Shown here: positions 1 through 64,000 of the stretch, one piece after another
Position numbering within the stretch: position 1 is the first letter of the stretch
Layout: every line of letters starts with the position of its first letter
Assembly: GCA_013115145.1 (NCBI GenBank)
Contig: JAAPAO010000004.1
Location: 1-64,000 of the forward strand
Source of the DNA: Perkinsus chesapeaki
Taxonomy: Eukaryota; Perkinsozoa; Perkinsida; Perkinsidae
Direction of reading: 5' to 3'
DNA: 64,000 bases
Program-made: the position numbers and the translations under genes
Notes under the pieces: model-generated
Database searches by the model: none
Told to the model about the DNA's origin: nothing
What the model saw: only the letters and a program-made list of their open reading frames with translations

Positions 1-538
1 CAACTGGAGGAATAATTTGAGCACCATTATCACCATAGACCTTGAAACCATTGTATTGCTTTGGATTGTGAGAAGCTGTCATCTGACCACCAGCAAGGGC
101 ATGAAAGTGAACAATCAAGAATGGATTAGAAGGAGTTACACTGGTCTTGTCGATGAGATACACTTTGGCGCCTTTACTGATAAATACAGCAGAAGCAACA
201 TGAGCAAATTGACGAGAATTATGTCGTCCATCATAACCAAATACAACACCTCTTTGAGAGAGAGCATCTTTCCCAAATTTATCAATCAATTGCATACATA
301 ATCCTTGAGCAGCTTGCATAACAGTCAAACAATTGATACGGTTAAAACCAGCACCCATTTCACCACGAAGACCAGCGGTACCAAACTGCATACGATGATC
401 AGGATTAAGACGATCATCCACCTCATCAGCTAGAAGCTCTTGCGCCTCTTTACGAGTATTCTTATCAAAATCGAGAGAGAGCCAATTCTTAACAGCTAAC
501 GATTCTGATGTACTATTACAAACAGAAGAAGAAGACAT
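1..538 (-). CDS. PGM2: Phosphoglucomutase/phosphopentomutase (PGM2-like), N-terminal part
   Basis: Interconverts hexose-1- and hexose-6-phosphates (or pentose phosphates) in the cytosol. The frame is open from the ATG at 538 to the window edge, about 179 residues with no intron. Seen in order: FGTAGLRGEMGAGFNRIN near residue 45 (the family's N-terminal substrate-binding stretch), then VVFGYDGRHNSRQFA, and TASHNPKQYNGFKVYGDN near residue 155. The last holds the catalytic phosphoserine in TASHNPK. The NPKQ-NG-KVY-DNGAQI pattern fits the PGM2 branch better than PGM1. The protein continues beyond position 1, so the C-terminal two thirds are missing only because the window ends. The start is preceded by an A/T-rich leader. 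Confidence 0.93.
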   Translation of the reverse strand, partial: MSSSSVCNSTSESLAVKNWLSLDFDKNTRKEAQELLADEVDDRLNPDHRMQFGTAGLRGEMGAGFNRINCLTVMQAAQGLCMQLIDKFGKDALSQRGVVFGYDGRHNSRQFAHVASAVFISKGAKVYLIDKTSVTPSNPFLIVHFHALAGGQMTASHNPKQYNGFKVYGDNGAQIIPPV

Positions 539-1001
539 AATAATAAATATAAATTAATAAATAGAACTGCAATGACAAACTCATGAATCAACATCATCGT
601 CATTCCAAGTAAGCACCATTCAATCATGCTCGTTCAAGCTCTAATAGATATCCGGTATAAGACAGAGTATCTTTCTGCTAGTGGTAATGCTCAGCCTAGC
701 CGTCGACACAACAACTGCTGTCCCTTTTCGGAGTATCTTTTGTGTCACCGTTCTTCCTATCGTTGCTCAGACTACTTATCCGTTTTCGGTTTGGGTATAA
801 CTTTAAACACAATACCGTCTACATCGTCAAAGCCGTCCTATGCGAACGGAATGAGTTGTTGCAAGCGGTAGCACAGCAGCATTAGCAACACTGTTGTTAG
901 CTTTATACAAAATACTTATTCGGATCTTGTAGTGAAGTCGCTTTCGGAACCTTCCTTGGCGCTTCCGATCATCTGAACAACAACATGACCATCATAACCA
1001 G
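539..1001. other. Intergenic
   Basis: Spacer between the phosphoglucomutase start and the 3' end of the first transporter gene. The open frames here have no recognisable protein sequence and I see no RNA gene or clear repeat. Confidence 0.5.
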
Positions 1002-2736
1002 TCAATAGTCGCTGCTCACCAATGGTGGCAGTCTATCCGGTACAGCGGCATAAGGACTGTGTATTGGCTTATCGCTAACGGATTCGACAGCGTAACTGGA
1101 AAGGGTGGCAGAGTATGATACCCCATCATAGTCGCCGCCTCCACCGCCTTACGTGTCCCAGCTGATCAACACCACTGCACCGAACATTAGGGCTGACCCC
1201 AGGACATATATGCTCTTGAATGTATGCAAACCCAGAATCGAACCTATGCCAGCAACAGCAGCTATGCTCGCAGTTAGGAGAACAATGTTCGCTACTGTCA
1301 ACCACCAATGACAGTGGGATGGTTAGAGATTGTCCGACAGCAGCTGCAAGCGGTGAAAGGAGGATGACCTAAACATGAATAAGAAGGGGTGAGAACTTAA
1401 CCATCATACGAATCTATCCTACTCCCAGAGAAAGAAAAAAATCCGATGCAACGCTGCCGAATATACCATTGGCCGTTAATACAACAAACTGTCCCCAAGT
1501 CGGAAGGGCCTAAAACGAGTAGCAACTACAAGTGCCGAAACATACAGTATTATTATGATGATGACTTACAAAAGTCTCATAGCCAGTAAAATGACATACA
1601 ACTATGCAGGGCACCTGTGGTAGGGTGTTTAACAATAGACCAGATTGATAGGATGACACACTTACTCCAACTGCCATACAGACTATGCCGAACATTCCGA
1701 ACAATTGGACAACCATTCGCTCATCAGGTACCTTCAAAGACGTAATGGGGCGATAGAAGCAACAGCAGCAGAATCAGCAGCAGTAGTAGTCTACTTACCC
1801 ACAACTTCAAGTAGCAACCAAAAATGCCGTAGCTGCACGCCGATCCCAATGCTATGATATCCCCAAGGACACTCTCATTGACCTGTATAGAAATAATAGG
1901 TGATATAGACGAGAGAGAGGAGGACGATACCGCCAGAGCTGTCTTAGGTGATGGTCTATTAAGAGCTGTAATAAGGACACCAATGACACACATAAGGACG
2001 GCTGATATAGGTGCAGCACGGCATAATGGGTAACCGAGGAGGAGCTGATAAAAGGGAAGGTGATAGTTAATATTAATAAAGGGTTAGATTACTATTGAAA
2101 ATATAAAGGAGAAGACACTTGAACAGCTCGATAAAGAACTGTTAGTGGCCACTGAGATGTACCTAATAAAAGTGCATCGCAAAGGGCATGTACGGTAAGA
2201 CCTCCTTCCTACTTCAGAGAGATGTTGTATGTCAATTGCGCGGTGAACCACATCAGACCTGATAAGCATTATAAATGTATAAATGATAATGTTAAACCCT
2301 TTCACCTAGGGCGCATATCTTGCTGGCCGATGGCAAGCTGAATCGATTGAAAGTATTATTATGATGTCGAGGTAAAGATACTAGCCCTGACTCCATCAGT
2401 AGTGGACTCGACTCGGCAGTGAGGTTATGACCAGGCGTAGGGCTGTGTAGATAATTACGAAAGGCCAATAGTATCACTGATAAGCTGAGTGAGTACACCT
2501 AATGATATTAAAAGTAACTCCAAGGATCCGAAGATAGCTGCTGTAACGTACCGTGAGAGCCACCGGTTTGTTGTAATCACCGTTAGTAAAAAGCAATTGA
2601 ATTGATACACCAGAACCGACGAAGGTGATGACACTTAGAGCCACAGCCTAAACAGAAGGAATTGAGCGAAAGTGATGGAATAGATACGTACGCATAGGCC
2701 CATGGAAGCTCTCTTGGTGACGTTGGTTACAACCAT
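1002..2736 (-). CDS. SLC35F5-like drug/metabolite transporter, paralog 1
   Basis: Multi-pass membrane transporter of the DMT/SLC35F type; substrate unknown. The gene is split into about eleven short exons. Start ATG at 2736 follows an in-frame stop. Introns worked out from the frame and from paralog 2 include 2691-2648, 2551 onward, 2305-2259, 2212-2163 and 2092-2045. Family marks: VATNSSLSSCSSVFSFIFS (the conserved TM4-5 NSSLSS motif), DIIALGSACSYGIFGCYLKLW, the pentad VPDERM, and AAAVGQSLTIPLSLVVDS near the C-terminus. After the last junction the tail ends at a TGA at 1002. All junctions restore frame, so the gene looks intact. Its 2163-2212 intron is missing from paralog 2, and 1941-2156 is almost identical to that paralog. 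Assignment to SLC35F5/THI74 type is from motif memory; F-subfamily membership is more certain than the exact member. Confidence 0.8.
1941..2156. repeat. Near-identical tract shared with 9811-10026
   Basis: 216 nt that match 9811-10026 with only two substitutions (in 2108-2110); the first 167 nt are identical. It covers coding sequence and the whole 48-nt intron 2092-2045. The sequence on both sides is clearly diverged between the paralogs. Confidence 0.95.
2163..2212 (-). other. Paralog-1-specific intron
   Basis: A 50-nt GT-AG intron between codons of the SLK-Y-SVATN region. Paralog 2 reads straight through at the same place (about 10033). Splicing restores the frame and the conserved protein sequence. 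Confidence 0.85.
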
Positions 2737-2887
2737 TTAGTCGAAGGAGGATGATGAGGAGATGGCCACGAGAAGTGGCAAAACCACCACCACAACAACA
2801 ACGCTAACAGAAGATAGTATAAATATGCGCTCCGATGAAATAATTATTGTGGCGAAGCGAAGCGAAAAAGCGTTTCTTAACAAATAT

Positions 2888-2969
2888 GACAGCGTGTCCG
2901 AGTGGTTAAGGAGGTGGACTAGAAATCCACTGGGCTCTGCCCGCGCAGGTTCGAATCCTGCCGCTGTCG
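2888..2969 (+). tRNA. tRNA-Ser(AGA)
   Basis: 82 nt with a seven-pair acceptor stem (GACAGCG with CGCTGTC), an anticodon loop CTAGAAA giving anticodon AGA, a long variable arm typical of serine tRNAs, and a T-arm GCAGG-TTCGAAT-CCTGC. It lies between the first transporter gene and the retroelement. Confidence 0.95.
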
Positions 2970-3209
2970 ATTATAAAAATACAACCACATCTACACATCG
3001 AAACTACCTGGGATCGACTACCTACAAGATTTCTTTATCAACATCGAATAACACTATAAAGTCAAATGTGATGAAGTAATGGCAAGAGTGTAAGATTGAT
3101 GAGTGATATACGTCAATACGGAATGAAAGCAGATCCGTAAAACTATTAATTTTAATGGAAGGTTACGAAGTAACCAAGGTTAGTTAAGAGGCAAATACCC
3201 GACCTGCCT

Positions 3210-3277
3210 CAATTCACGCAGCGAGAGTGTCGGTGCGTGCGTGAATTGTGCAGCGTGTTTCGCACCGCGAAACACGC
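3210..3277. repeat. Two adjacent hairpins at the left end of the retroelement
   Basis: First: 11-bp arms CAATTCACGCA (3210-3220) and its complement (3238-3248). Second: 11-bp arms GCGTGTTTCGC (3253-3263) and complement (3267-3277) around a 3-nt loop. Both are perfect. They may belong to the element terminus or a leader. Confidence 0.8.
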
Positions 3278-3433
3278 TTTATTCATTGTGTCATTGTCTA
3301 GCTACAGTTCGAACCCTCAAGTTAGTTTGAGTTGAAATACTACGTTTTCGGGTTCTCTCGAGTTTCTGATTATACTTCAATTCGTGGCACATCGTGCTCA
3401 TTAGTTGTGGCGGTTATTTGGTTATTTTTTTTC

Positions 3434-4642
3434 ATGGGAGTTGATGATGAGACTCCTCCAATTCTTCCTTCGGTCCACCCCACCGACCCGGTCCCTCCCA
3501 AGAGTTCAAGTTCTAAGGTAGAAGTTTCGAGGGTAGAAGGCGCCCCCGGCGACTCTAAGAAATCTGCTAACGATCCTAACTACATCGACCCGCATGAAGA
3601 CGTGGTCAACATGGTGAGAGCATATGCACCGTCTCGTGACATCGCCGATGAACTCATTAGAACTCTTGGTTTGAACGGTTTAACCTCGACTCACCTGCTC
3701 GGGTCGCTTTCGACGACATCTCTCGGTCGGGTCACTGGGAGCTTATCGGTCGCTGCAGCAGCCACGTTAGAGTCTGTTGTGGAAGAAATTGGGGCCGTCA
3801 TTCGCAAGAGGCGCAAGCTCCATGCCGAGGCCGACGCCCTGTCGCAACGATCTACGGTTCAGATTGAGGCCATAGTAAACCAAGCGGTGAAAAATTATCA
3901 CTCACCGTTGCCTCCCAATCTTTTTTATGGCATCTCAGCTTCGGTCATTTCCGCTATTAGTAATATCAAGAATGCCTGCTACGTTCCTTTCAAGGATATC
4001 ATGGAGAAGCCCGGCTTGGATGTGGAAGAAGCTCCTGACAGTTCAATTGGACCTCTATCCTCGACTTCTAGCACCACTCCGCCAAGAAAGAGTAAGTCTC
4101 CTGAATCAGTAGCTGATTGGTTTCAGTGCCGCTTTCGTTTCTCCCTTTTGATCGCTGGTACGATTGACCCTCTGGTTTTATCGCCGGTCGACGTGTTGGC
4201 CTACGGTTCGAGGATTATGAGTCTGGCCAAGTCTCTTCCTTTCTCTGCGGTCGTGGTATACGATGACAAGTACCGTCGCGGCCTAGCAGCAGTTGTGGCG
4301 GCTAACTCCCAGTTAACGTTGAGACAGTGCTTCCTTTCCGATGTTAATCCGACTCTGCTCGTCGAGGTGGCCAATCAATCTATCCGGACCTACAACAATA
4401 ATAACAACAAGCGCCACTTTGGTACCAATAACTCTGGTCATCATCCCCAGAAGTCCCAGGCCTGCAGGAAGTTCGCGATGGGCACTTGCACCTGGGGTGA
4501 TCGCTGCCGATATGTGCACGATACGGCCGGAAAGCCCGGTGGGCGTTCCACCGAGTCCTCGACGTCTGACCCAGCCCGGAGCGGTAAGCGTCAAGGGAAG
4601 CCCCCTGCCAAGTCCACTACCTCCGAAGAAGGTAAGACTTGA
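3434..4642 (+). CDS. Gag-like protein of the YR retrotransposon with a CCCH zinc finger
   Basis: First ATG of the frame is at 3434; the frame is open further upstream without an ATG. About 402 residues, with no recognised domain until the C-terminus. There a single CCCH zinc finger (C-x7-C-x5-C-x3-H, ACRKFAMGTCTWGDRCRYVH) is followed by a basic Ser/Lys-rich tail. Its position upstream of the RT and its nucleic-acid-binding finger suggest a nucleocapsid role. CCHC knuckles are the usual gag finger, so a CCCH finger is a notable variant. The role is inferred from position. Confidence 0.75.
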   Translation: MGVDDETPPILPSVHPTDPVPPKSSSSKVEVSRVEGAPGDSKKSANDPNYIDPHEDVVNMVRAYAPSRDIADELIRTLGLNGLTSTHLLGSLSTTSLGRVTGSLSVAAAATLESVVEEIGAVIRKRRKLHAEADALSQRSTVQIEAIVNQAVKNYHSPLPPNLFYGISASVISAISNIKNACYVPFKDIMEKPGLDVEEAPDSSIGPLSSTSSTTPPRKSKSPESVADWFQCRFRFSLLIAGTIDPLVLSPVDVLAYGSRIMSLAKSLPFSAVVVYDDKYRRGLAAVVAANSQLTLRQCFLSDVNPTLLVEVANQSIRTYNNNNNKRHFGTNNSGHHPQKSQACRKFAMGTCTWGDRCRYVHDTAGKPGGRSTESSTSDPARSGKRQGKPPAKSTTSEEGKT

Positions 4643-4896
4643 AGTTTCGTTTTGCGCATTGGGGTTTCGGCGCTTAGCCCAATCCTCACCTCGATCGTTT
4701 TTCGAGTACATGATACCTAGTCGACTCCGTTCGACCCGCGTCGGGTTTCGGTTGTCTCGCTCTCTCGACTCCGATGATTACTGAGAATGATTTCATTTAA
4801 TCATCAGGTTTTTGCGTTGAAAGTAACCGTTCTGGGGACTGTTCGAAGTCAATAAAAGAAGCAAGCACGAGCGAGGCGCACACACCTGATGACCAC

Positions 4897-6894
4897 GTGA
4901 AGCTGCTCCGTGAGACGGCCTGCGGTGTAGTGCTCGAAAATCAGAGCCAAGTGGGCTATCGTGACGGGACAGGCCTGGTTGCCGCAACCCCATCGGAGCT
5001 GTCTCGTGGTTCTTGTTCCCCGAACCTGCAGCGGGTAGCCGATCTGTTCCTGGCTGAAGCTAAGGTCATTGAGGAATCCGGACTACTTTCCTCGGTTTGT
5101 GGCTCTCTCGCCGAAAGTCAGATACCGAATGTAGCTGCTGCTTTCAACGAGGCAACGGGTCGCCTGGTTCCCGACCTATGTTCGCTGCTGAATTGCTCTC
5201 CCCGGACTTCTTCTTGTGGGAGCCCTGTCAGGGCCGAGCTTGGGAAGGCACTTTGTGAACTGATTGGCGATCCCGACTGTGATATTTTTACCCAAATCGA
5301 TGAAGGCCTCAGTCTTGGAGTTGATCGGCCTCTACAGCCCTCTGGCATCTTTCCGGCGGCTCGGTCGAAAGCTCACATCAATAGAGAAATGGAGGTTTTT
5401 AACCTCAAGAAAGCCCACCGCAATTTCTCATCGGTGGAGGCTGCTCCCGATGTGTGTCTGGCCCTTCTTCGACGTGAAGTTGCTCTTGGGAGAATGTCAG
5501 AGTTGTCATATTTCGAGGCTCAAAAGGATCCCAAGCGTCTTTATGCGCGCATGGCCATGATTCCGAAGTCAGATGGCTCGTATCGGTTGATAGAGGACCA
5601 CACTGCGAGCTCTTTGAACGATGCGTGTCAGCTACCAGAGACCTGTTCCTTACCAAGAGCTTGCGACCTGGCTGCGGGGTTGAAAGATCTCTATCATACG
5701 AGATCAGGCCTTCCGCCCGAGCCACACGCCTGTCACAAAGCATTGCCCTTCGGGGCAGCCGCTTCGCCTTTTCATTGGTGTAGAGGCAGCGCGAGTGTTA
5801 TACGCTTGACGAACGCCTTGCTGCGTTTCATTTTGGCTCATGCGAGGTTTCTCTCAATCATCTACATCGACGATGGTTTATTAGCACTGCTCAAGCGGCA
5901 CTACATCATTGGGTGTGTCGTAGCACTCTTAGTATGGCACGTGCTCAATGTGGAGGTTGCTTGGTCCAAATGCCTCTTTGCCGTAAAATCGGTTAAATAC
6001 ATCGGTTTCGACGTTTCGGTATCGTCACCATTGGGGCCCTCGGTGGTTGTCCACCCCGATATTTGGGCCTCCATCAGGGATCTGCTGGGTGATTTCCGTG
6101 CTTACCGTAAAGTTCATGCGCCGAACCTCGCCAAGGTCCTCGGGAAGCTAGTTTTTGCTACCCAGCTTTTGCGAGAGTTGAAAGGTTTCCTGCAACCCTT
6201 TTATGCTCTACTTGAGACTTTCGAGCAGAAGAGAAGGCAGTCTAAGCCTCTGCGGTCTGTGAGGCTCTCGGAGGAGTCTAAAACCTTCAAGGCCATTGTA
6301 TTTTGGCTGGAGGTCATTTCAAAGCCCAGGGCTCCAATGATACTATCCCCGCGCGGCTTGCCGAAGCCCTTCGTGGTCGGGGCGTCCGATGCCTCGATAG
6401 AATACTTGGCCGGGTGGGCCTCAGATGGTGATACTGGTTTGTGGTTCAGGGTTAGTACGAGTTCGCCCGCGGTCCTTTCTTGGGTGAAAGAGCTAGGTTC
6501 AGTTCCAAGTGGCCCAGCCTCTCACCGAGACATTGCTCTTTATGAATTACTAGCTGCAGTTGCGACAATGCGCATGGTGGCTACTTGGAAGGGCGAGCAG
6601 CGCCCAGAGGGCTCGGCCTTCGCTGCCGAACTAGTTCTGTTTTGCGATAACTCAGCAGTTATTGGATCACTCAAGAGGCTCTACTCCCCGAGCACTAAGC
6701 TAGCCGTGGTCTTACAGGCAGCCGCTCACTGGATTGGAAAGCTACGGTCGTCTACGCATTTTGTCTACATCAAGTCCCAAGCCAACTGGCTAGCTGATTC
6801 GTTATCGAGAGACGGTCATGTCTCCCTCGGTGCACAATGGGCTCAGAACACCGATGCCGTTGTCGCCTTTCAGTCTTCTCGGGTCATAAGTTGA
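4897..6894 (+). CDS. Reverse transcriptase-RNase H of the YR retrotransposon
   Basis: About 665 residues open; the frame begins with GTG and the first in-frame ATG is far inside, so how translation starts (frameshift, readthrough or splicing from gag) is unknown. Seen: SDGSYRLIEDHTASSLNDA (fingers), LPFGAAASPFHWCR (motif B region) and FLSIIYIDDGLLALL (motif C, YIDD). RNase H marks follow: VGASDASIEYLAGW, LYELLAAVATM, LFCDNSAVIGSL and NWLADSLSRDG. The expected motif A with its catalytic aspartate should lie between DLAAGLKDLYHT and LPFGAAA. That interval is very short here, which points to an internal deletion. The RNase H aspartates appear to be present. Confidence 0.85.
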   Translation: MKLLRETACGVVLENQSQVGYRDGTGLVAATPSELSRGSCSPNLQRVADLFLAEAKVIEESGLLSSVCGSLAESQIPNVAAAFNEATGRLVPDLCSLLNCSPRTSSCGSPVRAELGKALCELIGDPDCDIFTQIDEGLSLGVDRPLQPSGIFPAARSKAHINREMEVFNLKKAHRNFSSVEAAPDVCLALLRREVALGRMSELSYFEAQKDPKRLYARMAMIPKSDGSYRLIEDHTASSLNDACQLPETCSLPRACDLAAGLKDLYHTRSGLPPEPHACHKALPFGAAASPFHWCRGSASVIRLTNALLRFILAHARFLSIIYIDDGLLALLKRHYIIGCVVALLVWHVLNVEVAWSKCLFAVKSVKYIGFDVSVSSPLGPSVVVHPDIWASIRDLLGDFRAYRKVHAPNLAKVLGKLVFATQLLRELKGFLQPFYALLETFEQKRRQSKPLRSVRLSEESKTFKAIVFWLEVISKPRAPMILSPRGLPKPFVVGASDASIEYLAGWASDGDTGLWFRVSTSSPAVLSWVKELGSVPSGPASHRDIALYELLAAVATMRMVATWKGEQRPEGSAFAAELVLFCDNSAVIGSLKRLYSPSTKLAVVLQAAAHWIGKLRSSTHFVYIKSQANWLADSLSRDGHVSLGAQWAQNTDAVVAFQSSRVIS

Positions 6895-6950
6895 ATTTAG
6901 CTGGGAACCACACCTTCGAGGCATTGTAGTTTGTTTCTGTATCAGGTCTA

Positions 6951-8021
6951 TTGTTGAGTTACCAACCCTTAACTCGGGTTCCCAAGTGCTACCCGGCCTG
7001 GGCTCCTTCGAGTAACCCAAAAAGAGAGAGTGTGCGAGAACTGATAGCCGAGAAAGGACGTGACTCTTCGAGACTGTTGGCCGAAGAATTTGCGGCGACG
7101 GGCTTGGCGCAGAACACGAATGAGCTTTACGACCGGACCGTCCAGTTCTACGCGCAAATGGTCGGGACACCGTGCTTCCCACTGACCGTTTCTGACTTGC
7201 AGTTATTCATATGGGCCTTAACCAAATGTGGCTATGCTTATAATACGATAAAGACTTATGTGTCTGGGCTGAGGTCTAGGAATAAGTCGCGTGGTTATGA
7301 CTTATCAGTCAGTGAGTCGTTCAGATTGTCACACGTTCTCCGCGCGGCAGAGAAGGCATGCAGTTCAACACCCACGAAACAGATGCTGCCTCTGAATAAG
7401 ATGGATATCTTCAAGATTTTCCGTCGCTGGCACCCAAGGCGTGACCTTTCGTCGGCCGCAATTCTGATTGGTATCTTCGGCTTGTTAAGAGCGGACGAGA
7501 TTCTGGCGCTCGAGTGGGATGATATATCTATACGGTGTTCTCCAGCAGGTGCTGTTTCTCCCTGCATCATGGAGGTTAAGATAAGACGAAGCAAAACCGA
7601 TCAGGTAGCAGCTGGGCAGTCGGTGTATATTGCCTGCACGTCTCGGGTTATGGCCTCCCTTCCAGAAGGGATTGGGGAAGGAGCTACCTGCGACCTTTGT
7701 CCTCTCCACGTCCTCTGGGACCGGAAACCAACAGATGGGACGGGGGGAAAGATTTTCCCGCTCTATTACCAGGACCTCTTGAGAACCATTCGAACCCGCC
7801 TGGGCCCAGTTGTTGGCTACGATGTGGTTGACGAGTTCGGCACCCATACCCTTCGACGCACTGGTGCCCAGCTTCTCCATCAGGCTTTGCCGGCAGAGTC
7901 TCCTGTACTGATGCGAGCCGGTCGTTGGAAGTCGCTATCAGTGCTAGAGTACCTCCACGAGAGTTCGGAGGTGAAAGCAAAGTTCGCTACTTGCTATATG
8001 CTAACCGGTAGACTCGAGTAG
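6951..8021 (+). CDS. Tyrosine recombinase of the YR retrotransposon
   Basis: About 356 residues open from a TTG; the first ATG lies some 70 codons in, so the true start is uncertain. It replaces an integrase and would insert the circular cDNA. Catalytic-domain marks: GIFGLLRADEILALEWDDI (first Arg), then THTLRRTGAQLLHQ (His-x-x-Arg), GRWKS (His/Trp position) and a tyrosine in VLEYLHESS. The SAM-like N-terminal part TNELYDRTVQFYAQM also fits. All four expected catalytic positions appear filled, in contrast to the RT. Confidence 0.88.
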   Translation: MLSYQPLTRVPKCYPAWAPSSNPKRESVRELIAEKGRDSSRLLAEEFAATGLAQNTNELYDRTVQFYAQMVGTPCFPLTVSDLQLFIWALTKCGYAYNTIKTYVSGLRSRNKSRGYDLSVSESFRLSHVLRAAEKACSSTPTKQMLPLNKMDIFKIFRRWHPRRDLSSAAILIGIFGLLRADEILALEWDDISIRCSPAGAVSPCIMEVKIRRSKTDQVAAGQSVYIACTSRVMASLPEGIGEGATCDLCPLHVLWDRKPTDGTGGKIFPLYYQDLLRTIRTRLGPVVGYDVVDEFGTHTLRRTGAQLLHQALPAESPVLMRAGRWKSLSVLEYLHESSEVKAKFATCYMLTGRLE

Positions 8022-8050
8022 TTTCATATCACAGCGGATAAGTTGTTGAA

Positions 8051-8919
8051 GTATATAGGTGCTAGTGATCGAAAACGGGTTTGTAGTTTCCGAGCTGTTT
8101 TCAACAGTCTTGAGTTTCATGAGTTCGGGGCTTGACGGCTAACTCCGTGGGATGATTTACTGGACAAATCGGGTGAATCGGCAAGTTGAGACCACGCCAT
8201 AGTTGTGCTAGCGTATACATGTGAAATATCGCTAGACCAATAGATAAGTGATAGTCACTTACTACCCAAAGCGAGTTCTCAACTTGGTGATTGACGCACC
8301 CGTAAGTCATCCTCAGGTAAATGGTTTTGAGCCAATAAGATAGTTGCTTCAGCACCATTTTACCTGGTGTGGTACTTACGGGCTTGTTGTCCTGTTCTTC
8401 ATCCCCCTGGATGGGTACGCAAAGGGCATAGGCAATGCTCATTGATATGAGTGTTTCATGATTTGTAATTAGTCCAAGAATGCATTGTATACACGGACAC
8501 TGTCAAATAGAGTTTTCCGGGGGAACGCCCCTTAGTGAGATTCTAGTACGAAGGCTCTTATTGAGAGAAGCTTCGGATGTGAAGGTATCTGCTAGTGAGA
8601 CGCATACTGTGGGTGTGTTATGATCATCTAGTGGTGGCAAATGAGCTTTACCAGTTGAGCTTGTCAAGGAGTACTGACACGAATGTTTATCTGCATCGCA
8701 GGGCAACCTGGCTCGCTAACTAAACACGATGAAACACAATGTCACTTATTAATGGAGACGTAATAGCAGGGCAGCAGCAGCACACACAAGGAACATCATT
8801 ATCAATAATCTTTCATACGTTAACAGAGCTCTCTTCTGTCACTTCGGCATTCGCCTTCCCGATAATCTGTCATGGAAAAGTGAATTAACCAATGAAGATG
8901 CTGGGCAGCAGATACGAGC
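8051..8919. other. Spacer with two weak minus-strand frames
   Basis: Between the recombinase stop and the stop of transporter paralog 2. Minus-strand frames at 8101-8442 and 8503-8706 have plausible composition but no recognised motif and no convincing junction joining them. They may be a small unrecognised gene or retroelement flank. Nothing else is visible. Confidence 0.3.
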
Positions 8920-10540
8920 TCAAACTCGCACCAGCGGGGCTCCTTGCTGATGCTTTTGTTCTTGTCTGACTGTTTGTGGACTACTTGGTGGACTTGTCAC
9001 CACTTTTGCTTTATCGGACTCAACGTTGTAACTGAAACCGTGTAATTTGGTCATGACGAATATAAAAGTAAAAACCCCTACGTGTCCCAACTAATGAGCA
9101 CCACAGCACCGAAAACCAACGCCGATCCGAGCACATAGACGCCCTTGAAGGTATGCAGACCAAGTATTGAACCTACCGAGCAACAACACTGGTGAAAAGA
9201 ACGCCACGAAACTTACTGTCAACAACCAAAGACAAAGGGATAGTTAACGATAGCCCAACAGCAGCGGCAAGAGGGGATAGGAGAATAACCTGACAGGACA
9301 TGACACGCATTATGCAGTGATGATGATGACACACCGCCACTGATAGAAGGTAATCTGAAGCAACACTTCCAAGGATGGCATTGGCCGTCATAGCGCCGAA
9401 TTGACCCCAGGTGGGTAGCATCTAACAGAAAGCAATGATAGCAGTAAAGGACTAGGACCTACCAGTGTCTCGAGACCTGTTATGTGGCATACAAGCAGCA
9501 GAGGTATCTAATAAAGATACTAATAGAGTTAATGATGTGAAAGATGATAACATCTTACACCAAGAACAAATGCCACTACACCAAACATGCCGAATACGTA
9601 GGCCACCATACGCTCATCGGGCACCTGAATGTAGAGACGTTGAGGCAGCAGACGGCGAGGATGTGGTACCCAAAGCTTAAGGCAGCACGTAAAGAGCCCA
9701 TAGCAGCATGCCGACCCCAATGCTAGGGAATCACCGAGGATGCTCTCTGGAACCTATACAAGTGAAATGAGCTTATCGGAGAGCATGGTAATAAAAGTAC
9801 GGCTAAGTCTGTCTTAGGTGATGGTCTATTAAGAGCTGTAATAAGGACACCAATGACACACATAAGGACGGCTGATATAGGTGCAGCACGGCATAATGGG
9901 TAACCGAGGAGGAGCTGATAAAAGGGAAGGTGATAGTTAATATTAATAAAGGGTTAGATTACTATTGAAAATATAAAAGTGAAGACACTTGAACAGCTCG
10001 ATAAAGAACTGTTAGTGGCCACTGAGGTATACTTCAATGAGATGTTGTATGACAATTGTGATACAAACCACATTGCACCTGACAACTTGACCATATACCA
10101 ACTTCCACAGTATTCATTCTCACCCAGCGCCCAGACAAGCCTCCTCTGTGGCCACTTGGCTTCCTCTAATGGCACAACTGCTGATGCTGATGCTGATGCC
10201 AGCAATGGACTGGACTCAGTTGGCGGTAGAGTGTCTTGGCCCGGCATGTGGATGAACTTACGGCACCCCAATAATAGAACAGATAGTGTTAATGAGTATA
10301 CCTGCCAGATATCATTCCAAGTAGCTGTAACGTTGATGATGATGATGATGAACTTACAGTGAGGGCCACAGGCTTGTCATAATCGCCACTGGTGAATATT
10401 AATTGTATAGCGGCACCGGAGGCCACGAAGGTTATAACAACCAATGCCATGACCTGAAGTAAATGGAGGGGGAATGACGCAAGAAGGCGCCTCCTCACCG
10501 CCAATCCTAGTAGTGTCCTCCTGCTCGCACTGTTTATCAT
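8920..10540 (-). CDS. SLC35F5-like drug/metabolite transporter, paralog 2
   Basis: Same family and exon plan as the gene at 1002-2736. ATG at 10540 (MINSASRRTLLGL), TGA at 8920. Marks: VMALVVITFVASGAAIQLIF (first membrane helix), WALG-AMWFVSQLSYNISLK across the intron 10123-10079, VATNSSLSSCSSVFTFIFS, GSACCYGLFTCCLKLW, VPDERM, PTWGQFGAMTANAILGSV and AAAVGLSLTIPLSLVVDS. After the penultimate junction at 9216/9173 the sequence SILGLHTFKGVYVLGSALV runs to a short tail. The exons are clearly diverged from paralog 1 except in 9811-10026. It has no counterpart to the 2163-2212 intron. The intron at 9173-9216 carries the family B motif, whereas the intron at the same place in paralog 1 has unrelated sequence. 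Confidence 0.8.
9173..9216 (-). repeat. Introner, family B (sense), 44-nt intron of transporter paralog 2
   Basis: Intron after GTTGACA with AAGTTTCGTGGCG just inside the donor. Paralog 1 has an intron at the same place but without the motif. Confidence 0.65.
9811..10026. repeat. Near-identical tract shared with 1941-2156
   Basis: Second copy of the putative gene-conversion tract, including intron 9962-9915. Confidence 0.95.
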
Positions 10541-10589
10541 ATGGGATAAAAACAACTACCAGAAATACTGCATCGCTCCGCTAATTATA

Positions 10590-10763
10590 GGTGAACATTG
10601 AAACTCAAGAGGAAGAGGAGGCCAACAACACCTGCAAGGGTTCAGTCAACTTTCATGGCTTCTTTATGATGAAGATGATCAACACCAAGCCGTTCAAATC
10701 CACTGGTCCGAATCTCGCTGCATGGCGCACTAGTCTTAGGGCCACTCTTGCTAATCTGAAGTG
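10590..10763 (+). other. Possible orphan coding exon
   Basis: Follows an acceptor-like TATAG and reads VNIETQEEEEANNTCKGS then NFHGFFMMKMINTKPF and NLAAWRTSLRATLANLK to a TGA at about 10763. The composition is protein-like, but no upstream exons or family could be identified. It may be the last exon of a lost gene or a fragment. Confidence 0.3.
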
Positions 10764-10775
10764 ATGCACTCACCA

Positions 10776-10868
10776 GGGATTGAACTCAGGGCCTCTCACT
10801 CGATCGATGATACTAGGTCCAGGATGCCGCCGTCCTTCAACCGCTGGGGACGCTATCGACGGTCTCCG
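10776..10868 (-). repeat. tRNA-derived, SINE-like element
   Basis: On the minus strand there is an A-box-like stretch (TAGCGTCCCCAGCGG) and, about 60 nt further on, a B-box GAGTTCAATCC inside a T-arm-like stem. The acceptor stem does not pair well, so this is not a working tRNA. The B-box end resembles the introner family A sequence. Confidence 0.5.
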
Positions 10869-11090
10869 ACCTGAAGTGTGAATGATCTTATCATGTGGAC
10901 CTGCTGCAAAATTGGCATACATGCAGTCAGGGGGTGAGGAGAGCAAGAAATGTACAAGAAATTTACAGGATTCCAATCCCTCATCTTCGAGGTTTGATGA
11001 TGAAATGAGAAAAGGTGCTACATGGTCTTGCAACATCAGACTACCGACTCACTCAAGGTCGAGGAGGAAGTATCCTCCTTCGGGTGTCGA

Positions 11091-11690
11091 CTACCAAATG
11101 ACATAACACTGGCCCGACGTATCTGATATCAACTGCAGATGAGGAGTTTCAGATACACCCACCTCACTGCTCCCGTCTTCTAAGCCGCTCACAGTAACAC
11201 CCGGGGCATCGCTGCTCAGCTGAGTCGAGTTCGCCAGAGCAGTCGATGATAGTTTACCTAGCAACTCAAGGCCTACCATCTTGATGACACAAAAGGAGAC
11301 AGCCTTACTAAGAGTTGGAGTCCTATCACTTCGAGCCAACGCTTGCTTCTTTAGTGCATCATGACGAATAACATCAAAGCTGCTCCACACCTCCAACGGC
11401 GCGAAGTCCTTCGCATACACCTTAACGGAGCCATTAGTTAGAAGGCCTCGGCAAAGTAACATTACCTGGCATGGCCTTAACGTATCGAAAAGTCTCTTGC
11501 CGTTCCTCAATGCACCATGCTCTATAATATCAGCCGTCCATCTTTTAATCGTTTTGCTCTGCCCACTAAACAATAAAAGTGATGAAGACAGCAGGGAGGA
11601 GACATACTCGGGGAAGAGGGGCTTTCTTGACTTCGGTTTCACGTCTCCTATGATCGGTGGCCGCCTATCCGTCTCAATCTTCGTTTCCCG
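11091..11690 (-). CDS. Hypothetical protein
   Basis: Unrecognised. The minus-strand exons read through KIETDRRPPIIGDVKPKS, then an intron of about 42 nt (from about 11606), then GQSKTIKRWTADIIEHG. The long final exon ends at 11091 with HLQLISDTSGQCYVIW. It is rich in Ser/Thr near the C-terminus and has no membrane segment or motif I know. The 5' end is open: an acceptor-like GCTCAG precedes the first exon near 11695, so more exons may lie upstream, where tRNA-Ile and the EF-hand gene already sit. The real gene could be a short remnant. Confidence 0.45.
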   Translation of the reverse strand, partial: RETKIETDRRPPIIGDVKPKSRKPLFPEYVSSLLSSSLLLFSGQSKTIKRWTADIIEHGALRNGKRLFDTLRPCQVMLLCRGLLTNGSVKVYAKDFAPLEVWSSFDVIRHDALKKQALARSDRTPTLSKAVSFCVIKMVGLELLGKLSSTALANSTQLSSDAPGVTVSGLEDGSSEVGVSETPHLQLISDTSGQCYVIW

Positions 11691-11888
11691 TCTCGCCTGA
11701 GCTTAACCTCTCACTTGGTGCTGTTAGGTCATTATTATCACATTAGTTGCAAAAGGCTCTGGTGGAGGGTCGGTAACTTTAAATGTGACTTCTGCAACTC
11801 TCGATTTGATTGATTTACTGCGACAAGGGTTATCTGAGGGCGAGCGCTAGAGGCTTCCGAGAATAGAAATTAAAAAATGCAGAAGAAA

Positions 11889-11962
11889 TGGTCGATGCAG
11901 GGCTCGAACCTGCGACCCTCGCGTTATTAGCACGATGCTCTAACCGACTGAGCTAAACGACC
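11889..11962 (-). tRNA. tRNA-Ile(AAT)
   Basis: 74 nt. D-arm TAGCTCAGTCGGTTAGAGC, anticodon loop CTAATAA (anticodon AAT), T-arm GCAGG-TTCGAGC-CCTGC. The acceptor stem pairs except for one T-T mismatch. Its first ten bases overlap the 3' end of the EF-hand coding sequence on the same strand. Confidence 0.92.
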
Positions 11963-13880
11963 TGTTGAATCACATAGTCAAATGTTTCGCCCGACAGAAC
12001 TGAGGGTCTCAGGGCCGAATTAGAGGCAGAACAACGAATTTTATTACTTGGAACATCCCCAGCTGTCCCTCTCTGCAATACCCACCATGGCTCATCCTTC
12101 TCTGAAAACCTGATGACATATCAGCACTTCAACGTCACGCGCCACGAAATTCATCCTGCCGTACGCAGGCATCTTCCGAGGTTCCCTCCGGCAATTGGCC
12201 AGATTATGTTCGATTCTATCTCTTCGACGTTGAAGATCGAGAAGTGTTTTAGTCTTTGATTCGACGCCATCTCCTTTTCTGTATTCGTGAGCCTGACAGA
12301 TCCCTCATCATCACCAACATTTACTATTAACAAACATACCGCTGCTTCCTTTGTTATTGCTCGAACGCTCAACGGTACGAACTCAGCCTCACCTGAGAAG
12401 AGCTGGCCTTGTGACCATATTCAATCTAATTACCTTTATTTCTGCATTCATCTAGATCGTGTTTCAATTTCTCCCTTCGATGCTCCAGCAATTGCGACCT
12501 AGTCTTCACTTCTGGCTCATCTACCCACTTCACGCCTGACAAACTTGTTAACCATCCCCGAGGTCCCTCGGACCAAGAAAGCTCGAAAGTGAACCAAGAA
12601 TGGTGATCCGCACCACAAGCCCATCGAGTATCCTCCCTTCTCACCAATAGCCTTGGATTCCCTATCTGGATTGATATGAGTATTGATAGGCATCAATCCA
12701 GCACACACTCTAGATGCTTCATGGTCTGCTGCTGCTCTCTCCCCTATATGAGTTATCCTATATCAAATCGATCGCTCAATCGATTATACCTCAGCACGTT
12801 CCTCACCTTGGCTGATCCACATAATAATCCTTCGAAGGTGGCTTCTCCGAGACCATCGCCGGGTGAGACCGCTCCCACTCGTTAAACCTACCCCAACAAA
12901 AAATGCCCGGAATTCTCTCAAATTTCAGCTCACAGTTTAGCAGCTGCGTTTTTCATCTCAACTTTCCTATCCAATTCAAGCTCCGTTTTTGTATTATGAG
13001 ATGGTATCACTTTGCTTATAGGATGCGCTGGATATCTACGGACAGAACCAGCAGCAGCATTACCGCGCGCCATGAAATTATATTACGTTTCGCCAAGCTC
13101 AAATGTGCTATCTTGCGTGATTATCTTGCCTCTCCTCTGCTGCACAGCAAACGGCCTCTTCGACCCAGCTTGGTCATGACCGAAGGAGAATCTGAATCCG
13201 CATTTTCTTGCGCGCCACGAAATCCTTATTGCCTATCAAGCCAGCCTTTGGATAGAGCCTCCATGCACCTTTGTCTCTCTTTCTGATTCAACTTGCCATC
13301 TCGGTCATCATCAAAATGTTTCGAGATGAAATAATCCCGGGTGCCCACTACACCATCACCATCAACATCATAAGATATATCAGGTACAAGGTTAGCCCGT
13401 CGTTGGTGCAACCTATCAATCGAATACATTATCTCAAAGTCAACCTACTTCGTATCTTGCACGCTCGGACCTGAGATTCCCTCTTACATCTCAGACCTAG
13501 TCCGATATTTCGGTGCCTTCTCCCAATCATCAACAGGAGCTACATCAGAATACACACCAAGTGACTTCGTAGGGAACCTGAAATCTTGCAATCTTACTCT
13601 CACTTACAATTCCTCAATGTTCGTACCGATGATGCTGGTGTCCATCAGTATTGTAATGTGGCACTCGTCCAGAACTGTGGCGAGCGGAGGATGCAGTCCC
13701 AAGCTCCTCATTTGGTCTGAGCCGCGGAATGAATTTCGTGGCGCGCGGTTTGATGTCCTACTTCCCCTTCACACCTGCGATGTCAGCCATGATGGAAAAC
13801 AAAATCTTAGGTCCAACCTTGCACATCACACAAGTAAAAGATTCCCAGGTAGAATTACAACACAAAACCTTTGAGCACTG
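11953..13880 (-). CDS. EF-hand protein (alveolate type, possibly flagellar)
   Basis: A calcium-binding protein with two canonical EF-hand loops, DVDGDGVVGTRD and DDDRDGKLNQKE, in the exon 13429-13233. Downstream exons follow in a consistent frame: FSFGHDQAGSKRPFAVQQ, ITQDSTFELGE joined to TYPAHPISKVIP, FNEWERSHPAMVSEKP, ADHEASRVCAGLMPINTH, VDEPEVKTRSQLLEHRR, EYRKGDGVESKTKTLL and FSEKDEPWWVLQRGTAG. The protein ends at a TAG at 11955-11953, inside the tRNA-Ile gene. Repeats such as NTKTELELDRK, VKTRSQLLEHRR and SKTKTLLDLQRR suggest a repeated charged helical unit. The N-terminal exons (upstream of about 13630) and the start are not settled. One junction near 13434-13490 is off by one base in every donor/acceptor pair I tried. 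At least four of its introns contain dispersed intron motifs (families B and D). Confidence 0.7.
12110..12164 (-). repeat. Introner, family B (sense), 55-nt intron of the EF-hand gene
   Basis: Donor after CCTGC, acceptor CATCAG. It carries AATTTCGTGGCGCGTGACG. Splicing joins RKMPA to FSEKDEPWWV in frame. Confidence 0.85.
13036..13086 (-). repeat. Introner, family B (sense), 51-nt intron of the EF-hand gene
   Basis: Carries AATTTCATGGCGCGCGG directly after the donor. Splicing joins FELGE to TYPAHP in frame. Confidence 0.85.
13192..13232 (-). repeat. Introner, family B (sense), 41-nt GC-AG intron of the EF-hand gene
   Basis: The donor is GC (AG then GCAATAAGG), acceptor ATTCAG. Carries GATTTCGTGGCGCG. 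Splicing joins GWLDR to FSFGHDQ in frame. Confidence 0.75.
13434..13469 (-). repeat. Family D intron motif in the EF-hand gene
   Basis: Minus strand reads GAGCGTGCAAGATACG, then AAGTAGGTTGAC, then TTTGAG, between two coding exons. Exact splice sites are unresolved, with a one-base frame conflict. Confidence 0.6.
13731..13748 (+). repeat. Family B motif, antisense to the EF-hand gene
   Basis: GAATTTCGTGGCGCGCGG on the plus strand. In the gene it lies either at the 3' end of an intron or in a reading frame that stays open (KPRATKFIPR), so it may be exonised. Confidence 0.6.
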
Positions 13881-14381
13881 AGATACCGGAACATCTTCAT
13901 TATCATAAAAAAGGAACCAAAGAATAACAGAAATAGTAGCTCAGCACTTGCAGGATTGACCTGAAAAATGTTAACAGCGGCGGCGGCGGGAAGAGGAGGA
14001 GGAATGCACCAATATGTTGTATAACGCGTCTTGTATTAAAACCTCGACGGAGCTGCTGACACCGATAGCCCCAATTAGGAGTGTATGATAATCAATTAAT
14101 ATTGCATATCACACACATATAGTAACTATTATATAGCAGTTGTATGGTAAGAGTAAAGGTAGTAAGAGGTAACATTATGATACCCCTCTGCATCATCATA
14201 CTCCTTCAGAATCCATATAGATACAGCCATATATGCTCAAGATGGTAGCACACTCCCTGCCCCTTCCTTCTTATCCATTTAGATTATCCACGATACTACT
14301 AAGGTACTATTGCATAATGTACAGTAGTTGTAATTAATTACTATACTAATCTCTATTATATAAATACTGCATTACTAGGCA
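13881..14381. other. Intergenic
   Basis: A/T-rich spacer between the EF-hand and Rab genes. No gene, RNA or clear repeat seen. Confidence 0.5.
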
Positions 14382-15951
<1,570 letters not shown>

Positions 15952-16924
15952 TTAATGTTCAATAGCTAAGATATGGTTCGATATGGTTCGATATCTCCAC
16001 TTCACCGGTATACACCACCCTTCATCTTGTGTAACAGTACCTTTAGCCAAGGGTCGATTATCCCTCTGATGTTTTCTCCCAGGACCATTATCTCCACTAC
16101 CACCGCCTGGAGCAGCCCAACGCTCAGCATCCCTAGCCTGGGCATCCATCATACCTAAATACCCATACCCGGGATCGAACCTGCGACCTCCTCACGTTGG
16201 AGCTTTTCTTGATGCTGGCGATCTTTATCGAATGCAGCTCCTTCCTCATGGTTCCTAGTATCTATACTCCTATTATTTTTATTCCAATCTATGCTGCTAT
16301 CTAATCCCTACTTATCCCAAATGCCTTTGCCGCTCTATCCGCTTGTCGTTTTTGCATTTGAAGGTACCTTAATAGGGCTTTATAACACCCCCTTAAACCT
16401 TTTACCATTACTCATGCGTGCTAGCCATTTGATCTGCCTGTAGTTCCCCACCATGGGCCTCGGCATCCGCTCGACGATCATCAAGCTCCTTATACCTTAA
16501 CTTTCCGACTGTAATGGTCACTGGTAAAGCGTAGTACATTTTCTCTCTTTCTTTATCAACCTTTTTCTGTGCAATTTCCTCATCCTCTCCAGCGTCTATT
16601 AAAGTGTCATGTAGATCAATCAGTTTAACCTCAATCTCTCGTTTTTGGTTATGATAACTAATGCCGCATCAAAAGATATTCTTTACAGTGCGCGATTTAA
16701 GTATATATGCTCACATCAACTCAGGATCAGCTTTCTTAGGCTTTGGTGGTGCTGCTGCCGCTGCTTCATTCTCTCTAAATGGTTTAATATCGGTCCTCTG
16801 TGGTCGTAGATATGATTTGTTCCGTTGTACCTGATTAACTACTAACTACTAAGTACTTATATAATATTACATAACCACTGGTTCCACTCCCCCTAGGAGT
16901 CTGCAATCCAATGCCGTTATACAT
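15952..16924 (-). CDS. CWC21: Cwc21/SRRM2-like pre-mRNA splicing factor
   Basis: Component near the spliceosome catalytic centre. The start [24 protein letters not shown] (ATG at 16924, split by a short intron) is the family hallmark. The cwf21 domain follows: KREIEVKLIDLHDTLIDAGE and EEIAQKKVDKEREKM. The middle exons (YKELDDRRADAEAHG, KRQADRAAKAFG) are partly unresolved. Then come FDKDRQHQEKLQR joined to MMDAQARDAERWAAPGGG, and RDNRPLAKGTVTQDEGW near the end. The last codons near 15952-16000 are uncertain because a short terminal intron is possible. One intron (16195-16155) is a family A introner, so a splicing-factor gene is itself interrupted by one. Confidence 0.8.
16155..16195 (-). repeat. 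Introner, family A (tRNA T-arm, sense), 41-nt intron of CWC21
   Basis: Starts GTGAGGAGGTCGCAG and contains GGTTCGATCCCGGG, ending GGTATTTAG. Joins QEKLQ to RMMDAQ in frame. Confidence 0.9.
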
Positions 16925-17973
16925 TATAACAACAACGCCAACAACGACAAATGCAAGGAATGATGAAGATGGTGGTGGTGCTCAACTATAATCGATCAGC
17001 AGGGCGCGCGCTAACTACACCGCCGAGCACTGTCGTAACTGTGGGGCACAATAGTGTACAGTGCCTGCCTGGTTGAAGTTTCAACATTCAATTTTCAGAA
17101 TTTAATGTCAAAGCTCTGAAAATACGAGTTTTAACGTATGGGGAATGTGTTAGTTTGGTGAACACAACCGTTCTTCGAAGAATGGGCGAGCGAGATTGTA
17201 AGCCTTGCGCAACTGTCACAGTCACAGTACGTATACGTACAACAATACACTACGTACACCGCGTACGTTGTACGATAGATACACGCAATTAATGAATTGG
17301 GAGAGATGCAACAGATCTAGCAAACTCATACAAACAACAAGTGCGACTTACTCTTCGAACTACCCAAATTTGACGAATATTAGTAGACCCGAACTTTGAG
17401 GGTTCCACTTGCCACCGGAATTGTCCAGCCTATTCACGAAGTTTCTCTAATACGCCTCTACTGAATATGAGCCTTCACAATGGAGCATGAAGTAAACACA
17501 ATTGGTTCTGTATCGCAGACAGTGTCTCCTCGATTGAAACAGTTGTTGGAAATCGCAGCTATCGAGTGATGCGCTACAACCATCAGGGGTACGCTGGAAA
17601 AGTCAGGCAGACCTAGCTAGTGGCAAACCCGTACAATTAAACAGAACGCCTTTAGAACATTGAAGCTATCGTACATCGTACCAGGCTACGCAAGGCGCTC
17701 TTAAACCTGTTCTTTAACTCGAAAAGATGATGACTCACCGCTTCCTCAACGAGTCGTCTTACGACGATCAATGTCAGCTATCACAAGGGTAAAGCAAACA
17801 TTAAATTATGAATCATAAATAGGCCTATCTATAGCTGCATTGCGGTGTTGTTGGGTACTCGGGAGCTCCACGGCTATGGAAGGCACGCGGACGCTGAGGC
17901 TTCGGTGGCTCCACAGCGATGTAGCTCCTTCTACGCTCGAAGAGGGCCATCTGTCATTCCTATTTTGTTAATA
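16925..17973. other. Intergenic, upstream of the protease cluster
   Basis: No supported gene. Contains a region with repeated GTACG words, including the palindrome GTACGTATACGTAC near 17226-17239. Probable divergent promoter region for CWC21 and the first subtilase. Confidence 0.45.
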
Positions 17974-18927
17974 ATGTATCCCTTCTCATCACCCCTTATA
18001 TGCGCTATTGCTATCAGCAGCCTACATGGAGCTTATCCGAATGATGAATACTACTGGGCTGAACAGCGGGATTATTTTAATGCGATACGGGTACCTCGTG
18101 CATGGAGAAAATGTCGGGGACATAAGAGAAGTATCAAGACTGTTGCCATCATCGACTCTGGTATGGATTCTACCCATCCCGACTTGAAGGCTAATGCAGT
18201 GGTTGGGTATAACGTGGTTGACAAGAACACTGATACGCACGACAGAGCTAATCATGGAACCGCAATGGCTGGTGTCATTGGGGCGGTAATCAATAATACT
18301 ATCGGCATAGCTGGAATCACTGATTATGTCAATTTGATACCAATCTACGACGGCGAGATCGTCAGTGACAAACACGCCGCTGACGCAATTGATTACGCAG
18401 TACGCGCACAGGCAGATGTAATATTTTACTCGTCACGACAACGAGAACCATTCGGCGGTAGAGTTACTGCAGCTCTGAAGAAGGCTTCTCAAGCGGGTAT
18501 CCCTTTCGTTTGTCCCGCAGGCAACGATGGTAAGAATATCTCTGAGCCTGGGAATGCAGCGTACCCTTGTAAGTACACCAGATCGATGGATGTGGTTATA
18601 TGTGTTGCGGCCACCTTCGAAGATTCTATGGTACTTCGTAAGCGGAGCAACTACGCTCCTTTTATTGATGTCGCTGCTCCGGGGGGTACCTTCACAACTG
18701 CCCCCAAGGGTGGGTATTCGCCCAGTAGGGGCACATCTCCTGCTGCTGCTATCGTAGCTGGAGTAATCGCCATGATGAAGAGTGTTGGAAAATCACCTCT
18801 TACTGTTAAGGAGGTAAAGTCCATTCTCAAGGAGACCGGTGTTCCCGGGGTTACAACACCTGGAGCGGTTCCCGTGGGATTCGGAAGATTGGACGTTTGG
18901 AACGCAATAAAACGTGTTCTTCCATGA
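17974..18927 (+). CDS. Subtilisin-like serine protease 1 (secreted)
   Basis: 317 residues, single exon. ATG at 17974; the frame is open upstream without an ATG. Signal peptide MYPFSSPLICAIAISSLHG. Catalytic Asp in VAIIDSGMDSTHPD, His in NHGTAMAGVIG, the oxyanion Asn in CPAGNDG, and Ser in GTSPAAAIVAG. An FNAIRVPRAW stretch before the Asp is shared with the second copy. Length and domain fit a small S8 protease with little or no pro-domain, unlike longer bacterial forms. Secreted subtilases are major extracellular products of Perkinsus, which fits the organism inferred. The second copy is at 20799-21806. Confidence 0.92.
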   Translation: MYPFSSPLICAIAISSLHGAYPNDEYYWAEQRDYFNAIRVPRAWRKCRGHKRSIKTVAIIDSGMDSTHPDLKANAVVGYNVVDKNTDTHDRANHGTAMAGVIGAVINNTIGIAGITDYVNLIPIYDGEIVSDKHAADAIDYAVRAQADVIFYSSRQREPFGGRVTAALKKASQAGIPFVCPAGNDGKNISEPGNAAYPCKYTRSMDVVICVAATFEDSMVLRKRSNYAPFIDVAAPGGTFTTAPKGGYSPSRGTSPAAAIVAGVIAMMKSVGKSPLTVKEVKSILKETGVPGVTTPGAVPVGFGRLDVWNAIKRVLP

Positions 18928-18939
18928 CCTTACTTTATA

Positions 18940-19440
18940 CCATATGGTACCGGTGAATTCTCAACCCCATTTTTATCCACTTCAACAGCTTCAGCATGTA
19001 GTAGGGGTTATCGTAAGCTGATAATTCCGATGCCATCAGCTTGATAATTCGCGCTGGAATGTTATCGACTAGAACTTTGATTTCCATCTGAGGAGTATGT
19101 TAATTGGTAAATGTCAAGTGCTGCATAATATCCAGTGTACCAGCTCTAGCAGTGGCCGCCTTCATCAACGTAACTCCGCCACATTATGGAGTATTTCAGC
19201 TTATTAGGTGTAGCCTATGAAAGTCTTACTTCATAACCTCTAACTGCTGAATTACGAGTGCTGCCCAACGTGTTTGATCATTTTCGACCAAGATTTTAAT
19301 AACTACATACCACTTAAGGGTGCTTTTACTATTTGAGTGAAGATTGGCGGGATGACGTTGACAGTCGCTGTCTCGTATAGATTCGTTCACAACTCCGGCA
19401 ACCTTGTCTCCCATTGCCACGAGGCTATGAGTACGGTGTT
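18940..19440 (-). other. Possible ankyrin-repeat gene fragment
   Basis: Minus-strand open stretches include GGVTLMKAATARAGTLDIMQ, which resembles an ankyrin repeat, followed by MEIKVLVDNIPARIIKLM. A piece with WYVVIKILVENDQTRW lies upstream. Junctions could not be fixed and no start was found, so this may be a remnant. Confidence 0.35.
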
Positions 19441-19519
19441 GGAGTAGGGTCAGTGTTAGGGTTGGTCATAGAATATTAGCCGTAAGCAACGGAGCCATTC
19501 CTCCATCGTAGACTCTGGT

Positions 19520-20070
19520 GGGGTGACTTCAACAACACTCGATTTATAACACAACAAATAGAGTAACGTCGAATATGTGAAAAATAAGACCTGCGACATT
19601 GTGAAGTAAAAATAAGAGCCCGAAGATGAGGAACTCAACTCACTTAGTAACGGATCGTATCATAAGCCAGGATGCGTGACACATGCCACACGATACCATG
19701 CCACACAGTAGTCAATAAAGCAGGATTGGGAATTGGAAAAAGGGCTATGCGAGGATACCACACTCACCTAAGGAAGGATAAAGTATGATATAGTGACGTA
19801 CAGTACTGAGCACTGAGTGCTCACGTGACAATCTTGCCAATTGTGGAGCAGCATCGTCTAGGCCTACCACTATTAATAATATTGGTAGACCTAAGTCGCT
19901 ATTATTACTAAGATGTTCAGGTCTATCATAGATCTTTTCAGGTCTAGTATTTAAATAATAGTCTATTATCCAACCTAGGAATCCGGAATCACCCCAGTTA
20001 GCACCCAATGGGTTCTTAATTAACGAATACCTAAGTTATATGAGGTAAAGGAATACAACAAGCCGTTCAC
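19520..20070 (-). pseudogene. Papain-like protease 3' fragment
   Basis: Matches the 3' end of the intact papain-like gene (22263-22735), including the exon with NPLGANWGDSG and the flanking intron TTGTATTCCTTTACCTC. It lacks the upstream exons. An extra A/T-rich insert of about 90 nt (near 19875-19965) and an in-frame stop in the last exon (CGILA then stop) mark it as broken. Part of a partial tandem duplication with the subtilase. Confidence 0.75.
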
Positions 20071-20084
20071 TCTTTTGGATCTGT

Positions 20085-20491
20085 TTAAAATACGGAAACA
20101 TGATGAATAATACTATGATGTGACACCGCTGGTGTCATAAATTTATAGATAGCCGTTGCGCGGCACGCTATGCGATGCCGGGCTGACACTGTCCGCACAA
20201 GTCGGAGACCCAGAAGGCGCACAGCACAACTCAATATCTTAGCGAACGTTTTCCTATCGTTCCTGTTAGTTCTATTTCGACTGTGCAATACCACTTCATG
20301 GGAGTATTAATTAGCTGAGCAGGTGAAAGGAGGCCCTCCTTAGTAGGGTTGGCTCGCCGTGTCACAGCGGCCGTGACTGGTCCAGACGGTGACTCATCAT
20401 CGACAGGCTCACTGGACTGAGCCCTGAAAGTCTCGCCCGGGGGCCATAGAGGAGCATTGGAAGTTGCCAGATGGAATACATTGGATGCCAA
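20085..20491 (-). other. Hypothetical minus-strand frame
   Basis: The frame 20231-20491 (FHLATSNAPLWPPGETFRAQ and onward) has coding-like composition but no known motif. No neighbour exon could be joined with confidence. Confidence 0.25.
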
Positions 20492-20798
20492 CTTTATCTA
20501 GGAACATACTTTCCAGGCAATTCCCCATCGTATCATCACATGAGAAGCATTGACTGATCGCTGAGGAGCAAGCTGCCTTGATGCTAGATCAATCACTAAA
20601 GCTAGACGATTCTGACCAAGAAGAGCCCTGAAAGTAACTATTCAGCTCCACAGTGGAGCATCCACCGCTCCCGATCGAAGGAAGGGACCGAGCGTGAACC
20701 TCAAAGTCGAGGTTAGCTTCCTAAGTCAGGAACACTAGGAATGGTTTAGTATGATGGAGTAGCGAGAATCTTAGTTGCGAAGGCTTATCCGTTCATAC

Positions 20799-21806
20799 AT
20801 GTTGCGTCTCTCTTTCGTGATCGGCTGCATCATTGGCTTCAGCGTCGCTATTGGAGGTCCTGAAGGAGATCTCTTCGGTATGTTAGACGCCACTCCTGTG
20901 AACGACCCTTTCTATCCGAAACAGGCTCCATATCTTGAAGCTATCAATGTGCCGAGAGCTTGGAAGCGTCTGGCTTCCACAAGAGTGATCAGAAAGGAGG
21001 TCACGGTGGCGCTTATCGACAGTGGAGTGAGGCCCAAACATCCGGACCTAGTAGGGAACCTTGTAAAAGGCTATAATGCTATCGATGGTAGCTATGATAC
21101 TCGCGATCGAGATCCTCTCGGGCATGGCACTGGAATGGCCGGAGTACTTGGTGCTACTATCAACAATACAAGGGGTATAGCAGGTGTTATGGATCTTGTT
21201 AACATCATGCCGATCTGCGAAGGTAAACGGCCTTCCCAGCCGACTGTAATAGCTGCTATAGACTATGTTGTTCGTCACAGGGAAGCCAGAGATATAAAGT
21301 TCATATTGCTGGCTGCTTCAGCTGCCGAGTACGAGCCCCAATTGGCTGACAAGATCAGACAAGCAGACCAAGCCGGACTTTCTATCATTGTGACTGCCGG
21401 CAATAAAGGCAAAAATGCCACTACAGAGAAGAGGTACCCCTGCGCTCTCACTGAGCAGTTAAGTGGAGTGCTGTGCGTTGCCGCCACAGAACTGTCAATG
21501 ATGAAACTGGCCTCTTTCTCCAATTATGCGAACTACGTAGATGTCGCTGCACCAGGGGTTGGTATTATGACGACGGGAAATTATATTAACTATGACACCG
21601 TATCTGGTACATCTCCAGCCTCTGCCATTGTTGCTGGTGTGGTTGCAATGCTATACAGTCTTGCTCCTGGCCTGTCACCTGCTGATATAAAGAGGATCAT
21701 CAAGGAGACTTCGAAAAAAGGTCTGAAAGATTCCACTGGGAAGGTTACACTTCCTTTCGGACGAGTCGACGCAGACAAAGCGGTGGCGAAGCTGATACCA
21801 CGATAG
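20799..21806 (+). CDS. Subtilisin-like serine protease 2 (secreted)
   Basis: 335 residues, single exon. The ATG at 20799 gives a clear signal peptide MLRLSFVIGCIIGFSVAIGG; the frame extends upstream without an ATG. Asp in VALIDSGVRPKHPD, His in GHGTGMAGVLG, Asn in TAGNKGKN, Ser in GTSPASAIVAG. AINVPRAW before the catalytic Asp parallels VPRAW in copy 1. The copies are clearly diverged (about half the residues by eye), so the gene duplication is old or under diversifying selection. The 3' flank of each copy contains related papain-protease sequence in reverse orientation. This suggests the duplicated unit was subtilase plus the 3' end of the papain gene. Confidence 0.93.
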   Translation: MLRLSFVIGCIIGFSVAIGGPEGDLFGMLDATPVNDPFYPKQAPYLEAINVPRAWKRLASTRVIRKEVTVALIDSGVRPKHPDLVGNLVKGYNAIDGSYDTRDRDPLGHGTGMAGVLGATINNTRGIAGVMDLVNIMPICEGKRPSQPTVIAAIDYVVRHREARDIKFILLAASAAEYEPQLADKIRQADQAGLSIIVTAGNKGKNATTEKRYPCALTEQLSGVLCVAATELSMMKLASFSNYANYVDVAAPGVGIMTTGNYINYDTVSGTSPASAIVAGVVAMLYSLAPGLSPADIKRIIKETSKKGLKDSTGKVTLPFGRVDADKAVAKLIPR

Positions 21807-22438
21807 GCTTTCTTCATTGAGGATCTCAGGGACACTTGCTACACAACATCTGTTGCAAGCATCTTCCTCTAACATGTCTTTCATTAAGGCGATATTTAGT
21901 TCTCAAGAGAGCCGCCGTGATGATACAAATTTAGTCGATCCGTCCATAATGTGCAGCGTTCGTGAGTGTCATAATTCTTCTTTGTCGGGGCTGCCTTTTG
22001 GACATGTGTCTGTTTGCATGTGTTCTCCGCGGTGTAACGGCCCTAATAAAACATCCACGAATGACACTCGTCGTGTGTAGTGGCAAGACAGATGCTTGCA
22101 TGCTTGTGGCAAGGCAGATCTATGAGTCGACTATTTCGTACGAGCATTCTATAGGGTATTGTATTCATTCAATTAGAGTGTCGTACACATGTCCTAACTG
22201 AATCAGAATTGATGGTATGGCATCGACAGCTGGGTGCTATTCCTCTACGGTTGGGCAGGGTTACTCTTCAACACAACAAGTATTGTAACGTTGAAAATGT
22301 GAGAAATACGAGCTGAACGATGTTGTGAAGTGACAACAAGGATCCGAAGATTCAAAACTTAATCAGAATAATGGATCGTATCATAAGCCGGTATTCGTGT
22401 TACACGATACCACGTTGCGCAGCTAAAAGCGCTGACAC

Positions 22439-23544
<1,106 letters not shown>

Positions 23545-23548
23545 TTAG

Positions 23549-23583
23549 ACGATTCTGGGAGTCTTGTAGACTCCCAGAATCGT
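23549..23583. repeat. Perfect 15-bp inverted repeat
   Basis: Arms ACGATTCTGGGAGTC (23549-23563) and its exact complement (23569-23583) around TTGTA. It lies in the intron or 5' region of the papain-like gene. Confidence 0.9.
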
Positions 23584-23599
23584 ACGTCGGTTGCTTACG

Positions 23600-24350
23600 T
23601 GCCTTAGAGATGCAGTGAACATGGGTCGGTTATTAGGACGGACCATCAATGCCGAGTATCAACACCAACACGGCATTTCTGGGTGAACCATACAGTGACA
23701 AAACAGTATAGGTATTAAACTCTCCCGGCAGCAGATGCACAAGGAATGGATAGTCTAACCAAGCCATCTTTGGCGTTGGACTATAAACTCACACGCACAT
23801 GCGGCATTTCTCTATTGTCGACTGCGCTACAGATAATCTGCCAAGCTTCAGGGTTGTGCGCGTGATTGCTGAGATGTCTTGAATTATTGCAAGTAAGAAT
23901 ACGTTGTGAAGTGTTGTCCATCGTATATTGATATGATAACATTACCCATATCATTTCGAATACCCTTCCTCCACAGTATCGCCGTAAGTAGTGTATTAAA
24001 TGCTGGTCACCATTGTGCACTGCTGCTTACTCTATTCTACGCACTTCCGCACCTCATTCCCCATTCCGTTCTAACTTAGCTCACTCCCTTCTCGCCTTGC
24101 CTTTGTCATTACCGACACACGATAATCGAGTCGCTTCAGGGATGACTGCACGCATGCGCAGTTGTTGTGCGCACGCGTGCAACCCTCCTTGATGTGATAA
24201 ATTCGTTATTAGTAAACAGTTGTTGATACTTTTATTAGGACTACAAACCGTTTTATTAGAGTCGTATTGGTGACTGGGGCCCACCCCTATGTAGATGGTA
24301 CAGGGTGATCCTTATGATAGTGAATGAATCGATTTGATAGAGGCTTGATC
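23600..24350. other. Intergenic or unrecognised 5' exons
   Basis: Probably holds 5' exons of the papain-like gene and a promoter region. A short minus frame with MAWLDYPFLVHLLPG is possible coding sequence. Nothing more can be supported. Confidence 0.3.
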
Positions 24351-24353
24351 ACC

Positions 24354-26418
24354 CCAACAACCAACCCCAACCAGCAGCAGCAAGATCTAGCTTCAAGGCT
24401 ACGCTCCATGCTTGCTGCCAAAACTGGTATAACAACTTAACAAAAGTATCGTTATGCCCTCCTTAGCCAACACTCAACCTTGGATGTATCGAAGAGGACC
24501 AGAGCCCACTCAGAAGGCCTTTACCGATCAAGGAGGACTGATGTCCGCATGGTTATCCTTTATAATGTACATATCAATCAGGTGGAGCGCCCCTATCACC
24601 ACCGTCCACAGGAGAGTAGTTGCCACCGTGGAAGACTATATGGCTGCCGAATCAGAGCTAGTAGGGGCGCCTATAGCCATTGGTTCTCGAAGGGGTTCCT
24701 GATAGTTGGCTGCTAACCGAGACCGCATAGCACTCGAGGAGCAACTGAAAGAAGTGAGATCTCGAGATGGCACAACCAATGGGGACAGACTGGAGGTAAG
24801 GGACGGTGACGACGAAGGTGAGAAAATTCTTTAGGATGAGAGAAGATATCTTCTGGCTCAGCGTGAGACGCTGACAATGCAAATTAGAGCAGAGAAGTTG
24901 GATCTGTGGAGGATGCCTGAAAAAGAGAGCCCGTCTCTGAGCGAGAACAGTGGCGTTGGTGGTGACTCACCACCTTCCGCTGCTGAGAGGCAGCAGGACC
25001 CTTCCATGGATTCATTTCACACTCCTATCGCTTTTGAGAAGGAGAACGATAAAGAGGATGACAATGCCGCCGATCGTACGAGGCTTTCTGAGCTCTCTGA
25101 CCGAACCTTGGTGCGAGCCCCAAGGGACATGTTGACAATGGCTGCTGGTCTTAGACTCCTGATGAAGGTTCGCCTACCCCTCACACTCCTCCACCAGCAC
25201 CAGCTCAGTCAAGGCGGAGCCTACCAGGAGGAGGCATGGCACTTAAGTTTGATCCTCCTCCTCGAGAGAAGCTTCCACCACCGCTGCCGAGTTATGCTAA
25301 GAAAACCACTTTCATCAACTTCAATCAATTTGATTCCGGGTACCCCACAGACGGGAACATGTCATTTTCGTAAATGTCTCTGGTAGGCTGAGCCGAAAGG
25401 AATGTTTGGCAGCTATCTCAGAGGATCCACCGAGTGTGGCGATGTACAGCAGGGATGACAACATCAGCAGTGATGGAAAGACAGCAATTATTATTAGTAA
25501 TGACCGAGCAGTCTCTAACATAATGGATGATGAGGATGATGTAATAGTAGTCACAAAGGTGTACCCTTTCAATCATGATTACTGGTATCTAACGTTGACG
25601 CGTGCATGTTAGTCATCGGTCGAAGTATCTAACGTTGACGCGTGCATGTTAGTAATATGTCGAAGTATCTCTTTCTATTTCCTCATTATTAGTGTCCTCC
25701 TCCACTTTTCAGATTATCAATGACCGTGGATGGTTGAAGAGCATGCATGCCTGCCTCTGCGCTAGTAGGCCGCCCCCCTTCCCATCACCATGACTCCTAT
25801 TCTCAGAGTTGGAAAAGGAATGCCCCGCGGGAGGTGAGCCGTTGCCTCGACCCTCTGAAGAGTCGGAGCTGCTGAAGGCTACTGCTCGGCTTCTATTGAG
25901 TGAATGCCAAACATCCATCTTGTCATCCCCTTCACCATATGCAGCTATTGTTCGATTCCTCGGTGATCAAGGTGATAAAAATAATACTACTTTATCTTAC
26001 CCAATGCTCAGTTCCGATGGTAGCGAGTCTGCCGGGGGCACCAGTGGAACCTCTACCACCATCATCCCCTCCAGTGGAGCCTCTACCACCACCAACGCCT
26101 ACATCATCCCCTCCAGTGGAACCTCTACCACCACCAACGCCTACATCATCCCCTCCAGTGGAACCTCTACCACCATCAACGCCTACATCATCCCCTCCAG
26201 TGGAACCTCTACCACCACCAACGCCTACATCATCCCCTCCAGTGGATCCTCTACCACCACCAACGCCTACATCATCCCCTCCAGTGGAGCCTCTACCACC
26301 ACCAACGCCTACATCATCCCCTCCAGTGGAGCCTCTACCACCATCAACGCCTACATCATCCCCTCCAGTGGAACCTCTACCACCATCATGTCCTCCAAGT
26401 GAGGATGTCTTTAATTAA
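24354..26418 (+). CDS. Proline-rich repeat protein, function unknown
   Basis: Several exons in order: ITPTTNPNQQQQDLASRLRS; an intron; ANTQPWMYRRGPEPTQKAF; a charged coiled stretch RETLTMQIRAEKLDLWRM; an acidic Ser-rich part FEKENDKEDDNAADRTRLSE; and a Pro-rich part TPHTPPPAPAQSRRS. Then SDGKTAIIISNDRAVSNIMD, ECPAGGEPLPRPSEESELLK, and a C-terminal array of a 14-residue unit PVEPLPPPTPTSSP ending at 26418. The intron before the array (about 25972-26011) restores frame into VPMVASLPGAPVEPLPP. Two other junctions (near 25372 and 25585) are unsettled. It may be a cytoskeletal scaffold or SH3-binding protein, but no domain supports that. Confidence 0.55.
25585..25664. repeat. Tandem 40-bp duplication in an intron
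   Basis: Two copies of a 40-bp unit beginning GTATCTAACGTTGACGCGTG. The first starts at a likely donor GT, so the donor itself is duplicated. Confidence 0.9.
26041..26397. repeat. Coding minisatellite, 42-bp unit, nine copies
   Basis: Units start at 26041 (30 bp, shortened), 26071, 26113, 26155, 26197, 26239, 26281, 26323 and 26365 (partial). They encode PVEPLPPPTPTSSP with S/P swaps. A second frame is open too because the unit has no stop in it. Confidence 0.97.
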
Positions 26419-26652
26419 CATGTACGTTTCATCGGTTTTTATGTTTTGTTTTTCTATACTTAATAATACAAATCATTAATCACTCGTACAGAAACACTAA
26501 TAGTAGATTATCGCTTTCTGTTCGCAGACGCCGCCATATTGCCTCCACCGATGAACCCAAAAGCCGATGAGCATGGTCGAACAGCAGGAGCAGCTGCTGC
26601 TGCGGCTTGTTGGGGGTAAACCTACAATACATCACCGTTTTAGTAACCATCA

Positions 26653-28970
26653 TCAACTACTCACATTAGAAGGAGCCGGATGCTGTTGCTGCTGTGCTGC
26701 TGCCGCTTTGGCTGCTTCCTTTGCAAAGATATCATCCAATTGCTGCCCACCAGGTGTATCCAATCCTCCAGAGTATGACCGCGTCGCCACGAAACTCTGC
26801 TGTTGTTGTTGTTGCTGCCGTAATGATCCATTAGTCTGCAGGCTACCCCCTGCCAAATCGGGGAGCAAGGTCGTGGCCTGCTGAGTTGGGAGTATCTTCG
26901 ACGGTGATTGTTGCATTCCAAAGATATCAGACTTTGGAGATAAATCAGGCAGCAGTGTCGTCTGGCTACTGCCAACTTGTGCAGCTGGTTGTTGTTGCTG
27001 CCCCAAATTCAATGCATATAAATCGACCTCGGGCCCTGCTTTAGGCTTCACAATTGGGGCAGCATCAATAAGGTCAGCCTCCCCCATGAGCAGTAGATCG
27101 TCATCTCCCCCCTCCTTTGCCACATCACCTTTCTTCCCATCATCCGTATCACCTCCTCCTAAATCCAACAGGTCCGGCATGGTGGCTGCTTCAGCAGCCT
27201 TGGCTGGTCGATGATGCTGCTGCTGTTGGTGGCCAGAACCCTGGAGTGCTCGGCTAACTCGAGCCGCGGTAGCCCGACAAATTTGAGGGAGACCTTGGGG
27301 ATCGGAAACACACTCTGTACAGATATCCCGGACCTGTCATTAATTTCGTGGCGCAGTGACTACTACGATAAAGGCCTGGTAGTAGTATTACCTCCTCTTT
27401 ATCAGCTAAGCCTTCAACTGCCCTCAATGCTCGAAGTCTGGCCTGGGGCGGACCCTTGGTGATTCGAGCTGCCAACTCGGATGCTATCTCGTTCATGTCG
27501 TACTCAGATGATGAATCACCATTTACTCTGTTTAAAAATACCTACGAGTATCTTTTCGCACCCGGAAGATTTTTGCCCATTTATTACCCCAACAGCAACC
27601 GATCCATTAGCCAGTTGACTGACTAACCGATACTCCGCCGTTCGATGCTCCACAGGCGGCGCTGATACCGATGCTCTATCCACAGCAGCAGCAGACTAGA
27701 TTGGAAATAATACCATTAACTACGGAGCGAAGCAGCAGCAGCCACTACTACTACTTTGTCGACTGATGGTGGGACCCACATTCCTCTATCTGCTGCGTAT
27801 TGCTGATTATACGTATTATTATATTGTCCTTGCTGGGGTGAAGGATACCCTCCATTATAGGTCGGTGTAGGACTGATAACATACTCCTCACACCTCCATC
27901 ATCATATACTAACCCGTAGCCTGAATAGCTGTGCTGAGGCCCGCCAGAGGGAACAGTCGAACCACCGCCATGCCATCTTTGGTAAGCCGATGACAAAACA
28001 CTAGCAGCACTGGCAGCTGCCTGACCGACCTTACCAGCGATCGCGCTGGCTGTCGAGCCAGCCTATAGATGATATCAATATAAATCAAATGCAACATCGT
28101 ACCTGATTGCTGCTGCTGTTGTTGAAGTCATTAAATTCAGGATTGCCAAAGCCTTGCATTCTCCCTGTAGTGATAGGAGGTCCTGGATAGACCCCACCTA
28201 CAGGCTGATGGCTCTTAGCTAATACAAGGTTTGCTATTACCAGGGTAAGGCAAAGGCTGCTGCTGTTGCTGGGGTGCAGCCCCACCCCAGGACGGAGGAG
28301 GAGGAGGCCCAGCGATACCACTACCATCCGATCCGAAACCCTATAAATAATTATACCACATTTCCTCCTGATGATCCCCGTTATAACCTTGATTCGGTCA
28401 TGGAAACCAGAATGGGAGGCCGGAGCAGCTGTGGAGGGCTGACCAATGGTTGTCTCGTTAAATATCATTTTTAAAGCTTCCTCTGCTTCCTCTCGTACTG
28501 CCTTATTTGGGGCATCACCACGAAGAGGATCCACAGGGCCACGGAACATTCGACATGACTTCACTACGTCAGCTCGTCTACATTAACGGCATACCGTAAA
28601 TTCCTTCAATTGTATAGTACCGTTGCATCCTCTTTTTAAAGTCCATACTGGCCTGTACTTGAGCATCGGGATCCAAGATATTTCTGAGGTTGAATGGAGG
28701 TCCTCCATATAGGACAGGAATCTTTCCCACCTTATTATTCTCAGACATTTGAATTTAACATTGGCGTCGTCTTTTGATGCTATCTTGTTGCAAAGGTAAT
28801 CCTCCAATTGATGAGACCCGTTGGGAGCATAGGTCATCTCTGATAGATATCATAGCTCGAATCATGCAAGATAGAGAACAGGTTATATTACTCGCTATTT
28901 CAAGATACATATATCCTGGTGTAGGCTGTGCATCTGCAGTAGTTGCTTTATTAAGCAGTCCTCTATCCAT
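26653..28970 (-). CDS. ENTH/VHS-domain adaptor, tepsin/epsin-like
   Basis: Trafficking adaptor probably acting at the trans-Golgi or endosomes. The ATG at 28970 opens with MDRGLLNKATTADAQPTPGY, the ENTH start of tepsin-type proteins (AT-D---PTPGY). It continues with ANVKFKCLRII, then CRMFRGPVDPLRGDAPNKAV and REEAEEALKMIF, matching the tepsin FRGPPDPLRGD region. A Gly/Gln/Pro-rich linker follows, then EHRTAEYRLVSQLANGS, EIASELAARITKGPPQARL, and a Gln-rich tail with LLPDLSPKSDIF and LDDIFAKEAAKAAAAQQQ, ending at 26653. The second helical segment resembles the tVHS-like domain of tepsin. Three of its introns carry introner families B, E and C. AP-4 accessory role is inferred only from the family. 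Confidence 0.75.
27334..27391 (-). repeat. Introner, family B (antisense), 58-nt intron of the tepsin-like gene
   Basis: Contains TCACTGCGCCACGAAATT near its 3' end. Joins GLADKEE to VRDICTEC. Confidence 0.88.
27542..27599 (-). repeat. Introner, family E (sense), 58-nt intron of the tepsin-like gene
   Basis: Contains AAAAATCTTCCGGGTGCG then AAAAGATACTCGTAG. Nearly the same as 37931-37970. Joins LANGS to VFLNRVNG. Confidence 0.85.
27696..27754 (-). repeat. Introner, family C (sense), 59-nt intron of the tepsin-like gene
   Basis: Contains GCTTCGCTCCGTAG. Joins PPSVDK to SAAAVDRASV. Similarity to the other copies is mainly the core. Confidence 0.6.
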
Positions 28971-29364
28971 TTAAACAGTCAAACCAGTGGGTGGAAAATT
29001 GACAGAAAGGATAACCACTACATTAAACCTCATCACGAGCCGACAATAGGCATCAAGTTAAAGATGTATTCGATGATTTGTACTATACAAAGAGAGGGTT
29101 CACATCAGTTTAGGAATTGGTATCCAACAATCACAATGAACTACTACATCACTTTAAACAGAAATGTTCACAGGTGGCGGTGATGGCATAATTACATCGG
29201 ACATTATACAAGCTATCTTAGCAGCTTAAGAGCGTGAAAAGTGAATTGGCAGCATTACACTAAGAACGTACTAGTAGTTTGGAGGACAACGGAAAACATG
29301 AATTTCGCGGCGCGTGACTTTATTCCTGTCCATCCATCCGTCTCCTCTCATCGCTGTTGTTATT
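28971..29364. other. Divergent promoter region
   Basis: Spacer between the starts of the tepsin-like gene (minus) and RBM22 (plus); contains the family B motif at 29300-29318. Confidence 0.6.
29300..29318 (+). repeat. Family B motif upstream of RBM22
   Basis: GAATTTCGCGGCGCGTGAC, 47 nt before the RBM22 ATG. Either a 5' UTR intron or a copy outside introns. Confidence 0.75.
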
Positions 29365-31091
29365 ATGGGTGAGCGTGGTCAACAGATCGTGTCTGGTGTT
29401 AATCATATAGGGTCAGAGGAGGCAACCTTCCCTATAGTTTGTGAGACATGTCTTGGTAATATATTATATATAATAGACAATATTTAAGGTTAGGTGATAA
29501 CCCCTATGTGAGGATGCAAAAGGAGCCTATGGGAGATGAATGTAAAATATGTGAAAGACCATATACATTATTCAGATGGAAGGCTGGATCAAAAGGAAGG
29601 TACCGTATTATGTTGGTGTGCAATAATAATATTATAGTAGACAATAATAAGCCTTGTTGGTTCACGTCGTCCTTAATGATGATGTTGTTGGTATGGTTGC
29701 TGCTGTTATTATCAGATACAAGCAGACTGTCATTTGCCAGAACTGCGCCAGAATGAAGAATGTCTGTCAAGTATGTATCTTTGATTTAGACTTCGGTCTA
29801 CCAGTACAGGTCAGAGATAAGGTGAGCTTCATCCATGCATTTCGTACTCAGAAAGATACCTCACGTTAAATGAATCCACCCTGTGTCCTTCCATCAGTCG
29901 AGGCTCACCCATTTCATTCATCCTCCTCTTTTTTATATAAGATTCTGTCCTTAGTTCCTTTCCGAAGCCGAGAAGTTGTCTCTTCCCGAGTCAACCGTCG
30001 GTCGGGACTACCAAGCCCTCAATAACTCTCAGAACGCTAACCCAGCATTGACCTACGGCAAATTGAAGCATCATCCGATGCTTAAGAAGGTACTTATATT
30101 GCTTAGTGGTGGAACACGTAGTTATCGCAGTTGGCTCGAACAGCACCTTACTACGAACGAAATCAAGCCAGGATATGTTCCTTCTTTGTTAAGGGGACTT
30201 GTAACAGAGGAGATGAATGCCCGTAGGAGTGACAGCTCATATGGGAGGAGTAATGCTATAGGTATCGCCATGAAATGCCTAAAGACAACGGTTTGGATGA
30301 TCAGAACATCCGAGATAGGTGAGTGGCAGTGACAGGAGGGGTGTTAGTAGGGGTTGATGTAGGTATCATGGTACAGATGATCCGGTGGCGAAGAAGATAT
30401 TAAAACAAGCTGCCGAGAAATTCCAATTGGAGGCTCCTGAGGACACGTCAGTGACTACGCTGTATATTGGTAGTATGGGGTACTGCTGGGGGAGGGAGGG
30501 AGGGCCATAGGCATCCGCCGTGGTCCGCCGTGCTAAGGGGTTGCTTATTAGGTGGCATCGATCCAACTGCTCAAATTGCAGAGAGTAATATACGTGCAGC
30601 ATTTGAGGAGTTTGGACAGATTGATTCGATCGTAATGGTCGAGAAATCAAACTGTAAACTGCTTCCTCGTATCCGCATCACCTATGGTCTCTCAGGCGCA
30701 TTTGTCGAGTTCACCAGCCGTCAGTCAGCTGAGAAAGCAGCTGCTGAGAAGGGCGGCAGCAATTTGGTTATCAACGGGGCGGTAGCATTAACCACGTTAT
30801 GCACTATGCGGCTTATCGTCCTCATTTCAGCGTCTCCGAGTGTCCTGGGCCAAGCCTAAGCGGGGTGCTATGTCCTCATCAGCTTTGGTGCAGGCTGCTG
30901 CAGAGGGATCAGCTGTTAAACAGTAATATTAATGATTAGTGGGTTACTAGGTCATCGCTGTGTATAGGACTGCATTGGCACCCGCTGGCTCTGGGGTGTA
31001 TCCTAGTATGAACCCAATGGTACAAGGCAATGCCCCCATCCCTATGGCCACGGCAGAGCAGCGAGCTCGTCAGGATCAGAGGCAGCAATAG
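29365..31091 (+). CDS. RBM22: RBM22 (Slt11/Ecm2-Cwc2) spliceosome protein
   Basis: Contacts U6 snRNA in the active spliceosome. ATG at 29365. N-terminal Zn-binding region: [38 protein letters not shown], and [20 protein letters not shown] then GLPVQVRD. Next [15 protein letters not shown], a CCCH finger ([20 protein letters not shown]-x7-C-x5-C-x3-H), and [20 protein letters not shown]. The RRM follows with [17 protein letters not shown] and [15 protein letters not shown], and the end is [12 protein letters not shown] plus a short tail to a TAG at 31089-31091. Every intron restores the expected family sequence, so the gene is intact. About nine short introns. Confidence 0.95.
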
Positions 31092-31227
31092 GAGCTCCTT
31101 CAAGTCTATTAAAATGTATTCCTGCTGACGTATTTGAGACACCTCTCTCTCTGGGACCTGATGGTCTCTATTCTGTACCTTTAGAGATTGCCGTGTTTAT
31201 GCGTTATGTCAATAGAAGTTGGGATGA

Positions 31228-31653
31228 ATGACGCTGATCAGTTGTGAAATGTTCAAACCAAACTCTCGCAGCGTCTCTCCGACTAGTTCGTCATCCCCTT
31301 TTGATTGTGTGGCAGAAGTTATGGTTCAATCATGTCCCAAGGGAGGGCTTGCTAGTCCATTGGAAAGGAGTGGGCCGTTGGTGGCAGCCAATCCTTTCCT
31401 GGCTGATTTAGATTCCGCCACTACAGACAGTTATCCATTCTTGCTTGGACGCCATAGAGTTACTGCGAATGCTCCGACGGAATTCGCTTCCATTGAGAAG
31501 GATCAATGCGCGGTTAGCTTCAGCACAGTCTCTAGTGGAACAGACATTATAGCATCCGAAGCTTCGAGTGACGAACCGAAGCCCAGACGATGGCGGAGTG
31601 TACGATGCTTGATGCGAGAGAAAAGCCGAAAAATGAACCGTCAAAATTTGTGA
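31228..31653 (+). CDS. Hypothetical 141-residue protein
   Basis: ATG-started single frame ending 9 nt before the 3' end of tRNA-Glu. Ser/Pro-rich, with an NPF motif (AANPFLADLDS) that in other proteins binds EH domains, and a basic C-terminus (RCLMREKSRKMNRQ). No family recognised. It could be an artefact frame, but the composition resembles real genes here. Confidence 0.4.
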   Translation: MTLISCEMFKPNSRSVSPTSSSSPFDCVAEVMVQSCPKGGLASPLERSGPLVAANPFLADLDSATTDSYPFLLGRHRVTANAPTEFASIEKDQCAVSFSTVSSGTDIIASEASSDEPKPRRWRSVRCLMREKSRKMNRQNL

Positions 31654-31661
31654 TGGATAAG

Positions 31662-31734
31662 TTCCGATGCGGGGACTCGAACCCCGGTCGCGTGGGTGAG
31701 AGCCACGAATCCTAACCAGCTAGACTACATCGGA
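31662..31734 (-). tRNA. tRNA-Glu(CTC)
   Basis: 73 nt. Acceptor TCCGATG/CATCGGA, D-arm TAGTCTAGCTGGTTAGGA, anticodon loop with CTC, T-arm CCGGGG-TTCGAGT-CCCCG. Confidence 0.95.
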
Positions 31735-31796
31735 ATATGATGCTACATGAAGCTGCGGCGGCTCATCAGAGCGAATGTCTGAGCCTCAGTGTAAAT

Positions 31797-31868
31797 ACTG
31801 GAACCGAGAATCGAACTCGGGACCTACTGCGTGTTAGGCAGTCGTCATAACCAACTAGACCATTCCAG
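31797..31868 (-). tRNA. tRNA-Val(AAC)
   Basis: 72 nt. Acceptor CTGGAAT/GTTCCAG with a terminal T-G wobble, D-arm GGTCTAGTTGGTTATGAC, anticodon loop CTAACAC (AAC), T-arm CCGAG-TTCGATT-CTCGG. It is 62 bp upstream of tRNA-Glu on the same strand. Confidence 0.95.
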
Positions 31869-32394
31869 CTGCTGAATGTTCCGATCTTCATCTGCTGCTG
31901 TGTGATCGGGAAAGCATAACTTAATCACCTATTGCTAATCATATGAAGTAATTTCATGTCTTAACACAGAAACGGTGTGTTTGATGTGCACTTCGAAAGT
32001 CTTTAGTTTAGTCGATACAAAAAGTGGCATAACTTCATCATGAGTTTAATTATCTCGGTGAGTACTCCATCGTTCTGTTAGAACACCATGAAAAAGGCAC
32101 AGTATCTACGCCTTCTGTAGCGCTACGTTACTAACGTAATCACTGAAGAATTGCATGGTTTTCGAATCATCTGGTTTTCCGCGCTTCGTACCGATAATAG
32201 ACCGTTATGATACTCTCTCTTATTGACTTCAGCAATTCGAACACAGCAAAAAGGTACATTTGTGAAACTGTAGGAGTAACGTTGGTTAAGTGAAGTAGTA
32301 GCAACTTGTACACCTTCACTTTAAAGGGGTTCATTAATGAGCCTTCTTCCTGAGTTATCAAATAAGTATCCAAGCCATTCCAGTCTACCGTTCC
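31869..32394. other. Intergenic
   Basis: Between tRNA-Val and the RRS1 stop. A small minus-strand frame at 32167-32373 has no recognisable content. Confidence 0.45.
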
Positions 32395-33663
32395 TCACTT
32401 CTTAGAGCCACCGGACTGCGCCTTCTCCTCCTTTCGGGCTGCCTCATGAAGTGTTTGTCCCCATCCTGCTGCCTTCTTCTTATCAACCTTCACTGTACCA
32501 GCAGCAGTGGTCTCACCCTTCAACAAACGACCGACCATCGCAAGATTCTTGGACTTCTCCTCATTAATAGGAGTCTGTCAGTATGAAAAAATAACACCGC
32601 CATTGCCCGCCCCCCTTTGAACGTACAGCTGTGTTAACCTTCCTACGCTTCGAAACTGGCACCTCCTTCTCGTTTTTCTGTCGCTTGTCGAACCTGCGGC
32701 CATAACGGCCTCATGCCAATCATCATAATTAGCCCATCAGACTCACTTGCCACTTGATGCGGAACTTTTTTGGGCTCGAGCTAAACTCTCTCTAAGATTG
32801 ATGGTACCGCGCTTGATAGAGCCCAACTCAGGTCCACCGGATATGCCTAAATAATAGTCTACTACACGTGTGGGATTATCTTACCAGCTGGCATCTTCTT
32901 TCCAACACCCTCGAGTTGATTTCTCATCTCACGGACCTTCTGCTTGGCTTGGCTGAGCTTCTCGATAGCCTTCTGCTTGGCGAAAGGATCCTCATACCTT
33001 CAAGAAATGCCCTTACCGAGGATCGAACCAACGACCTTCCCCTACGGATTGTCTCCACGGTCTTCATTAACCTCCACCAACCAGTTCATCTTCTCCTGGT
33101 TATGCTTAATAGAGTTATGACCCCATCTTGGAACCCAATCCTTAGATGTCTCATCCCACACCATTCTACTGCGCTTCTTCTTAGCGTCCAATCCCTTCTC
33201 CTTAGCAAACTTCTCCCACCTAAATCACTCACTCCCCCAAGCTGTGGAGGTCTACCGTACCTCGTCATAGGCTTGGGCTTAGGAAGAGGCTTCTCACGGG
33301 GCAATCGGACGACCAATCCCTCGGGTTGACGAGCTAGTTGGCTCGCCTAACAAGGAAGGCCCCATGCAAGGCAATCCACTGAAGCCTTGGACTACCTCGG
33401 GCAGTGTGGCAAAGACAGGTCCCTCGGCGGTTCCAGCCGACTCAGTTCGCAAATCAAATATGTGATTGATGAGAAGCTGTGCGTTATCCCGAGCTGAACG
33501 GTACCATAGACACCTCAGCCTTCCAGCAGATACTACCTATAGCTTCCAAATCATCCTTTTTAGGGTCGATATGACCGATATCGAAGGCTGCTAGATCACA
33601 GAGCTGATAGGAGAGATTATCCTCCTTTTCGGGGTAAGGGGAACGAAGAGCTTTTGTGGACAT
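32395..33663 (-). CDS. RRS1: Ribosome biogenesis regulatory protein RRS1
   Basis: Nucleolar factor for 60S assembly and 5S RNP incorporation. ATG at 33663 (MSTKALRSPYPEKEDNLSYQ), then ARDNAQLLINHIFDLRTES, VFATLPEVVQGFSGLP and GRPIAPREKPLPKPKPMTR. The family core is EKFAKEKGLDAKKKRSRMVW then DETSKDWVPRWGHNSIKHN. Also EDRGDN-PYEDPFAKQKAIEK (joined over the introner at 33045-32998), basic KFDKRQKNEKEVPVSKRRK, and a final exon to a TGA at 32395. Length and order match the RRS1 family. Confidence 0.93.
32998..33045 (-). repeat. Introner, family A (tRNA T-arm, sense), 48-nt intron of RRS1
   Basis: Starts GTAGGGGAAGGTCGTTG and contains GGTTCGATCC, ending GGCATTTCTTGAAG. Aligns end to end with Rab6 intron 14559-14514. 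Joins RGDN-P to YEDPFAKQ. Confidence 0.93.
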
Positions 33664-33771
33664 TATACAGAGATTAACCCCCTAGAGAGGGATAAAGGAG
33701 CCCCCAGGTAACGCAATAAAATGTAGAATAGGACAACACATCAAGATAACAGAGAGGACATGCCACACTAC

Positions 33772-34594
33772 TTATGCTACTTTATTCTGGTCAGCTCCAG
33801 TGAATCCAGATTTAACCTTCACACTACTAGGAAGGGGTTCCTGGCAGTTGAGCTCTCCGTTAATGTTACTCACTTCACAATTACGAAGGTATATGTAATA
33901 CTAAGAATACAATAAAACCGCCCCCCCCCAACATGGTCACTACATTAAGCTCATGATTCTGGCCCTTTACTAAAGATGGTTCATCCAAAAGAGTAAGCCT
34001 GGCAGTAAAGGTCTTCAACTCACCAGAGTCCTTATCACGACCAGGAATGAATACCAGAAGGTGGCCCTTATGTCTGACAGCAGGATAGGCATGGTTGCTA
34101 CGGTGTAGTAGTATAGCTGCTACAGTGTAACAGATGGCTGCTTCTTCCCTTTATCCCAATCACCGTCGTTACACCAATACACTCCACCACGCTTGACGAT
34201 ATCGGCATGCTGAACTCTACAGTTGCTGATAACTCCACTTGCCTGATTCATAGTGGTGACACGGAAATGTGTGTCACCAGTAGTACCTTAATGAAGGTAA
34301 AGTATTCCACCCCGCCGTGGGCAGCAGTTTCGGTAGGATCGGATATGCCGAAGTCGTCGACTTGAGCCTTCTCAACGACGCAGCTGTCCAAATCATTTTC
34401 CTCGCACATTTGAAATGTCACGCTGTGAAGACTTTCTCCAAGAGAGGAGGCAGGAACAGAAGCGTCCCTGATCGAGCAAAGGTTAGCGAGTTGACCTACG
34501 TAGCATCTTGCACGGTCGACCTAAGATAGTACCTCTTTATTCCATCAGCCAGATAAGCTAAAGCCCCTACAATGAGCAGGATTGGTGATGGCAT
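33772..34594 (-). CDS. Secreted protein of unknown function
   Basis: ATG at 34594 gives a signal peptide MPSPILLIVGALAYLADG. Exons follow: DASVPASSLGESLHSVTF, CEENDLDSCVVEKAQVDDFG, GGVEYFTFIK, VTTMNQASGVISNCRVQHA, GGVYWCNDGDWDKGKKQPS, GHLLVFIPGRDKDSGELK, TARLTLLDEPSLVKG and INGELNCQEPLPSSVK, ending at a TAA at 33772. Cysteine pairs and a Trp-rich stretch suggest an extracellular beta-rich domain. No family recognised. Divergent from the next gene; both have a family D introner after their first exon. Confidence 0.6.
34468..34532 (-). repeat. Introner, family D (sense), 65-nt intron
   Basis: Contains ACTATCTTAGGTCGACCGTG then CAAGATGCTACGTAGGTCAA. Joins ADGIKR to DASVPA. Confidence 0.85.
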
Positions 34595-34753
34595 ACGAAG
34601 AGGCTTGGAAAGCAAAGCAATGACCTGAGGAAGTAAGCCCTTTCCATCGTGCCACGATTTGTCAAATTTCTGACTTGTTCGAGTTTATAGCGCGCGCCAC
34701 TCTAATCGATTACTGTTGCCGTGACCTCTTCATATCGATCCATCTTGCCTTTT

Positions 34754-35583
34754 ATGATTCCTTTTCAATCGGGAGCTGTTGGAGTAGCCGGTTCGGTGGC
34801 ACGGACGGTTGGTGCGGCAACTAGAGTACAGTTGGGAATACCTACTATAGTCGATGGGTTCAATAGGGATAGGTTTACAATGGCTCATGATGGGGGATTC
34901 AAACTCAATGTGAGCCGTATCTTAGCTTCACGCGAGCAAGATACGTAATAGGTCAAGTTTTAGTTACATTCCTGGCATCTTCTTGGCACCAAAGACCGTT
35001 CCCCTTGGCTAACTCGTAGTCTTATCGATACTTTAACCGTTGGTTTGAGCATCGATGCCCCCGAATTAAAGGATCCAGCTGCCCATATAACATACGATGA
35101 ACGACTGTAAAGGGAACACTAGTGATGCCGTATAACAGATTTAATAGGTATCATTTGGCTACTAGAGGTGGACACTATGGAGTTAGTCCACCTGTTCTGA
35201 TGGATGCTGGTGTTATAGTAGCTGATTTGGGGCCTGTTCAGTAGGAAGGGACTCGTTGATACACAAGAAACTGATTGAATAGCTAATTGTGCCATCATCG
35301 CTCCTCAGTGCTCGACTAGTCCTTGGTATGTTCCTAGAGGACATGCAGTTGCCATCGGTGCTGTGGAGTGCCGATATCAGCTCAGTTAAAGGCTTCCGTC
35401 CACAACCGTTTGGAGGTACACCTTTTAGCCACCCTAGAGTCACCATACTGCTCAGAGACCCTTCGATCACGGCTAGAGGAGATGAGGAGGACTCTCGAAG
35501 AGGGAGAAGGTGGTGAAGATATCGGGGATGATGGTGAGCCATTGCCCAGTGTACGGAGAAGGGTGTTTAAGTTTGGGTTATGA
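34754..35583 (+). CDS. Hypothetical protein (possibly mitochondrial)
   Basis: ATG at 34754 (MIPFQSGAVGVAGSVARTVG), a Ser/Arg/Ala-rich start that could be a mitochondrial presequence. Then TIVDGFNRDRFTMAHDGG, after the introner LHSWHLLGTKDRSPWLTRS, DAPELKDPAAHITYDERL, FNRYHLATRGGHYGVSPPVL, and an acidic tail ETLRSRLEEMRRTLEEGEG ending at 35583. The middle junctions between 35110 and 35440 are not settled; one candidate intron is only 32 nt. No family recognised. Confidence 0.5.
34910..34963 (+). repeat. Introner, family D (sense), 54-nt intron
   Basis: Contains CGTATCTTAGCTTCACGCGA then GCAAGATACGTAATAGGTCA. Joins GFKLN to LHSWHL. Confidence 0.88.
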
Positions 35584-35660
35584 TTTCATGTGAGTCGTTT
35601 CTGTTGGCGGTATGGTTGAGTTGTATATGAGGTGAAGGATATAGCTGTTGTTGTTTTCAA

Positions 35661-36384
35661 ATGGCTGGTAAAGGAAGGCCACTATCATCGATATTAAATA
35701 ATCGTCCGCTAGAATTGTTGCCTAGTGGATCGGCCAGTATATTACCCGAACAGCTCTTTGCTAGTATGACAGAGATGGGAAGGAATGCTGCTAGTGGTAA
35801 TAGGGAAGAGCGAGGAGGCGGAGAAGGAGGCTTTCAATTATCCCGGAACTTTGTTATGGTTGTCGGGTGTTAATTTCAGCCGGTCTATGGTAACAATATT
35901 ATCGGATTGTTGTCAAGCTGTTGGTAGGGAATGATAGTTAGCGGTAGCAGACTGCTTTGCAGAGGAAGAGCAGCAGCAGCAGCAGGTGGTCGTGGTGGTA
36001 GTCTAAAGCGTGTCACAGATATTCAGGAATCCATTAAATGCTGTAAACCCCTCCTATTAGCTTGTGTACATATTAGACACAGCTTAGACGCCATATATGA
36101 TGTATTAGGTCTGAACGGCTAGTCTGATAGGAACCCATTGTGTGTTTGTAGTTGTACGAGAAGCATTAGTTCCTCTCGAAAGGCCAGGCATGCAGGATGA
36201 GGGTGGTTTCGGGAGGTATCCAATATTTCCACTGGGAGACGAAGAGAGGAGTATCTTGGCTCGAGGGGATCCGATAGGGTTTAAGGCTAAGTTGGAGATA
36301 GAGGATAGCAGCAGCTCTAGCAGTAGCAGCAGTCGTATGGTTGTCAGGGCCTACGATACAGGTAGGGGCAAACGGGGAATATAA
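35661..36384 (+). CDS. Hypothetical gene or 5' exons of the coiled-coil gene
   Basis: ATG at 35661 begins MAGKGRPLSSILNNRPLELL with SASILPEQLFASMTEMGRNA. Further plausible coding pieces are SLKRVTDIQESIKCCKPLLL (about 36000) and GGFGRYPIFPLGDEERSILA followed by a Ser run (36180-36360). Exon borders and whether these join the gene starting near 36532 could not be decided. Confidence 0.4.
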
Positions 36385-36531
36385 AGGAACGAAAGGATGT
36401 TATTAGAAGTAATGTATTTGATGATGTTCACTGTTGTCGTTGTCGTACTAGTAATCCTTTTCGGCTTTTAATAACTATTCGCATTTGTATGACACGAAGT
36501 AGGCGGCGTATTGCACTAGTCAGGGAGTGTA

Positions 36532-38203
36532 TTGAGTGAATGCTTATCAGATAGTGGCTTTCCGATCGGTATTCGATGTCGATGGTACAGGAAGTATCCT
36601 CAATACTGCTGTAAATCCTTGGGTGAGCCGTTGTATGAAATAATGGTTGGAAATAGTAGCTCCTATGAGATCTCTCCGGATGATGTCGGTTGTATGGTGC
36701 TAGTGGAGGTTGAAGGAGTTGGGTGTAGAGGAAGGGCTTTGTTTATGAGTAAAGGGCCAATGGAGATGGATGTCGGGACTAGACGAACAATTGATAATAT
36801 AGTGGCAGCTGGCGGTACACGGTTTCAAGTGCATTGGATATCGGAGAGTGGCGGCGGGGGAGAGGAGGAGGAGTTCGATGCGATCATGCAGCTTGCTAGG
36901 GAAGAGGTAATAATAAAAGAGTGGTTGGGATGGCAGGGATTAGTTGTAGGTTCGGCTGATCGTCACTGCGCCACGAAATTCGCAGTCTCCGAGGGCTTGC
37001 AAGTATAGTAGTGAGTATCCTGTGGTTAGGATAGATCCATGTGGGCATCGTTCGAGATTTGATGTTGTGGTGGGTAGAGGGGAGGTGTGGAAGTTAAGGG
37101 CATTGAGCCGACAGGCAAGGGACTTGGCGGTCCTGGCGATGAGGTCATTGAAAGGGTTGCATCTTTATGCAGTTAGCAGGTCGTTGGTTGAAGGGGAAAT
37201 GGGAGAAGGGGGAGGGAAGATGCTGATGGTTATTGAAATGGAGAGATTGAGGAGTAAAGTGGCGGGGCTTATAGGGGAGGTAGAAGATACGGGGAGAAAG
37301 TGGAAGAAGGCTATGGCTGAGAAACAGGCGTTGGCTGATCAATTAACTGATACTATAGAGGCTTATACTAAGGTAGGGGGGATATATGCAATTTAGATAG
37401 GCAGAGAAAACCTCAGCAACCTTACCGCTACGCTGAGGGATAGATTGGTTGTGATGGTATGTAGTTTTGATAGGTGATGGAATGTGGCAGCAGCAGCCTT
37501 GAGGGGGTGATGTATCGACCGGCTCGGGAGATGGATGCTGAGGCTGGTGATGGAATGGTGGAGGAAGAAGTAGAAGAGGACCTCCGCCTTAATAACAAAC
37601 ATCTAACGGCAGAAGTTAAAACGCTTCGGGCGGAGTTATTGAAAATGAAGGTGATAAAAAAGGAGGGGCTGGGGATAGAACCGAGGACCTTTCGAATGGG
37701 AGTGACCCTTCTTAGCGAGAATCCTCGGCTGATATTACTCTACTGCGGGTGCGAGAAGCAGAAGAACTGAATGCTGAGCTTAATCGTGCGAGGAAGACTG
37801 TTGAGGAAATGCAAGAGGTGCAAGATGTGCAAGTGAAGCGGCTGGAACGGCAGAAGGTGGCGGTTGAAGAGGAGAGAGATCAGCTGAAGGAGGAGGTCGC
37901 AGAGTTGTCGGAAATGTATTTGAAAGTTTGGTATGGGAAGAATCTTCGCAGTGCGAAAAGATTCCTTTAGGTCGTCCAAGGGACCTTGTACGGTAGATGA
38001 CGGATTGGTGAGTGAGTTGATAAAAGAAGTTAATCGATTGAAGGAGGAGAATGTCTCTTTACGGTCGCGGGTTAGGAAGTTAGTGGCGAGGAATGAGGTG
38101 GTTAAAGTGGAAGAGAAGGATGGCTTGCCTGATGGTATCTAAAAATCTTACGAGTGCGTATTTGATGATAGCATGTATTTGAACATTTCTAGATGCTTTG
38201 TAG
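36532..38203 (+). CDS. Coiled-coil protein, function unknown
   Basis: Begins within an exon reading IRCRWYRKYPQYCCKSLGEP and SYEISPDDVGCMVLVEVEG, which resembles the repeated beta domains of some plant/alveolate coiled-coil proteins. After the family B intron come YSSEYPVVRIDPCGHRSR and ALSRQARDLAVLAMRSLKG, then long heptad-rich exons (MERLRSKVAGLIGEVED; NKHLTAEVKTLRAELLKMK; RARKTVEEMQEVQDVQVKRL; ELIKEVNRLKEENVSLRSRV). The end is either a TAA at 38139-38141 or, after a family E intron, a TAG at 38201-38203. The 5' end is unknown. Four of its introns are dispersed family members (B, A antisense, E, E). Confidence 0.6.
36946..37003 (+). repeat. Introner, family B (antisense), 58-nt intron
   Basis: Contains GTCACTGCGCCACGAAATTC. 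Joins GWQGLV to YSSEYPVV. Confidence 0.85.
37651..37715 (+). repeat. Introner, family A (T-arm, antisense), 65-nt intron
   Basis: The reverse complement carries GAAAGGTCCTCGGTTCTATC then CCCAGCCCC. Joins ELLKMK to RESSADITLL. Confidence 0.75.
37931..37970 (+). repeat. Introner, family E (sense), 40-nt intron
   Basis: Contains AGAATCTTCGCAGTGCG then AAAAGATTCC, able to fold as an imperfect hairpin. Joins LKVW to SSKGPCTV. Confidence 0.88.
38135..38192 (+). repeat. Introner, family E (sense), probable 58-nt terminal intron
   Basis: Starts GTATCTAAAAATCTTACG, then AGTGCGTATTTG. Splicing would add three codons and a TAG; without splicing a TAA follows at once. Confidence 0.65.
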
Positions 38204-38469
38204 TAGTAGTCGTGTTGGGTGGTAGCATGAAGCTACTATTGGATGATGGGGGCTACACTTATTGGGTTATGAACCGCATCAGCACAGCGACTAGAGTCTC
38301 TAATAGAGGACACCCTGCAAAGTTTAATAGATTTTAATGATTAAGCAAATAGAGACAACTTGTCGAATGGACTATGTTATATTGTAATATACAGTAGCTG
38401 ATAGGTTTATATTGTATATAATTGATATAACGCATATTCACAATGTCATCTTAGTAGTTCTTCTCGATT

Positions 38470-41400
38470 ATGCCTCCTCCTCCTCCTCCATCCTGCTACA
38501 TTCAAGTTCAAGTCCGCCTTCGTCCGGCATATGATCCCTTCGGCAGCTCCTCACCGTCATCAGCTAGCACCATTCCATGGCAGGATATTTACGACATTGA
38601 TAAGGAAGCTGTAGTGGGGGAATCGGAGACAACACTGACGGTTAAGGATCCCCTGTCGAATGGTCGATGCGAACACTACTTTCAATTTACCAGAGTACAT
38701 CCGCCTGAGACTGGTCAAAGTGATATTTTCGAGGCGTGCGGGAAACCGCTGGTGGATCGGCTTCTGGAGGGCTACAGCGGATGTGTGTTTGCATACGGTC
38801 AGACGGGCAGTGGGAAAACTCATTCTGTGTTTGGGCCGAATCTTTTGAGGGGAGAGAAGCTCCGCACTGGGAATGATTGGGAGGGCATCTTGCCGAGGTC
38901 AGTAAGGTATCTATTTAAGAGAATTGCAGAGAAGGCCAAGATGAAGGAATGCGGGCTAGTTGCTAGCTTTGTGGAGATTTATTTAGACCAGGTCAGGAGG
39001 AAGGGAGGACAATGTGACCTATTTGGTATCTTTTATATTAACCTAGTATCTGTGGGCTCGAGGCTTTATAGCGATTTATAGCTCAGAGAAGTGGCAATTT
39101 CGTGGCGTGCTGGAATTCACTTAGAAATAACTGGTTAGCAGATACGTGACCTTGGACTGGCATCGTGCTCGATGTCAACTGATCAACAAGTTGGAGCGGG
39201 TCGCCCGCAGCGTCCGGTCAGCGCTCCTGCTGGACACAGTAGAAGCTATAGTAGCCTGGTCGGTAGCAGGAGGCCTAACAGCGCAACTGGAGTAGTATCT
39301 TGAGCTTGACCGTGCAAGATACGGAAGAGGTCAACTACGAATTCTCAGTTACTCTTCGGAAGTTCTCCAGGCAAACAGCCAGCATCAGATTGGGAATCTC
39401 AAAACTTAGAGCTTCACGAAACCCCAACAGGACAGGTGTTCGTGAAGGATTTGACTCTCCTTCCTATAAGGAGCGTTGAGGAAATGCTAGAAATCGTAAG
39501 ATGATCAAGATTTCTCATTAGATCCAGAAGGCTTATTCTACTAGGTTCGCAAAGGCAGTGCTCTAAGAGCTACTTACGAAACGGCTATAAATTCTGTATC
39601 GAGCAGAAGTCATACCATATTTTCGTTGAATCTTGTGACAAGGAGCCGGGGAGTTGGGGAGAAGGAAGGGGAAGTTATATCGGGAATACTCAACTTCGTG
39701 GATTTGGCTGGTTCGGAGAGATTGGCGAAGAGCCGAAGTGAAGGGGTTAGATTCCAGGAGGCTGTTATTGTTAATAGCAGCTTATCAGCACTGAGTAAAG
39801 TTATATTAGCCTTGACATTACAAGAAGCTGCTGCTTCTGGTGGAGGAGGAGGACGGAAGGTTTACGTAATATTCCGGGGACGATCGGCAATAAGACTTAT
39901 TACTATTCTCGCTGTCTAAAGCGTCTCTGTTATATTAAGTAATCTGGTGTATAGAATGACCAGTAGTAGCTGGAACATAATACTTTTATTATTACAACTA
40001 CTGTACAATGCTACCAAAGCCAGCAGAGTGTATAGTAGAGATCGAAGCAGTGCTGAGTGTGTGTTTTATTATTAACTACCAATCTCCTACATAAGCCTCC
40101 TTTATTTTATCAGATACCATATAGGGATTCCAAGTTGACTAGATTACTCTCACCAGCCTTGGGAGGGAATTCCTTTACAACACTTCTTTGCACTATCAAT
40201 CCAGCTACAGCAATGTATCAGGAATCACTTAATACTCTGCAGTTTGCTGATAGATGTGAGTGGATACGTGCTTCGCTCCGCTGAGGAATGTTGATTTTTA
40301 GGCAAGAATGTGAGGAACAGGCCGGTTGTGGGATACTCCAGTGTCGGTGGGGGGTCCCAAGACTGGAGGGTCCGAAGGCTGCTACAGGAAATAACGGAAT
40401 TGAAGGCACAGCTGGCTTTGGCCAAGAGCAGCTTTGAACAGAGGGTTGCGGTTATGAACGAACAGAGGGGAGGAGATTCTGATAGAAAAAGCGTAAAAAA
40501 GGGTGGAGAGGGGGACGAGCCGACGGCAGAAGAGGAGTTACTGATGGAGGCAGAGGCGCTGCGGGGGCAGATAGCAGCTGAGAAGCAAAAGGCACGGAGA
40601 GCAGAAGAGAAGGCTGAAAGGCTGAAGGAAGATTGGCAGCATTCGATGGAGAAGCAGTTTGGTGAAGAGGAAGCTGTTAGAAGGGAGAAGTTGGAGTTTA
40701 TGGACAAGTGTAGGGCGAGGGAAGTGAAGGCTGCGAGGGAAGTGGAGGTGATGAGGGAGGAGAGAGATAAGACAGAGAAGGAAATGAAGGAGAGAATAGG
40801 GAAGATGGAAAATGTTGTTAGGGAGGCATTTTATGGAAGTAAACAGAATAAGCTTACTGATAAGATGAAGGAGTTTATGCAGCAGCTTAGAGGTGAGCTA
40901 ATGAATATCTTTCTCTCTTCAAGCTATGATATGGGCTTTGCGATGTATATTATTTGATTGAGAACTGCTTTACCTGAGCTACTCCAGATCTTTATACGCC
41001 CAGCTTGATAATTTCATCACTCTTTAATCAGATTTGGATTCCTCCTGTCGGTACAGCATTCAGTCGGCGGTGGATCGATTGGATGAGTTGAGGGTAAGTC
41101 AGTTATCTGAGCAAAAGGCGGCCTACGAGGAAGCATTGCGAGCGAAGGAGATTCAGTGGAGGCATTGGAAGGAGGAGGCTGATATGCATAGTGGAAAAAT
41201 CAAAAGAGCATTTATTAGGTGGGGTATCTTGAGGTTAAGCATACATGATACTAACTAGGTTGTTTTGAGGTACCGTGCAGAGAAGCACAGCAAGATAGCA
41301 CTACTTAAGGAGGAGCTTCTTCGGTTATACAGCGTGAATAGGTCACTTTGCCGAGTTGTTGCCGACCTCGAGGACGGAAGATACGCAGTGAAGTTCTCCA

Positions 41401-41573
41401 GTGGTGTGAAGAGGGCGGTCCTGCCGGCTAGCGTGGCGAAGGAAGTGATGGAAGCTCGTCGATTTACTGAAGAGAAATTCCCCATGCTATTCGAGGAGAC
41501 GAGGAAGATTCAGAGGGCCTTGAGGGAGTATGATAGCGAACAGAAGTTGATTGAACATGAAGATTCATTATGA
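38470..41573 (+). CDS. Kinesin motor protein
   Basis: Microtubule motor with an N-terminal motor domain. ATG at 38470 (MPPPPPPSCYIQVQVRLRPA). P-loop AYGQTGSGKTHSVFG, switch I region INSVSSRSHTIF, switch II NFVDLAGSERLAKS, and the neck-proximal YRDSKLTRLLSPALGGNS plus LNTLQFADRCKNVRNRP. After the motor come coiled coils (RVRRLLQEITELKAQLALAK, EEKAERLKEDWQHSMEKQFG) and a C-terminal exon to a TGA at 41573. An insert with RPQRPVSAPAGHSRSYSSLV in loop 8-like position precedes a family D introner. About nine introns; all junctions checked in the motor restore frame. Likely orphan or kinesin-6/9-like; the exact family is uncertain. Confidence 0.93.
38992..39141 (+). repeat. Kinesin intron with family B motif (sense)
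   Basis: 150-nt intron after EIYLDQ. CAATTTCGTGGCGTGCTGG at 39095-39113, followed by TTCACTTAG, suggests an older or nested insertion. Confidence 0.8.
39292..39348 (+). repeat. Introner, family D (sense), 57-nt intron of kinesin
   Basis: Contains GTATCTTGAGCTTGACCGTG then CAAGATACGGAAGAGGTCAA. Joins NSATG to LLFGSSPG. Confidence 0.9.
40256..40301 (+). repeat. Introner, family C (sense), 46-nt intron of kinesin
   Basis: Contains ACGTGCTTCGCTCCGCTGAG then GAATGTTG, matching Rab6 intron 14705-14662 beyond the core. Joins FADR-C to KNVRNR. Confidence 0.9.
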
Positions 41574-41658
41574 TGTTGTAATCGATCAGTTGATCGATTT
41601 GGATATTTGTTATGTTGTAGTGTATAAATAAGCTATCGAGGTCTGTTTTATTCTTCTC

Positions 41659-44538
41659 ATGTCTCTTCTGGTAACTGCGGCGGCGGCGGGCGGTGATCGT
41701 CTAGCTAAGATATGTCGGAGCTTGGAGGCCAGTGGGCATATGAAGGGTACATCAGGAGGAGCATCCATTAGAGTAGATAATGATGATAAAGTATTGGTAA
41801 CACCAAGTGGATATTTAAAGGGGGAGCTTAAAGGAGTTGAGGACTTCTTTATGGTAACAACAACAACAGACAGCACATTCAGCAGCAGTTCGTGATGACG
41901 AGTCTTTCACTTGAAGAGTATCTAGCGCACCTCATAGCAGTTGTCTTGTCATCATTTATGTCGAGCAGTTCCCTGAAATAACTTAACCGCTTCAAACTGA
42001 ACTACCTTGGTCGTTTGATTGTTTAGTGAACTGGAGAAGTGGTGCTGATGCTGTTGTTGTCAGGTTTCAGTTTCATCCGGGGAAGTTGTGGAGCATCCAA
42101 AGAATGGTGATGTCCCGAATAAGTTATCTGATTCTTGGGAGGTCATTCGAATGATTTATGAGAAAGTTGGTATGGATGAGTGTGCATGCGTGCTACATTC
42201 CCACCATGAAGCTTTGGTACTGGCTGCTAATATCGATGATATGCGAGTAACGGTGGATGATGAGGTGAGATGGTTATGGAGGGCACCAGAAAAGCAGGAG
42301 ATGTTAAAAGGAATAAGAGGCTATGGAAGTAGGTTGGGCTGCTGCTGCTGCGATAGGGTCACGGCAACAACGGTGGGGAGCTGAAAAGTGAAACACGAGG
42401 GTGAGGTTCTCCCTCTGATCACACTTCAGGGGGGGATGCGTACTTGGAAAAATATCCCCAGGAACTGTTGACAGAAATGTAGACATCTAGTTCAACACAA
42501 GATTCTGAGATAGGCAGGCAAGTAGTCTGGCTCGTGAAGTAGTTCCACATACACTAGTGTACTAATGTATATATTACCAGAGCTTGATGGAGGCCTTCAT
42601 TTCCATATCTTCGGTATGGTCCGCCGTTTCCCTGGGGGAGTGGTCTTCGTTCAGATGATGGTGATCCTTTGATGGTACCAAAAATATCTAATACACCTCA
42701 TGAGAAGGATCTTTGCCCGGAGCTAGCAAGGGTGTTGGATGGTGGTAAAGGAAGGCCACCTGTTGTTATTGTCGAGAACCACGGAGTTTATCTATGGGGG
42801 AGGACATGGCTTGAGGCTGTAAGGCATTTGGAGTGTCTTACATGGTTAGGTGAGATGAGGGGATTCTACAGTCTGCTGCTGGTCTAGGGCTGCTAACTTT
42901 CAAACACACCGTTTGTGGGCATTGCATTCCCATGTTGTTTTATTCTCATTGTCAAGTCTCACGAACTGCTCTCAGCTTTGAACACGTTTGGGACTGGGGG
43001 CCTTGAAATACTCTGATCATGATATACGCTCGGAAATACAGTAGTTTGTCTAATTTTATGCTTACCCTGATTATAATTACGGGTAACTGAGAATCTTTAT
43101 GAGCAGACAGCTGTTGAGCATTGTGCTTCAGCCCAATACGCCGTACTGGAGGCAGAGTGCTCCCCAAGACGGAAAGTACGAAGAGTGTCGGCTAGTAAGG
43201 GAGATCTGGCGGGCCGAGTGGTACTGTTGTTCTATGTCCGCTCCTGCTGATAAGGCGGTGGCTTCTAGTTACTCTTTGATGTGGAGGGCACCACTACTCC
43301 CATATCATTTGTTAAGGAAACCCTGTTCCCGTTGGCAGAGAGGAATATTGGAGAGTGGACGAAGAAGCATTGGGAGGATACAGAAGGAGCGCAGGTGAAC
43401 GGGGTGGTGGGAGGACAACTAACAGATGGTTAAAAGTCTGAACGGTCGCAGTAATATCGATGGTTTCATGGTAACTATTGCGGTCGCTTGGGAAGGTGTG
43501 TCCAAGCATAGCAAGGGAAGGCTGGATCACCACTGAGGCATCATTGCAATGGGTTTATATTTCATATTCCCACTTCTCTTAATTTTTGAAAGTTAAAATG
43601 GGGAAGGCATTTGAGCGTTGAGTAGATTGGTGGGCTGTTTTGTATAGGTTAGGCAGTTGCTACCGAAGGGCCTGTCAGGGGAGGGCCCGGAAGGTGTGGC
43701 AGAGGAGATGCGGAGATGGATCAAAGCGGACCGAAAGGAAGCGGCGCTGAAGACAGCACAAGGTCTCATCTGGAGGGAATCATACGAGAATGGCTCCCTG
43801 CGTGCACCGATGTTTTCGGATGTTGAGAAGTGTTGGATGGACTGGATAAATAGAGGAGCTAGAATAGCCATATTTAGCAGTGGCAGTAGGGAGGCACAGA
43901 GGCTCATTTACAAGTATTGTAGAGACGAGGAGGAGGAAGAAGGCAATGACTGTTGTGATCTTACAAGGTGAGTAGCTGCCATCGGTCGATTGCATGAGAT
44001 GTGCGCTGGGGAGGATATTCCTTTGCTTCCTCTCTGAGATGTGCGCTGGGGAGGATATTCCTTTGCTTCCTCTCTGAGATGTGCGCTTGAGTTTACTCGG
44101 AGAATCCCCGAGCAATCGAAGATTCGTAAAACATCACGCATAGCCCGACTCAACGTGGGCTCACCTTTGCTTCTGCTGCTGCTGCTGCAGTAAGCCGCGT
44201 CGTAGTCGTCTGTTCAGGTATATTTCATGTTATTTCGACCCGCCTTCGGTCGGTGGTCACAATAAACAGACACCTCAAGCCTACCAACAGATAGCATTAT
44301 CGATGGGAGCTCATCCGAAAGATATTTTATTTTTTACCGACATACCCGGCGAGGCGACGGCAGCAAAAGAAGTTGGCTGTGAGTTCCGGGTTTTGTGGCG
44401 CGCGGTCAAGTGAATTGTGTATTGTGCTTAGATGGCACAGTTATTGTAGTCCGAAAAGGGAATGCTGCGATCGATCGAGAGAAGTTGATGAAAGAAGGCC
44501 ATCAAGTGGTGGAATCTTTTGAGGAGGTCAAATTATGA
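41659..44538 (+). CDS. Fused methylthioribulose-1-P dehydratase / enolase-phosphatase (methionine salvage)
   Basis: Two consecutive steps of methionine salvage in one protein, as in plant DEP1. N-terminal MtnB part: ASGHMKGTSGGASIRV and VLVTPSGYLKGELKGVEDFF. Then CVLHSHHEALVLAAN (metal-binding His), SNTPHEKDLCPELARVL and VIVENHGVYLWGRTWLEAV. C-terminal MtnC part of HAD type: DVEGTTTPISFVKETLFPL (catalytic Asp), WIKADRKEAALKTAQGLIW, IFSSGSREAQRLIY, YFDPPSVGGHNKQTPQAYQQ and ILFFTDIPGEATAAKEV, ending with TVIVVRKGNAAID to a TGA at 44536-44538. The MtnB-MtnC join lies in the exons at 43100-43290, whose borders are not all fixed. Start ATG at 41659. About ten introns; one is a family B introner and another holds a 40-bp tandem repeat. 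Confidence 0.88.
43996..44088. repeat. Tandem 40-bp repeat in an intron of the fused MtnB-MtnC gene
   Basis: Two full copies and 13 nt of a third; the unit begins GAGATGTGCGCTGGGGAGGA. The full copies are identical, so the array is recent. Confidence 0.95.
44379..44431 (+). repeat. Introner, family B (sense), 53-nt intron of the MtnB-MtnC gene
   Basis: Contains GGTTTTGTGGCGCGCGGTC. Joins AKEVG-Y to GTVIVVRKG. Confidence 0.85.
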
Positions 44539-44952
44539 AAATACATCATGACTGGTTTCTTGAAATCATTAGACTGGTGTTCGAGAGAGAGCAACTGGGC
44601 TAAGCAGCTGCCTGGCGGCGATCTATATCAGTGGATCTTCTCACTCATCACTATATTATCTCTTGCTAAAACCACACTTGACATTGGCTTGCAGCGGGAG
44701 GTCACCTCAGTAGTTGCTGGAATGCCCATTTCGCTTACGTTCTGTTGAAAGATCATTGATTGTAGTCGGAATGGTGTGTGTGTTGGTTAGGCTTCCTTGT
44801 GGGCTTGCAATAGGTCTGCTGGTATTAAATATCGATCCGCTCAACTCAGCCGCTGAGGTAGAGCTCTTCGGGTGTTCCTCACGCGAATGGATTTCGTGTC
44901 GAAAACTTGTTGCAATCAATTTTGGACCGGTCAATATCCAGTTTTATTGAGA
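44539..44952. other. Intergenic
   Basis: Short spacer between two plus-strand genes; no supported feature. Confidence 0.5.
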
Positions 44953-46210
<1,258 letters not shown>

Positions 46211-46621
46211 GACCACTGTCCTTTCCTCTTCTATTATAGGATTCTTCCCATCATCCTTTCTACTGTGTTGCTATAAAAGTATGTTTCTATATCATCGTCA
46301 CTTGTGGTGCGTTATCTTCTTCTATATTTCATTTTGTAAGGTTTGCCATCCATGCTGCTTGGTGATGGAGGATTTCACTATATGTTAGATATTCTAACAA
46401 CATCCTTCATGTGTCCTTATGGAGTTCTTCTACTTGCTATCTCTCTAACTATATGTGTACACTTTGGATAGGAAAGTTCCTCAAGCGGTGTTATTATGCA
46501 CCAGGCATGCTGCTTCGATCATGTCTTCGATTGAGGACCACTAGGGGTGTCACGGACCTGTTGGTTATATCCGCTAACATTATTCCCGATCTTTGCAGCC
46601 TTCCTTCTTCCCTCACCCTCA
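46211..46621. other. Intergenic
   Basis: T/C-rich spacer upstream of sulfite oxidase. Several open frames but no recognisable protein. Confidence 0.5.
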
Positions 46622-49429
46622 ATGTCTTACAATCGACTTGCCTTGGCCGCTGTTAGGTCGTCGACGTCATCGTCGGCGACCAGTCCTTCAGCAGCAGTTT
46701 CATCGGTGCTTTGTTGTTCATTATCATCCATCTCGGCCATGTCTTCTGAAAGGCACTTTAATTTGTTTTTCAAGCGAGAAGAAATGAATGGAGGTGAATC
46801 CTCACCTCATCGCAAGTCGATAGTTGTTATTTAGGCCACGGAGCCAACGGGACGTTCTGTAAATCTGTTCTGTTGGCGGCGGCAGCAGCAGCCTTGGTGG
46901 CGTCTTCCGGCGCCGAGACTAGTCTCTGCGATGAACCGCAGCAGCAGCAGTTTCATAGGGATTTTGGTAATCCTGTGAAAGGCTTGAAGACCTATAAAGC
47001 TGAGGAGGTGAGGCAATTGATGGGATCGAGTAAGGTCTGGTGATAGGTTAGGAAGCACAATGCAGAGGGACAGAGTGTGTGGGTTACCTATAAAGAAGGA
47101 GTTTATGATATAACTAACTTTGTTAATGAACATCCTGGAGGAAAGGAGAAGATCTTGATGGCAGCTGGTAAGGGGGTTGGTGGGATGTGCAAGTAGGGTT
47201 GTTGAGTTGTATTTAGGCGGAGCGGTGGATGATTTTTGGAAGCTCTATCGTCAACATTTACAGTTGCCGGAGATAAGCCATATGTTAGAGGAGATGCGAA
47301 TCGGTGAGCTCTGATTCATTATGAACGAATAAGAAGTGACTGCTTGTTACTGCTGTACCACAGGCAACCTCGACCCTGAGGACTACGCCAATGCTCACAG
47401 ACATTCGGATAAGAAAGAGGACGATCCCTTCAAATTCGACCCGGAGGATCGCCATCCGGTAGGTCGAGTGTTCTGAGCATTGTTGATGACCTCCCATTAG
47501 GCGCTCCAGTTCCGTTCGCAGCAACCTTGTAACGCAGAGTCACCACCGGAACTGCTAGTGGATGCATTTGACACCCCGAGCTCTTTGTTCTTTGTACGCA
47601 ATCATTTCCCTGTTCCGCCTCCACCAGAGCGGGAGGTGGTGAGGTTCGAGGGCGGTGGGTTGGCTAAGCCGGTTGAGATTACTGTGGAGGAGTTGAAGAG
47701 TAAATTTGAGCAGCACACCGTGCACGCTGTTATACAGTGTGCCGGCAACAGACGCTCTGAGTTCAATAAACAGCTTGAAGGAAAGCCCCCGGTTAAAGGT
47801 AACTGTCACTTTTGGTCCTCCTCCTGAGATGTGCCCTCGCAGGTCTAAGCTGGACGCTCGGTGCTATATCAAACGGGTGTTGGAGGGGTCCCCTGCTGAG
47901 GGATGTTGTGGAATATATTTATGGAGATGTACCGGAAGATATCGCTACCAGCGGGCATGTCCATTTTTGGGGCAGGGATGGCGATGGTGAAAGTAACTAT
48001 GGCGCAAGTGTACCAGCTGGGAAGGTAAGAAGGATAGCTTATAGGGTTCGGAGTTGGAGAAAGCACATTACTAATGACTGCCATATCTACACAATCATTA
48101 AATCCGTAAGACTTGCCTCGACATTCCTCCTATCCGAGTTGATTATTACATATGAGGAAGGATAAGTTGATAATCTATACTCTGACCAACGCTCATCTAC
48201 CTACAGTCATCATATGTTAAAACCTATAAATTTAAAATTTCAAGTGAAAACTCTAAAAAATGAGTGATGAGGCCCGTTGAAAGTTCAACCGACTTTAGAT
48301 GACGGCTACTGTACCTACAATCTTATGCTACCTCAGATTTTATTACTCCTGCCGTATGCTGATGTTGGATATGTCAGGTGTTCAGTAAAACTGGTGATGT
48401 TATTTTAGCATTGGAGATGAATGGTGAACCTTTATCGGTGGACCATGGATGGCCGGTCAGAGTTGTGGTGCCTGGAACTGCCGGTGCAAGGTGCTGCCCC
48501 TGGGGTTCGAACCCGGGTGGAGTGATGTTACTTTAGGAATGTTAAGTGGTTGTCGAGGATCTCCTTGGAGAAGGAAGAGAGTCCTTCATTCTGGCAAAGA
48601 AATGATTATAAATTTTTACAAGTGGGACTGCGCACGCAATTTTGCGGCGAGTGAAATCTGATCTGGTAGGAACATACTGATGCGGAGGAAGCTCAGGCTC
48701 TTCAGACGATGCCAGTGACAAGTGCAATATGCCACCCCAAGGACGGGGCAACAGTCCAACTGGACGAGCACGGCGAATTTGTCTGTAAAGGGTAGGGTAT
48801 AGGGTTCAAATCCCCCCGGCAGCATTTTGTACAGTTATGCCTACTCCGGTGGAGGTCGTCGTATTAAAGAAGTCGATGTCTCTGTCGATGGAGGTACAAC
48901 ATGGTCCTCGGCTGTCTTGGAGGAGGACCCAGATGACACCGGAGAGTGGGGCTAGCTCATCCGGTCCAGCCATCTTTACTTGTAGATTCGGTCGGTCATG
49001 GTCGTGGGTGCTTTGGTCAGCGGTGTTATCGAAGCCTTCTACAAAATCCGAGGCTTTACTGAAAAATGTTGGAACGTCTAAGGGGGATGTGGTAGAGGTA
49101 AGACCGACGTTGCCGCGCCTCTTTGGCTCCGCGTGAAATGCACGCTCAACCTTGTAGAGTATCTTCAACAATACTCTCACCCACCGGTAGATGTATTATC
49201 TTCTATACTGTAACCTCCTAAAGACCTTTTCCCTGTCAGTTTCCTTTGAATGTATGTCTTCTTCTCATCCTTTATAGATTAATACTATCGCTTGTAGATA
49301 ATTGTTCGAGCAATAGATGATGCCAATAACACCCAACCAGAGAAGGCCTCAACTGTATGGAATGTTAGGGGTTTGGTCAATAATTCTTGGCACAGAGTGG
49401 TAGTCGAGCTAAAGGAGGAGCGAACATGA
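46622..49429 (+). CDS. SUOX: Sulfite oxidase with N-terminal cytochrome b5 domain
   Basis: Oxidises sulfite to sulfate, normally in the mitochondrial intermembrane space. ATG at 46622 begins with a Ser/Arg/Ala-rich leader (MSYNRLALAAVRSSTSSS), followed by a hydrophobic SVLLAAAAAALVASSG. The cytochrome b5 domain has VYDITNFVNEHPGGKEKIL with the haem-binding HPGG. The Mo-cofactor domain has SLFFVRNHFPVPPP, HAVIQCAGNRRSEFN (Mo-ligand Cys), HVHFWGRDGDGESNYGAS, LALEMNGEPLSVDHGWPVRV, TAGA-RNVKWLSRISLEKEES and YAYSGGGRRIKEVDVSVDGG. The dimerisation part ends TVWNVRGLVNNSWHRVVVEL at a TGA at 49427-49429. Exact splicing restores each motif. Three successive introns in the 3' half are introners (A, B, A). 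Confidence 0.94.
48491..48536 (+). repeat. Introner, family A (T-arm, sense), 46-nt intron of SUOX
   Basis: GTGCTGCCCCTGGGGTTCGA, then ACCCGGGTGG and an end in TTACTTTAG. Joins TAGA-R to NVKWLSR. Confidence 0.92.
48622..48669 (+). repeat. Introner, family B (sense, diverged), 48-nt intron of SUOX
   Basis: Contains CAATTTTGCGGCGAGTGA. Joins NDYKFLQ to EHTDAEEAQ. Confidence 0.75.
48792..48834 (+). repeat. Introner, family A (T-arm, sense), 43-nt intron of SUOX
   Basis: GTAGGGTATAGGGTTCAAAT, then CCCCCCGGCAGCATTTTG. Joins FVCKG to YAYSGGGR. Confidence 0.9.
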
Positions 49430-49614
49430 TCCGTTCAGAGGCTTTAGTTGAGAAGTTGGATTTCTTTCCTTTCTACAGTGGGCTTGTGTTCAGAAGAGGA
49501 ATGGGCCACTGGGGGTTCATTAGGCCTTGTTGAGGCCTGCGAGGGTATTATATAAGGAGACCCTCAATGAACTAGAGGAGGAGGTATTTTCTCTAATAAG
49601 GCAGTTATCTTGCT

Positions 49615-52600
49615 ATGGCCCCCCGACGACCATCCGCGAATCGCATCCGAGGAGGCAAGCCGCCGGAGCCAGCTGGCAAACGAAAGAAGAATCTTGTTAC
49701 TAAAGGATCGGTTAATAAGCGACGACGGCCTGTTGAAAAACAGGTTAAGAAGGCTAAGGCCGTGGAAAAGGAAGAGAAAAGGGGGAAGGCTGATGATGAG
49801 ATACAACTGGAGGACTTTCTGGACTTTGGTGGGAATGATGATGGTGTTCCCGATGATGAGTCCATCGCCTCGGAGGATTCTATTGCATCCTCCTCATCTG
49901 AGGGAAGCGATATATCATCTTTGGACTCGGAAGCTGAGGCTGCCTTTATGAAAAGTATAGATGATCTTGGAAAGAAGAAGGAACCAAGTTTAGGGAAGAA
50001 AGAAGGAATGGATGATAAGTAGTAGTAGTAGTACTTGCTAGGTTATCTTATATAACAATAGTATATATAAGATTAGTAGTGTATCGTCCCCCTGTTTCAT
50101 CATAAATTGAATCTCTGCAGTTTCAATCTACCTAACTGAATCCGTCGGGAAATTTGTTATTAATAATCTTTGTCCGAGATTTATTGTTACTGTTTCGAAT
50201 TAGCTGTATCGAATAATTTTATCGTTATTATTATCATTGACCTTCTAGTCTATCCATCTCTCATCCATCAGGCATTCCAACACCACCAGGACTTTCGACT
50301 TCATGGATTCATCTGGATTCCTACCTGAGGGCTCAGCAGCTGCAACGGGGATGGAATCTGAGGGCGGCAGCAACTTATTGGGAGAACTATTGAAGATGGC
50401 TGAAGATGATAAAGGAAAGGATGAAGCCGATGGTAAAGAGAAAGGTAGATCTTCCTCCTCCTTTCAAGAGGTCCTGTACAGCAGTCGTTACCTTTCTTTA
50501 GCCTCATCTAGTACCCAACTCCGCAAACAGTTGGGGATGGTAACGGCCTCAACAGCTGGAGTTGATGAGAATGATAATCTTCCTGAGGCGACTAGGAAAA
50601 GGGCCGATCGAGAGGTGCGGTATGATAGCGCTAAGAGTACTGCTGAGAAGGAATGGATGCCTGCTGTACACGCTGCCAACAACGCAGCTGTTATTGATAT
50701 TGCTGGAGAGCAGAGAGCTAAGCTTGGGGCATCTCAGATCTCTAATACGGCTGTCTTGTCATCATCATTTCAACCAGGTAGGAGAAGGGCGTAGACTCGC
50801 TTACCGTGGCGGATGAAAGGGGCCTTGTTCGTACACCTTACAGCGCTAAGAGCGGGTTTTGGTATTAGTTTATAACTGATAATATTCGTATTGGTTTGGA
50901 AGGCAGTTGAGGAGGACAGATGAGAATATTTGATCACTCTTCTTTAGAGAACGAGTTGGAGAAGGCTATAGTAGCTGCAGTGAAGGAGAGTAACGTCTTC
51001 GCTTATGGTGATAAACAGAAAACTGAAGACGGTCATCAGTTGCCGTTTGGTGAGTTAACAACATGGAAGGAGGGGCAGGGAGGGGATTGGTGGCTTCAGG
51101 TCGAGAAGCCGAGCTGAAGAAGGCCGAGGAGCGCAATACTGTGGCTAGACTGAAGCGGTTGATGTTCCAGGAGCAGAGGAAGAATGCAAGGCTTAATAAG
51201 ATTAAGAGCAAGACTTGGCATAAGCTGCAGAAGAAGAGCCGGGAAAGGGAGCAGGAAAAGTAAAGCAATGGTGATAGGGGAGGGAGGATGAGGTGCTTTG
51301 AGCAGGCTGTTGGAGAAGCTGGAGGCGTCGAATCCTGAGGAGGCGGCTAAGTTAAGAGAAGAACTCGAGAAGAAGTTATCGAAGGTAATGGAGGGCCCTG
51401 TGGGAAGAAACTGATGGAAAAATGGGGAATTAGGTTCGTTTGCAAAGACAATCGATGGCGAGGAAGAAGTGGGCTAAAGCTGCCCAGAGGTAGGAAGGGA
51501 TGTGGTTGAAGAGGCTACTTAACAAGGAGTGTAGGTTCGGTGGCTCTGACATGCGGAACGAAGTGTCCCGGCAAGCCCAGTCAGCCTCTGATGCTCGAAA
51601 GGAGCTTGAGAGGGCTATAAAAGGGAAAAGGCAAGGAGAGGAGGACGACTCAGATGATGAGGGTAAGAAAGGGAGGAGGAGGGGAGGGATAAAGGGTATG
51701 GCAGCACATTCAGATAGCTCTGGTAGTGATGATGATAATGATGTTGAGGAGGATCCTGTGAAAGCAGCTGTGAGCCAAGCAAGGAAGCAAGCAGAGGCTA
51801 TTCTTAGAGGCGAGGGTAATAAAGAGGATGGGGGGGAACTGTATAATAAGTATATAATCAAGTTGAGGGGTAAACGCATATCTATGTCCATCGAGCTTAT
51901 CGTTTTATATTGGGTGCCGTCGGAGAGTCTTCTTTGATGTTATGAATTTATAGACCATCGACGTAGTTGTTGTTTTATCAGATGCTGCGGCCACGGATGA
52001 GGCGGCTGGTAAAGGTGGTTTGTTGGGTATGAAGTTCATGCAAAAGGGGGTAGAGAGGAAGAGAGAGGAGGCAAGACAGCAAGCTGAGGAGGTGTTGGAG
52101 GAGCTAACTCAATGGGAGAAGAAGAAGGCTGCTGCGGCTGAAGAGAAGGACACTACAGAAGAAGAGGAGGAGGAGGAGAGCGATCAAGGGGAAGAGTAGA
52201 AAACCTTTGAAAACATAGAAGTACATATTTCTTATTTAGGGCTTCGCCAGCTCCGTTCATCCCAGCTGGTGAATCCGAGAGGTTGGCTGCTGAAGCTGAA
52301 GACCTACTAGATGGGGGTGGCGCAGCGGTTCATTTGGAGGTGCCAACGCCAGTGGTCGATAGCAAGAGTGCTTCGGTGGGGAAGACAGCAGCGAAGAAAA
52401 TGGCACATAAGGAGAAGCCAGTGGAGGTTGCTGAGGAACAGACCACCGAGTCCGACTCTGAAGATGATGAAGAGGAGGAGGAGACCCAGCAAGACTTGGT
52501 TCGCAGCGCATTCGGCATCAAGAATGCTGCTGACTCTTCCTATGCTCGAGAATGGATAGAAGAGCTCGAGGCCAAGGATGAGGCTGAAAGGTTGGCAGAG

Positions 52601-53202
52601 GAGGAGGCAACCGCGGCTGGGAAGGAGCTACCGGGTTGGGGGAGTGGATGGACTGGAGCTGGTAATGCCAGGGGAGCAGGATGAAGAAGGGAGCGTTGTG
52701 GTAGGTATAGTAGAGAAGGCAAAGGATGATGGTAAGGAGGCGGGCGGGAGGAAGAAAAAGAGAAGGTTCACCGATGTTATGGTTAATGAGGAAGCTGTTA
52801 GTAAGAAGGCAGCAAAGAAATACCAGCTCGCACAGGTGATAGCATCACCCCCACCCTCATCCTTCCTGGGTTAATGATTATTATAAGGTGCCTCGATCCA
52901 TTGGGGGTAAAGCAGCTGCATACGAAAGGGAGATGTCTCGACCGTTGGGTCCTGAATGGCATTCAGCTGAAGCACATGAGAGGCTTATTCAGCCAAGGGT
53001 TATCACTAGAGTTGGCGAGGTAATGAATAATACCTCATCGATTAGCAGGGCAGCTTGTGGCATTCTAATATTACAGGTTATTGCACCTTTACAACGATAT
53101 AAGAAATCATTGGATGCAGCAAGCAAGAAGAACATCCTCAAAGCTTATAGTGAAAGGAAGGCTAATGCTCCATCACACCATAGGACTAAGGCCCGAATGT
53201 AA
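49615..53202 (+). CDS. UTP14: UTP14, U3 snoRNP/SSU processome protein
   Basis: Nucleolar 18S rRNA processing factor that recruits the Dhr1 helicase. ATG at 49615 starts a basic tail (RRPSANRIRGGKPPEPAGKR), then acidic blocks with LEDFLDFGGNDDG. Next RYDSAKSTAEKEWMPAVHA, LPFGELTTWKEGQGGDWWLQ and KNARLNKIKSKTWHKLQKKS (the KIKSK-Y/W core of the family). Later come acidic repeats, EELEAKDEAERLAEEEATAA, LPGWGSGWTGAG (the family's LPGWGSW motif), KKRRFTDVMVNEEAV, REMSRPLGPEWHSAEAHERL, IQPRVITRVGE and VIAPLQRYKKSLDAA, ending at 53200-53202. Order and motifs fit a complete protein. About ten introns. Confidence 0.92.
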
Positions 53203-53386
53203 ACGTCATCACCAAACATCGCGGCGTCACGGCGTCACAGCTGTATCGTTCGTACACGTTGTCTTATATTGTTCCTCTATTTGCCAAAGATGGTTATCAT
53301 CACCATCCTTGGCTGACGTACGTTTCCTTTACCATAAAGTGGAGTTGAATGCAGTTGGTTGATGTCAATGGACGGCATGGAGACTC

Positions 53387-54006
53387 ATGTCTTGGTATCC
53401 CGATGATAGCGACTTTAACGCTTTGAGGAGGCTCCTGGTCTTGGCTCATCGTAGCGGGAGTTCGATAAGCATACCTAACCTTTGTACTGGTAAAAGTGGA
53501 GGGGCAGCTAATAGTAGCAGAATAAAGCTGCCAAGAAGAGGCGGAGAAGTAAGGTACCCAATGGTAGGCGGCCCCTTATAGAGTAATATACTTCAGTCAG
53601 AGGAGGAAGTGGCAATGGTTGTTAACTCAGCGGCTAGGCTACTAGCACCGGAAGCATTGAGAGTGCTGGTTAGAGATACTATACATCATGGTTCATGCGA
53701 AGGTGAGGTTTAGTGTCTTCACAATGGAGAAGTCAAGTAGCACCTTCTGGAGAGGACAGCCTTCTGTTGGATGATGTCGAGCGGTTGCTGAGATCAGCCA
53801 GCCTCTCCGCTGGAGGCGACAAGGTGAAGTGGATGGAATCGGAGGAGCTGTGGCCGAAGGAGGATGAAGGAGGTAGAGGGCTGCTCACTGAAGAAGAGGT
53901 CAGATTCTATGTGGAGTGGCTTGAGCTTAAGGGTGGTAAGGCAAAAAAGGAGCTAGGAGATGGCAGGGGTCGAATAGATAAAAAAAGATGGTTGAAAGAG
54001 CTCTAG
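53387..54006 (+). CDS. Hypothetical protein
   Basis: ATG at 53387 (MSWYPDDSDFNALRRLLVLA). The first intron starts at about 53549 and joins PRRGGE to SEEEVAMVVNSAARLLAPEA. The second, of about 35 nt, joins HHGSCE to VAPSGEDSLLLDDVERLLRS. The protein ends ELKGGKAKKELGDGRGRI with KRWLKEL and a TAG. About 165 residues, charged and helical, with no family recognised. More exons could lie upstream in 53203-53386, which otherwise shows nothing. Confidence 0.55.
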
Positions 54007-54233
54007 TGGCATGCTGTTTATGTTATCATCACTTGGTGCAGTGTTGGCTAATGTCCTGGCGTGGGGAGGAAATGTGGAAAAGTAGAAAGCTCCGAATGAT
54101 ATGGGAATCTTCGAGCAACGCATTCTTGGCATGGGTGTTCATCGAGAGGGATAGTGTTTGGCTTGCTCAACGCGCACGGCAGATTGTTTTCATGCCCTCC
54201 TTAGTAGGAGGCATTTTAAGGTCGACTGCATCC

Positions 54234-55540
54234 ATGAGTGCTCCACGTCGATATATCGACATCGCCGTCAACTTGACTGATGGCATGTTCCAAGGTGTTT
54301 ATTATGGTGGAAGTCAAAAGCATCCACCCGATGAAGAGGCAGTGGTAGGTGTTGAGGTAGCCATGGTCTTACTAATGTTTTCTTAGATTGAGAGAGCCCA
54401 TCTCGGCGGGTGTAGTAAGATGCTTGTATGTGGTGGAAGTCTGAATGATTCCGTTAAGGCAATTGAGCTATGCAAGAGGCTCGATCCTAAAGGCGAAAAA
54501 CTGTACACGCACTGTGGAGGTTTTCGACGACGGTCGGCTGCTTAGGTTTTGTACCGTTGGGGTGCATCCAACAAGAGTCGGGGAGTTTGAGGGAGAGGGG
54601 ACATCTCCCGAGGAACACCTGAATGCATTACGGGCATTGGTAGCTGACAACTTGGACAGAGTGGCGGCCATTGGTGAGATGGGCCTCGATAAAGAAAGGA
54701 CAGAATTCTGCGACTATGATACGCAAGTGAAGTAAGCAGTCCTGATGTTAGGGATTGCGTAACTGTTCTCCGATCAGGTATTTTGAGCTTCAACTGCAGC
54801 TTGTGGAGGAGTTTCGTCTCCCGATGTTTTTGCACATGAGGGAAGCTGGTGATGACTTTTGTAAGTTGATGACGGAATGAAACTTTGTAGTTCGATGATT
54901 GTGTTAGATCGAATTTTAAAAGAGAACGAGAGGAAGTGGTGTGAAGTCGGTGGAGTAGCTCACAGTTTTACTGGCTCTCAAGAGGAGATGAAGCTCATTA
55001 CATCACTTGGGCTGTGCATAGGTGAAGAACACTTAGCAGACTCGGTCGGCAGTAACTTTGTTATTTACTATATTCAGACATGCTATATGTCCAATGACTG
55101 TTTCCCAGTCAGGTTTGAATGGATGCAGTTTGCGCACTGTAGAGAGCCTTGAGAGAGTGGTGCCACACATACCGATTGATAAGATAATGTTCGAAACAGA
55201 TTCCCCGTAAGACAACACAAATGAGCTAACACTGAGGGTCCATAAGATACTGTGACATACGACAGTCACATCCAAGCTATAAGTATCTAGCAAGCAAGCA
55301 AGATTGGTGGTACCACGGTGAAGTGGTGAAAAAAGCCGAGAAGTGGGAGGAGGGTAAAATGGTAAGTACTTGAACGATGGAAGATACGATAGTTTAATGT
55401 CTCAGGTTAAGAGTCGTAATGAGCCTTGCTTGGTGGGGCAAGTGGCGGCAGTCGTGGCATCGGTCCATCCAGCTGGTGATGAAGTCGTTGATGCTGCTTA
55501 TAATAATACTTTACGTGTATTTACCAAAATGAAAAAATAG
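54234..55540 (+). CDS. TATDN1: TatD-type metal-dependent DNase (TATDN1-like)
   Basis: Amidohydrolase-fold 3'-5' exonuclease. ATG at 54234 (MSAPRRYIDIAVNLTDGMFQ, then GVYYGGSQKHPPDEEAV), the TATDN1 start IDI-NLTD-MF-G-Y-G-QKH. Then MLVCGGSLNDSVKAIELCKR, CTVGVHPTRVGEFE (metal His), IGEMGLDKE (metal Glu), YFELQLQLVEEFRLPMFLHM with REAG (metal His), and VGGVAHSFTGSQEEM (metal His). Next LRTVESLERVVPHIPIDKIM and FETDSP (metal Asp), then YHGEVVKKAEKWEEGKM and a C-terminus NEPCLVGQVAAVVASVHPAG to a TAG at 55538-55540. Complete. Six to seven short introns. Confidence 0.92.
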
Positions 55541-55671
55541 ACTCAGCGGCTCACGTGTGTGGTGTTTCTCGGGCCACGTTCACTCCTTTTTCAGTGTGAC
55601 TGCTGTTTGTGGCTTCGCGGCGGCGATATCGTTTATCGCGGCACCCCTCCTCACCTCCTCCTCTCCCGCTG

Positions 55672-58600
55672 ATGTCCCTCCCCCAGTCCCCCGGATCCCT
55701 CCATGCTATAGTAGAGCAGTTGGCCAAAGACCACTCCGATAGGCCGGCCGTCGACGGATTAGATGGTGATCCGTGGTCGTACAACAAGCTCTATGCTAGC
55801 TCCCTGAGAATGGCATCGGTTCTCCGCAGTCGGCTTGCTGGCTGTACCAAAGCTACCCAAGCTGGCTACTCCCTATCTATTGGTCTGTGTGCTCCTAGAG
55901 GCCCCCGATGGGTAGCAGTGTGTGTGGCGGCATCGATGCTTGGAGTACCATTTGTGCCGATGGTTCAAGATCTTCACCCAAATACGAAGAGTGAAGCTGA
56001 GGCGAAGAAGATCAGAGATACCACTGATGACCGTAACCGTGCCATAATGCGGGACATACAGCCAATGGTGGTGGTGGTAGATGATGCCACCACCCCCAAG
56101 GAGACGATTAAGTTGGTTACCTCCTTCGGACAGTGTACGGTCGTCGATATTAATTCGTTGCTTACTGAAGCGACGTGTTCCTTTTCCAAAGCCGTCGAGC
56201 CCCTCCAACCAGTTCAAAGGGAGTCCCCTCTGTGGTGAGTTTTTCCCTCTTTTGTGAGCCATGATCGTTTGTCTTTCTCAGTCTCCTTTTCACCGGTGGG
56301 ACCACGAAGGCTTCTAAGTGCGCGGTAGTTTCCCAAGGCATGCTAGCCCACGAGTTCAAGTCCTACCCGCTCATCGTACCCGATTCCCAACGAGGCATTC
56401 TAATGGGTGGCGACGGCCCTCGAGTTCTCCAGCAATCATCCTCCTACTGGGGGGCTACCTGCATTGGTCAGCTATCGCTCAGTTTGGCCCTTCAAGGGTG
56501 TCTGGTCATGGTGGACGTATCCTCTCAGAGGTCGTTAAGTGTCGGTATATCCTCGACTATGGACCTTCGCTCGATGATCACCAACTTTGCTATCAACGTG
56601 GTTGGTGCTGTACCGAGTCAATTAGCCGCTACGACTTTGGATGATGATGTCGCTAAGAGTATGCTGGCTGTGTTTACGTGGGGAGAGAAGCTCACGACCA
56701 CTATCGGGGACGAATGGAGCTCGAAGGTGAGGCCTCACTTTTTGGAGAGAAATATGACGCGTCCCGGACTCGAACCCGAGTGGCAGTTTCGAAACGGTCA
56801 CACCACGGGAGCCACGCGGCAACAACACCGACGTCATTCGGATCTCTTCGTCTCTTCCCTTTTGTCATGATGAATCTCTTCTTCCATAGATACCTATCGT
56901 CATCGAGCTGCTTGTTGCCACCGAGTACTGGCTTAGCATGTATCGATTAGTCACTCCCTATCCGACTGCTGGACCTGTCTTCACTGTTGTACCGGGTGTC
57001 CGAGTAACAACACTATCAGAGGATGAAGCAACGACTGATATCACCAAGGGAGAGCTCATCTTGGCCGGCCCAAGTGTCACGGAGACGGGCTATGTTGAGC
57101 AGGCGGAGAACGAATGCCTATTTGTTAAAGTCGATGATCGTAGATTCTTCCGCACCAATGATCTTATAGAGGTCATTGAATGGCGTGCCGAATCCGAGGG
57201 ATGTGCCGAGACGCTAAGGTGAGGGCTGTATGCTCTGCACGGTCTCGGATTTCAGCATTGCCAGATATCTCGGGCGAAGCGACATGTTCATAAAACTGGG
57301 AGGACAATGGGTCGACTTGGAAGTCCTCCAGGAGAAGATATCAACATTGCCGTGTGTAAAGGAGGTTGTCCTACTACAACAACAACCGAAGGTGTTGGAG
57401 GCTGCTAGAGGCACGGAGGGAACCCTAGGGGGGTTGAAGTTGGAAGATAATACAGAGCAGCCCTCCGTCCATGCCTTTATCATAATGAAGTAGTCTGAGT
57501 CTTTGTCAACAGTACCACATGTACCCTCTTCCCTCAGACCCTTCCGAATGGCCCCCATGGCTGAAGTCCAGCGTCTCCTACCCAGTGGTAATGTTGTACA
57601 AGTCCACTGGCTTGCATTACAGACTCTTCCACGCCACACTGCAACCGGCAAAGTCGATCGTCGTGCTCTCCTGGGTATGGTATCTGACGGGGATCTGCCT
57701 TCACCATCTGATGTTGAGCTAAAGCGATGCCGAGGCTACCTGGCGAGATGGTCCCTGATCACCGCAATCATCGCTGTCATCCACTACTTGGTTCTCGGCC
57801 TGTCGGGTATGTTCCTCGCCGCCCATTTCAACATTACCTATTGGACTCTAAAGATGGTCCATGGTAACATCTGGCGAATCCTCGAACACGCTAAGCCTCC
57901 CTATATCGCCGATGAGCCCGGTTTACGTTGGGTGCTTCGCTCCGTCCTCGACTGGTCATTTTCGGTTGTAAGGATGATAGCCAGTCAACTGAAGGATTTG
58001 GAGATCTCGATCAAATCGCGTGCGTGCAGTATTGGTGGCATCTTGGTCAGCTTCTCCTTCACTTTGATGCTTACACTAGCAATGGGTCTCCTATCAGATT
58101 CAGTGGTTTGGTCAGTAGCCTGGCAGAGCGCTATCTTAGTTACTTCTGGTTTGTTATTGGACAGCGCCTTTCCGCCGCTTGATGGGCCCTACAGGAGCCA
58201 GCCGTTGTGGTATAGAGCTTGCCATGGTCTAGTGCTGGTTGTTCAGTTCAATCTTTTATGGTGGTTGTCTATCGGGCGGAGTATTGAAAAAGATTCCGGC
58301 AAAGTAGCGGAGTGGACCAGAGATCCTGGAGCACCATGGTGGATGTCATCATGGCTTAGGGACTGCTCCCTCGACATGGACCAGACTACTAGCGCCCTTC
58401 GAGGATACAGCCTACAGAAGACCGATGCCCAAGAGGAGGACTTCCTAATGGACAGTGTGAGTGGTGAAGCTGCCCAGTTTGGTCATTCCAATCCCCTTGA
58501 TTAGGTATTCGTATCACCTCGAGACCTCCGTCATTGTCGTGATCATGATGAAGTTTTTGAGGGCATGTTTGATCAACGAAGTGGATGGACTACAACTGCT

Positions 58601-60906
58601 GATAAGGCCGATGATGGCTACCAGGAATCCTACTATTACAGCTGGATGGACACCCAGCAGCCCACAGATGGCCGGCGTCATCGTGGTCTCCCACCTACTG
58701 TACAGATAACAAACAAAGAGTGGTCAGAGATGAGGAAAGATGCCGTTGATAATATTGAAAGGTGGTTGCAAGAGGGCGAGCTGGAGACCTTCGATGAGGA
58801 TGTTATTGACGGAGAGAGCTACCATATGGCCAAGGAGAACCTGGGGTATGAGGAGAGAAGACACCTTGGCGGTACAGCTCAGTCTACACCAATGGCACAA
58901 CAACAGCTAGAGGTGTCAGAAACCTCTACAACGCCAACGCTTGGTGCTAGAGACGACGATGATGATTCGAGTACTGATAGTGGTGATGATGAATGGTATG
59001 TGAGCGGCAATGATGCTCCAACTTCTACTGTGACGGACGAGATCGAGGCGCCGGCGTTGAAGAGGTCGAAGGTTGGCGGTGGCACTGAGTCACTGGCGCA
59101 GAGGCTGGCACTGCTGGTGGAGAAGCAATTGTCCTATCCGATCGATGACTATGACGCCGAGGTTGTGTCCAGCATCGACTCCTTAGGGGCAGTTCAGCTA
59201 GCACACAGTATAAGAACTGAGTTAAGGCTTACGGGGTTATTATCGGTTGGTGATGTCCTCAAGTGTCGTACTATCAATGACTTGGTCGCAGTAGTGGACA
59301 GTAAGAGTAAGACCGTAGAGGATACCATTGGCAGCAAGAGTGATGATATGTCGAGCGATTCCTTCACTAGACTCTCTAAGGTCCTGGATGCACTCACTGG
59401 AGTTGATCCCAGAGGTCATGGTCCAAAGTCAGCAGCTGGGTTACCTGTACAAGTGTGGGGTTGGCAAGGAGTCTGTGCTTGGATGCTAGAATGGACAAAA
59501 GGCAACGAAGATGATGATGATGACATTGATCTCGTAGCTTTACAGATGGCCGTTCAAGCGGTGGTGGCTCGTCAGGCGTCTATGAGGGTTGTTACTGATG
59601 TTGGTATCGGCTACTTCACTTTCATGAATGAGTGCTTGTCTGTCCAGGGATTGGTCAAGTACATGGCCCTGACCAGAGGGGGTCGATGGCTCTCTTGGAT
59701 TGCTGATGTTGCCTACGGTATTGGTCGGTGGGTCCTGTGGCCTCTATGGGGAAGGATACACCTAAGCTCTGCAGTCGAAGGTCGACCTGGAGCTGTCAGA
59801 GTTCGTGAATTCACTTCTCGTGATACCTTGAGGCGTTGGATCCAAAGCGAGAAGAGGCAGAACTTCCACTCCCCTTTGGCCATGGATATTGTTCTATTGG
59901 ATGAGAGCTATGATGGTTGTGGTCCTGTTAGAACCTTCGTCCGAGTCTTCGTCACCCATGCCTTCTCAGATGGGTTCAGTGTGGTCCCTCTCCTTAGTGA
60001 TCTCAACGAGGCCTACGCCAGTGCTAAGAGAGGTCGGCATAGAGGTCCTCGGCATCGCTTGCTACCTCCCCTCCGAACGTCTGGTCCACAAGTCCAAAGC
60101 GGCAGACTAAGGCATACCCTATTCGATAGAGCACGTGATGTTCATGGTGACACGCTGTATCCATGCTACACTATCGACCACACCACAGTGTCACACTACT
60201 CAAATGGTTTCGGCCACTGTGTGAAGTTGCTACCATCTGTCCACCTAACTCTGCACAGTATCAGTCGTAAGCTTGGTGCTCCAGTGGATGTTGTGATGCT
60301 TGCGGCTATTGTATTGGCATCAGTTCGAGAGAGGGGATGGCGTAAGGTGGCCAAGGCTACACTTGTGGTGCCGTTAAGGGATGGTCCCAGTGAGCATCAA
60401 CTTGTTGGGTTATTCGCTGACCTGAGGAATGTTGATATCCCTTTGGAAGACATCATAGGTGATGATGATGCAAGGAAGCCTTGTGCCAGCAGTGTCCTTA
60501 ACTTTGTAAGTTCGTCTTCTGTCTGATGTGTTTGATTTATTAACCCTCCTTCCGTTAGGTTTTGACACTCCGTCATATGATTAAGTTTCGACGATGGACG
60601 ATACCGACGCCACTGAGCAGTTGTGAGAGGATGTTGGTCAACCTTCTTCCCGCCCAGTTCCCCTCTGGTGGCGAAGGGCGCTTTGAGCAGAATTTGCATG
60701 TCTCCCCGCTGCCTCAAGGGAGCTCAGTAACAGCCACAAGAGCAATGGAGATTGCTTGTGATCAAACCAGTCGAGATTCTTGGGCCCTCCGTTTTAAATG
60801 CCGCGAGCCTGATTATTCTCGGGAAGATCTGTGCAATTGGTTGGAATATTTTCAGGGTGCCATTAGGGACATGGTGGTTGACCCTATGAGACCCTTATAT
60901 CATTGA
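55672..60906 (+). CDS. Membrane NRPS-like synthase: adenylation - membrane helices - carrier - condensation-like
   Basis: ATG at 55672 (MSLPQSPGSLHAIVEQLAKD). Adenylation domain: the A3 core LLFTGGTTKASK after the intron at about 56236-56280, and later FRTNDLIEV, GRSDMFIKLGGQWVDLE (A8) and LPRHTATGKVDRRALL (A10 lysine). Then three to five hydrophobic helices (WSLITAIIAVIHYLVLGLSG; ILVSFSFTLMLTLAMGLL; VLVVQFNLLWWLSIG). An acidic linker is followed by a carrier domain with the phosphopantetheine serine in VSSIDSLGAVQLAHSI. A condensation-like domain with THAFSDGFSVVPLL (HxxxDG) runs to a TGA at 60904-60906. Introns at 56728-56890, about 57219-57256, about 57491-57538, 58456-58505 and about 60507-60558 keep frame. 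No thioesterase or reductase is seen. It probably activates an amino or fatty acid and transfers it to an acceptor at a membrane; the substrate is unknown. Confidence 0.82.
56755..56826 (-). repeat. tRNA-like element in an intron, antisense to the NRPS-like gene
   Basis: The minus strand carries an A-box-like TGGCTCCCGTGG and a B-box GGTTCGAGTCC at tRNA spacing. The acceptor ends (GCCGCGT/ACGCGTC) pair with one mismatch. D- and anticodon arms do not fold well, so it is a tRNA-derived pseudogene or SINE rather than a working tRNA. The host intron is 56728-56890. Confidence 0.6.
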
Positions 60907-61042
60907 TAACGTCGTCTAGCTTGTTTAATGCGTCGTGCATTAGTAATTATGATAGTTGTCTTTAAATTGCCTTTTCTATTACCCCACTGCTCTTGTGTAT
61001 TGTACACATTCGGGAATGTATTTTGTCAGGTATTTTCACACA

Positions 61043-61933
61043 ATGCTTCCTAAGAAGTGTTCTATTATGATCGCCAGAGGCTTCCATTACAGTGCCAGTG
61101 GGTTCCTCATATCAGTTGGAGGCTTCACTGCTATATTATCCCTCTACCTTCTATCACAAAGTATCGGTCATCCCCTTGGTTCATCTATGGGTCTCTGCTT
61201 TGGTCTACTGTTCTGTGCCGTAGCCATCGCGGGTCTGTTCGTAACTATCAAACGGAATACTTGGTATCTGTCACTACTACTTCTATTGCAAGCTATTGGT
61301 TATGTTTGCTTCTTCGCAGCTGCTGTGACAATGTCAGTATTCATGCCAACACTCACCGGTATGGATGACTATAGTATGCCAGAACTCAATGGACTATCCG
61401 GACAAGATGGAAGCTTCTACCGCGGCACTCGAACGATCTTCCAATACATCTACAAGCATGCTCAGTGCATTGGCGGCGTCTGCTCATCCCGAGATAACGT
61501 GAGCTCATGTACGACGGTTAAATGCAGCTCATCAAAGGATCTCACGAAGACTGTCAATGACCTACTGAACCGCCGTTGGATCGGTCCCGGCTCCGGGAGC
61601 TCTATGAGCTACTGTGCTGGCTCGGCTCTTGATGATCAAGCTGTGGACAATGTGATAGCCTCATCGGCTACTACATGGTGTGGATGTAGCATGGAAGTGT
61701 TCCGATATATGAAACTGTGGTCCCCTTGGATCCTTGCTGTCCTATGGGTAACCGTCTTCTTTATCTCCATAGTTGCCGCTACTACTCTCAAGGCACTATT
61801 CTTGAAGAAGTTCCACTCCTGGAGGTCTGCTATCAGAAGTGTCGGCCGGAGTGTGGGGCGTAGTGTTGCTCGTAGTAGTGACAGCGCTTCGGTATCCCCA
61901 CCTCCCGCAGATGTGGAGTTTGTTAGGCTGTAA
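61043..61933 (+). CDS. Four-pass membrane protein, tetraspanin-like 1
   Basis: ATG at 61043 (MLPKKCSIMIARGFHY); upstream frame lacks a convincing start. Single exon. Helices at about residues 18-40, 48-70 and 78-103, then a large Cys-rich outer loop (CIGGVCSSRDNVSSCTTVKC and GAGS-like CAGSALDDQ, with TTWCGCSMEV), and a fourth helix WILAVLWVTVFFISIVAA. The Cys pattern C--G-C--N---C--VKC is shared with the next gene. Tetraspanin-like in topology; a classical CCG motif is not seen. The C-terminal tail has SVGRSVGRSVARS repeats, possibly phosphorylated. Confidence 0.75.
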   Translation: MLPKKCSIMIARGFHYSASGFLISVGGFTAILSLYLLSQSIGHPLGSSMGLCFGLLFCAVAIAGLFVTIKRNTWYLSLLLLLQAIGYVCFFAAAVTMSVFMPTLTGMDDYSMPELNGLSGQDGSFYRGTRTIFQYIYKHAQCIGGVCSSRDNVSSCTTVKCSSSKDLTKTVNDLLNRRWIGPGSGSSMSYCAGSALDDQAVDNVIASSATTWCGCSMEVFRYMKLWSPWILAVLWVTVFFISIVAATTLKALFLKKFHSWRSAIRSVGRSVGRSVARSSDSASVSPPPADVEFVRL

Positions 61934-62191
61934 GTAGTTAATGTTTTATCGATCACCATGTGAATGGGTCATTTCTATCACCTACTTGTCTTGACTATTA
62001 AATGAAGATGCAAATGCTAATGCAAATTATTTTTATTCTCTCTGGCACCGGTAATGCCGGACTAAAGATATTATGAACGCGTGTGTGTACGTGGAAGTGC
62101 AGGACAAACTATCAGTGTTGCTTTGTTATGGGGAGCGGCATGCACTCGTTTGTCCTTCGTTTTCACAGGACTTTTATTAAGATAATCTATC

Positions 62192-63007
62192 ATGTCCAGC
62201 TGCTGGAAAGCATCTTCTCATCTCCTTAATTACCTAGCTTCAACTATCATCTTCATTCTTGGTGGTATTGTACTTGCTACTTGCATTTATCTGTTCATCA
62301 CTTATGGCGACCAGCTTATGAAGGAATGGTGGCTTTGGGTGTCTGTGGCGATTGGTGTGGCATTACTTATTGTAGCTCTTGTAGGCTGCATATCAACCTA
62401 CAGATACAACCGTTGTCTTCTCTCATTCTACCTCATCTTCAGTGGGGTCTTGCTACTAATACTTCTCGTGGTTTCAATCACTGTTACAGTTTACGGTTCG
62501 GCAATTCATTCCCTTCAAGGAGCTAGTAGCGGAAAGTTGTTAGATTTGAAGGGCCAAGAAGCCACCGTTTACAAGATGGTGAGGTCATTCTACTTGAATG
62601 TGTATGAAGAAGCCGGATGCAGCGGTGGTGTTTGTCGCTTTAATGACAATGGTCTCACCTGCACCCAGGTTAAATGCACTGTAAAGAAGGTTGGCGATAC
62701 TTTCAACTACTGGCTAGAACAAGGTGCGAGAGGCCTAACAACTTCGACCTTTGCTTCTTGTTTGCATGGAACTTCTACCCCACATCCCGGTGCTGCTAGT
62801 GCTTGGTGCGTCAGTGATACTACAATCTTAGACATCATTGGAAAATGGGCTTTGACCACATTCATCATCCTATGGGTTGTTACAGCATTTGTATTATTAC
62901 TATTCACATCGAATTTGTCCCTTGTTTTCTGTCAGCGGAGAAAGCGGGACCGGGCTCAACCCATTCGTATCCGAACTGCACGAGACTTTCAGTCTGTCAA
63001 AGTATAA
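62192..63007 (+). CDS. Four-pass membrane protein, tetraspanin-like 2
   Basis: ATG at 62192 (MSSCWKASSHLLNYLASTII), 271 residues, single exon. Helices at about 13-35, 46-67 and 76-100, and a last one TTFIILWVVTAFVLLLFTS. The outer loop shares CSGGVCRFNDNGLTCTQVKC with the upstream gene and ends ASAWCVSDT. The basic tail RRKRDRAQPIRIRTARD follows the last helix. Tandem duplicate of 61043-61933, strongly diverged except for the loop Cys pattern. Role unknown; surface organisation or cell-cell contact is possible for this topology. Confidence 0.75.
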   Translation: MSSCWKASSHLLNYLASTIIFILGGIVLATCIYLFITYGDQLMKEWWLWVSVAIGVALLIVALVGCISTYRYNRCLLSFYLIFSGVLLLILLVVSITVTVYGSAIHSLQGASSGKLLDLKGQEATVYKMVRSFYLNVYEEAGCSGGVCRFNDNGLTCTQVKCTVKKVGDTFNYWLEQGARGLTTSTFASCLHGTSTPHPGAASAWCVSDTTILDIIGKWALTTFIILWVVTAFVLLLFTSNLSLVFCQRRKRDRAQPIRIRTARDFQSVKV

Positions 63008-64000
63008 TATCCGATAATGATTTGTTAATATCCTTGAAGGTACTACTCACTTTGTGATTACAACATTACATGCATGATATGAATATCTCAAAGGTATCTA
63101 CTACAGCCTGTGTGCTGATTGTCTGACACTGTTGCGTCTGTCAGTTGTAGGGCATTGGAAGATAGTCCCCTGTGAAATGGTTAATTAAACCACTCAAACT
63201 CAGACTAGTTGTCACGTGTTAAATGAATCCATACGGGACCGTGCTGACGATCGCTCAACTCTTATGTAATTGAGCTCAAGAAGATTCTATGTATTCTCAG
63301 GCTGAGAATATATCGGATCTTCTGGAGCTCACTTAACGTTCCCCTGAGAATCTCAAGCGAACTCTCCAATTTCAACGTTTCTGTCGTGATTACAGTAATA
63401 AGATTACCTCACGAATCAACGCTGTGATGCTCACAAAGCTCAATACTGTATGGTCTTTACTACGACTACCATGTTACATGACGGTCTATGTGTTGGGCGT
63501 ACTCGTCCTGGCTTACCCTGGTATAGGCATGTTTCATGAAGAAGACTAGAGAGGCTTCTGTCAATAAGGTGGTTGCGAACACAGGTTAGAATATAGCATT
63601 TCGTCCAACACGTACAATCATATTGTTAAGGTGGAATAGAACGTCTAAACTTGGCCGGATGAGCTAAGAACCATAACAGTTCGTTGTATCGAGGGATAAT
63701 AGAGGACAGACTTTGACGCCGGCTTCAGTTGGTTGGTGTGTAATCTGTATGGTGAAGGCATGCAATGCATCCATTGTGTTGAAGTGTGCATGAAACCGCT
63801 AACTTTACACTGTCGACCAGCAGGCTGATTTGTTTTAGTGAATGTTGCAGTTTTCCAGCCTTAGCCGATTAGCTGCCCTGTTTCGGGCTTGTTTGTGACT
63901 TGATTTTAGCTTTACATTTCTGACAGGAAGAAATCGCACTGAACACAGAAATCTGATCAGGGTAGAAGCTGAACTCCACATTGTGGAATCAGAAATGACC
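63008..64000. other. Intergenic to window end
   Basis: No frame of convincing composition, no tRNA and no repeat seen in this last kilobase. It may hold the 3' part of a gene that continues beyond the window, but nothing supports one. Confidence 0.45.

Follow-up and report, generated by a model that had tools for sequence, protein, structure and literature searches.

Several introner-like families of very short repeats, one resembling the 3′ end of a tRNA, in Perkinsus chesapeaki

How new introns originate is a long-standing question, and a stretch of the genome of Perkinsus chesapeaki, a parasite of clams, raises it in compact form. Why should short introns in unrelated genes share sequence and, where they do, did the shared sequence make the introns or only enter them? 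A sequence-only reading of the stretch (64 kb, all of it analysed and here called the window) had taken some thirty copies of at least five repeat families to be introners, i.e., mobile units that create introns. The best reading of the analysis reported here is that this organism has several introner-like families, one of them tRNA-derived, with the colonisation or overwriting of existing introns as a live rival.

Nine introns that carry a family core have junctions matching solved homologues, and they are distributed over five genes, with family A represented by three, B by four and C by two (Table 1). This bears out the proposal that short introns of unrelated genes have shared sequence and, by the homologue alignments for Rab6, PLPBP, RRS1, kinesin and MtnC, also that splicing restores conserved coding sequence. 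The nine are 41, 44, 46, 46, 46, 48, 53, 66 and 309 nt long (the median is 46 for 205 predicted introns, themselves limited to 34–75 nt), and they hold cores in both orientations. The core in the 309-nt intron has the top B score of the profile scan described below. At three core-bearing introns of PLPBP the junctions in the NCBI gene model are identical, and splicing is backed indirectly by the NCBI gene models P0001 and P0239.

Table 1. Positions in the window of introns with family cores, of other copies and of relevant paralogue introns
Feature	Position	Strand	Evidence or remark
Transporter paralogue A intron, 50 nt; empty site in paralogue B	2163..2212	-	paralogue alignment; spliced out in NCBI model P0239
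Transporter paralogue B intron, A-like core, 44 nt	9173..9216	-	paralogue alignment
Four family A cores (12130-12151, 13058-13079, 13203-13224, 13732-13753)	12130..13753		profile scan; ambiguous gene structure
Rab6 intron 5, family C sense (tRNA T-arm and T run), 46 nt	14514..14559	-	spliced protein aligned to human Rab6A through junction, E 2e-61
Rab6 intron 4, family B core antisense, 44 nt	14662..14705	-	homologue-verified junction
Rab6 intron 3, family B element right after donor, 309 nt	14771..15079	-	core 15043-15073
Predicted intron, CWC21-like gene (putative name), family C sense, 41 nt	16155..16195	-	gene prediction and profile scan
Predicted intron, tepsin-like gene (putative name), family A core antisense, 58 nt	27334..27391	-	only the gene finder and local intron call
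RRS1 intron, family C sense, 48 nt	32998..33045	-	junction within human RRS1 alignment, E 8.1e-28
Candidate intron, family A core antisense near 3′ end, 79 nt	36907..36985	+	local intron call; gene finder put shorter intron here
Predicted intron, family C core antisense, 65 nt	37651..37715	+	gene finder and profile scan
Kinesin intron, family B core antisense, 46 nt	40256..40301	+	junction within KIF7 alignment, E 1.2e-32
Predicted intron downstream of kinesin motor exons, degenerate family D core, 51 nt	41219..41269	+	gene finder, pattern match
MtnC intron, degenerate family A core, 53 nt	44379..44431	+	junction within human enolase-phosphatase E1 alignment, E 9.5e-35
PLPBP intron, family A sense, 41 nt	45660..45700	+	aligned to yeast homologue, E 1.3e-41; P. 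chesapeaki model FOL47_006953 has identical junction
PLPBP intron, family A antisense, 66 nt	45814..45879	+	in frame, no stop, yet missing from aligned homologues
PLPBP intron, family B sense, 46 nt	46097..46142	+	homologue alignment and NCBI gene model
Predicted intron, sulfite oxidase region, C-like T-arm and CATTTT, 50 nt	48785..48834	+	gene finder and profile scan
Exact family E core in long open reading frame, outside predicted introns	58905..58921	+	pattern match

The dispersal and the copy number of the cores are plain observations. Genome-wide, pattern matches number 1009 for family A, 781 for B, 447 for C (tRNA genes possibly being among them), 31 for D and 428 for E, compared with 4, 2, 2, 1 and 8, respectively, when the same patterns are read backwards as control; the excess is about 220–390 times for A, B and C, about 50 times for E and 31 to 1 for D. 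A profile scan for A, B and C, whose threshold was set at about one match per family in shuffled sequence, covered the window and 200 kb of contig C223, and gave 18, 11 and 20 matches, with the window's share being 11, 6 and 12. Three of the 12 window matches to C are real tRNA genes (Ile, Val and Glu) and two others are a single place read on both strands, while on C223 two of the eight C matches are tRNA genes. Loose patterns detect one window copy each of D and E, and looser patterns add two A-like copies (9200 and 44389) and one B copy (14678). The total in the window comes to about 30 distinct places in five families, as had been proposed, and the presence of multiple families of intron-associated repeats in a perkinsid is supported.

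What is the size of the repeated unit? Similarity is sharply bounded, at about 21 nt for A, 20 for E, 28 for D, 32 for B and 35 for C, i.e., the repeated part is mostly a core of 20–35 nt. The claim that the whole intron from GT to AG is the repeat nearly holds for B and C, and it fails for A and E, which keep only some 20 nt with the remainder of the intron being unrelated. Of E there are at least 100 exact copies, whose flanks are unrelated. A long repeat was considered and rejected: BLAST of the window against itself, together with a 131-nt kinesin-intron query, revealed no further long copies and therefore similarity is limited to the cores. Only two of the 15 pairs in the window's self-comparison link family cores (45841/13059, A, 25 nt; 46104/15043, B, 33 nt), and all-against-all comparison of predicted introns of up to 110 nt gave four pairs at E ≤ 0.001 versus one in shuffled introns. 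Most predicted introns are outside any family. Also rejected was a composite, with A as the 5′ half and B or C as the 3′ half of one element, for which there are only 3 and 2 joint matches genome-wide (roughly 1 and 0.3 expected by chance); a few true composites of A with B may exist, but as a handful among some 1000.

Association with introns, and the geometry of the splice sites, are likewise observed, to an extent that differs between families. In a splice-pair test that used no coding signal, limited intron lengths to 34–62 nt and had as its cut the 95% point of 1500 random positions, 14 of 46 B copies passed (2.3 expected), 7 of 20 tailed B (1.0), 16 of 39 C (2.0), 16 of 44 tailed C (2.2) and 7 of 24 E (1.2). 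Family A was weakly enriched, at 5 of 42 (2.1 expected) with none past the 99% point. An introner family is expected to have similar sequence in at least four introns of unrelated genes; A, B and C together have the nine verified introns in five genes, and B, C and E show splice-pair enrichment. B and C take up nearly the whole of the strong introns in this test, and sense orientation prevails among strong tailed copies, by 14 to 2 and 7 to 0. The donor GTRRG is enriched, per 10-nt bin, immediately 5′ of the core on its sense side in C (12 vs 1.6), B (14 vs 1.6), A (7 vs 1.4) and E (6 vs 0.9). Elements that are productively oriented have the 5′ splice site mostly 3–11 nt, and up to 20, ahead of them, and the T-rich 3′ end of B and C elements is 3–16 nt before AG. 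A coding-aware local test put 2 of 41 A, 4 of 37 B and 2 of 27 C copies past the 95% null, which is weak enrichment at most and approximately chance for A. A self-trained gene finder, which merged genes and was used for intron candidates only, gave its short-intron label to 4.8% of bases, versus 3 of 18 A, 4 of 11 B and 7 of 20 C profile matches at the strictest threshold, and its exons held 6, 1 and 3 such matches.

Given cores and introns together, which was there first? An account that we consider unlikely, though deserving of serious attention, has the cores as short insertions that entered or overwrote introns already in place and did not create any. If exons reject cores, then cores accumulate in introns and spacers, and the many copies outside confident introns, above all of family A, are in keeping with this, as are the A and E cores, units of 20 nt with sharp limits inside introns that are otherwise unrelated. 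A transporter paralogue pair points the same way: at the site where paralogue B has an intron with an A-like core, paralogue A also has an intron, of 52 nt (1244-1295) without the core and with a similar 3′ half. Protein models from P. olseni suggest introns at or near three of the core-bearing sites. At the PLPBP family A site model FOZ60_007200 appears to continue into an intron, and FOZ63_016273, a partial model, appears to stop precisely at the Rab6 family C junction, both of which favour older introns, but a putative third intron, near the PLPBP B site, would be shifted by 3 nt, which does not. Length also argues against the invasion of older introns, as seven of the nine verified introns are 41–53 nt, no longer than others, and therefore an insertion of 20–35 nt would need an equal deletion. 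Further points against it are that B and C nearly fill the intron, that the donor is close to the core and that strong tailed copies are mostly in sense orientation.

Creation of the introns by the repeats, which the sequence-only reading had regarded as directly evidenced, is not thereby proved. Target duplications, whether of the introner or of the tRNA-derived SINE type, are confined to a few single cases: in-register repeats of at least 7 nt occur in 2 of 66 family introns (0.22 expected), the mean is not significant (p 0.065), and in Rab6 intron 4 the two junctions share, in register, the 7-nt direct repeat GTCAGGT. Flank similarity is marginal for C (p 0.02) and was not observed for a second C set (p 0.64), for B (p 0.08) or for A (p 0.28). 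The sole empty site is opposite a paralogue A intron that matches none of the A, B and C profiles, the three applied to it.

From what could the elements derive? Family C corresponds to the 3′ part of a tRNA, with variable loop, T arm, 3′ acceptor strand, discriminator A and T run, and family B shares its GCATTTTT end. The tRNA geometry is directly observed: among the matches listed for tailed C, 91 of 91 have the B box and T run at spacing 9 though 8–14 was allowed, and the control gave 0. In this C is like tRNA-derived SINEs; it differs in that its B box almost never has the A-box-like A core upstream, in having no clear target duplications and in being about 35 nt long. Family A is presumably A-box-like and a candidate for a tRNA 5′ end; its core, the only A box sought, is found jointly with the B box in only 3 matches genome-wide (rough chance about 1). 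Because C is the 3′ part of a tRNA, an RNA-copied, SINE-like origin is the most likely one for it. Among unselected C profile matches 5 of 20 are true tRNA genes, and tRNA genes as the explanation of C were ruled out for 20 sampled loci, none of which matched the tRNA model at E up to 10. A compensated T stem was also rejected (pairing of 0.61 vs 0.64 on permutation, with 7 of 44 fully paired); as this pairing is not kept, the C copies are not straight from intact tRNAs. For A, B and E a search covering only U6 found no source genes. Family A or B may resemble U6 snRNA; with the U6 model nothing was above cut-off for the 47 of 2192 candidates scored, the best match (23 bits) being at an A core.

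The spacing of tailed C, free of indels, does not fit neutral decay of single insertions, and despite it there is no sequence conservation between the blocks. This is a feature that selected functional sites would have, i.e., DNA- or RNA-binding motifs such as TFIIIC-type B-box sites, or splicing enhancers, which would be retained in introns since the genome offers little non-coding DNA elsewhere, and sharply bounded cores, with the exact E copies amid unrelated flanks, would be expected from them too. Such sites are nevertheless an improbable explanation, since hundreds of 17-nt sites are hard to produce by point mutation, the similarity of B and C spans 30–35 nt with the tail included, the verified introns show both orientations, and five unrelated motifs act alike. 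Very improbable in our judgement is the capture of pieces of abundant small RNAs, tRNA 3′ ends and others, as filler in DNA break repair, with the spliceable ones surviving as introns. It would suit C, as a tRNA 3′ end with T run, the similar end of B, and cores that have defined ends amid variable filler, occur in either orientation and show no clear target duplications, but 400–1000 copies per fragment seem too many, T-stem pairing is lost and sources for A, B and E were not found in the U6 search. Moreover, filler templated from neighbouring exons is not in excess in 150 of the 205 predicted introns, one of eight cells being raised (direct matches of at least 9 downstream, 3 vs 0.9). In the same 150 there was no signal of introns as local duplications of the neighbouring exon, a candidate that was rejected.

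The explanation preferred here, for and against which we see the balance as even, is that very short non-coding dispersed elements of at least five families have spread in P. chesapeaki and often form introns. Their cores would make up much or most of spliceosomal introns of 40–60 nt, and C would be copied via RNA, in SINE-like manner, from the tRNA 3′ part. We infer that the elements have been mobile, that C and B moved by way of RNA, and that many of the introns were made by insertion and are not older introns which an element entered. A bolder proposal, distinctly speculative and on balance doubtful, is that introns are built from the 3′ ends of Pol III transcripts: tRNA 3′ thirds and a T-tailed RNA (B) would have been copied into genes, with the terminator T run serving as the pyrimidine tract before the 3′ splice site, and A, D and E would be introns of the same size that arose by related routes.

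How does this compare with known systems? Introners, as described by Gozashti et al. 2022 (PMC9860276), come in families whose members resemble each other although they lie in unrelated genes of a genome, with copy numbers from 5 to more than 2000, median lengths of 30–654 nt, splice sites either carried by the element or recruited from the target or neighbouring exon and, for some families, no target duplications or inverted repeats. The perkinsid families are alike in being similar introns of unrelated genes in one genome and differ in that similarity is mostly a 20–35 nt core and that one family is a tRNA 3′ end; the main text of that paper has no occurrence of tRNA or SINE and its text does not mention Perkinsus. 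Among core dinoflagellates, Polarella glacialis has 15 families of at least 100 introns (Roy et al. 2023, via the review PMC11453091), a parallel as regards many families in one alveolate genome, and in what that review says on dinoflagellate introners perkinsids are unnamed and no tRNA-derived family is mentioned. In Amoebophrya (Farhat et al. 2021, PMC7789003), introner elements are a subset of the non-canonical introns, averaging 120 and 240 nt in two strains, with inverted repeats of 8–20 nt between the two intron ends; this parasitic relative also has repeated intronic elements, whereas the introns here are GT-AG and about 46 nt. The accounts drawn on connect introners with DNA transposons or with copies of the introner itself that propagate through RNA. 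Here a compact perkinsid genome has several families side by side, one of them a tRNA 3′ end, and two sister species, P. olseni and P. marinus, are annotated, which makes possible a direct test of whether introns are created by small repeats or merely invaded.

Recurring motifs found by k-mer, BLAST and pattern searches of the window and of 200 kb of C223, a second contig of the same genome, form five families, A to E, which were counted genome-wide on both strands (35.4 Mb, 884 contigs) with each pattern read backwards as its control. Family A (AATTTCGTGGCGCG, up to one mismatch) has 1009 matches against 4 in the control, B (GCTTCGCTCCGC, exact) 781 against 2, C (GGGATCGAACCTGCG, up to one mismatch) 447 against 2, with tRNA genes perhaps among the 447, D (GATTCTAACTAGGTTGATTGG, up to three mismatches) 31 against 1, and E (AGCTAGAGGTGTCAGAA, up to two mismatches) 428 against 8. 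In a scan of both contigs without selection of loci, family A has 11 hits in the 64 kb of the window and 7 in the 200 kb of C223, a density about five times as high in the window, which is also the richer in B (6 hits and 5).

Do these repeats sit in introns of unrelated genes, as was proposed from the sequence alone? For families B, C and E the association with introns is clear, given an excess of splice pairs and a peak of donor motifs. Nine core-bearing introns of the window are verified by alignment of the spliced product to solved homologues across the junction, and for PLPBP all three junctions are identical in the NCBI P. chesapeaki gene model. For each core the splice-pair test takes the highest-scoring GT-AG pair flanking it, for an intron of 34-62 nt and with coding signal unused, the cut-off being the 95% point of random positions; above it are 14 of 46 B copies (2.3 expected), 16 of 39 C (2.0), 16 of 44 tailed C, i.e., C copies with a T run at the 3′ end (2.2), and 7 of 24 E (1.2). 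The donor consensus GTRRG peaks on the sense strand immediately 5′ of the core (E in a separate count), with no comparable peak on the opposite strand (at most 4 per 10-nt bin against 1.4–1.6 expected); a second peak in C (7) falls within the repeat itself. For family A the proposal stands less firmly (5 of 42 copies, 2.1 expected), as several of its window copies, at 12-14 kb, lie in sequence without settled gene structure. By eye, several of the 24 D copies are inside introns of some 42-50 nt with GT-AG ends. When coding potential was scored as well, in a local test, little enrichment appeared.

Features of the window and, where named, of other contigs
Feature	Position	Observation
Rab6, introns 3, 4 and 5		core-bearing; junctions verified by homologue alignment
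PLPBP, three introns		core-bearing; junctions verified by homologue alignment
RRS1, kinesin and MtnC, one intron each		core-bearing; junctions verified by homologue alignment
PLPBP family B intron	46097-46142	
Transporter intron	2163-2212	50 nt; in paralogue A only
Transporter tract	1928-2162 and 9798-10032	96% identical between paralogues; ends at the presence/absence intron
Retroelement-like block	3326-8021	CCCH zinc-finger, reverse transcriptase and 362-aa ORFs
Subtilase genes (Pfam Peptidase_S8)	17727-18927 and 20799-21806	
Subtilase downstream flanks	19548-20073 and 22270-22727	duplicated
Dispersed repeat, ~100 nt	23692-23799; C223 66002-66100, 53667-53759, 175864 (partial)	not obviously an intron
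42-bp tandem repeat array	25976-26437	
Family E exact core	58905-58921	within a 673-aa open frame, not an intron
Best U6 snRNA match	C540:4402-4503	sub-threshold, 23.2 bits; family A core near 3′ end

Did insertion create the introns, or were older ones colonised? Seven of the nine verified introns are 41-53 nt long, the same as ordinary ones (median 46 nt among 205 predicted introns restricted to 34-75 nt), and B and C occupy theirs nearly end to end; neither is expected from simple insertion into old introns. The sequence-only reading, that in many cases the whole intron is the repeat, is nearly right for B and C but not for A and E. In base-by-base profiles of sampled copies (28 A, 20 tailed B, 44 tailed C, 24 D, 24 E) cores are sharp-ended amid unrelated flanks. 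Target duplications leave no clear signal at family introns, single cases apart, such as GTCAGGT at both junctions of Rab6 intron 4.

The transporter gene is present twice in the window, 8 kb apart, and alignment by eye gives 11 intron sites, 10 of them common to both copies. The eleventh intron has to be removed to keep the frame of paralogue A, which model FOL47_006939 follows, whereas paralogue B is uninterrupted there; this intron fits none of the A, B and C profiles. The near-identical tract looks, from its sequence, like a recent gene conversion halted by intron insertion. At another, shared site an A-like core is in paralogue B only, the 3′ halves of the introns being alike.

The PLPBP protein obtained by splicing the window sequence is identical to P. 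chesapeaki FOL47_006953 throughout the overlap, 13 residues omitted by that model apart, and the next closest relatives by protein are P. olseni and P. marinus. Protein models that apparently read into introns suggest that P. olseni has one at the PLPBP family A site and, in FOZ60_007200, one 3 nt from the PLPBP B intron, an offset that may reflect sliding or a separate gain. A partial P. olseni protein model stops at the Rab6 family C junction.

Tailed C in its productive orientation runs from the donor through some 4-11 nt (up to 20), AGGTC, a T arm with GGTTCGATCC, nine free bases and GCATTTT to an AG 3-12 nt on; as read from sequence, the layout is that of tRNA position 44 to 73 plus terminator. 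An Rfam search found no tRNA at 20 sampled C loci, but of the 20 C profile hits taken without selection 5 are true tRNA genes. Pairing in the T stem is not above permutation. The free bases number exactly nine in all 91 genome-wide matches listed, with 8 to 14 permitted, so that copies came from many diversified sources or the geometry is under selection. Tailed B, which shares the GCATTTT end, has 10, 11, 12 and 13 nt in 3, 14, 2 and 1 of 20 matches, and therefore indels where C has none. No regular pairing joins A to B or A to C as halves of one element. A U6 snRNA gene was not found above cut-off genome-wide among the 47 of 2192 candidates scored.

The retroelement-like block is possibly DIRS-like: its reverse transcriptase ORF matches Pfam RVT_1 (E 9e-6, below that model's cut-off), and the 362-aa ORF, without a Pfam hit, presumably resembles a tyrosine recombinase.

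Titles among open-licence PMC papers include work on introners in dinoflagellates; for Perkinsus the match concerns Amoebophrya, the absence being weak evidence in so partial a literature, in which no title was found on tRNA-derived introners or on introners in the P. chesapeaki genome, and for tRNA-derived spliceosomal introns only human-mouse work. Favoured over the alternatives are short non-autonomous elements of several origins, family C most likely retroposed from a tRNA 3′ end. The donor would be supplied in the target or adjoining it and the T-rich tail would become the tract ahead of the AG, such that these elements may make introns, or remake older ones by overwriting, upon insertion.
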